NCBI RefSeq assembly: GCF_003851545.1
Contig: NZ_BHVX01000013.1
Coordinates: 1 to 64,000, forward strand
Length of the DNA stretch: 64,000 nucleotides
Reading direction: 5' to 3'
From: Ralstonia sp. SET104
GTDB lineage: Bacteria > Pseudomonadota > Gammaproteobacteria > Burkholderiales > Burkholderiaceae
The notes under the pieces were generated by a model that saw nothing but the letters and a program-made list of their open reading frames with translations, ran no database searches and had not been told where the DNA came from. This document shows, piece after piece, positions 1 to 64,000 of this stretch. Made by a program: the position numbers and the translations under genes. Each line of letters begins with the position of its first letter. Positions within the stretch are counted from its first letter, which is position 1.

Positions 1-2
1 AG

Positions 3-53
3 GAATACTTCTTCCTCAAGATCCGCGCCGCCTTCCCCGGAATTCCTCGATGA
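3..53 (+). CDS. C-terminal tail of an upstream gene (partial)
   Basis: A reading frame enters from the window edge and stops at TGA (51-53) after 16 visible codons, ending in AAFPGIPR. This is too little to identify the protein. The next gene is convergent and ends 28 bp downstream, so this is the last gene of a plus-strand transcript. In Ralstonia relatives a DNA repair gene often precedes oxyR, but nothing visible here confirms that. Confidence 0.4.
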   Translation, partial: EYFFLKIRAAFPGIPR

Positions 54-81
54 ACCTTTTTTTGACACTGGCTGGCGGCGC

Positions 82-321
82 TTACTTGCTCTTGCCTGCG
101 TGCTTATGCTGCATGGATTTGCCATGCTGGTGCGCACGGTCTGCCGCACGCGCCCTACCTTTGTCGTGGTCCAGGCTGTCGTTGCCGTTGGTGTTGGCCA
201 TGCCCTGGCTGCTGATGTGCGCCGCTGATCCACCACCCGCGTTGCCCTTGGCCTGCGCCGACAGCGAAACGGTGCACAGCGCAGTCATGGCTGCAGCCAC
301 CATCCATTGTGCTCGGGTCAT
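82..321 (-). CDS. small exported histidine/lysine-rich protein
   Basis: The frame encodes 79 aa from ATG at 321, chosen because an AAGGAGG ribosome site lies 6 bp upstream. Residues 1-24 form a signal peptide (MTRAQWMVAAAMTALCTVSL, then a cleavage site like AQA-KG). The mature part is glycine-rich and then polar, ending in a His/Lys-rich tail (HQHGKSMQHKHAGKSK). I do not recognise the family. It is probably periplasmic, and the His-rich tail could bind metal, which is inference only. It is divergent from oxyR across about 410 bp. Confidence 0.65.
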   Translation of the reverse strand: MTRAQWMVAAAMTALCTVSLSAQAKGNAGGGSAAHISSQGMANTNGNDSLDHDKGRARAADRAHQHGKSMQHKHAGKSK

Positions 322-732
322 TTGCATCCTCCTTCTGGTTTTTGGTTCCACCGATTGTAAGTAGGCACAGATGAGAATGTGCTTTTCTGTGCAACCAAAC
401 GTAACGGCCTCTCGCGATGCGGGCAAGGTGCGTGTCTGCGACGAAGCTGGCTACACGGAAGCGGTGATCGACGCCCGCGTTCAGGGACCAGGGACATGCA
501 GGCAGACGGAAACCATGGGCTGTGGATCGGACCCAAGCTGCGGCTCGCGCTCATCGCTTGCAAGGACAAGGGGCGCTTCAGCGTGGCAGAGCAACTTCGG
601 TATTTTCCAGACCACTTTGCTGTTTTCCCGATCCCTTTGGCCGTATCGACAGCGGTTCAGCCGTTCGAACCCTCAGCAATATCGCACGTCCCTTGGTAAA
701 ATCTATCGACATCCCCAAGCCGATTGATCGCC
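322..732. other. divergent intergenic region upstream of oxyR
   Basis: No convincing gene is present in these 411 bp between the divergent small exported protein gene and oxyR. The reading frames here lack ribosome sites and recognisable protein character. It should hold both promoters and possibly an OxyR autoregulatory site, but I could not pick out a clear match to the OxyR consensus. Confidence 0.5.
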
Positions 733-1680
733 ATGACGCTCACCGAACTCAAGTACATCGTCGCCGTTGCGCGGGAACGCCACTTTGGGCGTGCCGCCGA
801 AGCCTGCTTCGTCTCGCAACCGACGTTGTCGGTCGCCATCAAGAAGCTGGAAGACGAGCTGGCCGTGCAGATTTTCGAGCGCGGCGCGTCAGAAGTGAGC
901 GTCACACCCGTTGGCGAGCAGATCGTCACCCAAGCGCAGCGGGTGCTTGAACAGACCATGGCGATCCGCGAGATTGCCAAGCAGGGCATGGACCCTTTGG
1001 CTGGGCCGCTGCGCCTGGGGGTGATCTACACGATTGGGCCGTACCTGCTGCCCGCGCTGGTCAAGCAGATGATCGATACCGTCCCGCAGATGCCGCTGAT
1101 GCTGCAGGAGAACTTCACTGTGCGGCTGGTGGAGCTACTCAAGCAGGGCGAGATCGACTGCGCCATCATGGCCGAGCCGTTTCCTGAAGCCGGGCTGATG
1201 ACGGTGCCGCTATACGACGAACCGTTTGTCGTGGCGGTGCCGCGCGACCACGACTTGGCCAAGGCGTCGTCGGTGGACCCGGAGGCGCTCAAGCTGCAGA
1301 CCATGCTGCTGCTCGGCAACGGGCATTGCTTCCGCGACCACGTGCTGGGCGTGTGTCCGGAGCTGTCGCGCTTCTCGCAGAACGCTGACGGCATTCAGAA
1401 AACGTTCGAAGGCTCGTCGCTCGAGACGATCCGCCACATGGTGGCCAGCGGCGTGGGCATTACTGTGCTGCCGCGCACATCTGTGCCGAACATGCAGCCG
1501 GCCGCTACCGATCTGCTGGCCTATGTGCCTTTCCAGGAGCCGGCGCCCGACCGGCGCGTCGTGCTGGCCTGGCGCAAGAGCTTTACGCGCATCGCCGCGA
1601 TCGAAGCAGTGGCCAAGGCGGTCGCGCAATGTGAACTGCCTGGCATCAAGCCCCTGCCTTTCACGCCGCTCGTTCATTGA
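733..1680 (+). CDS. oxyR: peroxide-sensing LysR-family regulator OxyR
   Basis: The product is 315 aa from ATG at 733 (MTLTELKYIV), the usual OxyR start. A LysR-type helix-turn-helix covers residues 1-60 (AAEACFVSQPTLSVAIKKLE) and the rest is the substrate-binding-like domain. The redox cysteines are at residues 199 and 208 in GNGHCFRDHVLGVC, the same positions as Cys199/Cys208 of E. coli OxyR, which form a disulfide on peroxide exposure. OxyR activates katG and dps. Those genes lie downstream but are now 22 kb away because a Tn7-like element follows this gene by 19 bp. Confidence 0.97.
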   Translation: MTLTELKYIVAVARERHFGRAAEACFVSQPTLSVAIKKLEDELAVQIFERGASEVSVTPVGEQIVTQAQRVLEQTMAIREIAKQGMDPLAGPLRLGVIYTIGPYLLPALVKQMIDTVPQMPLMLQENFTVRLVELLKQGEIDCAIMAEPFPEAGLMTVPLYDEPFVVAVPRDHDLAKASSVDPEALKLQTMLLLGNGHCFRDHVLGVCPELSRFSQNADGIQKTFEGSSLETIRHMVASGVGITVLPRTSVPNMQPAATDLLAYVPFQEPAPDRRVVLAWRKSFTRIAAIEAVAKAVAQCELPGIKPLPFTPLVH

Positions 1681-1691
1681 TGACTGCGTGT

Positions 1692-1699
1692 TTGCCGTC
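1692..1699 (+). terminator. left half of split oxyR terminator
   Basis: TTGCCGTC here is most of the left arm of a hairpin whose remainder is at 23257-23278. Deleting the transposon and one CCGTC copy gives TTGCCGTCAC-ACTTT-GTGACGGCAA, a perfect 10-bp stem with a 5-nt loop starting 11 bp after the oxyR stop. The insertion removed this hairpin from oxyR. Confidence 0.6.
1695..1699. repeat. target site duplication CCGTC, left copy
   Basis: CCGTC directly abuts the TGTC terminus at 1700. The identical copy abuts the other terminus at 23257-23261. Confidence 0.85.
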
Positions 1700-1792
1700 T
1701 GTCGCCATAGCGAAGAAAATTAGAAAAAACGCTATCTTGCTTAGAGAAAATAGCAAAGTAAGTTAGAAAAAATAGCGAAGTTTGCTGAACTG
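1700..1792. repeat. left transposon end with TnsB-type binding sites
   Basis: After the terminal TGTCGCCA come tandem sites with a 20-bp core: TAGCGAAGAAAATTAGAAAA (1708-1727), a diverged copy (1731-1750), TAGCAAAGTAAGTTAGAAAA (1751-1770) and a partial copy from 1773. The consensus is close to TAGCRAAGNNRRTTAGAAAA. Arrays of about 20-22 bp TnsB sites are characteristic of Tn7-family ends. Confidence 0.85.
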
Positions 1793-1939
1793 GATGGCGT
1801 AGATCGTGTTGCGGTGTCAATGCTGGGCCATTCCGGCTTGCTTCGCTCGTGCTAGTACAGGCTTCGCGCTCGCGCCGGGACTCGACACTGGTGACCTGCT
1901 CCCGGTAACAGGGCCAGAGGGCTTCTAGTAAAGCCCAAT

Positions 1940-2767
1940 TCAAGTTTGCTCCTGAGCGGCAGGAGCCACCGCTGTTGCCCGATACCGCGCCGCGAACTCT
2001 GCGGGCGATTGGTAATTCAATGCGCTGTGTGGCCGCGCCTCGTTGTAATCCTGGCGCCAGGCTGCGATGACAGCGCGTGCACGTGCAAGGCTCGTGAACC
2101 AGTGCTCGTTCAGGCATTCGTCCCGGAACTTGCCGTTGAACGACTCGATGTAGGCATTCTGCGTCGGCTTGCCGGCCTGAATCAATTTCAAGGTTACGCC
2201 GTTGGCGTAGGCCCATTGGTCCAGCGCTCGGCTCGTGAACTCCGGCCCCTGGTCCGTGCGCAGCGCTTTGGGGTAGCCCCTGAAGCGCGCCGCGTGGTCC
2301 AGCGCTCGCGCCACATACAAGCCCGAGATGCCGTGGTCCACGACGATGTCGACCGACTCCTTCGTGAAGTCGTCGACAATGGTCAGGCACTTCAGACGCC
2401 GTCCGTTGGACAGCGCATCCATCACAAAATCAATCGACCATACCTCGTTCGGCGCGGCCGGCAGCGCCAGTGGCTCGCGCTCCACCATCACCCCGTGGCG
2501 CCGCCGCCGGCGCCGCACAGCCAAACCTGCCTCGCGGTACAACCGGTGCACGCGCTTGTGATTTGCATGTGTACCTTCGCGCTCTAGGAGGGCGTGCAGT
2601 CGCCGGTAGCCGAAACGCCGGCGCTCATGCGCCAGCTCGACCAGCCTCGCTTTGAGCATCTCGTTTCCGGAGTCACTTTGGGCTGCGTAGTGCAGCACGC
2701 TGCGGGACAGCCCGACAAGCCGGCAGGCGCGACGCTCGGAGATGTTGACCTTCTGCCGAATCGCCAC
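1940..2767 (-). CDS. IS407-group transposase OrfB (DDE catalytic part)
   Basis: The frame encodes 275 aa from GTG at 2767 (MAIRQKVNISERRACRLVGL). It has an N-terminal HTH_21-like region (residues 40-95) and an rve integrase core: first Asp in WSIDFVMDAL, second Asp in LRTDQGPEFTS, and Glu in NAYIESFNGKFRDECL, so all three DDE residues are present. The C-terminal ARPHSALNYQSPAEFA is typical of the group. OrfB is normally made as an OrfAB fusion by -1 frameshifting from orfA. Because the upstream orfA is deleted internally, a functional OrfAB is doubtful. Confidence 0.9.
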   Translation of the reverse strand: MAIRQKVNISERRACRLVGLSRSVLHYAAQSDSGNEMLKARLVELAHERRRFGYRRLHALLEREGTHANHKRVHRLYREAGLAVRRRRRRHGVMVEREPLALPAAPNEVWSIDFVMDALSNGRRLKCLTIVDDFTKESVDIVVDHGISGLYVARALDHAARFRGYPKALRTDQGPEFTSRALDQWAYANGVTLKLIQAGKPTQNAYIESFNGKFRDECLNEHWFTSLARARAVIAAWRQDYNEARPHSALNYQSPAEFAARYRATAVAPAAQEQT

Positions 2768-2793
2768 GACCGCCTCGCGCTTGGCTTGTGGGC

Positions 2794-2928
2794 TCAGGGC
2801 TTTCCCTTGACCACCACCTTCAGCGCTTCCATGTCCAACATCGCCTCGGCCAGCAGCTTCTTCAGCTTGGCGTTCTCGGCTTCCTTCAGGAACCCGATGA
2901 TTTGCTCTTCCGTAAATCGCTTCTTCAT
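2794..2928 (-). pseudogene. IS407-group OrfA with internal deletion
   Basis: Only 44 codons remain. The start MKKRFTEEQIIGFLKEA is the standard IS407-group OrfA N terminus, and ENAKLKKLLAEAMLDMEALK is its leucine-zipper-like C-terminal part. The roughly 45 residues between them, which hold most of the helix-turn-helix, are missing in frame. A good ribosome site precedes ATG at 2928. The product would lack the end-binding domain, so the element is probably immobile by itself. Confidence 0.85.
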
Positions 2929-2996
2929 GTCCGCCTTCCTCTCCGAAAACGGACTCTACTAGCTTCCCGGTGGACCGGTTTATTGGGGGCAGGTCA

Positions 2997-3516
2997 CTGG
3001 CAACCCTCCATGGCCGCCTATAACCTAGCTCGACAAGCTTGGCAACGCGATATCCAAATGCATGCCGTGCTCGGCATCAAGGATTACGCATGGCAAAGCC
3101 TGTATCACTTTACCGTTGGCTGCGCCATGATCGATCAACGCTTGTCGACGCTTGCTCAATATGAGGTTCAGGCTTGACACGGATGTTCTGCTCCGGGAAA
3201 GCTCCGCCAATCCATCAGCTTTCGGACTCCGCTTGGCAAGGACACCGCAATCCAGGCTTTGGAACTCGTGTGGGTTGCGGGGGCAGAATTGTGGAGGCGC
3301 GTTGGCGCGCCACGCGCGACGCACCACATCCCGGCCTGTCAGAGCTTTCCAGGAGTCTGCGACTATGCATATGGCAGCGTCCCAAGCCTCGGCCAGGCAA
3401 ATCCACCACGTCGGGTGTATGGTCGCCTTGGCCTGCGGGCCAAATATTCGTGATGCTGTGTGTGTGTTGGCGTTGTAAGGGGCCTAGCTCCACCACCATG
3501 GGCTGCGATCGAGCAG
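2997..3516 (+). other. interrupted unidentified gene remnant and non-coding stretch
   Basis: From the IS junction to the TAG/TGA region near 3177 a plus-strand frame reads WQPSMAAYNLARQAWQRDIQ and ends ...LSTLAQYEVQA. It looks like the C-terminal end of a protein whose upstream part was cut by the IS. Joining across the CTGG duplication extends the frame only to a stop about 13 codons further upstream, so the gene was already damaged. I do not recognise it. From about 3180 to 3516 I see no supported gene. Confidence 0.35.
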
Positions 3517-3981
3517 TCAGCCCGCAAAGGATTTCGCAAGGCACTCCACGATCAGATCGCGCAAAGAATTCGCAGTCAGGTCGCTCAGATCAAGGGTGAT
3601 CTCAGAGGTTGACGCCGTTCCGCTACGGTTGGAAACCACCATGTGCACGTGAACTTTTTGGTCGAGCGCGTCGCCTATCAACGTGATCTTGGGGTATTGG
3701 TTGGCGTGCCCTGAGTCATATTCCTGTGCCTCCCTGCCGGCGGGAAAAACATGGAGCGTCGTGCTCAGTGCCGTCATTTCGACTTTGAAGCCATGGCCGC
3801 GTTTCTGCAGGTGGGCGCCGATGTCTTCAAAGACGGGATGCGCTGTCTTCATTCGGAACGCCGCGAAATCGGTCCGAAATTTTTCCACTGCGATCTGCTT
3901 GTCGGCAGCGTCTTCCTTCTCTTCGGCCTTGCGCTTGTCGAACGCATTCATTGCTGCGTCAAGCTTGTCATAAGAGCTCAT
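3517..3981 (-). CDS. hypothetical cytoplasmic protein (154 aa)
   Basis: The frame starts at ATG 3981 with a GAGGGACG ribosome site just upstream. The protein has no signal peptide or membrane segment. Residues 1-35 are charged and helical (FDKRKAEEKEDAADKQIAVE), then a mixed domain contains PVFEDIGAHLQKRGHGFKVE and a conserved-looking C-terminal LTANSLRDLIVECLAKSFAG. I do not recognise the family. It is the first cargo gene after the IS407-group element, and its start lies 20 bp from a degenerate NRAMP gene end. Confidence 0.7.
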   Translation of the reverse strand: MSSYDKLDAAMNAFDKRKAEEKEDAADKQIAVEKFRTDFAAFRMKTAHPVFEDIGAHLQKRGHGFKVEMTALSTTLHVFPAGREAQEYDSGHANQYPKITLIGDALDQKVHVHMVVSNRSGTASTSEITLDLSDLTANSLRDLIVECLAKSFAG

Positions 3982-4001
3982 ATTCGTCCCTCGCTAGGAT
4001 G

Positions 4002-4097
4002 GGGATCTACACCGCGAGCCGGCTCAGGATTGTCCTGGACTGGACTGCCACATCGATCATGGGCGCTGCCGCCATGGCGATGTTCCTATCATTGTAG
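4002..4097 (+). pseudogene. 3' remnant of an NRAMP-like transporter gene
   Basis: Thirty-one codons plus TAG encode GIYTASRLRIVLDWTATSIM followed by GAAAMAMFLSL. This matches the C terminus of the intact transporter ending at 8699 (GPYTASRPMIVLGWTATAIM followed by GAAAMAMLL). The rest of the gene is absent. It marks the left edge of a diverged duplication shared with 8610-9289 and shows that a second NRAMP-like gene was once here. Confidence 0.8.
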
Positions 4098-4186
4098 GCA
4101 TCGACACGCAAACACATTGTGCGCATCTCGACGCTGACCTCTTGCAACGGGTTGGCGCCGTGCCTCCCTCAATGGCACTGCCTGCT

Positions 4187-4423
4187 TCAGCGCGCAAACT
4201 CAGCGCACTGTTGCCCCGGTCGTATCCCAGCGCTGAATGCGATGCCAGAGGAAATGGATCCTTCCGGGATAGCGGCCCCTGCCCAGCCTGTGGCACGTCC
4301 ATCATTGGGCGTGAAGCGATATTCGGAAAACCATCGCCGGTCACTACGCTGCGTCGTGCGCACTTCGAGCGCTCCGTTGGGCAGGTCAAGCGAGCTAATT
4401 ATGGAGATCCTCGTTGCGGTCAC
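4187..4423 (-). CDS. small conserved protein, paralogue 1 (start codon altered)
   Basis: The frame is 78 aa from GTG at 4423. It is paralogous to the protein at 8784-8999; the shared core includes RTTQRSDRRWFSEYRFTPN, then AAIPEG, SSG, AFSAGI and GQQCAE. Most nucleotide differences between copies fall at third codon positions, which argues that the minus strand is coding. At the position where paralogue 2 has its ATG this copy has ATA, so it must use the upstream GTG or is poorly translated. Function unknown. The single Cys and the WF-SEYRFTPN segment are the most conserved. Confidence 0.6.
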   Translation of the reverse strand: MTATRISIISSLDLPNGALEVRTTQRSDRRWFSEYRFTPNDGRATGWAGAAIPEGSISSGIAFSAGIRPGQQCAEFAR

Positions 4424-4498
4424 CCTGGTATGCCGGAACGTGCCGGTTCACTGTTATTTGTGATTCCAACGTAGTTTGCTGGTGAGGACCTGTCGGCT

Positions 4499-4509
4499 CG
4501 GTACCGTAC
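4499..4509. promoter_or_regulatory. CGGTACCGTAC motif (candidate operator)
   Basis: This 11-bp motif, in the context GTCGGCTCGGTACCGTACAG, recurs at 9097-9107 and in variant form at 6504-6514 and 11315-11325, always 170-300 bp ahead of a cargo gene. Here the downstream gene is at 4712. Its role is inferred from recurrence only. Confidence 0.35.
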
Positions 4510-4711
4510 AGAAGTCGGTCGGTTGTTGGTCCCTTAGATCGAAGCTGTTGCACCGCCACCGTCATGCACAAACACATCGGAGCAGACCACGCGATCAATG
4601 CGTCTGCTGCCGTACCGACACCTTCCCAGCGATCAAGGATCTTGGTTCTTGGGACATTCGCGCGACACATGCCTATTGCCGCACGGGTGCCCCCCTCCAA
4701 CGGAGATCGCC

Positions 4712-4996
4712 ATGGATGCCTATCCGACTTGCCAATACAAGGGGTACGACGTTTATCCCTTGATCTACCTGTTTGACCCGCCTCGGGAATGGCACGAGCG
4801 TCGTCCAGATCGGTCATACAGCGCCTCTGTGATGATCTGCCTCGAAGGCGCATTTCCGGATGCGGAGCATTCCCGTATTTTTCGCCTGAGCGGTGAACCA
4901 TGGGAGAGCATCGGTACGGCCAAGCGTGCCGCCATGAAGGGCGCTGAAGAGATCATCAACGGCTTCGTTCCCGTTCAGTCCATGGCCTTCGCGTGA
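4712..4996 (+). CDS. hypothetical protein (94 aa)
   Basis: The start at 4712 was chosen because GGAGATCGCC precedes this ATG. The sequence begins MDAYPTCQYKGYDVYPLIYL and is a compact soluble protein without signal or membrane segments. It includes an aromatic/proline-rich part (FDPPREWHERRPDRSYSASV) and a C-terminal helix with AKRAAMKGAEEIINGF. I do not recognise the family. It lies directly downstream of repeat copy 1 and 105 bp before the transglutaminase-like gene, on the same strand. Confidence 0.7.
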   Translation: MDAYPTCQYKGYDVYPLIYLFDPPREWHERRPDRSYSASVMICLEGAFPDAEHSRIFRLSGEPWESIGTAKRAAMKGAEEIINGFVPVQSMAFA

Positions 4997-5101
4997 TCGC
5001 CCACCAGTTTTTGGGCAACGGTCGGGACTCCGCGACGCGGCTATTCACCCATCACTTTTTTTCCAACAACCATGTGGCTCCGGGGGCTACAGGAGGGTCG
5101 T

Positions 5102-5962
5102 ATGGTTCGCATGCGCTACTCAGTCCGCTTGGCCTATGAGGTACGTGATCCAACTGCGGATTTCATTTTTAATGTTCACGCCGCGAAGACGTCTCGCCAG
5201 ACGATCGTCGCCGAGTCACTGCATCTGACGCCGGCGATGTCGGCCGTGCCTCATACCGAACCGACCTTGCGCAATCGCCGTTTGCGTGTACGGGCGCCTC
5301 GGGGCAACTTCACCTTGACCTATGAGGCGACGGTGGACATAGAACACCTATTGACGCCCGCCGAACTGCTGCACGAAGTCCCTATTGCGGATTTACCGCT
5401 GTACGTTGTCCCATTCTTGACCCCTAGTCGCTATTGCGAGTCGGACCGGCTCATGGAGTTTGCGCAGCAGGAATTTGGCGGCTGCCAACGTGGCTATCCG
5501 CTGGTTATCCGGATTCGTGACTGGGTCTGTCGTTACGTGCGATTTGTACCGCAGTCAACGAGCGAGCGAACGTCTGCGGTCGGCACGCTCGTGGAGCGAA
5601 AGGGCGTGTGCCGCGACTATGCGCACTTGATGATTGCATTGTGCCGCGCGCTGAGCATACCGGCGCGCTTCGCAACCAGTCTCGACTATGGTGCCGATCC
5701 ATCGCTGGGATTGCCTGACTTCCACGCCTTCGTGGAGGTTTTTCTGGGAAACCAATGGTATCTGGTCGACCCCTCGCAGGCGGCGGTGCCCATGGGGCTT
5801 CTGCGAATCGGTACCGGACGCGATGCGGCGGACGTGCCCATTGCCCTGGTGTTTGGTAACGTCAAATTGTCGCGGCCGATCGTGGAAGTTCAGGCCCTTG
5901 AGAACGCGGATCTGAAAACCAGCGTGCCAATTGACACTGTCCAAGGAATCAGTACGTGGTGA
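5102..5962 (+). CDS. transglutaminase-like cysteine protease-fold protein
   Basis: The product is 286 aa from ATG 5102, which has a GGAGGG ribosome site 5 bp upstream. The N-terminal 110 residues resemble the beta-rich bacterial transglutaminase N domain. The transglutaminase core follows, with Cys in RKGVCRDYAHLM, His in LPDFHAFVEVF and Asp in WYLVDPSQ, giving the complete Cys-His-Asp triad. Proteins of this family hydrolyse or modify peptide or amide bonds; the substrate is unknown. There is no signal peptide, so it is probably cytoplasmic. It is one of the larger cargo genes of the Tn7-like element. Confidence 0.88.
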   Translation: MVRMRYSVRLAYEVRDPTADFIFNVHAAKTSRQTIVAESLHLTPAMSAVPHTEPTLRNRRLRVRAPRGNFTLTYEATVDIEHLLTPAELLHEVPIADLPLYVVPFLTPSRYCESDRLMEFAQQEFGGCQRGYPLVIRIRDWVCRYVRFVPQSTSERTSAVGTLVERKGVCRDYAHLMIALCRALSIPARFATSLDYGADPSLGLPDFHAFVEVFLGNQWYLVDPSQAAVPMGLLRIGTGRDAADVPIALVFGNVKLSRPIVEVQALENADLKTSVPIDTVQGISTW

Positions 5963-5979
5963 GAGGTGGATGTGGCGAC

Positions 5980-6240
5980 TTATCGCTCGTCCGTCGCGGG
6001 AGACTCCTCTTCTGGGCCGAGAATCACGTCTACTGCGGCGCGGCCTGCCAGTTCGCCAATCAGGTGCGCCCAGCGTCGAGAAAAAGGGCTGCCGTGGACC
6101 TTGATGCGCTTGCCTATCGCAGCGACACCAGGCGGCTTCATGGGGCCGTCGATGCTGAACCACAGATCGAACATGTCCTTCTGCGTCCCAATCAATTGCA
6201 GATGAATTTCGAAGCCTCGGTACTCGGTTGTACGGGTCAT
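5980..6240 (-). CDS. hypothetical small protein (86 aa)
   Basis: The start at ATG 6240 has TGGAGGCG upstream. The sequence MTRTTEYRGFEIHLQLIGTQ is followed by a segment rich in aromatic residues (FDLWFSIDGPMKPPG) and an acidic tail EEESPATDER. No signal or membrane segment is present. The family is not recognised. It is convergent with the transglutaminase-like gene, with stops 17 bp apart. Confidence 0.65.
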   Translation of the reverse strand: MTRTTEYRGFEIHLQLIGTQKDMFDLWFSIDGPMKPPGVAAIGKRIKVHGSPFSRRWAHLIGELAGRAAVDVILGPEEESPATDER

Positions 6241-6667
6241 GCTGCGCCTCCATTCTTCGCTGCCGCCTCTGCAAGCGTAGTGCATCAAACGGGGAGAAAT
6301 GACCGTTATTGCAACGGTCGTGCGCATCTTATGCGGCAAACCAGAATGGATCGTGCAGTTCGGAGCGCCAAGTAGGCCCAATCCAAGCGGTAGTTCGATC
6401 GCTTCTTGCCGGACGTTTAGGCAGCCTGAACTGCCTTCTTCCAGCGTGTCTCGGTTCTTCCCACCACGATCCTTTAAGCCTCCCGTCGGTAGGACGTTAC
6501 GTACGGTACCGGACCGTCTTTACGCTCCCAAGCATTTACCCTGGATCAAGGTGGAACTACGTATTCTCAATGAGAGTTCTTGCGGCTCCGGGCTCGATTT
6601 GGCACTGGAAGCGTGTTGGACGCAGGTTCGCCAGGATGTGCACGGGAGCCTGCCAGAGGAGCGCGTC
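6241..6667 (+). other. gene-free region with promoter-like motif
   Basis: These 427 bp hold no supported gene. They include the palindrome-like motif at 6504-6514 ahead of the DUF3309 gene. A short segment near 6355 (GCAGTTCGGAGCGCCAAG) resembles one near 15040 (GGCAGTTTGGCGCTCCAAG), so both may belong to a repeated regulatory or insertion-scar sequence. Confidence 0.4.
6504..6514 (+). promoter_or_regulatory. CGGTACCGGAC motif upstream of DUF3309 gene
   Basis: The context GTACGGTACCGGACCGTCTT is shared, in the same orientation relative to the gene, with the region upstream of the second DUF3309 gene (GTACGCTACCGGACCGTTTT on the minus strand at 11311-11325). The distances to the start codons are similar, about 155 and 175 bp. 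It is a candidate promoter or operator. Confidence 0.45.
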
Positions 6668-6826
6668 ATGTCTGTCGGTGTCCTGCTACTTACCATCTTG
6701 GCCATCGCTCTCGTCGGGGCGATTCCGGTGTGGCCCTACAGCGCTGAGTGGACTTACTGGCCAAGCGGAGCCATTGGCGTTCTTGTTCTTTTCGTGCTCG
6801 TGCTGATGCTCACGGGGCAAATCTGA
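6668..6826 (+). CDS. DUF3309-type small membrane protein, copy 1
   Basis: This 52-aa protein starts MSVGVLLLTILAIALVGAIP. It has two hydrophobic segments around a central WPYSAEWTYWPSGAIG, the layout of DUF3309 proteins (W-P-x-S near the middle, hydrophobic C terminus). The start is fixed by GAGGAGCGCGTC. It probably sits in the inner membrane. The family is common in stress and environmental Proteobacteria but its function is unknown. A paralogue is at 10980-11138. Confidence 0.85.
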   Translation: MSVGVLLLTILAIALVGAIPVWPYSAEWTYWPSGAIGVLVLFVLVLMLTGQI

Positions 6827-6886
6827 ACGCGCGCGGCAGAGTTTCGTCAATGATTTTCCAAAATAATCAGTTATGCGAGGGATGTC

Positions 6887-7204
6887 ATGCCAGATACGAA
6901 CGTAAGGCGTACTTTTCGAGGGCTCCCGTTGACCGCTGCCCAGGATGCCGAGATCCGTCATTACATCAAAGCCAAAACGCGGCGGCATGAACCGTGGGAC
7001 ACGCCAGAGTTGGAGGCCATGCTCAAAGACATGCTGACGCCTCCTATTGGTGCGCAAGAGGAGTCGGTGGAATTTCTGGAGCAAGCGAAGGCATCCGCAG
7101 AGCGTGCCGAATCTTCAGTGGACGAGGCAATGGACCCTACCGAGGCCTATGAGGAGCGAAACGCGGCCAAAGAAGCGGAGGCAATGAAAAGGCCACGGGG
7201 GTGA
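6887..7204 (+). CDS. hypothetical charged protein (105 aa)
   Basis: The start at ATG 6887 follows GCGAGGGATGTC. The protein is highly charged: TAAQDAEIRHYIKAKTRRHE, then a long acidic and alanine-rich helix (EQAKASAERAESSVDEAMDP) likely to form a coiled coil, ending in AAKEAEAMKRPRG. No membrane segment is present. The family is not recognised. It follows the DUF3309 gene by 60 bp on the same strand and could be co-transcribed. Confidence 0.65.
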   Translation: MPDTNVRRTFRGLPLTAAQDAEIRHYIKAKTRRHEPWDTPELEAMLKDMLTPPIGAQEESVEFLEQAKASAERAESSVDEAMDPTEAYEERNAAKEAEAMKRPRG

Positions 7205-7412
7205 ACCCTTTCGTCCCCAAGCCGGGCGCTTGCAGCGCTTCCTGTGCCTCCGGTGTTGCTTGCTGGTCTTGGATGCGCTTCTCTTCATTCAATGCGCAGA
7301 CCAATGCACAGGGATGTTGCAGAACAGCTTTTGCGGACCCGCGATGCTTCTGGTCCTCGGTAGAGCGCTATGATCATCTCCAGCCGACCTTCGGTGAACA
7401 AGGACTCCCAGA

Positions 7413-8699
7413 ATGGATGCCAGTGGACACCACCGGGTCAATCTTTATCGCACCTTGCGGGCGCGGTTGAGAGATCATCCCTTGTCCCGCGTTGGCCCTG
7501 GCCTCATCACCGGGGTGGCCGATGACGATCCGAGCGGGGTCGCGACCTATTCGCAGGCCGGCGCACAGTTTGGGTTGGACATGCTTTGGACGATGCCGCT
7601 CGCTTTCCCCTTGATGGCCGCGATTCAATCCATGTGCGCAAACATGGGACGTGTCACCGGAAAGGGGCTCGCCGCCAACATCAAGGATGTCTTCCCGCCG
7701 AGTGTGCTGCGCGGTGTCGTGCTGCTATTGCTGGTCGCAAACACACTGAATATCGCCGCAGACGTCGCGGCGATGGGCGAGGTCGTAGAACTTGTTTCCG
7801 GTGTCGACCGGCACCTCATGACGGCATTCGTCGTGTTTGGCACGCTGGCGCTGCAGATATTCGTTCCTTACCATCGTTACGTCTTCTTTCTGAAGTGGCT
7901 GACAGCTTCCTTGCTGGCCTACGCAGCCGTCTTGTTTACAGTGCATGTCCCGTGGGGCCAAGTTGCGCTGCATACGGTGTGGCCCCACTTCAAGCTCAAA
8001 GCGAGCGCCGCATCCATGGTCGTTGCGGTCTTCGGGACCACCATCAGCCCCTATCTCTTCTTTTGGCAGGCTTCCGAGGAGGTTGAGGACATGCACGCGC
8101 GCCCATCGCTGAAACGCGATGGCGCCAAGGCTGGCACGGAGCTACGGCGTATCCGGTGGGACACGTGGAGCGGCATGCTTTATTCGAACGTGACCGCGTA
8201 TTTCATCATCCTGGCGACAGGCGTGACCCTTCATGTGTCCGGCGTCACCGACATCACGACGGCGGCACAGGCCGCCAGTGCATTACGGCCGCTTGCAGGA
8301 GACTTTGCGTACCTGCTGTTCACCATCGGCATTTTGGGCGTCGGTCTCATCGGCGTACCCGTGCTGGCCGGCTCGGGCGCCTACGCGCTTTCCGAAACCA
8401 TGGGTTGGAAGGAGGGGCTGGAACGCAAGGTAAGCGACGCACGTGGGTTCTACAGCATCATCGCGGTCAGCGTACTTGCAGGGCTTGCAATTCAGTACTC
8501 TCCGATCAGCCCGATGAAAGCGCTCTTTTGGAGCGCAGTCATCAATGGCGTGGTGGCGGTACCGCTGATGGTGGTCATCATCCTGCTGGTCTCGAAACCC
8601 GCTGTCATGGGGCCTTACACCGCAAGCCGACCCATGATCGTTCTGGGCTGGACCGCCACGGCGATCATGGGCGCTGCCGCCATGGCGATGCTCCTATGA
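7413..8699 (+). CDS. NRAMP-family divalent metal transporter (variant motif)
   Basis: The product is 428 aa with about eleven hydrophobic segments in the APC/NRAMP pattern. TM1 carries GVADDDPSGVATYSQAG where classical Mn/Fe NRAMPs have DPGN. TM6 carries GTTISPYLFFWQASEEVED where classical ones have MPHN. The Asp-Pro and the TTISPYLFFWQ signature are typical of the NRAMP-like clade found in many soil bacteria. The missing Asn and Met suggest altered ion preference, and the substrate cannot be told from sequence. It is an inner-membrane protein. Its 3' end is part of the duplication also seen at 4002-4693. Confidence 0.9.
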   Translation: MDASGHHRVNLYRTLRARLRDHPLSRVGPGLITGVADDDPSGVATYSQAGAQFGLDMLWTMPLAFPLMAAIQSMCANMGRVTGKGLAANIKDVFPPSVLRGVVLLLLVANTLNIAADVAAMGEVVELVSGVDRHLMTAFVVFGTLALQIFVPYHRYVFFLKWLTASLLAYAAVLFTVHVPWGQVALHTVWPHFKLKASAASMVVAVFGTTISPYLFFWQASEEVEDMHARPSLKRDGAKAGTELRRIRWDTWSGMLYSNVTAYFIILATGVTLHVSGVTDITTAAQAASALRPLAGDFAYLLFTIGILGVGLIGVPVLAGSGAYALSETMGWKEGLERKVSDARGFYSIIAVSVLAGLAIQYSPISPMKALFWSAVINGVVAVPLMVVIILLVSKPAVMGPYTASRPMIVLGWTATAIMGAAAMAMLL

Positions 8700-8783
8700 T
8701 ACGAGTCGACACGTAGACACATTGTGAGCATGCCGATGTTGACCTCGTGCGGCGGTACCTCTCCCACAATGGCACTACCTGCT

Positions 8784-8999
8784 TCAGCGGGTAAGCTCAG
8801 CGCATTGTTGCCCCAGTAGTATCCCCGCGCTGAATGCAAGACCAGAAGAAACGAATCCTTCCGGAATCGCAGCCTGTGCCCAAGCGGTGACACGTCCATT
8901 GTTGGGCGTAAAGCGATATTCAGAAAACCATCGCCTGTCACTCCGCTGCGTCGTGCGTATTTCAAGCATTCCGTTTGACAGGCTAAGTGAACTGTTCAT
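8784..8999 (-). CDS. small conserved protein, paralogue 2
   Basis: The frame is 71 aa from ATG 8999 with AAGGATCT upstream (MNSSLSLSNGMLEIRTTQRS). It is paralogous to 4187-4423 with substitutions concentrated at third codon positions, evidence for purifying selection on this frame. Conserved features are RRWFSEYRFTPNNGR, AAIPEGF and LGQQCAELTR. There is no signal peptide or membrane segment. I do not recognise the family. It converges on the NRAMP-like gene with 84 bp between stops. Confidence 0.65.
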   Translation of the reverse strand: MNSSLSLSNGMLEIRTTQRSDRRWFSEYRFTPNNGRVTAWAQAAIPEGFVSSGLAFSAGILLGQQCAELTR

Positions 9000-9096
9000 A
9001 GAGATCCTTGTTGCGATTCCCTCGGTATGCCGGGATGTGCCGGCTCACTGCAATTTGTGACTGCAGCGTAACGTGATGGGGGAGTCGCTGTCGGCC

Positions 9097-9107
9097 CGGT
9101 ACCGTAC
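9097..9107. promoter_or_regulatory. CGGTACCGTAC motif, second copy
   Basis: This motif is identical to 4499-4509 and sits in GTCGGCCCGGTACCGTACAG. The segment is within the duplicated block, so conservation could partly be descent, but the motif is better preserved than its surroundings. The next plus-strand gene is the lipoprotein at 9394. Confidence 0.35.
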
Positions 9108-9393
9108 AGAACTCGCTCTTTCTATTCCTTGCTCGAACCCGCGGCACCGCCGACTAGATGCGCGAACACAATCGAGCATCAAGCCCCGTGCATTTGCGTC
9201 TGCCGCCGTACCGACACCGTTGCTGTGACCGAGGATATTGATCCTTGAGGCATTCGCGCGACACCTACCTATTGCCGCAGGGGTGCCCTGATGGGCTGTA
9301 CGCCGTTCATGGTCTGTACAGAAAATTCAAGTCTCGCGTCAGCGTTCTCTGCAACAAGATGCTTGGGGTGCGATCGAGACGGAGGTGCACAAA

Positions 9394-9609
9394 ATGCGTA
9401 ACGATCGAATAGCAGGACTGTGCGGCGCGATGGTGTTGATCGCGACGCTTGCGACTGGGTGTGCCGGGATGTCTCGACGCGGTACGGATACCGCAATCGG
9501 TGCGGGTGTCGGCGGTGTCGCCGGCGCAGTGCTGACAGGCGGGAGTGCCGTGGGGACAGTGGGCGGTGCAGTCGTTGGCGGGGTGGTGGGCAACCAGGTT
9601 GGAAAATAG
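9394..9609 (+). CDS. glycine-zipper lipoprotein (71 aa)
   Basis: The start at ATG 9394 was chosen because GGAGG lies 8 bp upstream; an in-frame GTG at 9385 overlaps that site. A hydrophobic signal (MVLIATLATGC) ends at Cys23 with a lipobox-like LATGC. The mature part is a glycine zipper with repeated GAGVGGVAGA and GGAVVGGVVG motifs, as in OsmB and YmgG/17 kDa antigen-type proteins that are stress-induced and insert into or line membranes. It probably sits in the outer membrane. A strong hairpin follows the gene. Confidence 0.85.
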   Translation: MRNDRIAGLCGAMVLIATLATGCAGMSRRGTDTAIGAGVGGVAGAVLTGGSAVGTVGGAVVGGVVGNQVGK

Positions 9610-9631
9610 GGCTTAGCCGAGACCATGGAAG

Positions 9632-9673
9632 CGGAACACGGCATTCCCACATCTGCGGGAATGCCGTGTTCCG
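9632..9673. terminator. 17-bp stem hairpin between convergent genes
   Basis: CGGAACACGGCATTCCC and its exact reverse complement are separated by an 8-nt loop. It lies between the stops of the lipoprotein (9609) and the slipin gene (9679), so it probably serves both strands. There is no long T-run on either side. Confidence 0.7.
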
Positions 9674-9678
9674 TATCG

Positions 9679-10560
9679 CTACGCCGCAGCTACCGCCGTC
9701 TTGATCGGCACGACAGGACTCGCCGGCTCTGTACTGCTGGAAACCCCGAACGCGACCGCAACGGGATTCATGCTGTCGACCATCGACGTTGGCATCAAGA
9801 TCGTCGCACCGCGCTCCTTAGTGGTCTCGTAGATGATGTTCATTGCGCGCAACTGCAGCGCTTGTGGATGCCCCTCGTACATGCCGGCAGCCTCGACAAA
9901 CTTGGCTGCAATGGCCGCTTCGGCCGAGCCCAGAATGACGCGGGCTTGCTTTTCGCGTTCCGCCTGCGCTTGCCTGGACATCGCATCCTGGAGTGCCACG
10001 GGGATGGCCACGTCGCGCACCTCCACCGAGGATACGGTCACGCCCCATGCTGCAGTCTTCTCGCCGATCTCGGCGCGCAACTGCTCATCTGCCGCTTTGC
10101 GATCGGATAGCAATGCCGACAGCATCGAGGCCCCAATCATTTCACGCAACGACGTCTGCGCGACGCGGTCGATTGCCTGGCGATAGTCGGTAATGGCCAA
10201 TGCGGCTTTCTGTGCGTCATGGACGTGCCAGAAGATGATCGCGTCAACGTTGACTGGCACGGTGTCTTTCGTCAATGCCTGCTCCGCATTGAATCCGGTA
10301 GTCTGGATGCGTTCATCTATGACTGCCGTCACGCTGTCGACAATCGGCAGGATCATGAACAACCCGGGCCCTTTTACGCTTTGCAGCTTGCCCGCACGCA
10401 AGATGACGAACTTCTGCCATGCGTTGGCCATCTTGAGTGTTGCGGCGAGCAGGATTGCGGCGATGGCAAACAGGGGCGCCAGCAGAACAGAGACGAATAC
10501 GCCGGTGGCAGCCCCCAGGAACAGGAGAAGCACAACGAGGAATGCGGTGATGGGATTCAT
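9679..10560 (-). CDS. slipin, SPFH/band 7 membrane scaffold protein
   Basis: The protein is 293 aa from ATG 10560 (GAGG 9 bp upstream). Residues 4-42 form a long hydrophobic N-terminal hairpin (PITAFLVVLLLFLGAATGVF). The SPFH domain follows (AWQKFVILRAGKLQSVKGPG, then DERIQTTGFNAEQALTKDTV) and then a helical region rich in Ala/Glu/Gln (SRQAQAEREKQARVILGSAE) typical of stomatin/slipin oligomerisation. Such proteins organise membrane microdomains and often assist membrane proteases; no NfeD or protease partner is encoded next to it here. It is likely part of the envelope-stress cargo. Confidence 0.92.
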   Translation of the reverse strand: MNPITAFLVVLLLFLGAATGVFVSVLLAPLFAIAAILLAATLKMANAWQKFVILRAGKLQSVKGPGLFMILPIVDSVTAVIDERIQTTGFNAEQALTKDTVPVNVDAIIFWHVHDAQKAALAITDYRQAIDRVAQTSLREMIGASMLSALLSDRKAADEQLRAEIGEKTAAWGVTVSSVEVRDVAIPVALQDAMSRQAQAEREKQARVILGSAEAAIAAKFVEAAGMYEGHPQALQLRAMNIIYETTKERGATILMPTSMVDSMNPVAVAFGVSSSTEPASPVVPIKTAVAAA

Positions 10561-10648
10561 ATAGGGCCTCGCAAGCGAATGAAGCTGCAACCGATGGCCT
10601 AAAGACACGCTCTTTAGGACCGGGGATCCGATATGCCCGACCCCCTAC

Positions 10649-10906
10649 CTATCCGAAAACGCGTGACCGGATATCGTCCTCGAAATCGATGACCCATTCC
10701 GGGCCCAGTGCTCCGTCGTACTCGCGGGCAGTCTTGCCCATCCGTACAGTGATGCAGCGGTCTAGCGCCGCGCCGGCCGAGGCGCTCGAAAAATGCTCGA
10801 CGGAGGACACGTCGAAGCCATCGGGCGCCAGACCGTTTCGCAAGCAGACCTCACGAAATGCATCGCGCTCCACCTCCGGGAATTGGTGAATGGTTTGATC
10901 GAGCAT
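10649..10906 (-). CDS. hypothetical protein, paralogue of 17845-18105
   Basis: The protein is 85 aa. ATG 10906 was chosen because GAGGAG lies 6 bp upstream; an in-frame GTG at 10909 is too close to it. Similar landmarks occur in the protein at 17845-18105: an RNG near residue 25, a Val-Thr strand, REY, then W-V-x-x-F-x-x-D-I and a Phe close to the end. Family not recognised; small and soluble. It lies upstream of the slipin gene on the same strand with an 88-bp gap. Confidence 0.65.
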   Translation of the reverse strand: MLDQTIHQFPEVERDAFREVCLRNGLAPDGFDVSSVEHFSSASAGAALDRCITVRMGKTAREYDGALGPEWVIDFEDDIRSRVFG

Positions 10907-10979
10907 CACGTTCTCCTCATGCTCGCGCTGTGCCGCCGCCTATGCTTCGGACCCCTTGGGGTGTACCGAAACATGCGCT

Positions 10980-11138
10980 TTAGAGTCGCCCCATGAGCAA
11001 TAGCACGAGAACGATGAGCAGACCCAAGCCGAGCGCACCGCTTGGCGCGTAGCCCCAACCATTGCTGTAGGACCACCTTGGGAACGCCCCAACCACCAAA
11101 ATGGCTAGGACGATTAGCAGTAGGATTCCGAGAGACAT
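10980..11138 (-). CDS. DUF3309-type small membrane protein, copy 2
   Basis: The protein is 52 aa starting MSLGILLLIVLAILVVGAFP, with the DUF3309 signature W-x-x-S-N-G-W-G-Y-x-P-S-G and a hydrophobic C terminus ending LLLMGRL. GAGGAGGACATC precedes the start at 11138. It is paralogous to 6668-6826, and both share the upstream GTAC-TACCGGACCGT motif. Inner membrane location is inferred. Confidence 0.87.
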   Translation of the reverse strand: MSLGILLLIVLAILVVGAFPRWSYSNGWGYAPSGALGLGLLIVLVLLLMGRL

Positions 11139-11314
11139 GATGTCCTCCTCGTTGAGTAGATTCCCCCCCACCCGTGTGCCCAACGCCGGGCGAAAAGCGC
11201 TCCACGGTTGTTTCATCATGAGGTTGACGCTCGCCTCTTCTTGATCGCTGTTCGTGGGGGCTGAGCGCGCCTCATCTCCTTAAAGGATAGATGGGAACGG
11301 GCTTGAAAACGGTC

Positions 11315-11325
11315 CGGTAGCGTAC
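11315..11325 (-). promoter_or_regulatory. GTACGCTACCG motif upstream of second DUF3309 gene
   Basis: On the minus strand the sequence reads GTGCGTACGCTACCGGACCG about 175 bp before the start codon at 11138. It matches the motif ahead of copy 1 in both sequence and orientation. Confidence 0.4.
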
Positions 11326-11411
11326 GCACTGGCACGCCAGATTGCGTACCTTGTGCCGTCGAAAAGCGATGATCACCCGGTAGCCAGCCGGGGCGTCGAG
11401 TGATGGCTCCC

Positions 11412-11606
11412 CTAGCGATGCTCATGATCTCTGGACTCCTCATGGTCACGTTCGTAGCCACCGTGGCGATTCCCCTCGTATCCGCCACGTTGGCCATTTT
11501 CATAGCCACCCTGTCGAGCGTCGTGGTAACCGCCATCAGGAACCCACAGGCAACCAACCAACGAGGCGATCCAGATCCCCATGGCCGTATAGATAACCGC
11601 GCGCAT
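11412..11606 (-). CDS. small lipoprotein with GGY repeats
   Basis: The protein is 64 aa from ATG 11606, preceded by AGGAGGACATC. The signal MRAVIYTAMGIWIASLVGC ends in a good lipobox LVGC with Cys19. The mature part has GGY units spaced 7-9 residues apart (GGYHD, GGYEN, GGYEG, GGYER) and ends in a charged His/Glu/Asp/Arg tail. It probably lies on the periplasmic face of a membrane. Family not recognised, though Gly-Tyr-rich lipoproteins of this size are frequent in stress islands. Confidence 0.7.
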   Translation of the reverse strand: MRAVIYTAMGIWIASLVGCLWVPDGGYHDARQGGYENGQRGGYEGNRHGGYERDHEESRDHEHR

Positions 11607-11684
11607 GATGTCCTCCTGACAACGTAGCCCTACGATGAGGCGATGACACAAGCCGCACAGACGGCCGGCGGCCTCACTTTTTCG

Positions 11685-12273
11685 CTACAGCGATTTGAGC
11701 TTTGTGACCTTCGTGCCCTCGAGCGTCACGCCTGCCATCAATCCACTGTTTGTGAGCACGAATGCCTGGATTGGTCCAGTCGCGGTCGAGCTATCAATGG
11801 TGCCGTTTGCACCCACCTTCAGCACGGCAACCGACGCGTCACCACCCACGGACCAGCCCTCGCTATTGCGAAATCGTTCAAGCGAATCCTGGGTCATGAA
11901 GAGGAAGATGATGGCTTTCGATTGCGCGCCAATCTGCCATCCAATCGAAGCCGTTGTCGTGCTGTAGTACCCAGTCGTGCCGCCGCCGGCGCGCAGTGAT
12001 CCTTCACCATACTGGCCACCGATGCCAAAACCGGCGGCAATGACCGATGGGAACACCAGTACGCCTCGGGCTTTGCCAACCAGTTCACGTGAGCCATTGG
12101 CAGCGGTATACAGGCGCGCAAGTGTCGAGTCGACGGCCGTGTCGATCGTGTGTCGCTTGTCGGGTTGGTGCGCGGCTGCTTCCGATGCCCCGGTCGTTGT
12201 GCGGCCGGGCGTCATGAAACTGATTGTCGTAGCGACAGCCATCGTCGTCATTGCTACCAAACGGTCTTTCCGC
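11685..12273 (-). pseudogene. SYLF-domain (YSC84-type) lipid-binding protein, 5' end cut by IS21
   Basis: The C-terminal 150 residues show the SYLF signature: ARGVLVFPSVIAAGFGIGGQ, YGEGSLR, GYYSTTTASIGWQIGAQSKA, SEGWSVGGDASV and an LMAGVTLEGTKVTKL end. The IS21-family element is inserted inside the start codon region. Removing the IS and one 11-bp duplication gives ATG at 14755 and an intact 196-aa frame beginning MRKDRLVAMTTMAVATTISF with an export signal. SYLF proteins bind phospholipids. In this strain the gene has lost its own promoter, ribosome site and first codon, so it is probably not expressed unless from within the IS. Confidence 0.85.
12263..12273. repeat. IS21-element target duplication, left copy
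   Basis: GGTCTTTCCGC is repeated exactly at 14743-14753, flanking the inverted terminal repeats. Eleven bp is longer than the 4-8 bp usually quoted for IS21-family elements. Confidence 0.8.
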
Positions 12274-12377
12274 TGTTGATTTGCACCGAATCCTGACCCA
12301 CCCGAGGTAGGTTTTTGCATCGAATGTTGACCCACGTATAGAACACTGTCCCGCTCGGCAACGAGCGGGAGATCGGA

Positions 12378-13904
12378 GTGATCGACGTGGCCATACTGAG
12401 CATCATTCGACGCTGGCATCTTCGCGACCAGATCCCGCTGCGCGAGATCGCCAGACGCCTGGGCATCTCCAGGAATACGGTCAGGCGCTATCTGCGCGCT
12501 GACACCACCGCACCGGCCTATCCTGCTCGGCAGAGCCCAAGCAAGCTCGACGGTCATGCCGCCAAGCTCTCCACCTGGCTCAAGACCGAGGCCAACAAGC
12601 CGCGCAAGCAACGGCGCACGCTCAAGCAGATCCACACTGATCTGTGTGCCTTGGGCTTCACCGGCTCCTACGATCGCGTTGCTGCATTCGCTCGCCGCTG
12701 GCGCCAGGAACAACAGGAGCAAGCCCGCACGTCGGGGCGCGGCACCTTTATCCCGCTGCGCTTTGCCGAGGGTGAAGCCTTCCAGTTCGACTGGAGTGAG
12801 GACTGGGCGGTCATCGCCGGCGAGCGCACCAAGCTGCAGGTGGCTCAGTTCAAGCTCAGCCACAGTCGCGCCTTCTTCCTGCGTGCCTATCTGTTGCAGA
12901 CTCACGAGATGCTGTTCGATGCCCATCACCACGCCTTTGTGGCCTGGGGCGGTATCCCGCGTCGCGGCATCTACGACAGCATGAAGACCGCCGTGGATCG
13001 CGTGCGCCAAGGCAAGTTGCGTGACGTCAACTTGCGCTTCAGCACCATGGTCAGCCACTACCTGTTCGACGCCGAGTTCTGTAACCCGGCCTCAGGCTGG
13101 GAGAAGGGGCAGATAGAGAAGAACGTGCAGGACAGCCGTCACCGCATCTGGCACCGCATGCCGGCATTCGGTTCGCTAGCTGCGCTCAATGACTGGCTGG
13201 CCGACCAGTGCGTGCGGTTGTGGCAGCAGACCCGCCATCCTGAGCTGGACATGACCCTCTGGGAGGCCTGGTCGCTGGAGCGGCCGCACCTGATGCCGGT
13301 GGGCCAGCCGTTCGATGGCTTTGTGGAGCACACCAAACGCGTCTCACCAACCTGCCTGGTGACCTTCGAGCGCAACCGCTACAGCGTACCGGCCTCGTTT
13401 GCCAACCGGCCCATCAGCCTGCGCGTCTATGCCCATCGGCTCGTGTTCGTCGCCGAAGGCCAAGTGATTGCCGAGCACACGCGGCACATCGACCGCAGTC
13501 ATCAGCTTGGGCGCACGATCTATGACTGGCACCATTACCTCGCAGTGCTGCAGCGTAAGCCCGGTGCGCTGCGTAACGGTGCCCCGTTTGCTGAACTGCC
13601 AGAGGGCTTCCGGCGCCTGCAATCCACACTGCTCAAGCGCCCCGGTGGCGATCGCGAGATGGTCGAGATTCTGGCACTGGTGCTGTTGCACGATGAGCAG
13701 GCTGTGCTGACTGCGGTGGAACTCGCACTGGAGGCGGGCGCACCGTCCAAGCAAACCATCCTGAACATCCTGAGCCGCCTCCTGGAAGGCGAGCCCGTGG
13801 CACCGATCACCTCACCGCAGGCACTGGCGCTGCACGTCGAACCGCAGGCCAACGTCGGCCGCTACGACAGCCTGCGAGATCGGGAGGTGCATCATGCAGC
13901 ATGA
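12378..13904 (+). CDS. istA: IS21-family transposase IstA
   Basis: The protein is 508 aa from GTG 12378. An N-terminal helix-turn-helix is at residues 20-45 ([20 protein letters not shown]). The DDE integrase core has Asp in [11 protein letters not shown], Asp in [12 protein letters not shown] and Glu in [12 protein letters not shown]. The C-terminal domain contains [20 protein letters not shown], typical of IstA. It cuts and joins the element ends with IstB as the ATPase partner. It overlaps istB by 11 bp, suggesting translational coupling. Confidence 0.95.
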
Positions 13905-14679
13905 AGTCATGTTGGAGATGCTCAAGTCGTTGAAGCTGCATGGCATGGCGCAAGCGCTGGGCGACTTGGCGGCGCAGGACTCGCCGGCCTACCAGTCGGC
14001 CGTGGCCATCCTGTCGCGTCTGCTCAAGGCCGAACTCACCGAGCGCGAGGTGCGCTCGCTGGCCTATCAGATGAAGGTGGCGCGCTTCCCGGTCTATCGA
14101 GACCTGACCGGCTTCGACTTCAGCTGCAGCGAGGCCAACGAGGTGCTGGTGCGCCAGCTTCACCGCTGCGAGTTCCTCGAGTCGGCGCACAACATCGTAT
14201 TGGTCGGCGGCCCGGGTACCGGCAAGACCCATCTCGGCACTGCCATCGGCGTGCAGGCCGTGGAGCATCATCATCGTCGGGTGCGCTTCTTCTCGACCGT
14301 GGAGTTGGTCAACGCGTTGGAGCTGGAGAAGGTCTCGGGCAAGCCGGGACACCTGGCCACGCGACTCATGTATGCCGACCTGGTAATCCTCGATGAGCTG
14401 GGCTATCTGCCATTCAGCCAGACCGGAGGTGCATTGCTGTTCCACCTGATCAGCAAGCTCTACGAGCGCACCAGCCTCGTCATCACCACCAACCTGAGCT
14501 TCGGCGAATGGTCCAGTGTCTTCGGGGACGCCAAGATGACCACCGCGCTACTGGACCGCCTCACGCACCACTGCCACATTGTTGAAACCGGCAACGATAG
14601 CTATCGTTTCAAGCACAGCACCACCCAGCCCAAGAAGGAGAAACGCACCGCCAAACAACCCGCACAAAGCGACACCTAA
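13894..14679 (+). CDS. istB: IS21-family AAA+ ATPase IstB
   Basis: The protein is 261 aa. Its N-terminal helical region [20 protein letters not shown] is characteristic. Walker A is [14 protein letters not shown] (around residue 107) and Walker B is [14 protein letters not shown] (around residue 160). The sensor region [20 protein letters not shown] is followed by a basic C terminus. IstB assembles on DNA and activates IstA at the target. The frame is intact. Confidence 0.95.
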
Positions 14680-14742
14680 CAGCCTTTGGGGTGGGTCAGT
14701 TTTCGATGCAAATCCTGGGTCAGGATTCCGTGCAAATCAACA

Positions 14743-14753
14743 GGTCTTTCCGC
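14743..14753. repeat. IS21-element target duplication, right copy
   Basis: GGTCTTTCCGC is an exact copy of 12263-12273. Read on the minus strand, it covers the last base of the ATG plus the first codons of the disrupted SYLF gene. Confidence 0.8.
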
Positions 14754-15124
14754 ATCTCTGTCTCCACCATGTCTCAAAGTACATTGAGCCTATGCGACGG
14801 CGGCGGCGGTGACGGTACGACAGCGTACCGAGACGTATGACTTGAGCAGAGGTTGTGAGGGAGGCGTCGTGCGCTACACGTCGGCAGTTTCGGTCCAACG
14901 TTGCTGATCAAGCGATTCGAAGCGGCAAGTGAGGGCGTCAACATGTCGCCTTCGTTCGCCGCCGTACAGACGGTATGCCGACGTTGGACTAAGAATGGTC
15001 ATTCGTTGGACAGGGTCTTCGTCTGCGCAGGTCGCGTGGCAGTTTGGCGCTCCAAGCATGGCGCGGTTAAGACGTGATGTACCTGGCGATCAACGCAGGT
15101 GCCGAGTTTGGAAGGAGCGTTGTC
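14754..15124. other. former SYLF promoter region and csbD upstream region
   Basis: These 371 bp hold no gene. The minus strand contains the abandoned start of the SYLF gene (ATG at 14755, GGTGGAGACAGAG upstream). The imperfect palindrome CGGTACGACAGCGTACCG at 14813-14830 resembles the CGGTACCGTAC motif seen before other cargo genes. The plus strand leads into csbD. Confidence 0.45.
14813..14830. promoter_or_regulatory. palindromic CGGTAC...GTACCG motif
   Basis: CGGTACGACAGCGTACCG is a hyphenated palindrome between the divergent SYLF start (14755, minus) and csbD (15125, plus). It is a variant of the recurring cargo motif and a plausible binding site for a dimeric regulator. Confidence 0.35.
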
Positions 15125-15307
15125 ATGAACAAGGATCAAGTGAAGGGCCGCATTGAAGAAGCGAAGGGAAAGATGAAGGAAGCCGTCGGTAAGGTCACCG
15201 GAAAAGACGCAACCGCAGCGAAAGGAAAGGTCGAACAGATTGCAGGAAAAGCGCAAGCCGCGTACGGCGACGCGAAGGAAGCTCTCAAGAAGCAGCGCAA
15301 GCCCTGA
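15125..15307 (+). CDS. CsbD-family stress protein
   Basis: The protein is 60 aa from ATG 15125 (GGAAGGAGCG upstream). It consists almost entirely of the CsbD-like repeat pattern: MNKDQVKGRIEEAKGKMKEA, VGKVTGKDATAAKGKVEQIA, then a Lys/Ala-rich tail. These small, highly charged helical proteins are induced in general stress responses (sigma-B in Bacillus, RpoS in E. coli YjbJ). Their biochemical role is unknown. Confidence 0.92.
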   Translation: MNKDQVKGRIEEAKGKMKEAVGKVTGKDATAAKGKVEQIAGKAQAAYGDAKEALKKQRKP

Positions 15308-15336
15308 GCGACCGTTCAGGGACGACGGACCGACGA

Positions 15337-16056
15337 TCAGAGCGCCTGAAGGTCGGGGAGCAGGCGGTCAAACTCCCGCTTGACCACGGCGTAGCATTCA
15401 CAGACGCGGCCTTCGAGGCCTGGCCGGTCCAGCACTTCGATATTGCCGTGGCTATAGCGGATCAGTCCGGCGGTCTGCAGCTTCAGCGCCGCCTCGGTGA
15501 CGCCGGACCTGCGCACACCCAGCATGTTGGCGATCAGTTCCTGTGTCATGCGCAGCTCGTTGGACGGCAGGCGGTCCAGGCTCAGCAGCAGCCAACGACA
15601 CAACTGCTGGTCGATCGAGTGGTGGCGATTGCAGACAGCCGTTTGCGCCATCTGCGTAATGAGTGCCTGGGTGTAGCGCAACAAAAGACGTTGCATGGCA
15701 CCGGCGCGGGTGAACTCCTGTTTGAGGACGCGAGCGCTCAGGCGATACGCGGCTCCCGCGCTTTGAACCACTGCGCGGCTGGGCGTGGTTTCGCCGCCCA
15801 TGAAGATGGCGATGCCGATCAGCCCTTCGTTCCCGACAATCGCGATTTCTCCTGACGAGCCGTTCTCCATGACATAGAGCAGGGACACGATGGCCGTGAT
15901 GGGAAAGTAGACGTACTCAGGTCGGTCGCCCGATTCGTAGACAACTTGCCCCAGCGGCATGTCGACCAGGACAAGCTCTGGCGAGATTCTCGACCAGTCG
16001 TCAGGAGGAAGCACGGACAGCAGATGGTTCCGCTTCGGATTTGGTTGCGCCACCAT
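15337..16056 (-). CDS. Crp/Fnr-family transcriptional regulator
   Basis: The protein is 239 aa from ATG 16056 with AAAGGAGGCTGCC upstream. A cyclic-nucleotide-binding-like beta roll covers residues 20-120 (VVYESGDRPEYVYFPITAIV, GEIAIVGNEGLIGI). A long dimer helix follows, then a winged helix-turn-helix around residues 165-200 (MTQELIANMLGVRRSGVTEA). No Cys cluster for an iron-sulfur centre is present, so it is not a classical Fnr; the ligand is unknown. As the only regulator among the cargo, it is a candidate to act on the recurring CGGTACCGTAC sites, which is inference. Confidence 0.93.
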   Translation of the reverse strand: MVAQPNPKRNHLLSVLPPDDWSRISPELVLVDMPLGQVVYESGDRPEYVYFPITAIVSLLYVMENGSSGEIAIVGNEGLIGIAIFMGGETTPSRAVVQSAGAAYRLSARVLKQEFTRAGAMQRLLLRYTQALITQMAQTAVCNRHHSIDQQLCRWLLLSLDRLPSNELRMTQELIANMLGVRRSGVTEAALKLQTAGLIRYSHGNIEVLDRPGLEGRVCECYAVVKREFDRLLPDLQAL

Positions 16057-16138
16057 GGCAGCCTCCTTTCCACTCGCCGTAGATTCGTATCCCAGCCATC
16101 AATGACTGTAGGGTTACAGAAACGATGGCTGCCGTGGG

Positions 16139-17191
16139 TCAACGCACCTCGTTGCCTAGGCTTTGTGCGGCCCACGCTCGTGACAGCACAATTTTAAGCG
16201 CGGCGATCACGGGTACCGACAAAAAAATGCCCGCAACCCCACCGAGTTGTTCGCCTGCGAGCAGCCCCACAATGACGAGGAGTGGACTGACCTTCACCCC
16301 CTCGCTCATCAGATAGGGGTTCAGCGCGTAGTCTTGGAACAGGCGGTAGGCGACGATGAATCCGATCAGCCAGAGCAAGTGCGGATACCCGCTAAAGCCG
16401 GCGACCGTGACTGTCGCCACCACCGCGGCCAACGGCCCAGCGAACGGAATGAACTCCAGCACTGCGGCCGTGGTTGCCAGCAGCAGCGCATAGGGCACGC
16501 CCAGCAAGTAAAACGCGATGCTGTAGACAATCAATGTGGCCAGCGACAACAGCAAGAGTGCCCGAACATAGCGAGACAGGAGGGTATCCAGATCCTCAAT
16601 GATGCCCGCCCACAGGCGCCTATCGGAAGAGCGTATCCACGAAAGCAGCGCGGCATGAATCGATGGCGCTTCGTTGATCATCAGAAAGCTCATGATGGGG
16701 ATGAGCACGAGATAGACGAGATTGCTAGCCGCGTGCATGACACCCAATCCAACGCTGCGAACCAGCGGCATGGCCTGGTCTGAACTCGTCGAGAGTTGCT
16801 CACGTACGAATTCCAGGATGCGCGCACGCAATGGTTCCAGGAAGCTCGGCAGCGAAAGACGATCTGCCATGGTGCTGGTATCAAGCAACTTTGGGAGTTG
16901 ATCGGCGAGCCTGCCCGCTTCGTCCTGGACCGTCACACCAAACACCGAGCCAGCGACGATCGCCACGACAACGACCAGGATGAAGACGATACCGATCGAT
17001 ACGCTACGTGGTACCTTGCGCGGCATGTGCCGTTCCAGTCGCTCGACCAGCGGGTACAGCAAGTAGCTGAAGAACACAGCGAACACCGTGACCAACAGCA
17101 CGGAGGCAATCTTGTAGACGATCAGTACGGCAAGCGCGAATAAGAAAACTGTCCAGACAATTTTGCCGGCACGTGGGTCAAATCCGAGCAT
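16139..17191 (-). CDS. AI-2E family (PerM-like) permease
   Basis: The protein is 350 aa from ATG 17191, preceded by AAGGAGGAATCGTC. It has about seven or eight hydrophobic segments in the family's pattern: two near the N terminus (IVWTVFLFALAVLIVYKIAS), a central soluble stretch, and a C-terminal bundle with the conserved SEGVKVSPLLVIVGLLAGEQ and GGVAGIFLSVPVIAALKIV. Family members export autoinducer-2 or act as ion antiporters; the substrate here is unknown. Inner membrane. It lies 82 bp upstream of the Crp/Fnr gene on the same strand. Confidence 0.93.
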   Translation of the reverse strand: MLGFDPRAGKIVWTVFLFALAVLIVYKIASVLLVTVFAVFFSYLLYPLVERLERHMPRKVPRSVSIGIVFILVVVVAIVAGSVFGVTVQDEAGRLADQLPKLLDTSTMADRLSLPSFLEPLRARILEFVREQLSTSSDQAMPLVRSVGLGVMHAASNLVYLVLIPIMSFLMINEAPSIHAALLSWIRSSDRRLWAGIIEDLDTLLSRYVRALLLLSLATLIVYSIAFYLLGVPYALLLATTAAVLEFIPFAGPLAAVVATVTVAGFSGYPHLLWLIGFIVAYRLFQDYALNPYLMSEGVKVSPLLVIVGLLAGEQLGGVAGIFLSVPVIAALKIVLSRAWAAQSLGNEVR

Positions 17192-17236
17192 GACGATTCC
17201 TCCTTGTCGGGGCTGTAGCAAAGCGAACCCCGATCG

Positions 17237-17758
17237 TTAGATTTGGCTCACGTGCGTCGCAATGCTTACACTGATTTTGGTGATCACCGCGTGGACCTTC
17301 GTCAGCGTGTCTAAGAACTCGCTGAAATGCGCCGCGTCCATACGATGATGCGTCGCGATTGCATTGGCCAGTTGTTCTCTAAGCTGACGAATGTTGGCAA
17401 GCAATGCGATGACATCGCGCACGAGTTCAGGGGTACTGAGGTTGTGCAACTGAATTGCGGCGATCGCAGCTTCAAGCTCATCAATCGCGCGAATATCGAA
17501 TGACCTTTCTCCTGTGGCGATCGCGCTGACGGCTTGCTTATCGGGCAGCTCGCTGATAACGCGTCGTACCAGCTCCTCTGCCGCCATGGCAATTTCGCTC
17601 ACCGCTTTCGCCAATGTGCGCCTCTCCATTCGCCTTTCCGTGCGCTGAAGGAGCCAACCTGCCAGCCACGTTCCCGCAATCGCGACAATGATGGCGACTG
17701 CCTGTACCCACGCCGCTAACGCGGGATGCTTTTCGATCCAATCCAGAAGGCTGCTCAT
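17237..17758 (-). CDS. membrane-anchored helical protein of unknown function
   Basis: The protein is 173 aa from ATG 17758 (MSSLLDWIEKHPALAAWVQA). Residues 17-40 form one membrane segment (VQAVAIIVAIAGTWLAGWLL), followed by a basic stretch RTERRMERR and a long alpha-helical cytoplasmic region. The ribosome site is weak, so the start is the least certain part. Family not recognised. It ends 46 bp before the AI-2E permease gene and may be co-transcribed with it. Confidence 0.6.
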   Translation of the reverse strand: MSSLLDWIEKHPALAAWVQAVAIIVAIAGTWLAGWLLQRTERRMERRTLAKAVSEIAMAAEELVRRVISELPDKQAVSAIATGERSFDIRAIDELEAAIAAIQLHNLSTPELVRDVIALLANIRQLREQLANAIATHHRMDAAHFSEFLDTLTKVHAVITKISVSIATHVSQI

Positions 17759-17844
17759 GAGAGAGTTTTCGGTTCTTGACCCAAACGCAAACTGTCTCGT
17801 CTTCACCTGGGGTAGGTGGCCAGCGTCAAAACGGCATGCGAGAC

Positions 17845-18105
17845 TCATTCCGACTGATTGAACGTGCCGGCTTCGATATCTTTCCTGAAATGCTGGACCC
17901 AATCGGCTCCATCGCCGAGTGGGTATTCCCTTGTAATTTTGGTCGATAGTCGGGTTACCGTCACGTAGCCCTGTAAACCGAGGTTCTCGTCGCCTTTTGG
18001 GTCAGTCGTATCTACTTCAAGAAGTTCGAAGTCATCTTCTGCCTGACCATTGCGCTGCAAGGTTGCAAGAAATTCCCGTTGTTCATCCGGTTCGATCAGT
18101 CGCAC
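17845..18105 (-). CDS. hypothetical protein, paralogue of 10649-10906
   Basis: The protein is 86 aa starting at GTG 18105 with GATGAGGTACC upstream. It shares with 10649-10906 an RNG near residue 20, a VTV strand, a REY motif, and the pattern W-V-x-x-F-x-x-D-I followed by a terminal Phe. Soluble and acidic. Family not recognised. The two paralogues lie 7 kb apart in the same transposon, which suggests duplication within the cargo or convergent capture. Confidence 0.65.
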   Translation of the reverse strand: MRLIEPDEQREFLATLQRNGQAEDDFELLEVDTTDPKGDENLGLQGYVTVTRLSTKITREYPLGDGADWVQHFRKDIEAGTFNQSE

Positions 18106-18678
18106 GATTGGTACCTCATCTGTTCAAAGGGGGGCGAACCGAGTGAAGGCCAGGAGTTCTGGGGTAGGTCATTGGGTGCCTTTCTACGCCGGCGTCCCGA
18201 TGCCCGACCTCGCTTTCTCGATTGAACAGTTCGATCCGCCGAGTGTGTTTGTTAATGGCCCGAGAAAATTGTCGGACCGACCAGCGAAGTTGATGCAGTG
18301 GAGTGAACCGGCGACAAACGGTTGTCCGGAACGATGACGGCATGACGAAGGGGCACCTCCAGAGAGCCGCTCAGAGGCCAATTCGGCAGATCTTTCATCG
18401 CCGCCTGCTCAATTTATGCAACTTTCGCCGTTTGTTTGCTGCATTTATAGGCCATTCGTCGAAGCGATCCAGCCTCTTGCTGATGCAGACCATGCCATGT
18501 TGGCTAGGCACCAGCTTGCGCCTGTAATGGCTTGACTGTCATGTGCGCACTACATAAGCACTGCTGGTCGACCTAGACTGAAAAGCGCTCACAACGCTGA
18601 GCCCCCTCGCGATGGAGGGTCGACAAGTCTGGGTGCGGAAAGCAAGAATCCACGGATGTGTGCTTTGTGGAGCGCTTT
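18106..18678. other. gene-free region between cargo and tns genes
   Basis: In these 573 bp the open frames are short, overlap on opposite strands and lack ribosome sites. A moderately AT-rich part near 18400-18560 precedes tnsA and may carry its promoter. Nothing else can be supported. Confidence 0.4.
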
Positions 18679-19392
18679 ATGCCGGTGCGCCGGATCCCCA
18701 AAAACTACCTCTTCGTCACGGGACGTCACGCCTCCCCACGGGCGGCCCAAGTCATTGAGTTCGAGTCGATTCTGGAGAAGGAGTACATGCTCCTGTTGGA
18801 CTCGGATCCGCAAGTCGAATCGTACGAAGGCCAGCCCGTCGAGATTCCATTATCTCGCGGGCGGATCTATGTCCCAGATCTGCTGGTGACATATCGCCCC
18901 GCGTCTTTGGGCCTTCAGCGACCACCAGAGCTGGTGGAAGTCAAAACACAAGAGCACCTCAACCGATACGCTGAGAAGTACCGCGAGAAGTTCGCGGCGG
19001 CAGTTGTTTTCGCTGAAGAGCGGGGCTGGATTTTCGTGACCCGAACAGAGGCGGATGTCAGGACACCTCGCATCCAAAACCTGAAGTACTTGCACCGGTA
19101 CCGCCATACACCAGCAGATCCGGCTGCCGCTGAGCGCTTGCTTGATGCGATGCGTCTGGAGGGTAGTCCAACAACGCCGGCGGCATTGCTCGGCAATCTG
19201 GCGGGCAGCCTAGAGGAACGTGCAAATTGGACCCCAGTACCACATCGACATTCATCTGCGGCCTGTCAAACAACCTCGCTATGGCGGGCACATCGAGCGG
19301 CTCATGGGAACCGTGTCGGAAGAATTGAAGGGGCTGAAAGGCGCAACCTTCGCGAACCCGCGGCAGAAGGGGGAATACGATGCCGAGGGTAA
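18679..19392 (+). pseudogene. tnsA: TnsA endonuclease, 3' end lost
   Basis: ATG 18679 was chosen because TGGAG lies 6 bp upstream and MPVRRIPKNYLFVTG is the standard TnsA beginning; a GTG at 18658 is in frame but poorer. The restriction-enzyme-like N domain has Glu in FESILEKEYMLLL, Asp in YVPDLLVTY and the ExK of PELVEVKTQEHL, so the catalytic core looks intact. After about 180 residues (GNLAGSLEERA) the frame runs into tnsB sequence in the wrong frame, giving a nonsense tail of about 57 residues. The part that contacts TnsB/TnsC is therefore missing. TnsA normally cuts the 5' ends of the transposon. Confidence 0.88.
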
Positions 19393-19825
19393 TGCCTGTA
19401 TGACCTTCGATGAGCTGGAGAAGTGGCTCGTCTTGATGTTTGCGCGATACCACCGCGCAGTGCACTCGGGCATCGGCACAACACCACTGACCAAGTGGCG
19501 CGAAGGCATTCTTGGAACACGGGAAAAGATCGGCCGCGGATTGCCACCGATACGCACCGATGCAGAGAAGGTCCGGATCGATTTCATGCCATATGAGGAC
19601 CGGACCATCCAAGACTACGGTGTCGCGATCGCCGGAATTCACTACTTCCATGACATCTTGCGCCCGTGGGTGAACGCACGGGACCCAAAGGATTCGAAGC
19701 GGACCAGGCAGTTCCGGTTTCGCTACGACCCTAGCGACATGAGCGTGCTGTACTTTTTCGATCCCGATCTCAAACGCTATTTCGCGATCGACACCTTCCA
19801 GATCTTGATCCGGAGAAGGAGGTGA
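19220..19825 (+). pseudogene. tnsB: TnsB transposase fragment
   Basis: This fragment of about 200 codons starts just before the third catalytic residue: Glu in QPRYGGHIERLMGT. It continues through the conserved C-terminal parts (FDELEKWLVLMFARYHRAVH, GTTPLTKWREGI, RYDPSDMSVLYFFDPD) and breaks off shortly after AIDTFQIL. The DNA-binding domains and both catalytic Asp residues (normally about 400 residues) are deleted, as is the C-terminal TnsC-binding tail. It cannot catalyse joining. In Tn7-like elements TnsB binds the terminal 20-bp sites and does the strand transfer. Confidence 0.9.
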
Positions 19826-20448
19826 CCAAGTCTCCGGTGGTGATGATTGACGCGCCGCCTAAGCCTGATCTCTCGGACTTCTACAGCCGGATTATGGATA
19901 GTCTGATGACGCCGTATAAACCAACGGCTCCGGTCTATGAAAAGTACTCGCAGGTCAAACGGCTTTTCGGCGAGATGGATGTGCGAATCCTCATCGTTGA
20001 CGAGATCCATCATTTGATTGCCGGGGGGCTCACCAAGCAGCGCGAATTTCGCAATGCCCTCAAGAGCCTGAGCAACGAAGCGAAGATCAGCATCGTCGCC
20101 TCCGGGATCGAAGAGGCGTACAACGCGTTCAACGCTGATCCACAGATGTCGAGCCGATTCGTACCAATCGAGATGCCTAGCTGGACGCCGGGCCGGCAGT
20201 TGGGAACGTTGCTGATGACCCTTGAACACCGGACACCGCTTCGTAAGCCGTCAGGGCTGCATCGCCCGGAGATGATGCAAGCGATCTACATGAAGAGCGA
20301 GTCTACCCTCGGAGACATCTTCGACCTCGTGAAGACTGCGGCGGTGGAGGCCGTTCGGTCCGGGAACGAGGCGATCACAGAACACCAGCTTACCGAGTTG
20401 GATTGGGTCCCACCCTCCAAGCGCAGGACGTACACACGACGGCTATGA
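19822..20448 (+). pseudogene. tnsC: TnsC ATPase fragment lacking Walker A
   Basis: The frame of 208 codons begins by chance at GTG 19822, in a junction where a deletion joins tnsB to tnsC. It contains the strand SPVVMIDAPPKPDLSDFYSR, Walker B RILIVDEIHHLIAG, sensor 1 region AKISIVASGIEEAYNA and the C-terminal lid, but not the N terminus with Walker A. TnsC is the AAA+ regulator that links target selection to TnsAB. Without the P-loop it should not bind ATP. The gene overlaps tniQ by 4 bp (ATGA). Confidence 0.9.
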
Positions 20449-21515
20449 AAACGTGGTCATGTGCAAAGACGCCGCTCTGGCCAGTTCGGTACAAGCCCAT
20501 ACCGGGTGAGCTTTTATCGAGTTGGATCGTGCGGCTAGCGCATGGCCATGGAATGAGTGTGATGCCGTTCTGCAATGTGGCACTTGGCCCTGCAACTCGG
20601 GTGCTGACAGTGGATATTGATCGACACGGTCCCGAATCGCTTCTGACATCACTGGCCTTGCACACTGGAACCCCTCTGGAGGTAGTTCGTCGGGCCACGC
20701 TCCGTGTCTATGAGCAGATCCTGTACCCACAGTTTCACGTTGGGGGATCCCTTCCGTGGGTGATCTCCATCAATCTGCCGCGGGGAACCCGGTTCGGTCC
20801 AGGTCTTCAGTTCTGTCCATACTGCCTGAGGGGCGACCCAATACCGCACTTCCGCCTCCGCTGGCGGGTTGCACTGCAAACCTTCTGTGAGCGGCACCAA
20901 TGTGTACTACTTGATCGGTGCCCGCGCTGCCGCGCTTGCTTGTTCATCCAGCGGGTGGATGCGAGTTTGTATCATGTCGAAACTGACGGAATTTGCCATT
21001 GCCCCAACTGCGACTACGACCTTCGGCTGGCGGAGGCGCCCGTCGTAGACGATCGAGGGAGCGGTCTCCTTCCGCAGCTGCAGCAACTGACGCGCGACCT
21101 CTCCGTCGAGAACGCAGTCGGTCGGCGTGAACTGTTGGAGCGTCTACACGCTATGGCAGTGACAGTGTTGTCCTGCAAGGTTACACCGCGTCTCTGCAAT
21201 TGCTTAGCTTGCCGCTTCGGCTGCTCCGACTTGGAAATTCAGCAGGCCAGAAAGCCGGCGCTGGAATTGCAATCTGTGCTGACCCGGCACGCCGTGCTGT
21301 TATGGTCGCTCTGGCTTCTTCAACATGATCCCGAAGCGCATGAGCGTCCAGTCAAGCCCATCGCTCCGCTGCACCATCCGTTCATCAAAGATATCTTTGC
21401 GCAGTACCGGCGCGAAGCAACCGTCCAGGCACGTCCCGATTCACCGGTCGAGCTTTCGATGGTAAGAAGCAGCTCATCGCCGATACGTGATGGCCGCGTG
21501 TTGCAGCTGCATTGA
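20445..21515 (+). CDS. tniQ: TniQ/TnsD-family target selection protein
   Basis: The protein is 356 aa from ATG 20445, overlapping the tnsC stop. The N terminus has the TniQ pattern (YKPIPGELLSSWIVRLAHGH). Zinc-finger motifs follow: FCPYCLRGDPIPHFRLRWRV, CERHQCVLLDRCPRCRACLF and CHCPNCDYDL. The length fits a short TnsD/TniQ rather than the ~500-aa Tn7 TnsD. Such proteins bind a specific chromosomal attachment site or a CRISPR effector; no Cas genes are present. It is the only tns gene that looks complete and might recognise the end of oxyR, which is inference. Confidence 0.9.
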   Translation: MKTWSCAKTPLWPVRYKPIPGELLSSWIVRLAHGHGMSVMPFCNVALGPATRVLTVDIDRHGPESLLTSLALHTGTPLEVVRRATLRVYEQILYPQFHVGGSLPWVISINLPRGTRFGPGLQFCPYCLRGDPIPHFRLRWRVALQTFCERHQCVLLDRCPRCRACLFIQRVDASLYHVETDGICHCPNCDYDLRLAEAPVVDDRGSGLLPQLQQLTRDLSVENAVGRRELLERLHAMAVTVLSCKVTPRLCNCLACRFGCSDLEIQQARKPALELQSVLTRHAVLLWSLWLLQHDPEAHERPVKPIAPLHHPFIKDIFAQYRREATVQARPDSPVELSMVRSSSSPIRDGRVLQLH

Positions 21516-22286
21516 GATCCACGAGCGCAATTCTTCGGGAGCACTGATCTGGGTGTGCTCCAAGGCCATAACCTGATACTCGGTACCGTCCTGGACCGAG
21601 ATGAACGCTTCCGTCGCTGCCTGGATCGCACGCTGTATCGTGTCTTCACCCTTGTCCTCCAACGGGACGGCAAACGATATGGGTGGGCAGGCTTCGTGAA
21701 CCATGAGCAACGTGGACGCTTCCTTAGAGGAGACCGTGAAGGCGGCTACACGCTTGAGCCTGTGCCCGTCTTCCGGAACCAGCAGGTGTTCGTTCAGTAC
21801 TCCATCCTCGTCCGCGATCAGTGGCATCGGAACGGACCACCCGTCGTCACGACTCGCCGTCAGTACTCGCACAGAAGTGTCATTCAGTGCGGATAGTGCT
21901 TTGACTGCGTGATCCAAGAATTCCGGTGGGTCGGGGATTTCGTCGTCGCCTTCGACGATTTGCGCTTCTCGGATTCGCTTCGTGGAGCCAGGGTCGCCGA
22001 TCGCGTGCTCGCTGATTGGTTCACCACGTGAGGCACTTGCACGGGGCCTTTGTCCGGCGATAGTGCGATCCGCGAAGACCCATTTATTCTCCAAGTCGAC
22101 GAACCGCCGATTGCCGCGCATGGGCATCGTGGCCGGAGCGAGCTGTGACGAGGGGTCACGCTCCTCGAGGCTGATTTGGGAGGGCTCCTTCGCTCTCCGG
22201 GCTGAAGGCGCTGCCTCCTGTGGCGGGGTATCAGGCGCCGTACTGGAGCCGCGCGCTTTCTTCGTGCCCGTCACGCAGAATCGCAA
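21474..22286 (-). CDS. unknown protein divergent from vsr (up to 270 aa)
   Basis: The frame runs from TTG 22286, without a good ribosome site. Residues 1-53 are low-complexity, so translation may begin at the Met near residue 54 (MPMRGNRRFVDLENKWVFAD). The C-terminal 150 residues look like a folded domain (PEFLDHAVKALSALNDTSVR, LNEHLLVPEDGHRLKRVAAF, LEDKGEDTIQRAIQAATEAF). No membrane segment or known catalytic motif is seen. Its last 42 bp overlap the 3' end of tniQ tail to tail. Its place beside vsr suggests a role with, or a remnant of, a restriction or repair module; I cannot name the family. Confidence 0.5.
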   Translation of the reverse strand: MRFCVTGTKKARGSSTAPDTPPQEAAPSARRAKEPSQISLEERDPSSQLAPATMPMRGNRRFVDLENKWVFADRTIAGQRPRASASRGEPISEHAIGDPGSTKRIREAQIVEGDDEIPDPPEFLDHAVKALSALNDTSVRVLTASRDDGWSVPMPLIADEDGVLNEHLLVPEDGHRLKRVAAFTVSSKEASTLLMVHEACPPISFAVPLEDKGEDTIQRAIQAATEAFISVQDGTEYQVMALEHTQISAPEELRSWISMQLQHAAITYRR

Positions 22287-22331
22287 TGACTTGAAGGGGA
22301 ACGGGTAACCCCAGATCGCCGAAGTCGTCTG

Positions 22332-22700
22332 ATGTCCCGCATACGCAGCAAGAACACCAAGCCCGAAGTCGAAGTGCGATCAACTTTGCACCGAATGGGA
22401 TATCGATACGTGCTGCATAAGCGAGGGCTCCCCGGTACCCCCGATCTGGTGTTTCCGGCCCGAGCGAAGGTTCTTTTTGTTCATGGGTGCTACTGGCATG
22501 GGCACACATGCAAGTACGGCAAGGCGCAGTCGAAAAGTAATGTCGAGTTTTGGCAACAAAAGATCGACACTAACCGCCGTCGTGATCGTCGCAACTTGCG
22601 CAAGTTGCGTGCTGCGGGATGGAGCGTTGCGACGGTCTGGGAGTGCCAAATTAAGCAGCGCAAATGGCTAGATCGGATTGTCCGATTTCTTGAGGGATGA
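22332..22700 (+). CDS. vsr: very short patch repair endonuclease Vsr
   Basis: The frame is 122 aa from ATG 22332. It has the Vsr core: MSRIRSKNTKPEVEVRSTLH, the catalytic Asp in LPGTPDLVFPARAKVLF, VHGCYWHGHTCKYGKA with zinc-binding Cys/His, FWQQKIDTNRRRD and GWSVATVWECQIK. Vsr nicks at T:G mismatches made by deamination of 5-methylcytosine. Upstream in-frame codons read RRSRL, as in the usual Vsr N terminus, yet no earlier start codon exists before a stop, so the N terminus is slightly shortened. No cytosine methylase gene remains nearby. Confidence 0.9.
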   Translation: MSRIRSKNTKPEVEVRSTLHRMGYRYVLHKRGLPGTPDLVFPARAKVLFVHGCYWHGHTCKYGKAQSKSNVEFWQQKIDTNRRRDRRNLRKLRAAGWSVATVWECQIKQRKWLDRIVRFLEG

Positions 22701-22815
22701 TTGGATCCTGAGGCTCGATATACAGCCCTCCGAAAATCCCGGGTTTAGGCGCTGGAAGCAGGACGGCCCCTGAAAACGGTCATGCCCAGAGTACGCCAAA
22801 CTTATGGCTCAAGGA

Positions 22816-23010
22816 TCACTTTCTTTCCTTGGACTCCTGCGCGGTGCTAGGGGTAGGCTGAGCTTCCAACTCATTGTTTCGCGCGCGCTGGATGTAGGTG
22901 GGTGAAATGTTCTGTTCCTTGAGTCGATGCACTGCCTGGGCAACTGCCGCGTTAGCGCGTACTAGGAACAGATTGCTGGTCATAAAACGCCCGAGTTTGT
23001 CAGTCGGCAT
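22816..23010 (-). CDS. hypothetical small protein (64 aa)
   Basis: The start ATG 23010 has CGGAGAAAGCG upstream (MPTDKLGRFMTSNLFLVRAN). A helical N-terminal part with EQNISPTYIQRARNNELEAQ is followed by a Thr/Ser/Glu/Lys-rich tail. No signal or membrane segment. Family not recognised. It is the last gene before the right transposon end. Confidence 0.55.
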   Translation of the reverse strand: MPTDKLGRFMTSNLFLVRANAAVAQAVHRLKEQNISPTYIQRARNNELEAQPTPSTAQESKERK

Positions 23011-23188
23011 CGCTTTCTCCGTCTCGTCTGCATACAGCATACCGCTGTCGGTGTCCTAGCGTCGCTTGGTACGCGACCCTAAGAGGTCGCGCCTCGTAGT
23101 CGGGAGGCGTTTGTTCGCGCGGTGCGAAATTCATCCATCCACGAGTTGTCGCTAGCGCGGCTGGGGACGCGGATCTGGGCGATTCAGT

Positions 23189-23256
23189 GTTGAAGAGCAA
23201 CTTTGATATTTTCTAGCCTACTTCGCTATTTTCTAATTTCCTCCGCTACGTTGACA
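23189..23256. repeat. right transposon end with TnsB-type binding sites
   Basis: Read inward from 23256: TGTCAACG, then TAGCGGAGGAAATTAGAAAA (23248-23229), TAGCGAAGTAGGCTAGAAAA (23228-23209) and a weaker TATCAAAGTTGCTCTTCAAC (23208-23189). These are abutting 20-bp units matching those at the left end in inverted orientation. Tightly packed sites are typical of one end of Tn7-like elements. Confidence 0.85.
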
Positions 23257-23261
23257 CCGTC
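23257..23261. repeat. target site duplication CCGTC, right copy
   Basis: Identical to 1695-1699 and directly abutting the TGACA terminus at 23256. Confidence 0.85.
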
Positions 23262-23278
23262 ACACTTTGTGACGGCAA
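23257..23278 (+). terminator. remaining part of the split oxyR terminator
   Basis: CCGTCAC-ACTTT-GTGACGG still forms a 7-bp hairpin here. With TTG from 1692-1694 restored the stem becomes 10 bp, with CAA at the 3' side. It now stands 21.6 kb from oxyR. Confidence 0.6.
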
Positions 23279-23295
23279 TAGCGCACGCCTAATTG

Positions 23296-23310
23296 ATAGA
23301 TAAAAACAAT
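23296..23310 (+). promoter_or_regulatory. candidate OxyR binding site
   Basis: ATAGATAAAAACAAT matches the OxyR half-element ATAGNTNNNANCTAT at 10 of 11 specified bases. It lies upstream of dps and katG, classical OxyR targets. A second half-element at the expected 7-bp spacing is poor, so confidence is moderate. A near-palindrome GAAGGTAG-A-CTATCTTC follows at 23333-23349. Confidence 0.5.
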
Positions 23311-23392
23311 CAAATTAACTAAGCAATAGGCTGAAGGTAGACTATCTTCCATGGTGAGCCCCATCGCTCACCTCCAAACCATGGAGTCAGTC

Positions 23393-23467
23393 ATGTCTTT
23401 GCACCTTGCCTCAAACGCTGTTGCGACCGTGCTGGAATGGCTCGCCGCCTATGGTGAATCGCGCTGA
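23393..23467 (+). CDS. short open reading frame ahead of dps (24 codons)
   Basis: ATG 23393 has GGAG 8 bp upstream and encodes MSLHLASNAVATVLEWLAAY followed by GESR and TGA. It lies after a 7-bp hairpin GGTGAGC/GCTCACC (23353-23372) that itself sits between two CCATGG sequences. It may be a leader peptide or a chance frame. Confidence 0.35.
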   Translation: MSLHLASNAVATVLEWLAAYGESR

Positions 23468-23544
23468 TCGGATGGCTGTAAGAGGTGGCCCTCACCTGTG
23501 GTGTGGGACGCCAGGACGGCGCAGGGTCGCAAGGAGAAAGAATC

Positions 23545-23787
23545 GTGGCAATGGTGCGAATGTTTGTTTCGGAATGGCAGGGGTTTGTGGGCACCGTGCG
23601 CGCTTCGCAAGCTGAGGTGCCGACGCTGTCTGGCATGCCTGGCAGTGCAGCCGGTGGCTGCGGCATGCGTGTCGCAGAATCCGCCCGCCTGCAACGCAAG
23701 TGGGTGCGCAAGCAGATCGGTCTGACCATCGTGGCCGCCGGCGCTACGATCGTGCTCCTGCACGGTATCGTGCAGTTGAGCGCCTGA
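23545..23787 (+). CDS. small single-pass membrane protein (80 aa)
   Basis: GTG 23545 was chosen because AAGGAG lies 8 bp upstream; ATG 23551 is the alternative. The C-terminal segment QIGLTIVAAGATIVLLHGIV is a membrane helix near the end. The N-terminal 55 residues are soluble with RLQRKWVRKQ just before the helix, giving a positive-inside cytoplasmic N terminus. Family not recognised. It is 160 bp upstream of dps in the same orientation and may belong to the peroxide-induced transcript. Confidence 0.55.
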   Translation: MAMVRMFVSEWQGFVGTVRASQAEVPTLSGMPGSAAGGCGMRVAESARLQRKWVRKQIGLTIVAAGATIVLLHGIVQLSA

Positions 23788-23947
23788 TTGTTCAGTTGCC
23801 ACCCGCGTTGCGTTTCGTCACGGGACGAGGCGACGATCGGAACTTGCCGCGCGAGTGGCAACCGAAAGAGGGCCTGGCGCACGCACGGCCCGACGCTGAA
23901 TCAGCGGGCATCGCGTTTTTTCACACCACTTCAATAGGGGAATCCAG

Positions 23948-24448
23948 ATGGCAAAGAAGAACAGCGGCGCGACTGCCGCCGCCCAGATCAACATCGGCAT
24001 TGCTGACAAGGATCGCAAGAAGATCGCCGAAGGCTTGTCGCGCCTGCTGGCCGATACCTACTCGCTCTATCTGAAGACGCATTACTTCCACTGGAACGTG
24101 ACCGGCCCGATGTTCAACACGCTGCATCTGATGTTCGAGACGCAGTACAACGAACTGTGGAATGCCGTCGACCCGGTGGCCGAGCGTATCCGCGCACTGG
24201 GTTATCCGGCGCCGGGCTCGTATTCGGAGTTCGCCAAGCTGTCGTCGATTCCGGAATCGAAGGGCATTCCTGAGGCGATGGACATGGTGCGCGAGCTGGT
24301 GGCCGGCCACGAAGCCGTGACGCGCACCGCCCGCAGCCTGTTCCCGGATGTCGACAAGGCCGCTGACGAACCGACCGCTGATCTGCTGACGCAACGTATG
24401 GACACGCACGAAAAGACCGCGTGGATGCTGCGCTCGCTTCTGGCATAA
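23948..24448 (+). CDS. dps: Dps ferritin-like DNA-protecting protein
   Basis: The protein is 166 aa (typical size). A Lys-rich N-terminal tail (MAKKNSG) precedes a four-helix ferritin fold. Ferroxidase-site residues are visible in [20 protein letters not shown] and in [15 protein letters not shown] (D and E). Dps forms dodecamers that oxidise and store iron using hydrogen peroxide and coat DNA. It is followed by katG on the same strand, an arrangement expected for OxyR control. Confidence 0.97.
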
Positions 24449-24459
24449 GACTGGCTTGA

Positions 24460-26736
<2,277 letters not shown>

Positions 26737-26768
26737 GCCTGAATCCTCAACCCCAAGTCATCGGGACT

Positions 26769-26804
26769 AAAATGGCGCCTTGCCTCGTGCAGGCGCCATT
26801 TTTC
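26769..26804 (+). terminator. rho-independent terminator after katG
   Basis: AAAATGGCGCCT and AGGCGCCATTTT form a 12-bp stem with a 10-nt loop and a T-rich 3' side (TTTTTCTTT). It sits 33 bp after katG and 15 bp before ubiA, so ubiA needs readthrough or its own promoter. Confidence 0.85.
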
Positions 26805-26818
26805 TTTGGTGATTTCCC

Positions 26819-27694
26819 ATGCAATCGTCCGCTGCCCAACCCAGCCGCCTCATGCTCTACGCGCGCCTGATGCGCATGGACAAACCGATCGGCACGCTGC
26901 TGCTGCTGTGGCCGACGCTGTGGGCGCTGTGGATGGCCGCCGATGGGCATCCGCCGCCGTCGCTGGTGGCAATCTTCTCGGTCGGCACGTTCCTGATGCG
27001 CTCGGCCGGCTGTGCCGTCAATGATTGGGCAGACCGCGATTTCGACAAGCACGTCAAACGCACCAGAGAACGGCCGCTCACCGCTGGACTGATCGCCCCA
27101 TGGGAAGCACTGGCCGTGGCTGCGGCGCTGTCGCTCGTCGCTTTCACGCTGATCCTGCCGCTCAATGCGCTGACCAAGTGGATGTCGGTGGCGGCCATCG
27201 TGATTGCCGGCACGTATCCGTTCTTCAAGCGGTTCTTTGCGATTCCGCAGGCGTACCTGGGGATTGCGTTTGGGTTTGGGATTCCGATGGCGTACGCGGC
27301 GGTGCAGGATCAGGTGCCGGTGCTTGCGTGGCTGATGCTCGTGGCCAATGTGTTCTGGGCCATTGCCTACGACACGGCTTATGCGATGGTGGATCGTGAT
27401 GACGATCTGCTCATTGGCATCAAGACGTCGGCGATTACCTTCGGCCGCTATGACGTGGCGGCGATCATGCTCTGCTACGTCGGGTTTTTCGGGATCATGG
27501 CCTGGGCCGGCCATGTGATGGCGCTAGGTGTGGCGTATTGGATTGGGTTTGCTGCCGCCGTGGCGTTGGCGCTTTGGTATTACCCGATGCTGCAGACGCG
27601 GGATCGGATGAAGTGCTTCTTTGTTTTCCGGCATAACAACTGGCTGGGGGCTTGCTTGTTTGCCGGGGTGGCGGTTGGGTATTTGCTGCGCTAA
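26819..27694 (+). CDS. ubiA: 4-hydroxybenzoate polyprenyltransferase UbiA
   Basis: The protein is 291 aa with about eight or nine membrane segments. The two Asp-rich prenyl-diphosphate/Mg sites are present: [20 protein letters not shown] and [20 protein letters not shown]. It transfers the polyprenyl tail to 4-hydroxybenzoate in ubiquinone synthesis at the inner membrane. The start ATG 26819 lies directly after the katG terminator, with only a weak ribosome site. Confidence 0.97.
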
Positions 27695-27699
27695 GGCGC

Positions 27700-27748
27700 T
27701 AGTGGCGTCCCTTTCGTTCCCTGCAGGAGGGCGAAAGGGACGCCACTA
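27700..27748. terminator. bidirectional terminator between ubiA and proC
   Basis: TAGTGGCGTCCCTTTCG and its exact complement form a 17-bp stem around a 15-nt loop, between two convergent genes (stops at 27694 and 27784). Confidence 0.85.
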
Positions 27749-27783
27749 ACACAACCCGTCACCAAAAACCCAGTTCCAAAACC

Positions 27784-28608
27784 TCAATCCCGCCCAAACT
27801 CCTCACCCATCTCCTTACCGCGAGCCGCCGCGGCATGCATGGCCTGCACAAAGGCCGCCTTGATGCCAGCACCTTCCATTGCAGTGAGCGCCGCATAGGT
27901 CGTACCGCCCTTGGAGGTCACGCGCTCGCGCAGCACTTCAACCGGTTCAGTCGATTGCCCGGCCAGCGTGGCAGCGCCAATAAACGTCTCCACCGCCAAC
28001 GTGCGCCCATCTTCAGCCGATAGCCCCAGCTCTTGAGCCGCCTGCTGCATCGCCTCTATGAAATAGAACACATAGGCCGGGCCGCTACCCGAGATGGCCG
28101 TCACCGCATCAATCTGCGCCTCGGCAGGTACCCACACACTCTTGCCGACAGCGTTGGCAACAGCGCTGGCCGTCGCGCGATCACGCTCCGACAGACCGGC
28201 GTTGGCCGCCAGACCCGTCATGCCAAGGCCTGACAACGCAGGTGTATTGGGCATCGCGCGCACAACACGCACATGGTCATTCAGCCAGCGCGACAGATCC
28301 TGGATACGAATACCCGCCGCCACCGACAGCACCAGGCTGTCACGCAGATGCGGCGCCAGTTGCGCACACACCTCACGCATCTGCTGCGGCTTCACGGCCA
28401 GGACGATCACGTCGCGGTCGGCCAGCTCGGCCCCCGGGGCAGCAGCGGTGCGGACACCCCAGGTTTGTTCAGCGCGGCTGCGGGCCGGCTCGGTCGGGTC
28501 AACCACCACAATGTTGGCGCCGTGCGCGCCCTTGGCAATCAGGCCGCCGATAAGGGCCGCCGCCATGTTGCCGCCGCCGATGAAGCCGAGTTTCAGAGTG
28601 TCGAGCAT
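27784..28608 (-). CDS. proC: pyrroline-5-carboxylate reductase
   Basis: The protein is 274 aa. The N-terminal Rossmann motif is KLGFIGGGNMAAALIGGLIA, and VLAVKPQQM follows. The C-terminal dimer domain contains the family signature region (AISGSGPAYVFYFIEAMQQA, then ERVTSKGGTTYAAL). It carries out the NAD(P)H-dependent last step of proline synthesis in the cytoplasm. It lies just downstream of yggS on the same strand with a 30-bp gap, the common yggS-proC pairing. Confidence 0.97.
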   Translation of the reverse strand: MLDTLKLGFIGGGNMAAALIGGLIAKGAHGANIVVVDPTEPARSRAEQTWGVRTAAAPGAELADRDVIVLAVKPQQMREVCAQLAPHLRDSLVLSVAAGIRIQDLSRWLNDHVRVVRAMPNTPALSGLGMTGLAANAGLSERDRATASAVANAVGKSVWVPAEAQIDAVTAISGSGPAYVFYFIEAMQQAAQELGLSAEDGRTLAVETFIGAATLAGQSTEPVEVLRERVTSKGGTTYAALTAMEGAGIKAAFVQAMHAAAARGKEMGEEFGRD

Positions 28609-28638
28609 GAGAGTGATGGTGAAAGAGAAAGCAGGAAT

Positions 28639-29355
28639 TCAGGCGTTTGCATAATGTCGCGCGCCGAAGATGGCACTGCCGACGCGCACGATGGTGGCGC
28701 CCTCTGCCACTGCATCTTCCAGGTCGGCGGACATGCCCATCGATAGCGTATCGAGCGGGATGCCGGCCTCGCGCAGCCGATCCGCCAGCACGCGCAGATC
28801 GGCAAAAGGCTGGCGCTGGGCGGCGGGATCGTCGCTGGGCTCAGGCACAGCCATCAGGCCGCGCAGTTGCAGGCGGGGCAGGGCCGTCACAGCGCGCGCC
28901 ACAGCCAGCACTTCGCCAAAATCGGGCGGCAATCCATGCTTGCTGGCCTGGCGACTGACGTTGATTTCCAGGCAGACCTGCAAAGGTGGAAGATGGTCGG
29001 GGCGCTGGGCCGAGAGGCGTTCGGCAATTTTGAGCCGGTCGACGCTGTGCACCCAATCGAACTGCTCCGCCACGGCGCGCGTTTTGTTGCTTTGCAGCGG
29101 GCCGATGAAGTGCCAGTGGATCGGGTCGGCACCCGTGCGCAGGTCGGCCAGCGCGTCGATCTTGGCGATGCCTTCCTGCACGTAGTTTTCGCCGAAAAGG
29201 CGTTGGCCGGCGGCATGCGCGGCGCGTACGGCATCGGCGTCGAACGTCTTGGAAACGGCCAGCAATGTGACACCCGCAGCATCGCGCGAAGCCAGTGTGC
29301 AGGCCGTTGTGATCCGTTGACGCACGGCTTGCAAGTTGGCTGCGATTACAGACAT
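28639..29355 (-). CDS. yggS: PLP homeostasis protein (YggS/PROSC)
   Basis: The protein is 238 aa from ATG 29355 (MSVIAANLQAVRQRI). It has the alanine-racemase-like barrel with the PLP lysine in TLLAVSKTFDADAV. Conserved parts are GENYVQEGIAKI, WHFIGPLQSNKTRAVAE and LSMGMSADLEDAVAEGATIV. It binds pyridoxal phosphate and keeps free vitamin B6 and amino-acid pools balanced; no enzymatic reaction is known. It forms a unit with proC and is divergent from pilT. Confidence 0.95.
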   Translation of the reverse strand: MSVIAANLQAVRQRITTACTLASRDAAGVTLLAVSKTFDADAVRAAHAAGQRLFGENYVQEGIAKIDALADLRTGADPIHWHFIGPLQSNKTRAVAEQFDWVHSVDRLKIAERLSAQRPDHLPPLQVCLEINVSRQASKHGLPPDFGEVLAVARAVTALPRLQLRGLMAVPEPSDDPAAQRQPFADLRVLADRLREAGIPLDTLSMGMSADLEDAVAEGATIVRVGSAIFGARHYANA

Positions 29356-29477
29356 AATCCGGCGACGTTTGTTACAAATAAACAAGGTTCCGGCACGTCA
29401 AATCAACGGCTCGGAGCGCGTCTGGAGGCGCCATTGCGACGCCCGGGCGACATAAAAAAGTCGGGGGTCATTATAAG

Positions 29478-30521
29478 ATGGACATCGCGCAGCTTTTGGC
29501 GTTTTCCGCCAAGAACAAGGCGTCGGACTTGCACCTGTCGGCCGGACTGCCGCCGATGATCCGGATCCATGGCGACATGCGCCGGATCAACGTGCCGCCG
29601 CTGACGCACCAAGACGTGCACTCCATGGTGTACGACATCATGAGCGACGGGCAGCGCAAGGTCTACGAAGAAAACCTGGAAGTCGACTTCTCGTTTGAGA
29701 TCCCGGGCCTCTCGCGCTTTCGGGTCAACGCTTTCAACCAGAACCGCGGCGCTTCGGCCGTGTTCCGGACGATTCCGTCCAAGGTGCTGTCGCTGGATGA
29801 CCTGAAGGCGCCTGCCGTGTTTGCCGATCTGTCGATGAAGCCGCGCGGCCTGGTGCTTGTCACCGGCCCGACCGGTTCGGGCAAGTCGACCACGCTGGCG
29901 GCGATGGTCAACCACCGCAACGAAAACGACATGGGCCACATCCTCACGGTGGAGGACCCGATCGAATTCGTGCACGAATCCAAGAAGAGCCTGATCAACC
30001 AGCGCGAACTCGGGCCGCATACGCACTCGTTCGCCAATGCGTTGAAGTCTGCACTGCGTGAAGACCCGGACGTCGTCCTGGTTGGCGAATTGCGTGATCT
30101 GGAAACCATCCGCCTGGCGCTTACCGCGGCAGAAACGGGCCACTTGGTGTTCGGCACGCTGCACACCAGCTCGGCGGCCAAGACCATCGACCGGGTCGTC
30201 GACGTGTTCCCGTCGGACGAGAAGGAGATGGTCCGAACCATGCTTTCCGAATCGCTGGAGGCGGTGATCTCGCAGACGCTGCTCAAGACGCGCGACGGCT
30301 CGGGCCGGATTGCGGCGCATGAGATCATGATCGCCACGCCGGCCATCCGCCATTTGATCCGCGAGAACAAGATCTCGCAGATGTACTCCATGATGCAGAC
30401 CAGCAGCGGCATGGGCATGCAGACGCTCGACCAGTGTCTGGGCGATCTCATCAAGCGCTCGGCGATCAACTACGCAGACGCACGCGCTATCGCCAAGAAC
30501 CCGGACGCGTTCGCTAGCTGA
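29478..30521 (+). CDS. pilT: type IV pilus retraction ATPase PilT
   Basis: The protein is 347 aa. The N-terminal PAS-like domain has LLAFSAKNKASDLHLSAGLP. The ATPase domain has Walker A GPTGSGKSTTLAAMV, the Asp box TVEDPIEFVHES, Walker B DPDVVLVGELRDLETIRLAL and the His box GHLVFGTLHTSSAAKTIDRV. The C-terminal AIRHLIRENKISQMYSMMQT is the retraction-linked AIRNLIRE-type motif. It forms the hexameric motor that disassembles pili. Start ATG 29478; pilU follows after 53 bp. Confidence 0.97.
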   Translation: MDIAQLLAFSAKNKASDLHLSAGLPPMIRIHGDMRRINVPPLTHQDVHSMVYDIMSDGQRKVYEENLEVDFSFEIPGLSRFRVNAFNQNRGASAVFRTIPSKVLSLDDLKAPAVFADLSMKPRGLVLVTGPTGSGKSTTLAAMVNHRNENDMGHILTVEDPIEFVHESKKSLINQRELGPHTHSFANALKSALREDPDVVLVGELRDLETIRLALTAAETGHLVFGTLHTSSAAKTIDRVVDVFPSDEKEMVRTMLSESLEAVISQTLLKTRDGSGRIAAHEIMIATPAIRHLIRENKISQMYSMMQTSSGMGMQTLDQCLGDLIKRSAINYADARAIAKNPDAFAS

Positions 30522-30574
30522 CGCATTGACGGTCGCCACTGCGACCTATCATCGATTTCAAGGAGGGGCACGCC

Positions 30575-31714
30575 ATGCTGGACCGCGAAGCCGCCACCAA
30601 ATACATCCACGAACTTTTGCAGTTGATGGTGAGCAGCCGTGGCTCGGACTTGTTCATCACGTCAGATTTTCCGCCCGCCATCAAGGTGGACGGCAAAATC
30701 ACGCCGATCTCGCAGCAGCCGCTGAACGCGGGCCAGGCCATCGGTCTGGTCAAGGCGATCATGAACGAGAAGCAACTGCGCGAGTACGAAGAAAGCTCCG
30801 AGTGCAACTTCGCTATCACGGCGCCGGGCGCCGGGCGTTTTCGTGTGTCGGCGTTCATACAGCAGGGCCGCGCGGGCATGGTGCTGCGGACCATCAACAC
30901 GAAGATCCCGACGCTGGGCGAGTTGGATCTGCCGCCGCTGCTCAATGAGATCGTGATGAGCAAGCGCGGCCTGGTGATCGTGGTGGGCGCCACGGGCTCG
31001 GGCAAGTCGACCTCGCTGGCGGCCATGGTGGGCCATCGCAACGCGAATTCGTACGGCCACATCATCACCATTGAAGACCCGGTGGAATACGTGCACGCGC
31101 ACCAGAACTGCGTGGTCACGCAGCGCGAGGTGGGCGTCGATACCGAGTCGTGGCACGTGGCCCTGAAGAACACGCTGCGTCAGGCACCGGATGTGATTCT
31201 GATTGGCGAAATCCGGGATCGCGACACGATGGAATACGCCATTCAGTATGCGGAAACCGGCCACCTGTGTCTGGCCACGCTGCACGCGAACAGCTCGAAC
31301 CAGGCCATCGACCGGATCATCAACTTCTTCCCCGAAGAGAAGCGTCAGCAACTGCTGATCGACTTGTCTTTGAACCTGCGCGCCATGATTGCGCAGCGCC
31401 TGTTGCCGCGTAATGGCAAGAAGGGCCGCGTGCCGGCGGTCGAGATCATGTTGGCCACGCCGCTGGTACAGGACCTCATCTTCAAGGGCGAAGTGCACGA
31501 ACTGAAAGAGGTGATGAAGAAATCGCGCGAGCAGGGGATGATTTCGTTCGACCAAGCGCTGTTCGAGCTGTACGAGGAAGGCAAAATCACGTACGAAGAT
31601 GCACTGCGCAATGCAGACTCGCTCAACGACTTGCGCCTGCAGATCAAGCTGCATAGCAAGCGCGGTGGCCAGACCGACCTCTCGGCCGGTACCGAGCACT
31701 TGAACGTGGTGTGA
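30575..31714 (+). CDS. pilU: PilT-like accessory retraction ATPase PilU
   Basis: The protein is 379 aa from ATG 30575 with AAGGAGGGGC upstream. It begins with SSRGSDLFITSDFPPAIKVD. Walker A is VGATGSGKSTSLAAMVGH, Walker B is APDVILIGEIRDRDTMEYAI, and it lacks the PilT AIRNLIRE motif, having ATPLVQDLIFKGEVHELKEV instead. PilU works with PilT in pilus retraction and DNA uptake. It follows pilT directly, as in many Proteobacteria. Confidence 0.96.
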   Translation: MLDREAATKYIHELLQLMVSSRGSDLFITSDFPPAIKVDGKITPISQQPLNAGQAIGLVKAIMNEKQLREYEESSECNFAITAPGAGRFRVSAFIQQGRAGMVLRTINTKIPTLGELDLPPLLNEIVMSKRGLVIVVGATGSGKSTSLAAMVGHRNANSYGHIITIEDPVEYVHAHQNCVVTQREVGVDTESWHVALKNTLRQAPDVILIGEIRDRDTMEYAIQYAETGHLCLATLHANSSNQAIDRIINFFPEEKRQQLLIDLSLNLRAMIAQRLLPRNGKKGRVPAVEIMLATPLVQDLIFKGEVHELKEVMKKSREQGMISFDQALFELYEEGKITYEDALRNADSLNDLRLQIKLHSKRGGQTDLSAGTEHLNVV

Positions 31715-31747
31715 CGTAGTCAAATCACTACATCATTTGAGGTATTT

Positions 31748-31772
31748 TGGGGCGCATAACGTTTGCGCCCCA
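31748..31772 (+). terminator. hairpin after pilU
   Basis: TGGGGCGCA and TGCGCCCCA form a 9-bp stem with a 7-nt loop 33 bp after the pilU stop. It has no T-run, so termination strength is uncertain. Confidence 0.5.
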
Positions 31773-31916
31773 TACTGCGTCACCCAAAATTCATTCCGGT
31801 TCCTTAATATTTGACGAGAATTGCCGTTTGAAGGGCAAGCGCACGTCCCGGGTCTCATTGGAGGGCGTGCGTACTAAAACGATAAGTGCATCAGCAAATA
31901 CGGGTGGGTAGAAAAC

Positions 31917-32354
31917 GTGGCAAGCAAGCCGATACGCCTGCGCGCGCAAGCGGCGCGGGGCTTTACGCTGATTGAGTTGATGATCACGGTGGCGATCGTC
32001 GCCATCCTGGCCGCCATCGCTTATCCCAGCTACGTCCAATACATCGTCCGCTCCAATCGGGCAGCGGCGGAATCCTTCATGCAGGAAGTGGCGGCCGCGC
32101 AGGAGCGCTACCTGCTCGACAATCGAGCCTATGCGCCGGACTTGGCGGCTCTGCAGTACGCCAGCAACGTACCGGCCAACGTTGCGCCCAACTACACCTT
32201 CCTGCTGAGCGCCAGCAGCGTGCCGCCGTCATACCAACTGGCCGCGAATCCGAAAGGTTCGCAGCAGACGAACGACACCACGTGCGGCACGCTCACCCTG
32301 ACGAACACTGGTGCCAAGGCGGCTTCCACTGGCGCCTTGAACTGCTGGAAATGA
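31917..32354 (+). CDS. pilE: type IV pilin-like protein (PilE family)
   Basis: The protein is 145 aa from GTG 31917. A short basic leader ends ARG before the prepilin peptidase site FTLIELMITVAIVAILAAIA, with Glu at position 5 of the mature protein. The C-terminal disulfide pair is visible as TTCGTLTL and LNCWK. It is the first gene of the minor-pilin operon and probably a minor pilin rather than the major subunit. The stop overlaps a possible ATG of the next gene. Confidence 0.92.
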   Translation: MASKPIRLRAQAARGFTLIELMITVAIVAILAAIAYPSYVQYIVRSNRAAAESFMQEVAAAQERYLLDNRAYAPDLAALQYASNVPANVAPNYTFLLSASSVPPSYQLAANPKGSQQTNDTTCGTLTLTNTGAKAASTGALNCWK

Positions 32355-32362
32355 GGCAAGCC

Positions 32363-32836
32363 ATGGATACGCTGCGCAAGCCCACCCGAGGTTTCACGCT
32401 GACCGAGCTGATGGTCACGTTAGCCGTGCTCGCCATTCTCGTGACGATTGCCGTGCCGTCCTTCTCAGGCATGATCGCGACCCAGGCGACGCGCAATGCG
32501 TCGTTCGATTTGTCGTCAGCCGTGTCATTGGCGCGGGCGGAGGCGGTCAAACAGAACGCCATCGCAACGGTGTCGACTACCAGCAACTGGGCCGCCGGCT
32601 GGACGCTGAAGGTTGGCACATCCGCCACGTTGATTCGCACATTCGGCCCCTACAGCGGCGTCACCATTGCGACGAACAGTGGCACCACGCTGTCGTTCGG
32701 TAACGATGGCCGGCCCACCGCGGGCGGCGTCACGTTTCAGATTACGCCGACAGGTTCGTCGCAATCGGTTTCGCCGAGTTGTGTGCAGGTGGGCGGCACG
32801 GGACGCGTTGCCGTGGTTTCGGGGGCATGCACATGA
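32363..32836 (+). CDS. fimT: FimT/GspH-type minor pilin
   Basis: The protein is 157 aa from ATG 32363, which has GAGG 6 bp upstream; ATG 32351 overlaps the preceding stop and is an alternative. The prepilin motif is TRG-FTLTELMVTLAVLAILVT with Glu5. The pilin globular part follows, with GYYF-free GspH-like segments such as RAEAVKQNAIATVST, and C-terminal Cys residues (PSCVQVGG, SGACT). FimT initiates pilus assembly or binds DNA in competence. Confidence 0.9.
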   Translation: MDTLRKPTRGFTLTELMVTLAVLAILVTIAVPSFSGMIATQATRNASFDLSSAVSLARAEAVKQNAIATVSTTSNWAAGWTLKVGTSATLIRTFGPYSGVTIATNSGTTLSFGNDGRPTAGGVTFQITPTGSSQSVSPSCVQVGGTGRVAVVSGACT

Positions 32837-33429
32837 GCGACATCGCACGCTTGCTCCATCGCCGGTTGCGCAAGGCCGAGCAGCGCGGCTCGACCCTGAT
32901 CGAGATCCTGATCTCGGTGGTGATTTTGCTAGTGGCGCTGCTGGGCGCTGCCGGAATGATGGTGCGCTCGAACCAGTCGGAGATGGAGTCTTACCAGCGC
33001 GTGCAAGCCCTGACGCTGTTGCAGGACATGGCCGCGCGGATCAACGCCAACCGCCAGGTCGCTACGTGCTACGCGGTGGCGGGCACCACCACTACGGTTG
33101 GCACGGGTGGTACCTCGGCACCGAGTTGCACGACGGGCACGGCCGCGCAGAAAGCCACCGTGTCGACCGATTTTTCCGACTGGAATAAGGCGCTGCTCGG
33201 CAATACCGAGACCGCCGCAAGCGGTGCCGTTGCCCTTGGCACCATGATCGGCGCGCGCGGCTGTATCGATGCCGTTGACCCTGTTAACCAGATCTATCGC
33301 GTGACGGTCGTGTGGCAAGGCGTGATCAAGACCGTGGCGCCCTCGTTGCCATGCGGCAGCGGCAATTTCGGTGACGAAACCTACCGCCGCGCCATCAGCG
33401 TGCAGGTGCGAATGGGGGTGCTGTCATGA
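32833..33429 (+). CDS. pilV: minor pilin PilV
   Basis: The protein is 198 aa. The start ATG 32833 overlaps the fimT stop; an ATG two codons earlier is possible. A longer leader (MSDIARLLHRRLRKAEQRG) precedes STLIEILISVVILLVALLGA with Glu5. The DMAARINANR segment after the N-terminal helix is typical of PilV. It forms part of the pilus priming complex with PilW, PilX and PilY1. Confidence 0.92.
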   Translation: MSDIARLLHRRLRKAEQRGSTLIEILISVVILLVALLGAAGMMVRSNQSEMESYQRVQALTLLQDMAARINANRQVATCYAVAGTTTTVGTGGTSAPSCTTGTAAQKATVSTDFSDWNKALLGNTETAASGAVALGTMIGARGCIDAVDPVNQIYRVTVVWQGVIKTVAPSLPCGSGNFGDETYRRAISVQVRMGVLS

Positions 33430-34466
33430 CCCCAAATCGCACGTTGCGGCACCTGCAGCGCGGGATGTCGCTGATCGAACTGATGGTCGGCATGACGCTG
33501 GGGCTGTTGTTGCTCACCGCGCTGGCAAGCCTGTATGCGTCGACCTCGCAATCGCGCGTGCAACTGAGCAACAGCGCCACGCAGATCGAGAACGGCCGCT
33601 ATGCGCTCGACATCATCAGCCAGGAGGTCGGGCTCGGAGGCTTTCTCGGCGGTCTGAATCTGCTGGGTACCTCCGCACTTGCCACGCCCGATGTCTGCGC
33701 CGCTGCTACCAACGCCCTTGGCTTCAGCAATAGCCCGGCGACGGTGCCGGTGGCTATTTATGGTTACGCGCCGGGCGCGAACGCAGCGCCATGCCTGCCC
33801 AACCGGTGGGCCAATTCGGAGATCCTGGTGGTGCGGCGCGTGTCGAGCACCAAAATTCCGGCGAGTGCGGCCGTAGCGGGCCAAGCCTATCTGCAGGACT
33901 CTTTCTGCGGCACAGACACCGTGCCCTTCGTATTCAGCGCGACCCCGACAGACTTCACCCTCAGTGACAAGACCTGCAACAAGCGGGCGGATGTGCGCCA
34001 AGTCAGCGTGCGCGCGTTCTATCTCGCCACATGCGACCTCTGCGGCACGGGCGGCGACAGCATTCGCACGCTCAAGATGGTTGAATTTTCCAACGGCGCG
34101 ATGCAGCAGCCGCCCAACTCGATTGCCCAGGGCATCGACGACGTGCATTTTGCCTATGGCGTTGACGTGGACGGCAATGGCTCGCCCGATTGCTATGTCG
34201 CCGATCCGGGCGTCGACAACAGCACCGCGTGCCAAAACGTGGGCGGCTACAACTGGCTCGCCTCTGCCACGACCAACTGGAGCAACGTGACCGCCGTGCG
34301 CATCAACGTGCTTGCGCGCACGCTGAGCGCGTCACCGGGCTGGACGGATACGCGGTCCTACGACATGGGCCGCGGCACGCTCACCCCCTCTTTCAACGAT
34401 GGCTACAAGCGACATGTCTATGCAGAACTCGCGCGTGTTGCCAATGTTGCCGGCCCACGGGAGTAG
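33426..34466 (+). CDS. pilW: minor pilin PilW
   Basis: The protein is 346 aa, larger than other pilins, as expected for PilW. The leader MTPNRTLRHLQRG precedes MSLIELMVGMTLGLLLLTAL. The helix continues with QIENGRYALDIISQEVGLGG, a PilW hallmark. The start overlaps the pilV stop (ATGA), showing translational coupling. It is a component of the minor pilin initiation complex. Confidence 0.93.
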   Translation: MTPNRTLRHLQRGMSLIELMVGMTLGLLLLTALASLYASTSQSRVQLSNSATQIENGRYALDIISQEVGLGGFLGGLNLLGTSALATPDVCAAATNALGFSNSPATVPVAIYGYAPGANAAPCLPNRWANSEILVVRRVSSTKIPASAAVAGQAYLQDSFCGTDTVPFVFSATPTDFTLSDKTCNKRADVRQVSVRAFYLATCDLCGTGGDSIRTLKMVEFSNGAMQQPPNSIAQGIDDVHFAYGVDVDGNGSPDCYVADPGVDNSTACQNVGGYNWLASATTNWSNVTAVRINVLARTLSASPGWTDTRSYDMGRGTLTPSFNDGYKRHVYAELARVANVAGPRE

Positions 34467-34472
34467 GTAGCC

Positions 34473-35042
34473 ATGCGGCGCTTATCGGTTCGCCACTCGG
34501 CACGTCAGTCCGGCGTGACCCTCGTTGTCACGCTGATCTTCCTGGCGATCTTCATGGGCATCGTCGTGATGATGATGAACTCGGGCGTGATCAATACCAA
34601 GATCGCCGCCAACCAGCAATACGGTGTAGAAGCGCGCAGCGCCGCGCAGCAGGGCATCGAACAGGTCATCAGCGTGGATTTCACCTCTAACCCGGTCGCC
34701 ACCAGCGTGCCGGTGGATGTGAACGGCGATGGCAAGACGGACTACACCGCGCAAGTTGCGGCGCCCACTTGCCTGGCTACCAAAGCAATTGCCAACACGC
34801 AATTGACCACGGACACGAGCAACCCGAACTTCGCCACTGATTCATCTTGCTTCGGTGGCGTGAACAACAACTCCGACACCGGCATCCTGACCGCCGCCGG
34901 TACGCCGGGCGGCCAGTCGAATTGCAGTGCAACGCAGTGGGATGTTGTCGCCAGCGTCAATGACGCCAATGGCACGGCAGTCAGCACCCAGTTGCACCAG
35001 GGTGTTGCCGTTCGCGTGTTGACCGGCACCGCTTGCCCCTAA
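34473..35042 (+). CDS. pilX: minor pilin PilX
   Basis: The protein is 189 aa starting 6 bp after pilW. The leader ends RQSG before VTLVVTLIFLAIFMGIVVMM; there is no Glu at mature position 5, which is usual for PilX/GspK-type tip pilins. The EARSAAQQGIEQVI segment after the helix fits PilX. It acts with PilV, PilW and PilY1 at the pilus tip. Confidence 0.9.
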   Translation: MRRLSVRHSARQSGVTLVVTLIFLAIFMGIVVMMMNSGVINTKIAANQQYGVEARSAAQQGIEQVISVDFTSNPVATSVPVDVNGDGKTDYTAQVAAPTCLATKAIANTQLTTDTSNPNFATDSSCFGGVNNNSDTGILTAAGTPGGQSNCSATQWDVVASVNDANGTAVSTQLHQGVAVRVLTGTACP

Positions 35043-35070
35043 GCCTCCGCGCAAACCAGGAAGAACCCAT

Positions 35071-38000
35071 ATGCGCTCCATTGCCCAACGACTTGCTTTT
35101 GCCGCTACGGCAACCCTGGCGCTTGCGCTGGCGGCTTCGCAGCCTGCCGGTGCGGAAGACATCGATCTCTATACCGGACTGACGCCACAGTCGGGCAAAC
35201 CGAACGTCCTCATTATTTTTGATGACGGCGCCAACTCCGATGCCAACGCCACCTTCACGTGCGGGGCGCAGGGGCTGACGGTCTCCAATCCGACCAAGAG
35301 CTCGGGGGCCGAGCAATGCGCGCTGTATGGGGCGTTGCAGTCGATTGGGACCACCGCCAATTCTCCATTGCTGGGGAACTTCAACCTCGGGTTGATGATG
35401 TTTGACCCGAAGAGCCCTGGGGGCGTGTTCAGGTTTCCTTCGACCAGCCCGCAGGCCCTGCAGTTGATGGACGCCAACGGAATCAACAGCTTCCTCGCGT
35501 ACATGCAGAACAAGTTCCCAAGCGATCTCAATGGGAACAACGTGCAGACCTCTGGCGCAATGCAAGAGGCCTGGGCGTTCTATGCCGGCAAGACCGGGTT
35601 GTCCGGCACCAGTTACACCTCGCCGATCACCAATCCGTGCCAGCGCAACTACATCATCTACATCGCCAACGCGACCAACAGCGGCCACCCGGCGGAAAGC
35701 GACTCGCAGATGGCGAGCGCGCTGCAGGCCGCCGTGCCTACGCCCACGACTGCGCAGATGCAGCAGATCGTCATTCCCAACGGTAGCAAGTACGCGTCGA
35801 ACTGGGGCGACGAATGGGCGCGCTACATGTATCAGACCGATCTGAAAGGGAGCACGGCGACGTACCCGCAGAACGTGACGACGTACACCATTACGGTGTC
35901 GGACGGCAACAACTCGGACTACGCCAATTTTGATCAGAGCATGTCCACCAACGGCGGTGGTTCAGACACCTACGTGCAGTTGGGCAAGCCGGGCGCGCTG
36001 GCCGATGCCATTCTCAAGATCCTCAATGAAGTGCAGGCGGTCAACAGCGTGTTTGCCTCGGTCAGCTTGCCGGCGGCGGTCAATGCGCAAGGGCAGTTTC
36101 TGAACCAGGTGTACATCGGCATGTTCCGCCCGGATGCCACCGCTGCACCGCGCTGGATGGGCAACCTCAAGCAATATCAGGTCGGCTATGACACCAGCGG
36201 CAACCTCATGCTGACGGACTCCGCTGGCAATGCCGCCTTGAGCAAGGCTGGCACGGGGTTTATGTCACCCAACGCCGTCAGCTTCTGGACGGGGGAGCCG
36301 CCATTGTCATTCTCGGGATCGAGCTATGGCAGTAGTGGCGTTGCAAACTGGCCAAGCGCCGGCTTCTGGCAGAACAGTCCGGCGGGCGTTGGCGGGGCGT
36401 TTGATTCCCCCGACGGTGAGGTTGTCGAAAAAGGCGGCGCGGGCGAGATGCTGCGTGCCCAGTACCTGACTGACCAGTCGCAGCGAAACCTGCTGACCTG
36501 CAATGGCGTGGGTGCGTGCCCGACATCGACGGCCATGCCGTCGTTCAACACCGGTAATACGTGGTTGACGGGCAGCAAGGGGCTCAATGCCATCAATTCC
36601 TATAACAGCACCAATGGCGCGCCGACTATTGTCTCGTCCGACCAACTGAACTTCATCAATTGGGTGCTGGGCCGTGACGTTAATCTGGTGGACCATGACA
36701 CCAACGCTGGCGTCGAGGGAAAGCCCGGCCCGGCTGCGTCGGCAACAAGCAAGAACCCCTCGCCGATAACGATTCGTCCCTCGATCCATGGCGACGTGCT
36801 GCACTCACGCCCCGTCGTTGTGAATTACGGCACCTCAACGTCACCCAATGTTGTCGTGTATTACGGCGCGAATGATGGCGTGTTCCACGCCGTCAACGGC
36901 AATCAGAAGGCGGGTATCAATGGCGTGCGCCCAGGCGGGGAATTGTGGGGCTTCATTCCGCCCGAGTTCATTGGCAAGCTGAGCCGCTTGTATGCCAACT
37001 CGCCGGAAATCAAGCTCTCCACCACGCCGACTGGCATTACGCCGACGCCGACGCCGCGCGACGATTTTTTTGACGGCAGCACCACCGTCATGCAGGACCA
37101 GCGCAACCCGGCGAGCCCGCACACGGTCCTTTACCTGAGCGCGCGGCGTGGCGGCGCGCTGCTGTACGCGCTGGACGTCACCGACCCCGTCAATCCGCGC
37201 TACCTGTGGTCGCGCAGCAATACCGACATCCCGGAGCTTGGTCAGACTTGGTCCAAGCCGCGTCTGATGACGGTGGCTGGGTATTCGGGCCCGTTGCTGA
37301 TCATGGGCGCGGGCTATGACGCAGCATCTGAAGACAGTGATCCCGCACCGAGCAGCGACTCGGTAGGGCGCGGCATTATCGTGCTCGACGCCTACACCGG
37401 AACGCCGGTCTGGAGTGCGCTGGCCAATTGCACCGGCGTGGCCGGCGTCTGCGTAACGAATGCGGCGCTCACGCGGTCGATTCCGTCGGATGTCACCGTG
37501 GTCGACCGCACTGGCAGCGGCAACATCCAAATGGCCTACGCGGGCGATGTTGGCGGCAATATCTGGCGCGTGGATTTCCAAACCAGCGCCGGCAACGCTC
37601 CCGCCAACTGGACGTTGACCAAGCTGGCCACGCTGGGCGGCGCTGCCAATACGAACAACGCCCGTAAATTCTTCTACGCGCCCGACGTCGTTCCCACGGC
37701 TGGCTTTAATGCCGTCCTGGCCGGAACCGGCGACCGCGAGCATCCGCTCTATTCGGCTTCGCCTACGCCCGGTGTTGCCTACAACGTGGTCAACCGCTTC
37801 TACATGGTTAAAGACCCGAACCTGGGCAGCATGCCGTCGGGCTGGACGCCGCTCACGGAGGCCAACCTCTTTGATGCATCGTCGCAGACGTATGACGGCT
37901 CGGGGTCAGGGTTCTTCGTCACCCTGCCCAATGCTGGCGAAAAGGTTGTGAACGCGCCGCTGACGGTAGGCGGCTACACCACCTTCGGGACCAATACGCC

Positions 38001-38322
38001 TGCGGTTCCGACCAGCGGCACGTGCTATCCGAACCTTGGCGTTGCGCGCACCTATTCCGTGAGCTTCCTCACCGGGACTGGCCAGAACCCGAGTCGCTCC
38101 GTCTTGCTTGACGGTGGCGGGTTCCCGCCCTCGTCGGTCTATGGCGTGATCCTGGTCAGCAACGGCAACGGCGGTACGACGCCGGTGCCGGTGTGCTTCG
38201 GCTGCGGCAATCAAACGGGTTCTGGCGGTGGCGGATCAGCGCTTTCGCCGGTGAAGGTCATCCCCAAGGGACTCGGCAAGCGCAAACGTACCTTCTGGTT
38301 CTCTGAAACCGACAAGCACTGA
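35071..38322 (+). CDS. pilY1: pilus tip adhesin/biogenesis factor PilY1
   Basis: The protein is 1083 aa with a signal peptide ending near residue 29 (ALAASQPAGAED). The N-terminal half is divergent, with a VWA-like opening (KPNVLIIFDDGANSDANATF). The C-terminal PilY1 beta-propeller lies around residues 590-900, with blades such as VVYYGANDGVFHAVNG, VLYLSARRGGALLYALDVTD and AYAGDVGGNIWRVDF. The loop before the last of these reads DRTGSGNIQ, where the calcium site of PilY1 proteins normally has several Asp residues. It is the last gene of the minor-pilin operon, 28 bp after pilX. Confidence 0.94.
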   Translation: MRSIAQRLAFAATATLALALAASQPAGAEDIDLYTGLTPQSGKPNVLIIFDDGANSDANATFTCGAQGLTVSNPTKSSGAEQCALYGALQSIGTTANSPLLGNFNLGLMMFDPKSPGGVFRFPSTSPQALQLMDANGINSFLAYMQNKFPSDLNGNNVQTSGAMQEAWAFYAGKTGLSGTSYTSPITNPCQRNYIIYIANATNSGHPAESDSQMASALQAAVPTPTTAQMQQIVIPNGSKYASNWGDEWARYMYQTDLKGSTATYPQNVTTYTITVSDGNNSDYANFDQSMSTNGGGSDTYVQLGKPGALADAILKILNEVQAVNSVFASVSLPAAVNAQGQFLNQVYIGMFRPDATAAPRWMGNLKQYQVGYDTSGNLMLTDSAGNAALSKAGTGFMSPNAVSFWTGEPPLSFSGSSYGSSGVANWPSAGFWQNSPAGVGGAFDSPDGEVVEKGGAGEMLRAQYLTDQSQRNLLTCNGVGACPTSTAMPSFNTGNTWLTGSKGLNAINSYNSTNGAPTIVSSDQLNFINWVLGRDVNLVDHDTNAGVEGKPGPAASATSKNPSPITIRPSIHGDVLHSRPVVVNYGTSTSPNVVVYYGANDGVFHAVNGNQKAGINGVRPGGELWGFIPPEFIGKLSRLYANSPEIKLSTTPTGITPTPTPRDDFFDGSTTVMQDQRNPASPHTVLYLSARRGGALLYALDVTDPVNPRYLWSRSNTDIPELGQTWSKPRLMTVAGYSGPLLIMGAGYDAASEDSDPAPSSDSVGRGIIVLDAYTGTPVWSALANCTGVAGVCVTNAALTRSIPSDVTVVDRTGSGNIQMAYAGDVGGNIWRVDFQTSAGNAPANWTLTKLATLGGAANTNNARKFFYAPDVVPTAGFNAVLAGTGDREHPLYSASPTPGVAYNVVNRFYMVKDPNLGSMPSGWTPLTEANLFDASSQTYDGSGSGFFVTLPNAGEKVVNAPLTVGGYTTFGTNTPAVPTSGTCYPNLGVARTYSVSFLTGTGQNPSRSVLLDGGGFPPSSVYGVILVSNGNGGTTPVPVCFGCGNQTGSGGGGSALSPVKVIPKGLGKRKRTFWFSETDKH

Positions 38323-38340
38323 TCTGTTGATTCCGACCTC

Positions 38341-38366
38341 AACGGCCCGCCCACGCGCGGGCCGTT
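38341..38366 (+). terminator. hairpin after pilY1
   Basis: AACGGCCCGC and GCGGGCCGTT form a perfect 10-bp stem with a 6-nt loop 18 bp after the pilY1 stop. Only a weak T-containing tail follows. Confidence 0.65.
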
Positions 38367-38422
38367 ACAATTCTGCCGAGATGCGGAGCACTCCTGCTTG
38401 CGCAATCTTCCGGAGAGTAGCC

Positions 38423-38920
38423 ATGAGTGACGTCTACGCATTCGAAGCCGATTCACTGACCGGCCAGCGCGTGCCGCTGTCGCAGTACAAGGGCAAGGTC
38501 CTGCTGATCGTGAACACGGCAAGCAAGTGCGGGTTCACACCGCAATACGCGGGGCTGGAGGCGGTGTACAAGCGGCTCAATGAGAAGGGGCTGGAGGTGC
38601 TCGGTTTTCCGTGCAACCAGTTCGGCAAGCAGGAGCCCGGCGGCGAAGACGAGATCGGCGCGTTCTGCGAAAAGAACTACGGTGTGTCGTTCCCGATGTT
38701 CGGCAAGATCGACGTGAACGGGTCGAACGCGCATCCGCTGTACAAGTGGCTGACGTCTGAGAAGCCCGGCGTGCTCGGCATCGGAGCGATCAAATGGAAC
38801 TTCACCAAGTTTCTGCTGCGCCGCGACGGAACGGTCTACAAGCGCTATGCGCCCATGACCAAGCCGGAAGAGATCGCCGACGATATTGAGCGACTGCTGG
38901 CGGAGCCGGATCCCGCCTGA
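38423..38920 (+). CDS. glutathione peroxidase (BtuE-like)
   Basis: The protein is 165 aa from ATG 38423 (CGGAGAGTAGCC upstream). The catalytic tetrad is present: Cys in VNTASKCGFTPQY, Gln in CNQFGKQEPG, Trp and Asn in IKWNFTKFLL. It is a cysteine-type enzyme, not a selenoprotein. It reduces peroxides with glutathione or thioredoxin in the cytoplasm. It converges with the YafY-type regulator, 7 bp between stops. Confidence 0.94.
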   Translation: MSDVYAFEADSLTGQRVPLSQYKGKVLLIVNTASKCGFTPQYAGLEAVYKRLNEKGLEVLGFPCNQFGKQEPGGEDEIGAFCEKNYGVSFPMFGKIDVNGSNAHPLYKWLTSEKPGVLGIGAIKWNFTKFLLRRDGTVYKRYAPMTKPEEIADDIERLLAEPDPA

Positions 38921-38927
38921 GGTTGCG

Positions 38928-39626
38928 TCAGTCCGACGACCCCCGCACCTTGCGCATGAAATCCGCCAGCGAGCGCTCGGCGGATTCGGCAAAGTGGCGC
39001 TCCAGAATATCGACCTTGACGCAGCGGTCGAGGCGGAACGTGCGGTAGTCCTGGCGATGCTCGCACCATGCGGCCACCAGCCAGACTTGTCCCCAGAAAA
39101 ACAGCCCAAGCGGCTGGATGCAGCGCTCGGTCAACTGGCCTTGCACATCGCGGTAGGAGAGCCGCGCAACGGCGTGGCGGCCCAGCGCGGCATGCAACGT
39201 GTCAAACACCTGCTTGACCTCGCTGCCCATGCCGTAGCCAGGCGCGAAGATGCGCGTGGTCTCGGCTTCGGTGCGGCGCTCGGCGGGCAGGGCGCCCATC
39301 AGCTTTTCCAGCGCCGCTTCTACGGAATCGGCCATGGTGCCACCACCCCACGCCTTGATCATCCGCGCGCCGGCCACCAGAGCCTCAACTTCATCGGCGG
39401 TAAACATGAGCGGCGCAATGTCGAAGCCGGCGCGCATGCGATAGCCGATGCCGGCCTCGCCTTCGATTGGTACGCCTGAGACGGAGAGATCACGGATGTC
39501 GCGATACACCGTGCGCTCGGACACGCTCAGGCGTTCGGCCAGCATGGCCGCCGTGGTTAAACGGCGGCCTCGCAGGATCTGAGCAATCTGGAACAGGCGG
39601 TCGGCGCGGCGGGTCATGCGCGGCAT
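38928..39626 (-). CDS. YafY-type HTH/WYL transcriptional regulator
   Basis: The protein is 232 aa from ATG 39626; an in-frame ATG at 39656 is an alternative. The N-terminal HTH_11 domain is RADRLFQIAQILRGRRLTTA with RLSVSERTVYRDIRDLS. The WYL domain follows, with RCIQPLGLFFWGQVWLVAAW and CEHRQDYRTFRLDRC. WYL regulators sense small ligands or nucleic acids. The cupin gene upstream on the same strand (44-bp gap) is a likely co-transcribed partner or target. Confidence 0.9.
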   Translation of the reverse strand: MPRMTRRADRLFQIAQILRGRRLTTAAMLAERLSVSERTVYRDIRDLSVSGVPIEGEAGIGYRMRAGFDIAPLMFTADEVEALVAGARMIKAWGGGTMADSVEAALEKLMGALPAERRTEAETTRIFAPGYGMGSEVKQVFDTLHAALGRHAVARLSYRDVQGQLTERCIQPLGLFFWGQVWLVAAWCEHRQDYRTFRLDRCVKVDILERHFAESAERSLADFMRKVRGSSD

Positions 39627-39670
39627 TGTAGTGGGCTTCTTGCCGCGCGCCATCCGCACGATCTTTCTCC

Positions 39671-40150
39671 TTATGCGCCGAAGGGCGTCAGCTCGCGTTG
39701 CGGGTGGATATCCACCACGTCGACCTGTTCGCCACGGCGCAGCATGCGCTTGCCCAGCCGCGGGAAATCGGCAATCTCGATGTTGAGATGTTCCCCGCCG
39801 CACAGGTAGAGCAAGTCTTCCTTGCCGCAGTTGCGCAGGTGGTGCGCGATTCCTGTGGGGAAGGCCATGAAATCGCCCGAGCGTACGGTGAAGATGCTGT
39901 CTGCGATCTCGGCCTGCGCCTCGCCCGAGAGGATGTAGATCCATTCCTCTTCGCGCTGGTGTGAGTGATAGACGAACGATTCCTTGCCCGGCGGCACGCG
40001 CGCGAAATTGATGCCGGTGCGCTTGAGCCCCAGCAGCCGGCCCATCATGGTGCCGTGGATTTCCGACAGGCTGTTCCAGGGATGCGAAAACGACTGCGTG
40101 CGCGCAGCAATATCGGCGGCGCGCATGAGATACGGGGACTGACTCGGCAT
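39671..40150 (-). CDS. cupin-domain protein
   Basis: The protein is 159 aa. Cupin motif 1 is FVYHSHQREEEWIYILSGEA and motif 2 is GDFMAFPTGIAHHLRNCG, giving the metal-binding His/His/Glu/His set. No signal peptide. It is probably a small dioxygenase, isomerase or sugar-binding protein; the substrate cannot be told. It lies between the VOC gene and the YafY-type regulator on the same strand. Confidence 0.85.
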   Translation of the reverse strand: MPSQSPYLMRAADIAARTQSFSHPWNSLSEIHGTMMGRLLGLKRTGINFARVPPGKESFVYHSHQREEEWIYILSGEAQAEIADSIFTVRSGDFMAFPTGIAHHLRNCGKEDLLYLCGGEHLNIEIADFPRLGKRMLRRGEQVDVVDIHPQRELTPFGA

Positions 40151-40207
40151 GGTGTTTTTCTCTGTCTGGGTAAGTCAGGCCGACGCTCGCGCGCCGGCCT
40201 GGGGGCA

Positions 40208-40603
40208 TTACTGCTGTAGCAGGTACGCCTGCGTCTTGGCGTCCGGCTCGTGCAGGCCGATGCGGTTGCCTTCGGTATCGACGATGTGAGCGATGCGGCC
40301 CATGTGGTCGGGCAGCGTCATCGGGCCGAACACGCATTGGCCGCCACTGCCGTTCACGCGCTCCAGCACGGCGTCCAGGTTGGGCGCGTTCAGGTAGACC
40401 ACACTGCCCTTGTCCGACGGCGCAAAGCCTTCGCCCTTGACCAGCGCACCGTGAACTGTCGTCTCACCCGCCGGAAACACGCCCATGGTCAGGTCGCCCA
40501 TGTCTTCCTGCTTGAGCTGCGTGTCGAAGACGTTCTCGTAAAACTTCACCGCGCGGGGGAAATCGTTGGCGGGAATTTCAAACCAGTTGATGACGCTTGC
40601 CAT
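40208..40603 (-). CDS. VOC-family (glyoxalase/bleomycin-resistance) protein
   Basis: The protein is 131 aa. The two beta-alpha-beta-beta-beta units of the VOC fold are visible: MASVINWFEIPANDFPRAVK with FYENVFDTQL, and GSVVYLNAPNLDAVLERVNG with FGPMTLPDHMGRIAHIVDTE and GNRIGLHEP. Metal-ligand candidates are the first-unit Glu9 and the C-terminal Glu of GLHEP. The exact substrate is unknown. It is upstream of the cupin gene. Confidence 0.87.
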   Translation of the reverse strand: MASVINWFEIPANDFPRAVKFYENVFDTQLKQEDMGDLTMGVFPAGETTVHGALVKGEGFAPSDKGSVVYLNAPNLDAVLERVNGSGGQCVFGPMTLPDHMGRIAHIVDTEGNRIGLHEPDAKTQAYLLQQ

Positions 40604-40784
40604 GGTGTTCGCTCCGATGGGTGGCGCAGGCGGTTGGGGGTGCCATTGCCGGTTGAGTTGGAGCGATTCTGGCGGGGGGCTCCTGACAGCGTTCTGTCAG
40701 GAGCGTTCAGGAGGGTGCGTGAGCGTGCGTGAGGGTGTTGTACGTTGCCCAGGCAGTGAAATGCCGGGCAGAGGGAGGCGCGAC

Positions 40785-41516
40785 TCAGTGCGGGATCCAG
40801 CCCGCCAGCAGCGGCACCAGCACCGACGTCAGCACGCCGTTCAGGCCCATGCCCAGCGCTGAGAACGCGCCCGCCTCCGGATTGACCTGAAACGCGCGCG
40901 CCGTGCCAATGCCGTGCGCCGCAATGCCGGTCGCAAAGCCGCGCACGCTGTACTCGCGCACGCGCAGCAGGTTCAGCAGCCGCGTTGTTGTGGTCGCGCC
41001 GACAATGCCGGTAATGAGCACCAGCACAGCCGTGATCGTCGGTGTGCCGCCAATCTTTTCTGAGATGCCCATGGCGATCGGGATCGTCACCGATTTCGGT
41101 GCCATCGAGCGCAGCGTTTCGGGCGATGCACCCAGCAGCCACGCGATACCCACGGCTGACACCACCGCCACGACCGATCCGGCGAGGAGTCCGCCCATGA
41201 GCGGCAGCGCGTGGCGGCGCAGCTTTGCCCATTGCTGGAACAGCGGCACCGCCAGCGCCACTGTGGCTGGCCCCAGCAGGAAGTGCACGAACTGCGCGCC
41301 GTCGAAGTACGTCTTGTACGGCGTGCCCGTCAGCGTCAGGAGTGTGCCCAGGATGACCACCGCAATCAGCAGCGGATTGACCATCGGGTTGAAGTGGCTG
41401 CGCTCATGAAGGCGCACGCCGATCAGGTATGCGATGAGCGTGGCGGTCAGGCCCAGCAGGGGGCTGGCTGACAGGTAGACCCAGAGCTGGTGAAGGTTCG
41501 GAGCCATCGCGTTCAT
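40785..41516 (-). CDS. lrgB: LrgB/CidB-type membrane protein
   Basis: The protein is 243 aa with six or seven hydrophobic segments. Family signatures are NPLLIAVVILGTLLTLTGTP, FLLGPATVALAVPLFQQ, MAPKSVTIPIAMGISEKIGG and ATGIAAHGIGTARAFQVN. Its start overlaps the lrgA stop by 4 bp. LrgA/LrgB pairs are holin-like and antiholin-like proteins involved in cell lysis control or, in many bacteria, export of small acids such as glycolate or pyruvate. Confidence 0.94.
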   Translation of the reverse strand: MNAMAPNLHQLWVYLSASPLLGLTATLIAYLIGVRLHERSHFNPMVNPLLIAVVILGTLLTLTGTPYKTYFDGAQFVHFLLGPATVALAVPLFQQWAKLRRHALPLMGGLLAGSVVAVVSAVGIAWLLGASPETLRSMAPKSVTIPIAMGISEKIGGTPTITAVLVLITGIVGATTTTRLLNLLRVREYSVRGFATGIAAHGIGTARAFQVNPEAGAFSALGMGLNGVLTSVLVPLLAGWIPH

Positions 41517-41890
41517 GGGGCAAGCTCCTCGTGGGGGCCGCTCCGGTCACCCATGCGGCGCATCAGCGCACGTGTGACGAGCGCCCCTGCAGCAATCGAC
41601 AACCACGTCGACACGACCGTCGCCACCACGATCGGCAGCCATTCCTGCCCGATGCGGTTCAGTTGTGTCATCACGCCCACACCGGCCGGCACGAACAGGA
41701 TGGTCAGGTGCCGCAGCAGATCGTTGACGGTGCCCTGCATGACTTCAAGCACGCGGCCCTTGTCCACCAGCAGGTAGCTGAGCAACAACACCATGCCGAT
41801 CACCGGGCCGGGCACCGGCAAGTGCAGGGAATACGTCAGCAGCTCTCCGATTGACTGGAACGTCAACAGGATCGCGAAGGTTTGCAGCAT
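41513..41890 (-). CDS. lrgA: LrgA/CidA-type membrane protein
   Basis: The protein is 125 aa with four hydrophobic segments. Signatures are PGPVIGMVLLLSYLLVDKGR and LTILFVPAGVGVMTQLNRIG. It is the partner of lrgB, translationally coupled to it. The pair lies just downstream of glcF on the same strand (52-bp gap), which fits a link with glycolate handling, inferred from context. Confidence 0.93.
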   Translation of the reverse strand: MLQTFAILLTFQSIGELLTYSLHLPVPGPVIGMVLLLSYLLVDKGRVLEVMQGTVNDLLRHLTILFVPAGVGVMTQLNRIGQEWLPIVVATVVSTWLSIAAGALVTRALMRRMGDRSGPHEELAP

Positions 41891-41942
41891 GGGGCCTCCG
41901 GGCGAAACGAAGCGCCAAGTATAGAACCCGGCTGCGTTCGTT

Positions 41943-43187
41943 TCAGGCCAGCATGCGGTCGACCAGCTCGATCCAGTGCTCGACCGGCGTGTCCGTGCCG
42001 CTCTGCAGATGCGTTACGCAGCCGATGTTGGCGGTGACGATGCGCTCGGGCTGCGTGGCTTGCAGCTTGTTCAACTTGTCGTCGCGCAGGCGGTAGGCAA
42101 GCTCCGGTTGCAGCACCGAATACGTGCCCGCCGAGCCGCAGCACAGGTGGCTGTCGGCGCAGAGTTTGACGTCCACGCCCAGCGAGCCGAGCAGCGTTTC
42201 CACCGCCCCGCGAATCTGCTGACCGTGCTGCAGTGTGCAGGGCGGGTGCCATGCCACGCGCGGGCGTTGTGCTTCGGGTTTGGCCTTCTGCAGAAGCTGC
42301 TGCGAGAACGCCGGCAGCACCTCGCACAGGTCGCGCGTCATGGCGGACACGCGCGCCGCGCGCTCGGCATAGGCCGGATCGTCGCGCAGCAGATGGCCAT
42401 ATTCCTTGACCATCGCGCCGCAGCCGGAGGCCGTCATGACGATGGCCTCGGCACCCGCTTCGATGTGCGGCCACCACGCGTCGATGTTGGCGCGCATGTT
42501 GCCCAGGCCGCCCGCGTGGTCGTTCATGTGATAGCGGATGGCGCCGCAGCAGCCGGCACGGTCGGCGCTGATGAGCTGCACGCCCAGCCTGTCGAACACG
42601 CGCGCCGTGGCCGCATTGATGTTGGGCGACATGGCCGGTTGTACGCAGCCTTCGAGCAGCAGCATCTTGCGTGCGTGCGCGGTGCCTGGCCGCATGCCGG
42701 CGTGGGGCTGCTTGGCCGGAACCTTGTTGCGTAGCACTTGCGGCAACATCGGCCGCACCGCCTGTCCGAGCTTGAGCGCGGAGCCGAACAGTGCTGGCCG
42801 TGTCAGCCCCTCGCGCAGCGCCCAGCGCACAGCGCGTTCGCCCAGGGGGCGCGATTTGCCTTTCGCATCAAGCTGGTCGTCGACGATCTTGCGGCCGATC
42901 TCTACCAGGCGCCCGTAGGTCACGCCGGACGGGCAGGTCGATTCGCAGTTGCGGCAGGTCAGGCAGCGGTCCAGGTGCAGACGCGTGGCCTCGCCGGCGG
43001 GTTGGCCCTCCAGCACCTGCTTCATCAGGTAGATGCGTCCGCGCGGGCCGTCCAGCTCATCGCCGAACAGTTGGTAGGTCGGGCAGGTGGCTGTGCAGAA
43101 ACCGCAGTGCACGCACTTCTGCACGATGCTTTGGGCTTCTTCGCCCTGTGGGGTGTTGCGCAGGAACGCAGCGAGCGTGATTTGCAT
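41943..43187 (-). CDS. glcF: glycolate oxidase iron-sulfur subunit GlcF
   Basis: The protein is 414 aa. Two 4Fe-4S motifs are near the N terminus: CVHCGFCTATCPTYQLFGDE and CLTCRNCESTCPSGVTYGRL. Two CCG-type domains follow (DRAGCCGAIRYHMND, CADSHLCCGSAGTYSVLQPE). It passes electrons from the flavin subunits to the membrane quinone pool. It is the last gene of glcD-channel-glcE-glcF. Confidence 0.96.
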   Translation of the reverse strand: MQITLAAFLRNTPQGEEAQSIVQKCVHCGFCTATCPTYQLFGDELDGPRGRIYLMKQVLEGQPAGEATRLHLDRCLTCRNCESTCPSGVTYGRLVEIGRKIVDDQLDAKGKSRPLGERAVRWALREGLTRPALFGSALKLGQAVRPMLPQVLRNKVPAKQPHAGMRPGTAHARKMLLLEGCVQPAMSPNINAATARVFDRLGVQLISADRAGCCGAIRYHMNDHAGGLGNMRANIDAWWPHIEAGAEAIVMTASGCGAMVKEYGHLLRDDPAYAERAARVSAMTRDLCEVLPAFSQQLLQKAKPEAQRPRVAWHPPCTLQHGQQIRGAVETLLGSLGVDVKLCADSHLCCGSAGTYSVLQPELAYRLRDDKLNKLQATQPERIVTANIGCVTHLQSGTDTPVEHWIELVDRMLA

Positions 43188-43199
43188 GATGAGCGCGCG

Positions 43200-44333
43200 T
43201 TAGAAATCAGCGTACAGACGGCCGGGGTTGAAGATGCCGAGCGGATCAAAACTGTCCTTCAGGCGCTTGTGCACAGCCATTAACGGCGCGGCGACGGGCG
43301 TGAAGATGTCGCTGGCACGGTCGCCATTGCGGAACAGCGTGGCGTGGCCGCCGGCCTTGCGGGCAGCATCGCGGATGATGTCGGCAGATGCGTTTGCTGT
43401 GTCGATCCACCAGCGCTGGCCGCCACCCCATTCGACGAGCTGTTCGTTGGCGGATGCATGCCCGAGCGCCAATGGCGGCGTGGCCGGGGGCAGGGCGATG
43501 CGCCACAGCGGCTGGTTGCCTTGCACCGCGCGCGCGAAGAACGTGTGCGACTGCTCGCGCAGGCCGTGCCAGAACGTAATGGCTTGTGCATCGTCAACGC
43601 GCTCGCCACCGAGTTTGATGATGGCTGCCCGCACGGCGGCATCAGCACCGCACAGGCGCACCCACAGCGCACCGTCGATCCATGCAGACGCGGCAATCGG
43701 CAGCGGCTGGCCGCCCCAGCGGTTGAGCGTGTCGATGGCCTCGGCTTGCGGCATGGCAAAACGCAGCGTTGCGTCGCAGAACGGCATCGGCAGCACCTTG
43801 AGCGACACCTGCACGACCAGACCGAGTGTGCCGAGCGCACCGGCCATCAGGCGTGAGACGTCGTAGCCCGCCACGTTCTTCATCACCTGGCCACCAAAGT
43901 TGAGCATGTCGCCGCGGCCATCCATCACGACCGCGCCGAGCACGAAATCACGCAGCGCACCCACCGATTGCCGGCGCGGGCCGGACAGGCCCGATGCAAA
44001 CGCGCCGCCCACTGTTGCCTGCTTGCCGTCTGCGGCAAAGTGCGGTGGCTCGAACGCCAGCATTTGCCGATGCTCGGCCAGTGCGGCTTCGATCTCGGGC
44101 AGTGGCGTGCCGCTGCGCGCCGTGATGACCAGTTCAGCGGGGTCGTAGTCGACGATGCCGGACCACTCACGTGTGTCGAGCACGGTGCCGTTGGATGCTG
44201 GCGCGCGGCCGTAGAAATCCTTGGTGCCGCCGCCACGCAAGGTCAGGGGTGTGTGGCTGTCGGCAGCCTGCGCGATAGCATCGCGCAGGCGCGCGAGCGT
44301 GGGCGAAAGGGCGGTGTCTGGCGTGGTTGGCAT
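43200..44333 (-). CDS. glcE: glycolate oxidase FAD-binding subunit GlcE
   Basis: The protein is 377 aa from ATG 44333 (MPTTPDTALSPTLARLRDAI). The PCMH-type FAD-binding domain has LTLRGGGTKDFYG, ATVGGAFASGLSGPRRQSVG and VMKNVAGYDVSRLMAGALGT. The C terminus SFDPLGIFNPGRLYADF is typical. It partners with GlcD and GlcF in oxidising glycolate to glyoxylate. The stop is 13 bp before glcF. Confidence 0.95.
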   Translation of the reverse strand: MPTTPDTALSPTLARLRDAIAQAADSHTPLTLRGGGTKDFYGRAPASNGTVLDTREWSGIVDYDPAELVITARSGTPLPEIEAALAEHRQMLAFEPPHFAADGKQATVGGAFASGLSGPRRQSVGALRDFVLGAVVMDGRGDMLNFGGQVMKNVAGYDVSRLMAGALGTLGLVVQVSLKVLPMPFCDATLRFAMPQAEAIDTLNRWGGQPLPIAASAWIDGALWVRLCGADAAVRAAIIKLGGERVDDAQAITFWHGLREQSHTFFARAVQGNQPLWRIALPPATPPLALGHASANEQLVEWGGGQRWWIDTANASADIIRDAARKAGGHATLFRNGDRASDIFTPVAAPLMAVHKRLKDSFDPLGIFNPGRLYADF

Positions 44334-44355
44334 GACGAACCTTCTGGTGCGCAGC

Positions 44356-45288
44356 TCACTGGCTGTTCGCAGTCTCGGGTGGGTGGGGTGGAAGCTTGGT
44401 GCCGCAGCGCTTGCAGAATGCGGCATCGGTGTCGTGGCCGTCAGTGGTGCAATGGGTGCACGCACGGGTGGGCAGAGGCTGCGCTGAGGCAGGGGCGGCC
44501 TGTCGCATGCTCGATACCAGTTCCGCGCCGATGATGCCGGTCGGGAACGCGATGATGCTGTAGCCGAGCAGGATCGTGAGCGAGGTGATGAACTGCCCCA
44601 GCGGGGTCTTCGGCACCAGGTCGCCAAAGCCCGTGGTGGTGAGCGTGACCACCGCCCAGTACATGCTGACCGGGATGCTGGTGAAGCCGTGCGCCGGCCC
44701 TTCCACCACGTACATCACGGTGCCCAGGATGATGGTGATGATGAATACCGTGCCCAGGAACACAAAAATCTTGCGCCGCGCATTGACGAGCGCACGCAGC
44801 AGCACCTGCGCTTCTTCAAAGTAGATCGTGAGCTTGAGCACCCGGAACACGCGCAGCAAACGCAGCAGGCGCACGTCAATCAGGTACGCCATTTCCGGCG
44901 CGAAGACGGCAAGCCAGGTCGGCAGGATCGAGACGAAATCGATGACGCCGTAGAAGCTCAGCACATAGCGCCACGGCTTGCGCACCACCAGAATGCGCAT
45001 GACGTACTCGGCCGTGAACAGCAGCGTGGCCAACCATTCGATGACTGCGAAGAGCGTGCCCGCGCGGTCGTGCATGCTGGGCAGGCTGTCGAGCATCACC
45101 ACCAGCACGCTGGCGAGAATGACGATCAGCAGCGTCACGTCAAACTGCCTGCCTGCGCGCGTCTCAGCCTCGAAGATGATGACGTACCACTGGCGGCGCC
45201 AACCGTCCTCTTCAGGTTTGCCGAGGTATTGCCCCAGGCGCGTGTTGTGCGCGTGCCATCGGCTGGTGCGGGACGGGTTCTGGCTCAT
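44356..45288 (-). CDS. six-TM potassium-channel-like ion transporter
   Basis: The protein is 310 aa. S1-S6 helices are visible, with an S4-like RLLRLLRVFRVLKLTIYFEE and the K+ selectivity filter in WAVVTLTTTGFGDLVPKTPL. The C-terminal zinc-ribbon-like tail ACTHCTTDGHDTDAAFCKRC is unusual for a small bacterial channel. It is inserted between glcD and glcE on the same strand with gaps of 17 and 22 bp, so it is almost certainly part of the glc transcript. Confidence 0.93.
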   Translation of the reverse strand: MSQNPSRTSRWHAHNTRLGQYLGKPEEDGWRRQWYVIIFEAETRAGRQFDVTLLIVILASVLVVMLDSLPSMHDRAGTLFAVIEWLATLLFTAEYVMRILVVRKPWRYVLSFYGVIDFVSILPTWLAVFAPEMAYLIDVRLLRLLRVFRVLKLTIYFEEAQVLLRALVNARRKIFVFLGTVFIITIILGTVMYVVEGPAHGFTSIPVSMYWAVVTLTTTGFGDLVPKTPLGQFITSLTILLGYSIIAFPTGIIGAELVSSMRQAAPASAQPLPTRACTHCTTDGHDTDAAFCKRCGTKLPPHPPETANSQ

Positions 45289-45305
45289 GGCTGGCTCAGC
45301 GGAGC

Positions 45306-46799
45306 TCAGAAACGCGGCAGGTCAGGGTGCGGAAGCAGGCCGTTGCGCACGTGCAGCTTGCCGTATTCGGCGCAACGCGCGAGCGTAGGGATGGCCTTGT
45401 CGGGGTTCAGCAGGCGCGCCGGGTCAAAGGCGGCCTTCACGCACAGAAATGCGTCGCGCTCCTGGGCCGAGAACTGCACGCACATCGAGCTGAGCTTTTC
45501 CACGCCCACGCCGTGTTCGCCGGTAACGGTGCCGCCGAGTTCCACGCAGGTCTCCAGGATGTCCGACCCGAACAACTCCGCGCGGTGCCATTCGTCCTGA
45601 TCTTCGCCATTGAAGAGAATGAGCGGGTGCATGTTGCCGTCGCCCGCGTGGAAGACGTTGATGCAACGCAGCGCGTACTTCTGCTCCATCTCCTGGATGC
45701 GCTTGAGCAGCGTGCCGATGTGCTTGCGCGGGATGGTGCCGTCCATGCAGTAGTAGTCGGGCGAGATGCGTCCGGCTGCCGGGAAGGCATTCTTGCGGCC
45801 GCTCCAGAATTTAAGCCGTTCGGCCTCGCTTTGCGAAACCTGGATGCGCGTGGCACCCGAGGCGCGCAGCACCTCGCTCATGCGCGCGATCTCTTCGGCC
45901 ACCTCTTCGGGCGTGCCGTCGGATTCGCACAATAGGATGGCGGCGGCGTCCAGGTCGTAGCCGGCGCGGACGAATTCTTCAACCGCCGCCGTGGCGGGTT
46001 TGTCCATCATCTCCAGCCCGGCCGGGATGATGCCTGCGGCAATCACGTCGGCCACGGCATTGCCGCCGGCTTCCACGTTGTCAAAGCTCGCCATGATCAC
46101 CTGTGCAAGCTGCGGCTTGGGGATCAGGCGCACGGTCACTTCCGTCACCACGGCCAGCATGCCTTCGGAGCCGATCACGGTGGCCAGCAGGTCCAGGCCA
46201 GGTGCGTCCGGCGCCTCGCTGCCGAATTCGACCACCTCGCCGTCCATCATCACGGCGCGCACGCGCAGCACGTTGTGCACGGTCAGGCCGTACTTCAGGC
46301 AGTGCACGCCGCCCGAGTTCTCGTTCACGTTGCCGCCGATGGTGCAGGCAATCTGCGACGACGGATCGGGTGCGTAGTACAGCCCGTGTGGGTTGGCTGC
46401 TTCCGAAATGGCGAGGTTGCGCACACCCGGCTGCACCACCGCCGTACGCGTGTACGGGTCGACTTTGATGACGCGCTTGAACTTGGCCAGCGACAACACC
46501 AGCCCGCCCGGCGTGGGCATTGCGCCGCCCGACAGGCTCGTCCCCGCGCCGCGCGGCACCACGGGCACGCCCATGCGGTGGCAGACACGCAGAATCTCAA
46601 CGACCTGCGCCTCGGTGTCCGGCAGCACCACGGCCAGTGGCACCTGCCGGTAAGCGGCGAGGCCGTCGCATTCATACGGGGTGGTGTCTTCGCGCTCCCA
46701 GAGCAGGGCGTCGTCGGACACGATCTGCGCCAGCGCGGCAGTCAGCTCAGCCTGCAGCGCAGACAGGTCGCGGGTGTTGGAGGGCAGCGGCGCATTCAT
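45306..46799 (-). CDS. glcD: glycolate oxidase catalytic subunit GlcD
   Basis: The protein is 497 aa from ATG 46799. The FAD-binding PCMH domain has VPRGAGTSLSGGAMPTPGGL and CTIGGNVNENSGGVHCLKYG. The C-terminal oxidase domain has NVFHAGDGNMHPLILFNG, TVTGEHGVGVEKLSSMCVQF and DPARLLNPDKAIP. It oxidises glycolate (and D-lactate) with FAD. First gene of the glc operon. Confidence 0.95.
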   Translation of the reverse strand: MNAPLPSNTRDLSALQAELTAALAQIVSDDALLWEREDTTPYECDGLAAYRQVPLAVVLPDTEAQVVEILRVCHRMGVPVVPRGAGTSLSGGAMPTPGGLVLSLAKFKRVIKVDPYTRTAVVQPGVRNLAISEAANPHGLYYAPDPSSQIACTIGGNVNENSGGVHCLKYGLTVHNVLRVRAVMMDGEVVEFGSEAPDAPGLDLLATVIGSEGMLAVVTEVTVRLIPKPQLAQVIMASFDNVEAGGNAVADVIAAGIIPAGLEMMDKPATAAVEEFVRAGYDLDAAAILLCESDGTPEEVAEEIARMSEVLRASGATRIQVSQSEAERLKFWSGRKNAFPAAGRISPDYYCMDGTIPRKHIGTLLKRIQEMEQKYALRCINVFHAGDGNMHPLILFNGEDQDEWHRAELFGSDILETCVELGGTVTGEHGVGVEKLSSMCVQFSAQERDAFLCVKAAFDPARLLNPDKAIPTLARCAEYGKLHVRNGLLPHPDLPRF

Positions 46800-47067
46800 G
46801 GGGTGTCTCTCATGGTTCTGCCCGACAGCGGTGGCCGGGGTGGGAGGCACTATAGCCCGGCCGCCGCGCCGTGCGGCGTGTTAAGGACTTTTGCTGCGAT
46901 GAATTTGGCTCGCGCAAACGGCCAATGTGGTTCATCGCGGTGCTGCAAGGTCAAACGAACGCGCCAACTCAGCACAGGAGCCGTAAACAAAGCCTTCTCG
47001 GCGTACCGTTTTGACGGTCAGCCCTAAGCGGTAGTTGGCCTGATAGGGCTCCACCGCTGATGAGCGC

Positions 47068-47958
47068 CTACCAATCCAGCCCAAGCAACCAATCCACAAA
47101 ATGCTGCGCCTCGGGCTTCATGGGCGCCTGCTCGCGCTGGACGATGTAATAAGCATGCGGCGAGGTCGATTCGATGTCCAGCAGCCGCACGATCTGCCCC
47201 GAGGCGAGCCAGTTGCGCGCCATCTCCTGCCGCACCAGCGCCACACCCTGGTTGGACGCCACCGCCTCCAGCATTAACCCGATGTCATTGAAGAGCGAGC
47301 CGGTAGCCGGCTCCGGCGCATCCAGCCCGGCAGCCTCGAACCATGGGCGCCACGGCTCCAATGGGCTGCGCAGCAGCGTGAGGTTCAGCAGTTGCGAGGC
47401 CTCGGTGATGGTGTTGCCGCTGATCTGCTCGAAGTAGGCGCGCCCGCATGCCGGGAATACCGGCTCGTTGAGCAGCAGCGTCGTTTTCAGGTCCGGATAG
47501 CGGCCGGTGCCATAGCGGATTTCGACGTCGGTGTCCTCAGCCTTCACGTCGAGGAACGGGATGGCCAGGTGCAGTTCGATGTCGATGTGTGGGTACAGCG
47601 TGTTGAACTCGGGAATGCGCGGCACCAGGTGTTGGCGCCCGAACGTGGGCGGAATCGCAACGCGCAGCCGTGCGCGCTGCTTGCTGAATTCGGGCCGCGC
47701 CAGCTCGTGCAGGCTCTTGAGCGCGTCTTGCACGCTGCGCAGATAGCGCGTGCCGGCGGCTGTCAGCCGCAGCGCTGTGCCGGTGCGCACGAACAGGTCT
47801 TCGCCCCACAGCTCTTCGAGGTTCTTGATGCGGTGGGATACCGCGCTGGGCGTGACCGACAGTTCCTCGGCCGCACGCGCGAAGCTCGCATGGCGCGCTC
47901 CCGCTTCGAAGGCAATCAGCAGATGCAGCGGAGGAACGCGTTTGAAGACGGAGGACAT
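47068..47958 (-). CDS. LysR-family regulator (GcvA-like)
   Basis: The protein is 296 aa. The N-terminal winged helix is LHLLIAFEAGARHASFARAA with EELSVTPSAVSHRIKNLEEL, the GcvA subgroup style. The substrate-binding domain contains LRVAIPPTFGRQHLVPRIPE and a C-terminal PHAYYIVQREQAP. It lies between the glc operon and the D-lactate dehydrogenase-like gene on the same strand and probably controls one of them; the effector is unknown. Confidence 0.93.
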   Translation of the reverse strand: MSSVFKRVPPLHLLIAFEAGARHASFARAAEELSVTPSAVSHRIKNLEELWGEDLFVRTGTALRLTAAGTRYLRSVQDALKSLHELARPEFSKQRARLRVAIPPTFGRQHLVPRIPEFNTLYPHIDIELHLAIPFLDVKAEDTDVEIRYGTGRYPDLKTTLLLNEPVFPACGRAYFEQISGNTITEASQLLNLTLLRSPLEPWRPWFEAAGLDAPEPATGSLFNDIGLMLEAVASNQGVALVRQEMARNWLASGQIVRLLDIESTSPHAYYIVQREQAPMKPEAQHFVDWLLGLDW

Positions 47959-47985
47959 GCGGGCGATCGCCGGTAGGTGGCTCGG

Positions 47986-49404
47986 TTACAGGTGGAAGAT
48001 CTTGCCTGGGTTCAGGATGTGCTTTGGGTCCAGCGCCTGCTTGACGCTGCGCATCAGGTCGATGGCATCGTTGCCGTGCTCGGCGATGAGGAAGTCCATC
48101 TTGTGCAGGCCCACGCCGTGTTCGCCAGTGCAAGTGCCGTCCATGGCAATTGCACGCGCGACGATGCGCTGGTTAATGCGCTCGGCTTCCTCCAGTTCTT
48201 CCGGTTTGTTCGGATCAATGAGGAATGCGACGTGGAAATTGCCATCGCCCACATGCCCGACGATAGGGGCGGGCAGATGCAGCGCGCTGGCGAGCAGGTC
48301 TTTCTCGGTTTCCACCACGCATTCGGCCAGGCGCGAAATCGGCACGCACACATCGGTGGTGACGGCGCGGCAGCCGGGCTTGAGCTGCAGGAAGGCGAAG
48401 AAGGCGTTGTGGCGCGCGTTCCAGAGGCGGCTGCGATCTTCGGGTCGCGTGGCCCATTCAAAGCCCTGGCCTTTGTGTTCTGCGGCGATCTGCTGAACGG
48501 TCTCCGCCTGTTCCTGCACACCGTGTTCCGAGCCGTGGAACTCGAAGAACAGCGTCGGCATTTCGGGCAGCGTCAGCTTGTCGTACTGGTTGATCGCGCG
48601 GATGGCCAGCGCGTCGACAAACTCCACGCGTGCAATCGGCACACCCATCTGGATGGTGTCAATCACGGCGGACACCGCGTCGCCCATGCTGGGGAAGGCG
48701 CACACGGCGGCGGACACCGCCTCGGGCTGCGGATACAGCTTCAGCGTGATCTCGGTGATGATGCCCAGCGTCCCCTCGCTGCCGATAAAGAGGCGCGTCA
48801 GGTCATAGCCCGCCGACGATTTACGCGCGCGGTTGGCCGTCTTGACGACGCGGCCATCTGCGGTCACGACCGTCAGGTTCAGCACGTTCTCGCGCATCGT
48901 GCCGTGGCGCACGGCGTTGGTGCCGGAAGCACGCGTCGCGCACATGCCGCCGATGGATGCATCCGCACCGGGGTCGATCGGGAAGAACAGGCCCGTGTCG
49001 CGGATCTCGTTATTGAGCTGCTTGCGCGTAACGCCTGGCTCGACCGTCACCGTCAGGTCTTGCGGATGGACGAACAGCACATGGTTCATCTGCGAGAGAT
49101 CCAGGCTCACGCCACCCGCCACGGCCAGCAGATGGCCTTCGAGCGATGAGCCTGCGCCGTACGGGATCAGCGGAATTTCGTGCTCGAAGCATAGCTTGGC
49201 GATGGCGGCGACTTCCTCGGTGGTCTGCGCGAAGACGACGGCGTCGGGCAGCATCGGGTCGTAGGCGGATTCATCGCGGCCGTGGTGGGCGCGCACGGCG
49301 TCGGCAGTGGAGAGGCGTTCACCGAAACGGGCACGCAGCGCGTCGAGCATGGCCGGCGGAATCGGCTTGCGCACCAATCCGGGGTGGGGGAGCGGGTGGT
49401 TCAT
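47986..49404 (-). CDS. FAD-linked D-lactate dehydrogenase (cytochrome-type)
   Basis: The protein is 472 aa. The PCMH FAD domain has IPYGAGSSLEGHLLAVAGGV and DASIGGMCATRASGTNAVRH. The C-terminal domain has PIVGHVGDGNFHVAFLIDPN and GTCTGEHGVGLHKMDFLIAE, ending DPKHILNPGKIFHL. The arrangement matches bacterial and mitochondrial D-lactate dehydrogenase (cytochrome). It is a paralogue of GlcD but lacks adjacent GlcE/GlcF-type partners of its own. A 2-hydroxyacid other than lactate is possible. Confidence 0.92.
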   Translation of the reverse strand: MNHPLPHPGLVRKPIPPAMLDALRARFGERLSTADAVRAHHGRDESAYDPMLPDAVVFAQTTEEVAAIAKLCFEHEIPLIPYGAGSSLEGHLLAVAGGVSLDLSQMNHVLFVHPQDLTVTVEPGVTRKQLNNEIRDTGLFFPIDPGADASIGGMCATRASGTNAVRHGTMRENVLNLTVVTADGRVVKTANRARKSSAGYDLTRLFIGSEGTLGIITEITLKLYPQPEAVSAAVCAFPSMGDAVSAVIDTIQMGVPIARVEFVDALAIRAINQYDKLTLPEMPTLFFEFHGSEHGVQEQAETVQQIAAEHKGQGFEWATRPEDRSRLWNARHNAFFAFLQLKPGCRAVTTDVCVPISRLAECVVETEKDLLASALHLPAPIVGHVGDGNFHVAFLIDPNKPEELEEAERINQRIVARAIAMDGTCTGEHGVGLHKMDFLIAEHGNDAIDLMRSVKQALDPKHILNPGKIFHL

Positions 49405-49518
49405 GGCGTCTCGCTATGTTGTGCGGCTCTCGGCGGGCCAAAGAGTCATTCTAACGCCGGGGTGTCACGCCGCTTGCGATAATGACGGATACCAACGCGC
49501 CAACACAGGAGACGCACC

Positions 49519-50076
49519 GTGGGCAATCGCCTATCCAAAATCGCCACCCGCACCGGCGACGACGGCACCACCGGCCTTGGCGATGGCAGCCGCACGGCCA
49601 AAGACAGCCTGCGCATCGCCGCCATTGGCGACGTCGACGAGTTGAACTCGCACATCGGTGTGCTGCTAACAGAGACGCTGCCAGACGGCGTGCGCGCGGC
49701 GCTCACGGCGATCCAGCACGATTTATTCGATCTGGGCGGCGAGCTGTGCATTCCGGGCTACACGATGGTCACGACTGCGCATGTGCTGCGGCTCGATCAA
49801 TGGCTGGCCGATTACAACGCTGGTCTGCCACGCCTGGCCGAATTCATCCTGCCGGGCGGCAGCCGTGCTGCGGCGCAGGCGCATATCTGCCGAACCGTCG
49901 CGCGCCGGGCGGAACGCAGCATCGTCGCGCTTGGTCGCGCCGAGGCGATTGGCGAGGCGCCGCGTCAATACGTCAACCGCTTGTCGGACCTGCTGTTCGT
50001 TCTGGCCCGCGTGCTCAACCGCGTGGATGGCGGCACGGACGTCCTCTGGAAACGCGACGAGCACACGCCGACGTAA
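49519..50076 (+). CDS. PduO-type cob(I)alamin adenosyltransferase
   Basis: The protein is 185 aa. The ATP-binding N terminus KIATRTGDDGTTGLGDGSRT and the signatures VDELNSHIGVLL, FILPGGSRAAAQAHICRTVA, RRAERSIVAL and NRLSDLLFVLARVLNR are all present. It transfers adenosine to cobalt to make coenzyme B12. It forms trimers in the cytoplasm. Start ATG/GTG 49519, preceded by AGGAGACGCACC. Confidence 0.96.
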   Translation: MGNRLSKIATRTGDDGTTGLGDGSRTAKDSLRIAAIGDVDELNSHIGVLLTETLPDGVRAALTAIQHDLFDLGGELCIPGYTMVTTAHVLRLDQWLADYNAGLPRLAEFILPGGSRAAAQAHICRTVARRAERSIVALGRAEAIGEAPRQYVNRLSDLLFVLARVLNRVDGGTDVLWKRDEHTPT

Positions 50077-50098
50077 TCGCACGCATCGCCGCAAAACA

Positions 50099-50128
50099 AA
50101 ACGGCCCGGTAATTGCGCCGGGCCGTTT
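50099..50128. terminator. bidirectional terminator
   Basis: AAACGGCCCGG and CCGGGCCGTTT form an 11-bp stem with an 8-nt loop between the convergent adenosyltransferase and MscS genes, with A/T runs on the flanks. Confidence 0.85.
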
Positions 50129-50146
50129 GCTTGGTAGCGTTGGATT

Positions 50147-51049
50147 TCAGTTCACGCTTGTCGGCGTCGTCGTGCTTTGTGCCACGGCTGCCAACCCCGC
50201 CAACTGCCCAGGCGTGGTGATCGTCAGCGCCTGCGACGGCGTGGGTGCCGGGAAGCCGGCTTCAGCCAGTGCTTCCTTGATCGTGCGGTTGGTGTCGAAA
50301 TACACCTGCCAGTAGTTGTCGTTGTGCGTGTACGGGCGCACGGCCAGCACCGGCCCAACCAAGTTGAACTCCAGGATTTCCACATCGACTGGCGGATCGG
50401 CCAGCACGTTCGGAATGGCCGCAACCTTTTCCTTGAGCAGCGTCATGGCGGCACGGTGGTCGGCGCTGCCGGCCAGTTGCGCTTTCAGCTCCACGCGGCG
50501 GAATGGGTTGGCGGTGTAGTTCTGGATCGTATCCGCAAAGATCTTGCCGTTGCCGACAATCGTGACAACGTTGTCCGGCGTGTTGATGGTGGTGGCAAAC
50601 AGGCCGATCTCCTTGATCGTGCCGGTCACCCCGCCGGCCGTCACGAAGTCGCCCACCTTGAACGGCCGCAACACGATCAGGAACGCGCCCGCCGCAAAGT
50701 TCGACAGCAGCCCCGACCACGCCATGCCGATGGCCACACCGGCCGCTGCAATCAGCGCCGCAAACGTCGTTGTCTGGATGCCGAAGTACCCCAGGATACC
50801 GATCACCAGCAGCACGTTCAGCGTGACGGTAATGATCGAGCCCACATAGCGCAGCACGGTCGGATCGACCTTCTGCCGGCTCAACGAAGCTTCCACCATG
50901 CGTACCGCGAAATTGATCAGCCAGCGGCCCACCACCCAGAAAATGATGGCGGCGAGGATCTTCATGCCGACATCGGTGGCGTATTGCGCAATGATCGCCT
51001 GGTACTTGCTTGCGGTATTGGCGGCGGTATCCGCCAGGGTGTCTGCCAT
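50147..51049 (-). CDS. MscS-family mechanosensitive channel
   Basis: The protein is 300 aa from ATG 51049 (CGGAGGCAACC upstream). It has three N-terminal membrane helices, TM3 being AALIAAAGVAIGMAWSGLLS with the Gly/Ala packing pattern. The beta domain has LRPFKVGDFVTAGGVTGTIK and IGLFATTINTPDNVVTIVGN. The alpha/beta C-terminal domain follows, plus a Thr/Ser-rich tail. It releases solutes on hypo-osmotic shock; inner membrane. Confidence 0.95.
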   Translation of the reverse strand: MADTLADTAANTASKYQAIIAQYATDVGMKILAAIIFWVVGRWLINFAVRMVEASLSRQKVDPTVLRYVGSIITVTLNVLLVIGILGYFGIQTTTFAALIAAAGVAIGMAWSGLLSNFAAGAFLIVLRPFKVGDFVTAGGVTGTIKEIGLFATTINTPDNVVTIVGNGKIFADTIQNYTANPFRRVELKAQLAGSADHRAAMTLLKEKVAAIPNVLADPPVDVEILEFNLVGPVLAVRPYTHNDNYWQVYFDTNRTIKEALAEAGFPAPTPSQALTITTPGQLAGLAAVAQSTTTPTSVN

Positions 51050-51172
51050 GGTTGCCTCCGGGATGGGCAAGGGGAATCTCCCTACGATATGCCAAAGGCA
51101 GCGCACTTGTGTGATTTTGATGCGTTTTGATCACATTTTTTATACATTGCGCCGCCCCAACCGCAGGGAACG

Positions 51173-51200
51173 AAAAAGGACGCCCGCAGGCGTCCTCTTT
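51173..51200 (-). terminator. rho-independent terminator of aroG
   Basis: On the minus strand AGGACGCC and GGCGTCCT form an 8-bp stem with a 4-nt loop, followed by TTTTTCG. It is 30 bp downstream of the aroG stop. Confidence 0.85.
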
Positions 51201-51229
51201 CTTAGACCGCTGTCGCAGACTGACTGCGC

Positions 51230-52309
51230 TCAGTTGCCGCTGCCCGGCACCAGACGGCGCTTGCGCACGGCCTCTGCCAGCGTTTCCAGCACCTTCAGTG
51301 AGTCGTCCCAGCCGATGCAGGCGTCGGTCACGCTCTGGCCGTAGGCGAGGTCGGACACCGGCGTGCCCTGCACATGGTCCTGGCGGCCGGCGTTGATATG
51401 AGACTCGACCATTACGCCGACGATGCGATTGTCGCCCGCAGCCATCTGGCGGCCGATGTCTTCGCACACCGGGATCTGGTTCTCGTGCTTCTTGCTGCTG
51501 TTGGCATGCGAAGCGTCGATCATCAGGCGCGCGGCCAGACCCGATTTGGATATGGCGTCGCAGGCTTCCTGCACGCTGGCCGCGTCATAGTTGGGCGCCT
51601 TGCCGCCGCGCAGGATGATGTGGCAATCCTCGTTGCCCGCCGTCGACACGATGGCCGAGTGGCCGCCCTTGGTGACTGACAGGAAGTGGTGCGGCTGCGA
51701 TGCGGCCTTGATGGCGTCCACGGCGATCTTCACGTTGCCGTCGGTGCCGTTCTTGAAGCCGACCGGGCACGACAGGCCGGAAGCCAGTTCGCGGTGCACC
51801 TGCGATTCGGTTGTGCGCGCACCGATCGCGCCCCAGCTCACCAGATCAGCGATGTACTGTGGGCTGATCACGTCGAGGTATTCGGTGCCGGCGGGCAGGC
51901 CCAGCTCGTTGATGTTCATCAGCAGCTCGCGCGCGGTGCGCAGGCCGTCATTGATCTTGAAGCTGCCGTCCATGTGCGGATCGTTGATCAGGCCCTTCCA
52001 GCCGACCGTGGTGCGCGGCTTCTCGAAGTACACGCGCATGACGATTTCCAGCTCGTTCTTGAAGCGCTCGCGCTGCTCCACCAGGCGGCGAGCGTAGTCC
52101 ATTGCAGCCTTGGTGTCGTGGATGGAGCAGGGGCCGATGATGACGATCAGGCGATCATCCATGCCGTGCAGGATGCGGTGCATCGCGTTCCGGCTTTGGT
52201 AGATCAGGTCGGACACGGTGTCGCTGCACGGGAATTCGCGGATCAGATGCGACGGCGGCGTCAGCTCTTTCAGTTCGCGAATGCGCAAATCATCGGTGTT
52301 CTTCGGCAT
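51230..52309 (-). CDS. aroG: 3-deoxy-7-phosphoheptulonate (DAHP) synthase, type I
   Basis: The protein is 359 aa. Characteristic parts are DRLIVIIGPCSIHDTKAAMD, VYFEKPRTTVGWKGLINDPH, SWGAIGARTTESQVHRELAS with SCPVGFKNGTDG, RLMIDASHANSSK and VMVESHINAGRQD. It condenses phosphoenolpyruvate and erythrose 4-phosphate, the first step of aromatic amino-acid synthesis. The length and N-terminal extension fit the feedback-regulated AroG/AroF/AroH class; which amino acid inhibits it is not visible. Confidence 0.96.
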   Translation of the reverse strand: MPKNTDDLRIRELKELTPPSHLIREFPCSDTVSDLIYQSRNAMHRILHGMDDRLIVIIGPCSIHDTKAAMDYARRLVEQRERFKNELEIVMRVYFEKPRTTVGWKGLINDPHMDGSFKINDGLRTARELLMNINELGLPAGTEYLDVISPQYIADLVSWGAIGARTTESQVHRELASGLSCPVGFKNGTDGNVKIAVDAIKAASQPHHFLSVTKGGHSAIVSTAGNEDCHIILRGGKAPNYDAASVQEACDAISKSGLAARLMIDASHANSSKKHENQIPVCEDIGRQMAAGDNRIVGVMVESHINAGRQDHVQGTPVSDLAYGQSVTDACIGWDDSLKVLETLAEAVRKRRLVPGSGN

Positions 52310-52688
52310 GGAAAGCTCCAGGGGGATGTCTTGGTTCGTGTATTGGAAACGTCTACTGTGTTCGGATCATGTTTCGCGTCGATGCCGGGGTGGGGCAGGT
52401 GACTGGGCGAAAAAAAACCGCCAGGGTCGCTGGCGGTTTTCGGTATCTGCTGGGTGCTTTATTTTTGCTGCAAGCGCCCCTCTCCTTCCGCCAGCGGTGC
52501 GAGATGCCAAAAGTAAAAGTAAAAAAACTTGGCGAAGGACATGGAGAGGAAAACCAGGCGATGCAAGAAAAAAAGGGGAAGCGCTACTGCGCCGCACCAA
52601 TCGAACCGTCTTTATAACCCCTTTTTTTGGGGGCCGCAAGTGAGAATTCTCCGAGAATGCGGCTCCCTGGCGACGGCCCGGAGGCCGA
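52310..52688. other. AT-rich intergenic region between tldD and aroG
   Basis: These 379 bp are markedly richer in A and T than the neighbours. They contain the terminator at 52414-52440. A plus-strand frame at 52504-52617 encodes 37 residues (MPKVKVKKLGEGHGEENQAM...) but its only support is the ATG and Lys-rich character, with no good ribosome site. A second hairpin, CCCC-T(7)-GGGG, lies near 52618-52632. Confidence 0.45.
52414..52440 (-). terminator. rho-independent terminator downstream of tldD
   Basis: AAAACCGCCA and TGGCGGTTTT form a 10-bp stem with a 7-nt loop. On the minus strand eight T residues follow. It lies 249 bp after tldD and 105 bp before aroG. Confidence 0.8.
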
Positions 52689-54152
52689 TCAGGCCGTGCC
52701 GCCCACCGTCATGTTCTCCATGCGCAGGGTCGGCTGGCCAACGCCCACCGGCACGCTCTGGCCTTCCTTGCCGCACACGCCGATGCCCGAATCGAGGCGC
52801 ATGTCGTTGCCGATCATGGTCACGTGCTTGAGCGATTCCGGCCCGCTGCCGACCAGCGTTGCGCCCTTGACCGGCGCGGTGATCTTGCCATCTTCGATCA
52901 GGTACGCCTCGCTGGCCGAGAACACGAACTTGCCGTTGGTGATGTCGACCTGGCCGCCACCAAAGTTGACCGCATACAGCCCCTTCTTCACGCTGGCGAT
53001 GATCTCCTGCGGGTCTTTGTCGCCGCCGAGCATGTAGGTGTTGGTCATGCGCGGCATCGGCAGGGCGGCGTAGCTTTCACGGCGGGCGTTGCCAGTCACG
53101 GGCATCTTCATCAGGCGCGCGTTGAGCGTGTCTTGCATGTAGCCGGTCAGGATGCCGTCTTCGATGAGCGTGTTGCACTGCGTGGGGTTGCCTTCATCAT
53201 CGAGGTTGAGCGAGCCGCGGCGGTTGGCAAGTGTGCCGTCATCCACCACGGTGACGCCCTTGGCCGCCACGCGCTCGCCCATGCGGCCGGAGAACGCCGA
53301 CGAGCCCTTGCGGTTGAAGTCGCCCTCGAGCCCGTGGCCGATGGCCTCGTGCAGCAGCACGCCGGGCCAGCCGGGCCCAAGCACGACGGTCATCGTGCCC
53401 GCCGGTGCCGGCTTGGCTTCCAGGTTGACGAGTGCCGAGGAAACCGCTTCATCCACGTATTCGCGCAGCAGATCGTCGGTGAAGTAGCCGTAGGCATAGC
53501 GGCCGCCACCGCCGGAGCTGCCCATCTCACGGCGCCCGTTCTGTTCGGCGATGACGGTGACGGAGATGCGCACGAGCGGGCGTACATCTGCGGCGATCAC
53601 GCCGTCGCTGCGCGCGACCAGCATCACGTCGTATTCACCGGCCAGGCCGGCCATGACCTGCACCACGCGCGGATCCTTGGCGCGGGCGAGCTTTTCAATG
53701 CGTTCGAGCAGGGCGACCTTTTCGGACGCTGTCATCGAATCGAGCGGGTCGTTCGGTGCATACAGCGAGTGGCCGCTCGGGCCACTGGCCAGGCTGTTCG
53801 CCACCTTCACGCGGCCGGCGCCGGCTTTGCCGATGGTGCGCGTGGCACCGGCGGCCTGCATCAGGGCGGGCAGGCTGATGTCGTCGGAATAGGCAAACGC
53901 GGTGCGATCGCCCGAGACGGCCCGCACGCCCACGCCCTGGTCGATGCTGAAGCTGCCGGACTTGACGATGCCTTCTTCCAGGCTCCACGCCTCGTTGCGG
54001 GTGTACTGGAAGTAGAGGTCGGCGTAGTTCACGCGGTGCGTGAAGATGTCAGCCAGCGCGCGCTGCAGGTGTGCTTCATCAAGGCCGTATGGATCGAGCA
54101 GCACGCGGCGCGCGATGGACAGGTTCTGGATGGCGATGTCGCCTGCGTTCAT
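52689..54152 (-). CDS. tldD: metalloprotease TldD
   Basis: The protein is 487 aa from ATG 54152 ([20 protein letters not shown]). The zinc/catalytic motif is [11 protein letters not shown]. Other family features are [40 protein letters not shown] and a C-terminal [20 protein letters not shown]. With TldE/PmbA it degrades unfolded peptides and matures peptide toxins. pmbA is not in this window. It lies directly downstream of the nitrilase-family gene. Confidence 0.96.
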
Positions 54153-54182
54153 GGTGGGTTCTCGCAAAGAAATTCGATTGGC

Positions 54183-55055
54183 TTACATCACGCGGTGCTT
54201 GAGCGCCGGTAGATCCTGGCGCACTTGTGCGATGCGGGCTGGGTCCATGTCTCCGATGGCAACGCCTTCGCCTTCGGGTACAGAGGCGATGATCTCGCCC
54301 CACGGATCGACCAGCATGGAATGGCCCCATGTGCGGCGGCCGTTTTCATGGCGCCCGCCCTGCGCGGCGGCGAGCACGTAACATTGGTTTTCGATCGCAC
54401 GGGCGCGCAGCAGGATTTCCCAGTGCGCGGCGCCCGTCACGTAGGTGAAGGCCGCCGGCATCAGAATCAAGTTCAGGTTGCCTTGCGATGACAGTGCCCG
54501 GTACAGCTCCGGAAAGCGCAGGTCGTAGCACACCGACATGCCCACGCGCCCGCACGGCGCATCGAAGGCGACCGGCGTGGCGCCGGGCTCAATGGTGCGG
54601 GCTTCGTCGTAGCGCTCTTCGCCGCGTACGAAGTTGAACAGGTGGATCTTGTCGTAGCGGGCGACGCGCAGGCCAGCCGGGTTGAACGCGAGCGATGTAT
54701 TGCGCACGCGTTGCGCATCTTCACACCACATGGGCAGCGTGCCGCCCACAAGCCACAGCTTATGGCGGCGCGCAGCATCGGCCAGGAAGGACTGGATGGG
54801 GCCATCCTCGTCATCCTCGCGGATGGCGACTTTGTCGCTGTCTTTGCGGCCCATCATGCAGAAGTACTCGGGCAGCAACGCGAGTTGCGCACCCTGCGCG
54901 GCGGCTTCGGCGAGTAGCGCGTCGGCGCGCGCCAGGTTGGCATCCACGTCGATGGCCGTCACGGTCTGGATGGCGGCGACGCGGAAAGGTGCCTCGAAAG
55001 GCGCACCGGCAGTAGACGTGGCAGACGTGAGCGTCGTGGCGGTCGTGGAAGTCAT
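54183..55055 (-). CDS. nitrilase-superfamily amidohydrolase (Nit1-like)
   Basis: The protein is 290 aa. The Glu-Lys-Cys triad is visible: Glu in ALLPEYFCMMG, Lys in RYDKIHLFNFV and Cys in RVGMSVCYDLRFPELYRALS. The extra residues after YDKIHLF fit the Nit1/deaminated-glutathione amidase branch. It probably hydrolyses a deaminated glutathione or other omega-amide. It lies between yhdP and tldD on the same strand with gaps of 5 and 30 bp, so the three form an operon. Confidence 0.92.
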   Translation of the reverse strand: MTSTTATTLTSATSTAGAPFEAPFRVAAIQTVTAIDVDANLARADALLAEAAAQGAQLALLPEYFCMMGRKDSDKVAIREDDEDGPIQSFLADAARRHKLWLVGGTLPMWCEDAQRVRNTSLAFNPAGLRVARYDKIHLFNFVRGEERYDEARTIEPGATPVAFDAPCGRVGMSVCYDLRFPELYRALSSQGNLNLILMPAAFTYVTGAAHWEILLRARAIENQCYVLAAAQGGRHENGRRTWGHSMLVDPWGEIIASVPEGEGVAIGDMDPARIAQVRQDLPALKHRVM

Positions 55056-55060
55056 GGGGC

Positions 55061-58000
55061 CTATTTTGCCGAGGTTTGCGATTGGCTGCCCGAATTGCTG
55101 TTGGACGCGACTTTCTCGATCTTAGGATCGGCCCAGCTTCCGGTCACGTGGTATTGCGTGCTGAATGCCTTTGATAGCTGGTCGCCCAGCACCAACTGCG
55201 CGGCCAGCGTCCCCAGCCCGATGGCCGGATTGATAAAGGCCGCTGCCAGCGACGCCGACGTGGCATCCACCTTGGGCGTGACCTTCACGCGCAGGTCCTG
55301 CGTTTCGTCGAGGATGTTGGCCGAGCCCTGCATCGCCACCTGAAACTGCGGCCCCTTGACGGAGAAATCGTCCGTGCGCGCGACACCGCTGGCGATGGTG
55401 CCGGTGGCGGCCACGTTCTCGAACGGCGTGCCGCGGCCCGTGGCGCTGCGCAGATCGGTGGCGAAATGCAGCAGTCCTTGCAGGCTCAGCACGCCGGCCA
55501 GTTTGGCCAGGCCCGGATCGACGGGCAGGAACTGGCCCCGCTCCAGGTTCAGCGCCATGCGGCCGTTGAGCGTGGGGTAGTCGATCGACATGGGCGAGCC
55601 GCGCCACACCACGCGGCCTTCGAGTTTGCCGCGGGCGCCGTCGATCACCTTGGCGAAGCCCATCTTCTGAAGCAGGTCACCGGTGTCGCGCAGGTCAAGA
55701 CTGAAGTCGAGCAGCGTGCGGCGCTCCGGATCATCGCCGCCACCGCGCAGGCGGCGCGGGATGCGCCACGTGCCGTGCGCGGTGAGTGTGGCGGCGGGCT
55801 GCTCGATCTTGAGCGTTTCGAGCGTCCACACCGGCGCGCCGTCGGTGATCTGGCTGCGCGCCTTGATCTCCAGCTTGCCGAGCGCCTTGCCGCGCAAATC
55901 GAACTTGTCGGCGATGAGGTCCAGCGACGGGATTTCCTGCGAGCTGCGCGCCAGCGATTCGGTCAGTGCGGTTTCTTCCTGCGCATCGGGAATGCTCATG
56001 CGCGACAGGCGCATCGTCAGTTCGCCGAAGGGCACGGCCGCGCTTTCCGCATGCCAGCGCGTGCTGCCCGCAATTTCGCGCGAGTCGATGGTCGATTGCC
56101 AGTTCGGGCCGTCGCGCGTGGCATCGATGCGCACGGCGTTGAAATCGCGGCCCAGGATGCGCAGCGTCTGCGCGCGCGCGCTCAGGTGGCTGGGCAGATA
56201 CGCGCTGTGGCTGTCGGAGGCGTTGGCAGCATTGGCAGCATTGGCCGCGTGTTCAGTGGCGATCTGGCTGGCGCTTTTGTCTGCCGCCGGCGCAGCAAAC
56301 ACATGGCGCCACGCGTCGATATCCAACTGATCCAGCGTCAGGTTGGCCTGCACGCCTTCCTGCGGTTGTGGAACCGGCTGCCGCACGCCGATGCCGCCGC
56401 GCAGCACCTCAATGCCGTTGCCCGTGCTACGTTGTTCGTAGCGCGCGTTGACGATATTGCCGACTTGCAACACCACTTCGTCGACGGCGTTGTTCGACGC
56501 CAGCGGCTGCATCTCGAAGCGCACCGGCAGCGGCTGCCCGGCGGCCTTGTTGAGCGGCGCTGGCAGGCGCACCGTCATCGGCGTGAGATCGGATTCCACC
56601 TGGATGATCGGCCGGTGCTGCTTGACGCTGATAGTGGCGCTGTATGGCGCGTTGCCGTCCAGCGCGTGGGCGATGGCGGCGACGGGGCTGCCTTCCGGCG
56701 TGGTTTCGCGCAGGCCTTGCGCCGATGCGGTGCCCGCCACCTGGATGCGGATGGTGCCATCGGGCGCGGTGCCGCCTGTGGGGCGGATTTCGCCGCCGGC
56801 AAAGCGCGCGCGCAGATTGTCAAAGCCGATGCCCTTTTGCGTGAAGGTGAGCGCGCCCGTCACATCGGTGAGCGGCGGCGCTTGCGGAACGAGCGTGACG
56901 TCGTTACGCAGGAATGTGACGCTGCCCTGGGCGCGCGTCGAATGCATCTCATGCAATGGCAGGTCGAGCTTGAGCGCGAGCGTGGCGTTGCCTTGGGCGC
57001 GTGCGTCCTTGGTGAAGTGGCCGATCCATTGGCCGAGGGGGCTGCTTTCAACGTATTGCAGGAAGTTTTGCGTGGTGCCGTCGCCGCGGCCATCGATGGT
57101 CAGCAGCGGATTGTGGTCACCCATGTCGGGCAGGCTGCCGCTTACGTCTTGCAGGTTCACGCCCATCACCTTGGCGCGTGCCACCTTGAAGGCCAGCGAG
57201 GCCCGATCGAAAATCACCGTGCCGTCGATGTTGGTGAAGGCCGGCCAACCGCCCGGCTGCGTGGGCGCCTGGCCCGGCGGGTTGTGCGCGGCCTCGGCCG
57301 GTGCCGCTTGGTATGTCACGTCTTGGATCGGCACTTCCACGCGGAAGGCGCCCTTGTGCGGCGGACGGAACGGAAAGTCGTGCAGGTCGCCCGCCAGCAC
57401 GAAGCCGACGTTGCTGGCTGTGCCGGCCTGCAACGCGCTGCTCAGGTAGTCGCGCAAATGCTGCCCGATTGACAGTGGCAGATAGCGCGGCACGCGCGGA
57501 ACGTTGGCGCGATCCAGCGTGCCCTTCAGATCGATGGTGCCCAGGTGGCTGGTGTTCGGCGCGTGGCGGTAGCTGCCCGTGATGCGCGCCGACAGGTCGT
57601 CGTTCGAGAACGCGAGGTTGTCGCTCGTGACGACCAGCTCCTGCTTGCGATATGTCCAGTTGACCGTGCCTTGGAGACGATCCAGCGGCACGCGCGCGTC
57701 GGCAAAGGTGCCGGGCAGCAACAGGGCGGTGTCGTTGGACTCAATGCGCAGTGTGCCCTTGTCGTCGGAGAACACGGCGTTGCCGGAGATGTTTTCAACA
57801 CCGGGCACGGCGGGCTCCGGGTGCTGGCCGGGCGGCACGGCGGGCAGTGCGCCGGGGCCGAACGACACTTGGCGCATCGTGGCGCGGCCGGTGAAGTGAA
57901 CCGGCGCCGGCGCGGATGTTGCCGTTTGGGGCCGCCAGCGGGACACGTCGCGCTGCCAATTGATGTCGAGATCGTCGATGCGGCCGGCCGGCTGCTTGGC

Positions 58001-59371
58001 ACGCAGCGGCTCCAGCACGCCAGCGGGCAGCGGCAGTGCGGTGGCGATGTTGCGCAGGTCAGCCAGATCCAGCGTCGCAGCCTTGACTTGCAGGCTGCGC
58101 AGGGCGTCGCGCGCGTCGAGCGCCCAGCCCACGGTGACATTGCGCAAGCCGCGCGGCGTGCCCGCCGGGTTGGCCGGCATCTGGATGCCGGGGCCAGCCA
58201 GTTCTGGCACTGAGGATGGTTGCGCCGGCAGGTTCAGCGGTTGCCAGAGCAGTGTGTCGACGCGCAGGATGTGCTCGCCGCGTGCATTGCGCCGGTGCGT
58301 GGCCAAGGCCTGGAGGCTGCGCAGTTGCAGTGGTTCCAGATCCTTGCGGATCTGCAGATCGAGCTGCTGCCCCGTCAGTCGTGCCTGGCTGCGCGTGAAC
58401 ACGCCATCGGCAAACTCCACCGAGCCGTCGGACGTAAGCGTGCCGCTCTTGGCGGCGGCCAGCACGGGCACGTAGCGCTGCACGGCGGCCAACTGCAGCG
58501 TGTCGACCTGCCAGGAGGCCTGGCCGTGCCAGTGGCGCCACTCGCCGGGGCGGGCCAGCAAGTCGTGGCGGAAATCGGCGTGCAGCTTGATAAGGCCGCT
58601 GAACAGCGAGGGCGATGTGCCGCTGGCCTCCAGCCGGTGGCGGGTCGGGCCGCTGCGCAACCGCAGACGCACGTTGCCCAGTGCCACCTCGGGCAGTTTC
58701 TGTTGCTCGTCGAGCCAACGGACGGCGCCTTGCTGGAAGTCGATGTCACCCTGGGAGAGCAACTGGTCGAGGAAATTGCTGTCGCCGCCGGTATCGGGCC
58801 CCAGCGGCATGCCGGCGATCAACAGGGCGCCTTGCTCGTTGCGTCGTACCAGCACGTCGGCGTGGCTGGCATGCAGCGCGGCAAAGGTGATCTGCATGCG
58901 CAGCAACGAGCGCCAGGACAGCCGCGCCTGCACGTCCTGTACCGCGAAGGTGCGGCGGCCGGCGGTGTCGCGCGCGTCGATGCGCTGGGCGCGGAAGGCC
59001 GGATGCCAGCCGTCCCAGTAGGTTTCAAGTGAGCCGATGGCGACCGTGGCGTGCAGTGCGCTGGACGCCTCGCGCTCCATCCATTCGCGCGCCACGCTCA
59101 CGCGCGGCCACAGGACAAAGCGGACCGCGAGCATGCCGACGACGGCCAGGACAAGCAGCGCCGCCGCCGTTTTCCACAGCGTGCGCCACAGCTTGCGCCA
59201 GATCGGGGCGCGGAAAATGGCGCCAATGCCCGCGCCGATCCTGCTGAAGAGCCTCACCAACCACGCCCAGACCGTAGGCCGGCCGGCCCCGCGGGTGGAC
59301 AGGGTGCTGGTGTGTCCACCATTGGACTTCGGCGACTCTGGGGGCTGGGACGGCTGGGACGGGCGAGGCAT
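55061..59371 (-). CDS. yhdP: large AsmA-like envelope protein YhdP
   Basis: The protein is 1436 aa from ATG 59371. One membrane helix is near residue 70-90 (TAAALLVLAVVGMLAVRFVL), followed by about 1300 periplasmic residues of repeating beta-strand and a conserved C-terminal DUF3971/AsmA-2-type domain (LEGRVVWRGSPMSIDYPTLN, GLLHFATDLRSATGRGTPFE, KVTPKVDATSASLAAAFINP). YhdP, TamB and YdbH are bridge-like proteins that move phospholipids to the outer membrane. It is divergent from glnE. Confidence 0.95.
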   Translation of the reverse strand: MPRPSQPSQPPESPKSNGGHTSTLSTRGAGRPTVWAWLVRLFSRIGAGIGAIFRAPIWRKLWRTLWKTAAALLVLAVVGMLAVRFVLWPRVSVAREWMEREASSALHATVAIGSLETYWDGWHPAFRAQRIDARDTAGRRTFAVQDVQARLSWRSLLRMQITFAALHASHADVLVRRNEQGALLIAGMPLGPDTGGDSNFLDQLLSQGDIDFQQGAVRWLDEQQKLPEVALGNVRLRLRSGPTRHRLEASGTSPSLFSGLIKLHADFRHDLLARPGEWRHWHGQASWQVDTLQLAAVQRYVPVLAAAKSGTLTSDGSVEFADGVFTRSQARLTGQQLDLQIRKDLEPLQLRSLQALATHRRNARGEHILRVDTLLWQPLNLPAQPSSVPELAGPGIQMPANPAGTPRGLRNVTVGWALDARDALRSLQVKAATLDLADLRNIATALPLPAGVLEPLRAKQPAGRIDDLDINWQRDVSRWRPQTATSAPAPVHFTGRATMRQVSFGPGALPAVPPGQHPEPAVPGVENISGNAVFSDDKGTLRIESNDTALLLPGTFADARVPLDRLQGTVNWTYRKQELVVTSDNLAFSNDDLSARITGSYRHAPNTSHLGTIDLKGTLDRANVPRVPRYLPLSIGQHLRDYLSSALQAGTASNVGFVLAGDLHDFPFRPPHKGAFRVEVPIQDVTYQAAPAEAAHNPPGQAPTQPGGWPAFTNIDGTVIFDRASLAFKVARAKVMGVNLQDVSGSLPDMGDHNPLLTIDGRGDGTTQNFLQYVESSPLGQWIGHFTKDARAQGNATLALKLDLPLHEMHSTRAQGSVTFLRNDVTLVPQAPPLTDVTGALTFTQKGIGFDNLRARFAGGEIRPTGGTAPDGTIRIQVAGTASAQGLRETTPEGSPVAAIAHALDGNAPYSATISVKQHRPIIQVESDLTPMTVRLPAPLNKAAGQPLPVRFEMQPLASNNAVDEVVLQVGNIVNARYEQRSTGNGIEVLRGGIGVRQPVPQPQEGVQANLTLDQLDIDAWRHVFAAPAADKSASQIATEHAANAANAANASDSHSAYLPSHLSARAQTLRILGRDFNAVRIDATRDGPNWQSTIDSREIAGSTRWHAESAAVPFGELTMRLSRMSIPDAQEETALTESLARSSQEIPSLDLIADKFDLRGKALGKLEIKARSQITDGAPVWTLETLKIEQPAATLTAHGTWRIPRRLRGGGDDPERRTLLDFSLDLRDTGDLLQKMGFAKVIDGARGKLEGRVVWRGSPMSIDYPTLNGRMALNLERGQFLPVDPGLAKLAGVLSLQGLLHFATDLRSATGRGTPFENVAATGTIASGVARTDDFSVKGPQFQVAMQGSANILDETQDLRVKVTPKVDATSASLAAAFINPAIGLGTLAAQLVLGDQLSKAFSTQYHVTGSWADPKIEKVASNSNSGSQSQTSAK

Positions 59372-59557
59372 GATGCGGATTATCCGATATTCAGGAGGCG
59401 GCGCCACATTTGCGGGCTGAGCGTCGCGCCTGTTGAGCGGCAAGCACGGGCAAGCACGCCCGATGCCCGTGAAAGTTGGTCATCACGTATTGCCCTGCGC
59501 GTGGCAGCACGCATTTCAGCGAGAATGGATGTTTCCGCCAATGCTCGATGGGTTCGC

Positions 59558-62425
59558 ATGACCGATTCCGCTTTGTCCGCTCAGCCATTTCTGCAAGCGC
59601 CGGCCCGCATGCCGGATGCACCTGCCGCTGCGCTGCCCTTCGCGCTCGCGTATTCCCGCTACCTCCAGCGCCAGGCGCAGGCGCGCGAAGGCTGGGCCGA
59701 ACGCGTGCAGACCGGTGCAGCCCGCCCGATGGACGTCGCATGGCTGTCGGCGCGCTTTACCGAGCTGTTCGATACCAAAGCCGTGGAGCCCGAGGCCGCG
59801 CTCAAGCGTGCCTTGCGCCTGCTGCGTAACGAGGTGTTTGGTGCGCTGGTCGAGCGCGACTTGTCGGGCGCGGCGACGCTCGACGAGGTGACAGGCACGA
59901 TGACCGATTTGGCCGAGTTTGCAGTGCGCGCCGCCATTTCCGTGATCGGCCAGGAACTGAGCGGACTGCATGGCCAACCGATTGGGCAATCGTCCGGCGA
60001 AGTGCAGGAACTGGTGGTGGTCGGCATGGGCAAGCTGGGCGGGCGCGAGCTGAACGTCTCGTCCGACATTGATCTGATCTTCCTCTACGACGACGACGGC
60101 GACACGCAGGGTCAGGGCGGTGACGTGCGCCGCCCGCTGTCCAATCATGAATATTTCACCAAGCTGGGCCGGCGCCTGATCAACGCGCTGGCCGATGTCA
60201 CGGAGGACGGCCACGTCTTCCGTGTCGACATGCGCCTGCGCCCGAACGGCGATGCCGGACCGCTTGCCTGCAGCCTGGGCATGCTGGAGGAGTACTTCGT
60301 CGTACAGGGCCGCGAATGGGAGCGCTACGCCTGGATCAAGGGCCGCGTCATTAGTGATCCGACCAGCCCGCATGCGGCGCGCGTGATCCAGCAACTGGAT
60401 CGCGTGACTGGGCCGTTCGTGTTCCGGCGTTATCTCGATTACGGCGTGATCTCCGCCATCCGCGCGCTGCATGCGCAGATCCGCAACGAGGCGGCCAAGC
60501 GCAGCAATGGCGCCAATCGGCAGCAGGGCGAGCAACGCGATGGCGAAGGCCACGTGCACGCACGCTCGCCCAACATCAAGCTCGGGCGCGGTGGCATCCG
60601 GGAGATCGAATTCGTCGCGCAGGTGTTCCAGCTCATTCGGGGCGGGCAGGATTTTGGGTTGCGCGTGCGGCCCACGCTGGAGGTGCTGCGGGCTGCGTCC
60701 GAGCGTGGCCTGATCGACGCCGAAGCCGTCGCGCGCCTGACCGAGGCGTATCGTTTCCTGCGCCAGCTCGAACACCGTCTGCAATACATCGAAGATGCGC
60801 AGACGCACAACCTGCCAGGCTCGCCGGAAGACCAGTTGCGCGTGGCGCGCATGATGGGCTTTGACGACTACGCTGCGCTGGTCGCCAAGCTTGAGGCGTA
60901 TCAGGACGAAGTCGCACAGCACTTCGAGCAGACCTTCTCCGACAAGCAGGATAGCCAGCCGCCGTGCGCGGCTGTCTGGCACGCCGATCTGCTTGATGAC
61001 GAGCACACCGAGACTGCCCGCGCACAACTCGCCGAGCTCGGTTATGCCGACCCGGGCAGCGTGCTGGAGCGCCTGCGTGCGACGCGCAATTCGCCGCGTT
61101 ATCGGGCGTTGTCCGAGGTGAGCCGCCAGCGTTTCGATCTGCTGATCAATCGCGCGCTCGATCAGGCGTCACGGCAGTCTGATGCCGATGTCACCATCGC
61201 CCGCTTTCTTGATTTCTTCGATGCGATCAGCCGGCGCTCGTCGTACCTGTCGCTGCTGAGCGAATACCCGCAGGCAATGGAGCGGGTGGCCCACACGCTG
61301 CATGCCTCCCGCTGGGCGGCGGACTACCTCACGCGCCATCCGCAACTGCTCGATGAACTGCTCGACGTTGAAGCGCTGTCTGCCGATCCTGACTGGCCCG
61401 CCTTCAAGGCGCGTGTGCGAGACCGCCTGCAAGCAGCGTCCGACCATGTCGAGATGCAGATGGACATCCTGCGCCAGGAACACCATGCGGAAACCTTCCG
61501 CGTGCTGCTCCAGGATCTGCAGGGCATGCTGAGCGTCGAGCACATCAGCGACCGGCTTTCCGACCTGGCTGACGCCATGCTCGACCTGACGCTGGAAACC
61601 GTGTGGCAGCAGGTCGCCACGCGCCACCGCGAAGTGCCGCGTTTTGCGGTGGTTGCCTACGGGCGGCTGGGCGGCAAGGAACTCGGTTATGCGTCGGACC
61701 TTGACATCATCTTCCTCTACGACGATGACGATGAGCGCGCCCCTGATGTCTACGCGTCGTTCGCACGCAAGCTCATCACGTGGCTGACCAGCCATACCGC
61801 CGCCGGCATGCTGTTCGACGTCGATACGCGCTTGCGCCCGAACGGCGCGGCGGGTTTGATGGTCACGCATTTTGAAGCCTTCCGCCGCTATCAGATGCGC
61901 GAGGGTGACAACGCTGCGTGGGTGTGGGAGCACCAGGCGCTCACGCGTGCGCGCTTTTGCGCCGGCGATGCGGAAATCGGCGAGCGCTTTGAGGCGCTGC
62001 GCACCGCCGTGCTGCGCCAGGCGCGCGACTCCGGCCCGCTGCGCGACGAGATCGTGGCGATGCGCGAGCGTGTGGCCGAAGGCCATGCGAACCCGACCGA
62101 ACTGTTTGATCTGAAGCATGATCGCGGGGGCATGGTCGATATCGAATTCACCGTGCAGTTTCTGGTGCTGCTGCACAGCGCGGCGCATGCCGAACTCACC
62201 CGCAACAAGGGCAACATCGCGCTGCTGCACATGGCTGGCCAACTTGGGTTGATTGACGCGGCGACGGCCGGGCAAGTGGCCGATGCCTACCGGGATTTTC
62301 GCGCGCGCCAGCACAAGTTGCGGCTCGATGGGCAATCCGCCGCGCGCGTGCCGGTCGACACCTGCGCGCATGAGGCCGCTCACGTGCGTGCGTTGTGGGC
62401 GCAAGTGTTCGGGCCCGCGCAATGA
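59558..62425 (+). CDS. glnE: bifunctional glutamine synthetase adenylyltransferase/deadenylase
   Basis: The protein is 955 aa from ATG 59558; an in-frame ATG at 59525 is possible. There are two nucleotidyltransferase domains. The N-terminal deadenylase has ELVVVGMGKLGGRELNVSSD and IDLIFLYDDDGD. The C-terminal adenylyltransferase has FAVVAYGRLGGKELGYASDL and DIIFLYDDDDERAP. A central regulatory helical region contains IKLGRGGIREIEFVAQVFQL. It adds or removes AMP on glutamine synthetase in response to PII and glutamine. The stop overlaps the next start (ATGA). Confidence 0.97.
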   Translation: MTDSALSAQPFLQAPARMPDAPAAALPFALAYSRYLQRQAQAREGWAERVQTGAARPMDVAWLSARFTELFDTKAVEPEAALKRALRLLRNEVFGALVERDLSGAATLDEVTGTMTDLAEFAVRAAISVIGQELSGLHGQPIGQSSGEVQELVVVGMGKLGGRELNVSSDIDLIFLYDDDGDTQGQGGDVRRPLSNHEYFTKLGRRLINALADVTEDGHVFRVDMRLRPNGDAGPLACSLGMLEEYFVVQGREWERYAWIKGRVISDPTSPHAARVIQQLDRVTGPFVFRRYLDYGVISAIRALHAQIRNEAAKRSNGANRQQGEQRDGEGHVHARSPNIKLGRGGIREIEFVAQVFQLIRGGQDFGLRVRPTLEVLRAASERGLIDAEAVARLTEAYRFLRQLEHRLQYIEDAQTHNLPGSPEDQLRVARMMGFDDYAALVAKLEAYQDEVAQHFEQTFSDKQDSQPPCAAVWHADLLDDEHTETARAQLAELGYADPGSVLERLRATRNSPRYRALSEVSRQRFDLLINRALDQASRQSDADVTIARFLDFFDAISRRSSYLSLLSEYPQAMERVAHTLHASRWAADYLTRHPQLLDELLDVEALSADPDWPAFKARVRDRLQAASDHVEMQMDILRQEHHAETFRVLLQDLQGMLSVEHISDRLSDLADAMLDLTLETVWQQVATRHREVPRFAVVAYGRLGGKELGYASDLDIIFLYDDDDERAPDVYASFARKLITWLTSHTAAGMLFDVDTRLRPNGAAGLMVTHFEAFRRYQMREGDNAAWVWEHQALTRARFCAGDAEIGERFEALRTAVLRQARDSGPLRDEIVAMRERVAEGHANPTELFDLKHDRGGMVDIEFTVQFLVLLHSAAHAELTRNKGNIALLHMAGQLGLIDAATAGQVADAYRDFRARQHKLRLDGQSAARVPVDTCAHEAAHVRALWAQVFGPAQ

Positions 62426-63042
62426 AGTGGCATCGGCACGCGCTGCATACCTGGGGCGCATGCGCCGGTGTGACCGCGCTGTCGGCAGCGTTTTCGTTTG
62501 TGCCGTGGTTGTATGCAGTCGGGCTGTATCAACGCGATGCGGTGCGCGCGGGGCAGTGGTGGCGCATCGTCACCGCCATGTGGGTACATCTGGACACATG
62601 GCATTGGCTGGCCGATGCGATGGCGGCAGCGGGGCTGATCCTGCTGCTCGCGCGCGTGTTGCGGCCGCAGGCCATCGTCGGGGCGCTGGTGGTGTGCGGG
62701 GTACTGGCGCAGATCGCGCTGCTCACTCAGCCGGCGGTGCAGTGGTACGGCGGGCTCTCCGGCGCGCTGCATGGTCTGGCGGCGTGGGGCGGGTTGCGTC
62801 TGCTTCGGCCTTCTACGGACGATGCCGAAGATCGTTTCTCGCGCTGGATTGGTGTTGCGCTGTGCGTGGGCGTGCTGGTGAAGGTGTGGCTCGAGCAATC
62901 GTGGCTGTCGCCCATCGCCTATGACCCGCGCTGGGGGTTTGGTGTTGTGCGCATCGCGCATGCTTTTGGCGCCGCGAGCGGATTGCTGGTCTGGGTGCTG
63001 GGGGAGTGGCGTGCCCAAGGCCGGAGGCAGTCGCAGGGTTGA
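62422..63042 (+). CDS. rhombosortase-type rhomboid protease
   Basis: The protein is 206 aa with six hydrophobic segments. A rhomboid-like WVHLDTWHWLADAMA is in the second segment. The catalytic Ser is in WYGGLSGALHGLAAWGG and the His in VVRIAHAFGAASGLL. The short length and GLSGALHG motif fit rhombosortase, which cleaves GlyGly-CTERM proteins. The next gene encodes a protease with such a tail. The start overlaps the glnE stop by 4 bp. Confidence 0.85.
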   Translation: MKWHRHALHTWGACAGVTALSAAFSFVPWLYAVGLYQRDAVRAGQWWRIVTAMWVHLDTWHWLADAMAAAGLILLLARVLRPQAIVGALVVCGVLAQIALLTQPAVQWYGGLSGALHGLAAWGGLRLLRPSTDDAEDRFSRWIGVALCVGVLVKVWLEQSWLSPIAYDPRWGFGVVRIAHAFGAASGLLVWVLGEWRAQGRRQSQG

Positions 63043-63072
63043 TCGGCTGATCAGGCATATGCCGATGCAGTA

Positions 63073-63112
63073 AAAAACGGACACGCCGGTGTGTGCCAGC
63101 GTGTCCGTTTTT
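63073..63112. terminator. bidirectional terminator
   Basis: AAAAACGGACACGC and GCGTGTCCGTTTTT form a 14-bp stem around a 12-nt loop between convergent genes, with A/T runs on both outer sides. Confidence 0.9.
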
Positions 63113-63123
63113 CATTGACGCGG

Positions 63124-64000
63124 TTACGCTTTGCGGCGGCGGAAGGAGCGTGCGCCACTGGCGAACAGCAGGCCCGCCAGCCACAACGGAAGCTGGCCGC
63201 CACCGCCACTGCTGCTGCTATTAGGCGCAGTACCGTTGATCGTGCCCGTACCCGAGCTCGGCGCCGCCGTGGCCGTCACGCTCACGGTATCGGAAGCCGT
63301 CGCGCCCGAGCTGTTCGTCAACGTCACGCTGAATGTGTAGACGCCGGCAACCCCCGGCGTGAACGTGGCTGTGCTGACGCCGTTGGCATCCGGCCCGGAG
63401 GTCGTCAATGTGACGGGGTTTCCGGCGGTCTGGGCCCAGACGGAGCTGCTGGTCGTCTTGTTGTAGCCGGCGCCGCCCACGGAGGTCAGCGTGACGGCCG
63501 TGTTGGCGGTAACGCTCGACGCCGATGCCGCAGCGTGTACGGTCGGCGAGCCCTGAGCCTGCGTGAGGGCGGCCCCGGCATCCAGCGTGCCGGCCCCGCA
63601 AACGCCCGCGTGCGTCGCGCAATACGTGCCCGCCACGAATGGACGCGCCGATTGCTTGATGATCGCCGTGATGTTGTCTGGTGTGAGCGCAGGTTGAACC
63701 GACAGCATCAGTGCTGCGGTGGCAGCAACATGCGGTGTGGCCATCGACGTGCCGATGTCTCGGGCATAGGTGTCACCCGCGGGCGATGCCGCTGGCGACG
63801 TCGTGCCGCTGTTGGACAGCGACACAATTTTGCTGCCGGAGCCAGGAATGACCGTGCCTGAGCCACCGCCTGGCGCGCTGATCGTTGTTTGCGCGCCGAC
63901 GTTGGCGTAGAACGCGCTGTCGCCTTCCAGCGAGTGGGCCGTCACGGCGATGGTGCCCGTGCAGTTGGCGGGCGCATCCACGGGCCCAGCCTCGTTGCCG
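63124..64000 (-). CDS. subtilisin-like (S8) serine protease with GlyGly-CTERM tail (partial)
   Basis: The visible 292 codons are the C-terminal part; the gene continues past the window edge. The subtilase block AGPVDAPANCTGTIAVTAHS and the catalytic Ser in ARDIGTSMATPHVAATAALM are present; the Asp and His of the triad lie outside. An Ig-like domain (about 90 residues, ASASSVTANTAVTLTSVGGA...) follows. The C terminus has a linker of Ser and Gly, then GGGGQLPLWLAGLLFASGAR and a basic SFRRRKA: a GlyGly-CTERM sorting signal. It is probably secreted by type II secretion and cleaved by the adjacent rhombosortase. Confidence 0.93.
   Translation of the reverse strand, partial: GNEAGPVDAPANCTGTIAVTAHSLEGDSAFYANVGAQTTISAPGGGSGTVIPGSGSKIVSLSNSGTTSPAASPAGDTYARDIGTSMATPHVAATAALMLSVQPALTPDNITAIIKQSARPFVAGTYCATHAGVCGAGTLDAGAALTQAQGSPTVHAAASASSVTANTAVTLTSVGGAGYNKTTSSSVWAQTAGNPVTLTTSGPDANGVSTATFTPGVAGVYTFSVTLTNSSGATASDTVSVTATAAPSSGTGTINGTAPNSSSSGGGGQLPLWLAGLLFASGARSFRRRKA

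Follow-up and report, generated by a model that had tools for sequence, protein, structure and literature searches.

The presence of a Tn7-like transposon between oxyR and dps of Ralstonia sp. SET104 raises the question of how such an element selects this position as its landing site. The window, that is, the whole stretch of DNA analyzed, consists of 64,000 nucleotides (positions 1-64,000 of contig NZ_BHVX01000013.1, assembly GCF_003851545.1). The element spans positions 1700-23256 (21,557 bp), and is flanked by oxyR (724-1680, plus strand) and dps (23948-24448, plus strand), of which the top NCBIfam matches were OxyR and Dps, respectively, each below the family cut-off. The duplicated target sequence CCGTC was identified on the oxyR side (1695-1699) and on the dps side (23257-23261), where it opens an inverted repeat (23257-23275). 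The termini, TGTCGCCATAGCG and, inverted, TGTCAACGTAGCG, match at 10 of 13 bases. The tnsA-side end (1700-1799, plus strand) carries TnsB-like sites spaced at a repeat lag of 43 (1708-1727 and 1751-1770, and a weak third site from 1773), and the tnsE-side end (23157-23256, minus strand) carries close sites at a repeat lag of 20 (23229-23248 and 23209-23228). The TGT...ACA termini and the arrays of putative TnsB-type sites, set apart on the tnsA side and close together on the tnsE side, are apparent hallmarks of a Tn7-like element. The site TAGCGAAGTARGYTAGAAAA, allowing up to three mismatches, was detected four times in the 64 kb, all within the two ends (1708 and 1751 on the plus strand; 23209 and 23229 on the minus strand), against an expected count of 0.00 in 100 shuffles; since the pattern was built from the element's own ends, this enrichment represents clustering and not an independent discovery.

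Three sibling elements, in genomes G003, G014, and G006, occupy the same spot as the window element. All share with it another Tn7-like hallmark, the 5-bp duplication, which is CCGTC in G003 and ACCGT in G014 (both junctions), and CCGTC again in G006, where it was read on two flanking contig ends. The ends in G003 and G014 coincide with those of the window element, and an uninterrupted oxyR-dps junction, fitting the joined flanks, was found in 9 of the 16 genus genomes. The original prediction of a Tn7-like element bounded at 1700 and 23256 by a CCGTC duplication is thus borne out by the sibling ends and by the empty sites. Among the genus genomes searched, the attachment site is fixed, as all four copies with both ends lie at oxyR-dps, with the insertion point 19-24 bp past the oxyR stop position and the duplication within the inverted repeat at the junction. 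The gene set of TnsA, TnsB, TnsC, and TniQ appears to be complete in all three siblings; the open tns genes of G014 encode TnsA (222 aa), TnsB (640 aa), TnsC (301 aa), TniQ (353 aa), and TnsE (560 aa), and its TnsC is of the short TniB type (Pfam TniB).

The convergent open reading frame after tniQ (orf560), previously unannotated, was identified as a remote TnsE by profile-profile comparison (hhalign, E 5e-7; 13 versus 7 sequences, Prob 92.4, 405 columns), and Prob was at most 0.2 in all eight controls with reversed or shuffled sequences. Pfam and NCBIfam gave orf560 no name, and Pfam TnsE_C reached E 0.14 in just one of the 13 members; comparison with PDB sequences gave a single chance match (E 1.6), and comparison with a single TnsE sequence was weak (P 0.086 versus 0.17-0.35 in six controls). 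PF18623 was found in one of 274 genomes across the class, and that one is not the window's genome. The assignment of orf560 to ordinary cargo was ruled out by the TnsE homology and by its strand, which is opposite to the tns block wherever both were read, except in G634, where a tniQ piece lies on the same strand as the TnsE relative and, at a second place, tnsB and the TnsE relative share a strand. The finding adds a TnsE branch that has no name in Pfam or NCBIfam.

The gene set, gene order, and end spacing of the Ralstonia branch are the same in a group of Burkholderiales elements inserted at lipA, for which no name was found in the literature and of which TnsC is approximately 40-71% identical to that of G014. 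The tnsE-side end abuts the 3' end of lipA in 9 of the 14 loci examined, and matching duplications were present in all three lipA-site elements with both ends located; outside this rule are L141, with no lipA beside the tnsE end, and G613, which we take to adjoin a comM-like gene, and G037, G518, G450, and G634 were given no site call. The search for plasmid relatives yielded 3632 records, all below 60% identity (the best among the matches listed, 41%), with 5 records in another plasmid search. It had been noted earlier that the tns block points away from oxyR, toward the far end of the element, which is the case, and that this might reflect either a rearrangement or a different branch; since the Ralstonia siblings and the lipA-site relatives share the layout, it belongs to the lineage as a whole, and the rearrangement is rejected in favor of the different branch.

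TnsB-like sites are closely repeated in the 12 tnsE-side ends measured, which were located by eye and leave out G582, G626, G697, G314, and L137; in the relatives measured, this close-site end is directed toward lipA, a conserved gene. For the tnsA side, 17 upstream stretches were scanned and nine ends were kept (none for G763, G410, G582, L127, L134, L135, L141, and L143); because the scan favored a spacing of 42-44, these nine ends are no independent test of spacing, and one of them, L128, is backed by its duplication. Five further tnsA-side ends, those of the window element, G003, and G006 and, located by motif, G036 and G087, are mutually dependent, since the window element and G003 hardly differ in that region and G036 is closely related to G087.

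In the TnsC tree, the Ralstonia (oxyR) branch nests among the lipA-site elements. The Ralstonia TniQ is 53% identical to that of its nearest relative in the N-terminal half and 17% in the C-terminal half, the latter being 16-22% identical to all nine others. Among eight lipA-site elements, pairwise identity of the C-terminal half ranges from 22 to 69%, mostly 22-33%, so that this half changes fast there too and, at similar N-half identity, the Ralstonia drop is modest. The nesting and the diverged C-terminal half are together interpreted to mean that TniQ brought about a change of attachment site, and the element looks like a natural case of a Tn7-like element changing its landing site from lipA to oxyR-dps. 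It is quite probable that these elements represent a site-specific Tn7-like lineage, with TnsA, TnsB, TnsC, a short TniQ, and a remote TnsE encoded on the opposite strand, and that the mechanism proposed here, including the switch from lipA to oxyR-dps, applies to it. By this mechanism, TniQ would bind dps-side DNA through its C-terminal half, TnsC would recruit TnsAB, the element would insert with its close-site (tnsE-side) end toward the recognized sequence, and, as in Tn7, TnsE would act in a second pathway; the lineage would formerly have used the lipA 3' end, from which the Ralstonia branch switched. More tentatively, with a chance somewhat short of even, the retargeting may have led from the lipA coding end to the non-coding, OxyR-responsive dps promoter region by oxyR, with the C-terminal approximately 160 residues of the short TniQ replaced or rapidly altered and no selector added. 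If this is true, the recognized attachment sequence would be a promoter operator and not a gene end. Tn7-like elements are under development as site-specific insertion tools, and the case bears on how TniQ gains a new target.

A TTGAT-N11-ATCAA box before dps (23293-23313), which is presumably an OxyR operator, is kept at the majority of the aligned genus sites and is a candidate part of the attachment site. Three occupied sites (joined flanks; just three had both flanks) were aligned with nine empty sites. At the oxyR end, 27 of 45 columns are invariant, and on the dps side 31 of 45, so that conservation does not pick the recognized side. Within the sections drawn upon, a review states that the close-site end faces the recognized att sequence (PMC11406308); with the tnsE-side end as the close-site end, this correlation argues for recognition on the dps side, whereas the original prediction oriented the element by oxyR. 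The finding bears in turn on the published link between close-site end and attachment side. It is possible, though rather unlikely, that the element is of the same family but that its TniQ recognizes the oxyR coding sequence at its 3' end, in the way that TnsD recognizes glmS, with the element inserted in an orientation opposite to the lipA relatives. The insertion at 19-24 bp after the stop is similar to the distance of Tn7 insertion from glmS, and the oxyR end is almost as conserved as the dps side; however, the close-site end here faces dps, and in the measured relatives it faces lipA, the conserved gene; across 12 genomes, moreover, the distance between the oxyR stop and the right arm of the repeat varies between 25 and 38 bases.

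Less likely again than recognition of the oxyR end, but still to be weighed, is that TniQ is not the sole chooser and is recruited by an unrecognized element protein or by a host factor, for instance OxyR or a cruciform formed by the inverted repeat. TniQ is indeed short, a small TniQ has been taken to point to an additional target selector, and Tn6022 requires TnsF alongside TniQ (Faure et al., PMC10293859, in the sections used); the duplication, moreover, falls within the inverted repeat. Against such a partner, the tnsABC-tniQ operon of G003 and G014 contains no extra gene and no further target selector was found in the operon, differences in the C-terminal half of TniQ go along with the difference in site, and elements of the Tn5053 family use one TniQ for targeting, according to the part of PMC11406308 consulted. 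In both G003 and G014, the end of tniQ overlaps that of the convergent tnsE, and there is no open reading frame between them where TnsF might lie. Both this alternative and recognition of the oxyR end dispute only inferred steps, and the likelihood given to each is not exclusive of that of the best explanation.

The window copy itself has been altered by insertions and deletions. An IS3-family insertion (1892-2995, minus strand) and an IS21-family insertion (12274-14743, plus strand; istA 12378-13904, istB 13894-14679) are not in G003. Cargo at 2996-12273, 99.2% identical to G003, includes a transglutaminase-like protein (5072-5962), an Nramp transporter (7413-8699), and an SPFH/Band 7 protein (9679-10608), among others, and cargo at 15337-17902 (minus strand), 95% identical to G003, includes a Crp-type regulator (15337-16056), an AI-2E-family transporter (16139-17221), and an unnamed open reading frame (17237-17902). 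On the plus strand, tnsA (18658-19236; TnsA N-terminal Pfam domain) has lost its 3' end by deletion, as judged by sibling alignment, and is followed by a tnsB fragment (19235-19789) corresponding to sibling residues 349-533 of 640, a tnsC fragment (19780-20448) corresponding to residues 80-301 of 301 (TniB Pfam 3.5e-42, profile 55-188 of 189), and tniQ (20445-21515), the probable site selector, which is of full length (356 aa; TniQ Pfam 3e-26; 76% identical to G014). On the minus strand, a tnsE fragment (21474-22307), assigned by sibling alignment and remote TnsE homology, corresponds to sibling residues 284-560 of 560. A vsr-type endonuclease gene (22332-22700, plus strand; NCBIfam TIGR00632, 1.8e-42) stands where G003 has approximately 6.3 kb of other sequence, and no cas genes were found among the subset of open reading frames scanned with profiles. 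The original prediction that the tns and tniQ genes inside agree with a Tn7-like element holds only in part, as tnsB, tnsC, and tnsE are mere fragments. As read from its sequence, the window copy is defective, with parts of tnsA, tnsB, tnsC, and tnsE lost and with tniQ and both ends kept, and should not move unaided; because both ends are kept, an intact sibling could in principle mobilize it. An intact window copy with the tnsB and tnsC deletions produced by assembly errors is very improbable: the assembly is split into 58 contigs, but both deletion junctions lie inside a single 148-kb contig and the flanking sequence aligns on either side of each.

The element of 35,033 bp common to G006 and G014 differs by 1 mismatch between hosts whose flanks are 92.8% identical; its near-identity, with duplications CCGTC and ACCGT, indicates that it was inserted twice, recently. 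An ancestral insertion in Ralstonia followed by loss from many species, to which the single site of the four both-ended copies would conform, is contradicted by this pair, with host flanks 7% apart and duplications shifted by one base, and by a TniQ divergence of 24-28% versus 3-4% for OxyR in the same genomes, and deserves hardly any credence. One machinery at two sites, a short selector with the N-terminal half kept and the C-terminal half changed, and a 35-kb element inserted twice make the gain of a target directly testable.

Compared with Tn7, which inserts at glmS, the element is alike in its TGT/ACA ends, 5-bp duplication, asymmetric arrays of TnsB sites, combination of TnsA, TnsB, TnsC, a selector with a TniQ domain, and TnsE, and insertion just outside a conserved gene, but differs in that the close-site end lies on the downstream side of the tns operon instead of upstream of it, tnsE is on the opposite strand, the site is oxyR-dps and not glmS, and the selector is of 353-356 aa. 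TnsD of Tn7 is longer than this. The Tn7 features compared are those given in the consulted part of PMC11406308 and, in part, general knowledge. Tn6022, described in the sections used of PMC10293859 as inserting at comM with TniQ and TnsF and with tnsE on the opposite strand, is similar in its opposite-strand remote tnsE and in a TniQ without a long extension, but the present element is not in comM and leaves the adjacent genes open. The Tn5053/Tn402 family shares the short TnsC of TniB type and the single TniQ, but enters plasmid resolution sites (PMC11406308, as far as consulted, and in part general knowledge), whereas the present element has TnsA and TnsE and enters a chromosomal site. The lipA-site elements differ in their target, the lipA 3' end, and in the C-terminal half of TniQ.

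The Tn7-like transposon predicted at window positions 1700–23256, between oxyR and dps, was borne out at both ends: the termini are TGTCGCCATAGCG and TGTCAACGTAGCG, the sequence CCGTC is duplicated at 1695–1699 and 23257–23261, and 21,557 bp lie between the duplications, all as originally proposed. Within the 64 kb, a 20-base site pattern derived from the element's own ends has four occurrences, all in those ends, against 0.00 expected. OxyR was searched in 16 genomes of the genus and the bases past its stop were then read. Empty junctions, anticipated in the original prediction, were found in nine of these (G001, G002, G005, G007, G008, G010, G011, G013 and G015), in which the oxyR–dps junction is uninterrupted and agrees with the flanks of the occupied sites once these are joined. 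Elements with both ends at the oxyR site are carried by four, namely the window's genome (G000), G003, G014 and G006. The G006 assembly splits the junction over three contigs, which we infer to be adjacent: an oxyR contig ending in CCGTC, a dps contig starting with CCGTC, and a third corresponding exactly to the element. This third contig (C35; loci L012 and L035) is the transposon end to end (1–35033) and nothing else; assembly can yield such a contig if the element is present in a further copy or if its site is empty in part of the population. In G012 (L036/L037) a matching left end after oxyR is followed by about 16 kb of other genes, including transport and metabolic genes, with no tns gene seen in this stretch and no TnsB match in the whole genome; the right end has no recognisable close sites and the flanking five bases mismatch. 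The insert is a possible non-autonomous derivative. G009 (L038) has degenerate sequence resembling an element end at this site, a probable remnant of an old insertion, and in G004 other DNA follows oxyR.

The gene convergent with the tns block downstream of tniQ showed no Pfam or NCBIfam family above cut-off. Across 399 genomes of the order, its relatives occur in 14, one of which is the window's genome, and they lie on the strand opposite the tns block in the loci where both were read, except in G634, where a tniQ piece and, at a second place, tnsB share the strand of the TnsE relative. A profile of 13 members was compared with a profile of seven TnsE sequences, six annotated as TnsE and one found by Pfam TnsE_C; the match extended over 405 columns (Prob 92.4, E 5e-7), and Prob did not exceed 0.2 in any control (two with reversed profiles, six with shuffled columns). 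On this evidence the convergent gene is a remote TnsE.

Three joined and nine empty sites can be aligned through an inverted repeat, GCCGTCA...TGACGGC, which has the target duplication in its 5' arm; across 12 sequences, the right arm lies 25 to 38 bases beyond the oxyR stop. The dps side contains TTGAT-N11-ATCAA, which we take to be a candidate operator for a LysR-type regulator (OxyR). Of 45 columns each, 27 are invariant at the oxyR end and 31 on the dps side, so that conservation by itself does not show which side is recognised. At the tnsA-side end, the best repeat lag of the first site is 42–44 bases in 14 of 14 cases (one tie, G087), nine of which were chosen by a scan favouring this spacing and the other five of which are not all independent. 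At the tnsE-side end, a lag of 20 is the best in eight of 12 and within the top three in all 12, being weak in G735. This close-site end faces lipA in the relatives and dps in Ralstonia. A tns block directed away from oxyR, originally described as opposite to the layout in Tn7, is therefore normal for the lineage, and since the close-site end, according to a review, faces the recognised att sequence (PMC11406308), the sequence recognised for insertion is more likely to be on the dps side.

TniQ of this type was detected in eight of 398 family genomes at E 1e-40, and the four TniQ-bearing genomes outside the genus show 33–37% identity. Among the 14 loci examined outside the genus (10 + 4), the tnsE-side end is located beside the lipA 3' end in nine (G763, G410, G582, G626, G697, G735, G087, G036 and G314), the remaining five being G613, G518, G450, G634 and G037. 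In a second collection of 24 loci, three from Ralstonia and 21 others, which may overlap with the first, lipA adjoins tnsE in five of the 21 (L128, L134, L135, L137 and L140), tnsE is present without lipA beside it in one (L141), and tnsE was unmatched within the stretch examined in the other 15. The three LipA proteins checked (G036, G763 and L128) exceed NCBIfam cut-offs, and the 5-bp duplications match where both ends are in hand (G036, GTCAA; G087, CAAAC; L128, GCCAC). At L141 (14051–17172), the Polynucleobacter TnsE-side end adjoins a gene other than lipA, presumably LysR-type; this may be a third insertion site, or the end may have decayed. G613 (L063, L084/L085) carries a TnsE relative, beside what we take to be a comM-like gene, and a TniQ frame of 542 aa; it is perhaps a comM-site branch. 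A single region of G634 (C1:250357–264368; L090, L114) includes lipA and a piece of tniQ, together with two relatives of TnsE and two places with tnsB, one pair being on a common strand, and could consist of nested, tandem or rearranged elements.

In a midpoint-rooted TnsC tree of 14 rows, which leaves out the window fragment and includes a very long G613 row, the oxyR-site G003 and G014 group with the lipA-site G763 (99/97), and this group is enclosed with the lipA-site G410 and G582 (98/99). The oxyR group has a stem of 0.29 in the TnsC tree and of 1.89 in the TniQ tree (12 rows). The TniQ proteins of G014 and G763 share 53% identity in the first 192 residues and 17% in the remainder. In the C half, identity is 16–22% between the three Ralstonia proteins and nine others (27 pairs), 22–69%, mostly 22–33%, among eight lipA-site proteins, and 16% in one pair with G634. 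From this divergence and the nesting in the tree, we infer that the TniQ C half probably carries site recognition and changed together with the site.

The elements of G006 and G014 are 35,033 bp each and differ by one base, the oxyR-side host flank of about 1,000 bases is 92.8% identical, and the duplications in the pair are CCGTC and ACCGT; together these suggest one element inserted twice, separately. The window copy is defective. Relative to the intact sibling in G014 (TnsA, 222; TnsB, 640; TnsC, 301; TniQ, 353 residues), it retains only residues 349–533 of TnsB and 80–301 of TnsC and has lost the 3' portion of tnsA, with gaps of about 1.1 and 0.6 kb in the tns block relative to G003. Its TnsE retains residues 284–560, a stretch of about 0.6 kb carrying a vsr gene stands beside this gene in place of about 6.3 kb of sibling sequence, and the cargo is invaded by IS3- and IS21-family elements. 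The vsr-type endonuclease gene is located at 22332–22700, near the dps-side end. Identity to G003 is 99.2% across 9.3 kb of cargo (2996–12273) and 79–84% in the tns stretches, so the element is a mosaic, and this difference would reflect recombination between elements sharing one site. PADLOC matched a cargo gene of G014 to DruA of Druantia (L011:7246–8454) and a gene adjoining the tnsA-side end of G087 to GajA of Gabija (L052:14422–16176).

No description was found in the literature on Tn7-like elements at oxyR, at lipA (lipoyl synthase) or in Ralstonia, for either the site or the site switch; the elements themselves may be catalogued somewhere, for instance in the supplementary tables of Benler et al. 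(PMC8649781). TnsA and TniB family genes are listed for R. pickettii, with no site given in the accessible part of the source (PMC10869594). TnsE is described as almost universal among glmS- and comM-targeting elements (PMC11406308), and for Tn6022 weak TnsE homologues encoded on the opposite strand have been reported (Faure et al., PMC10293859).
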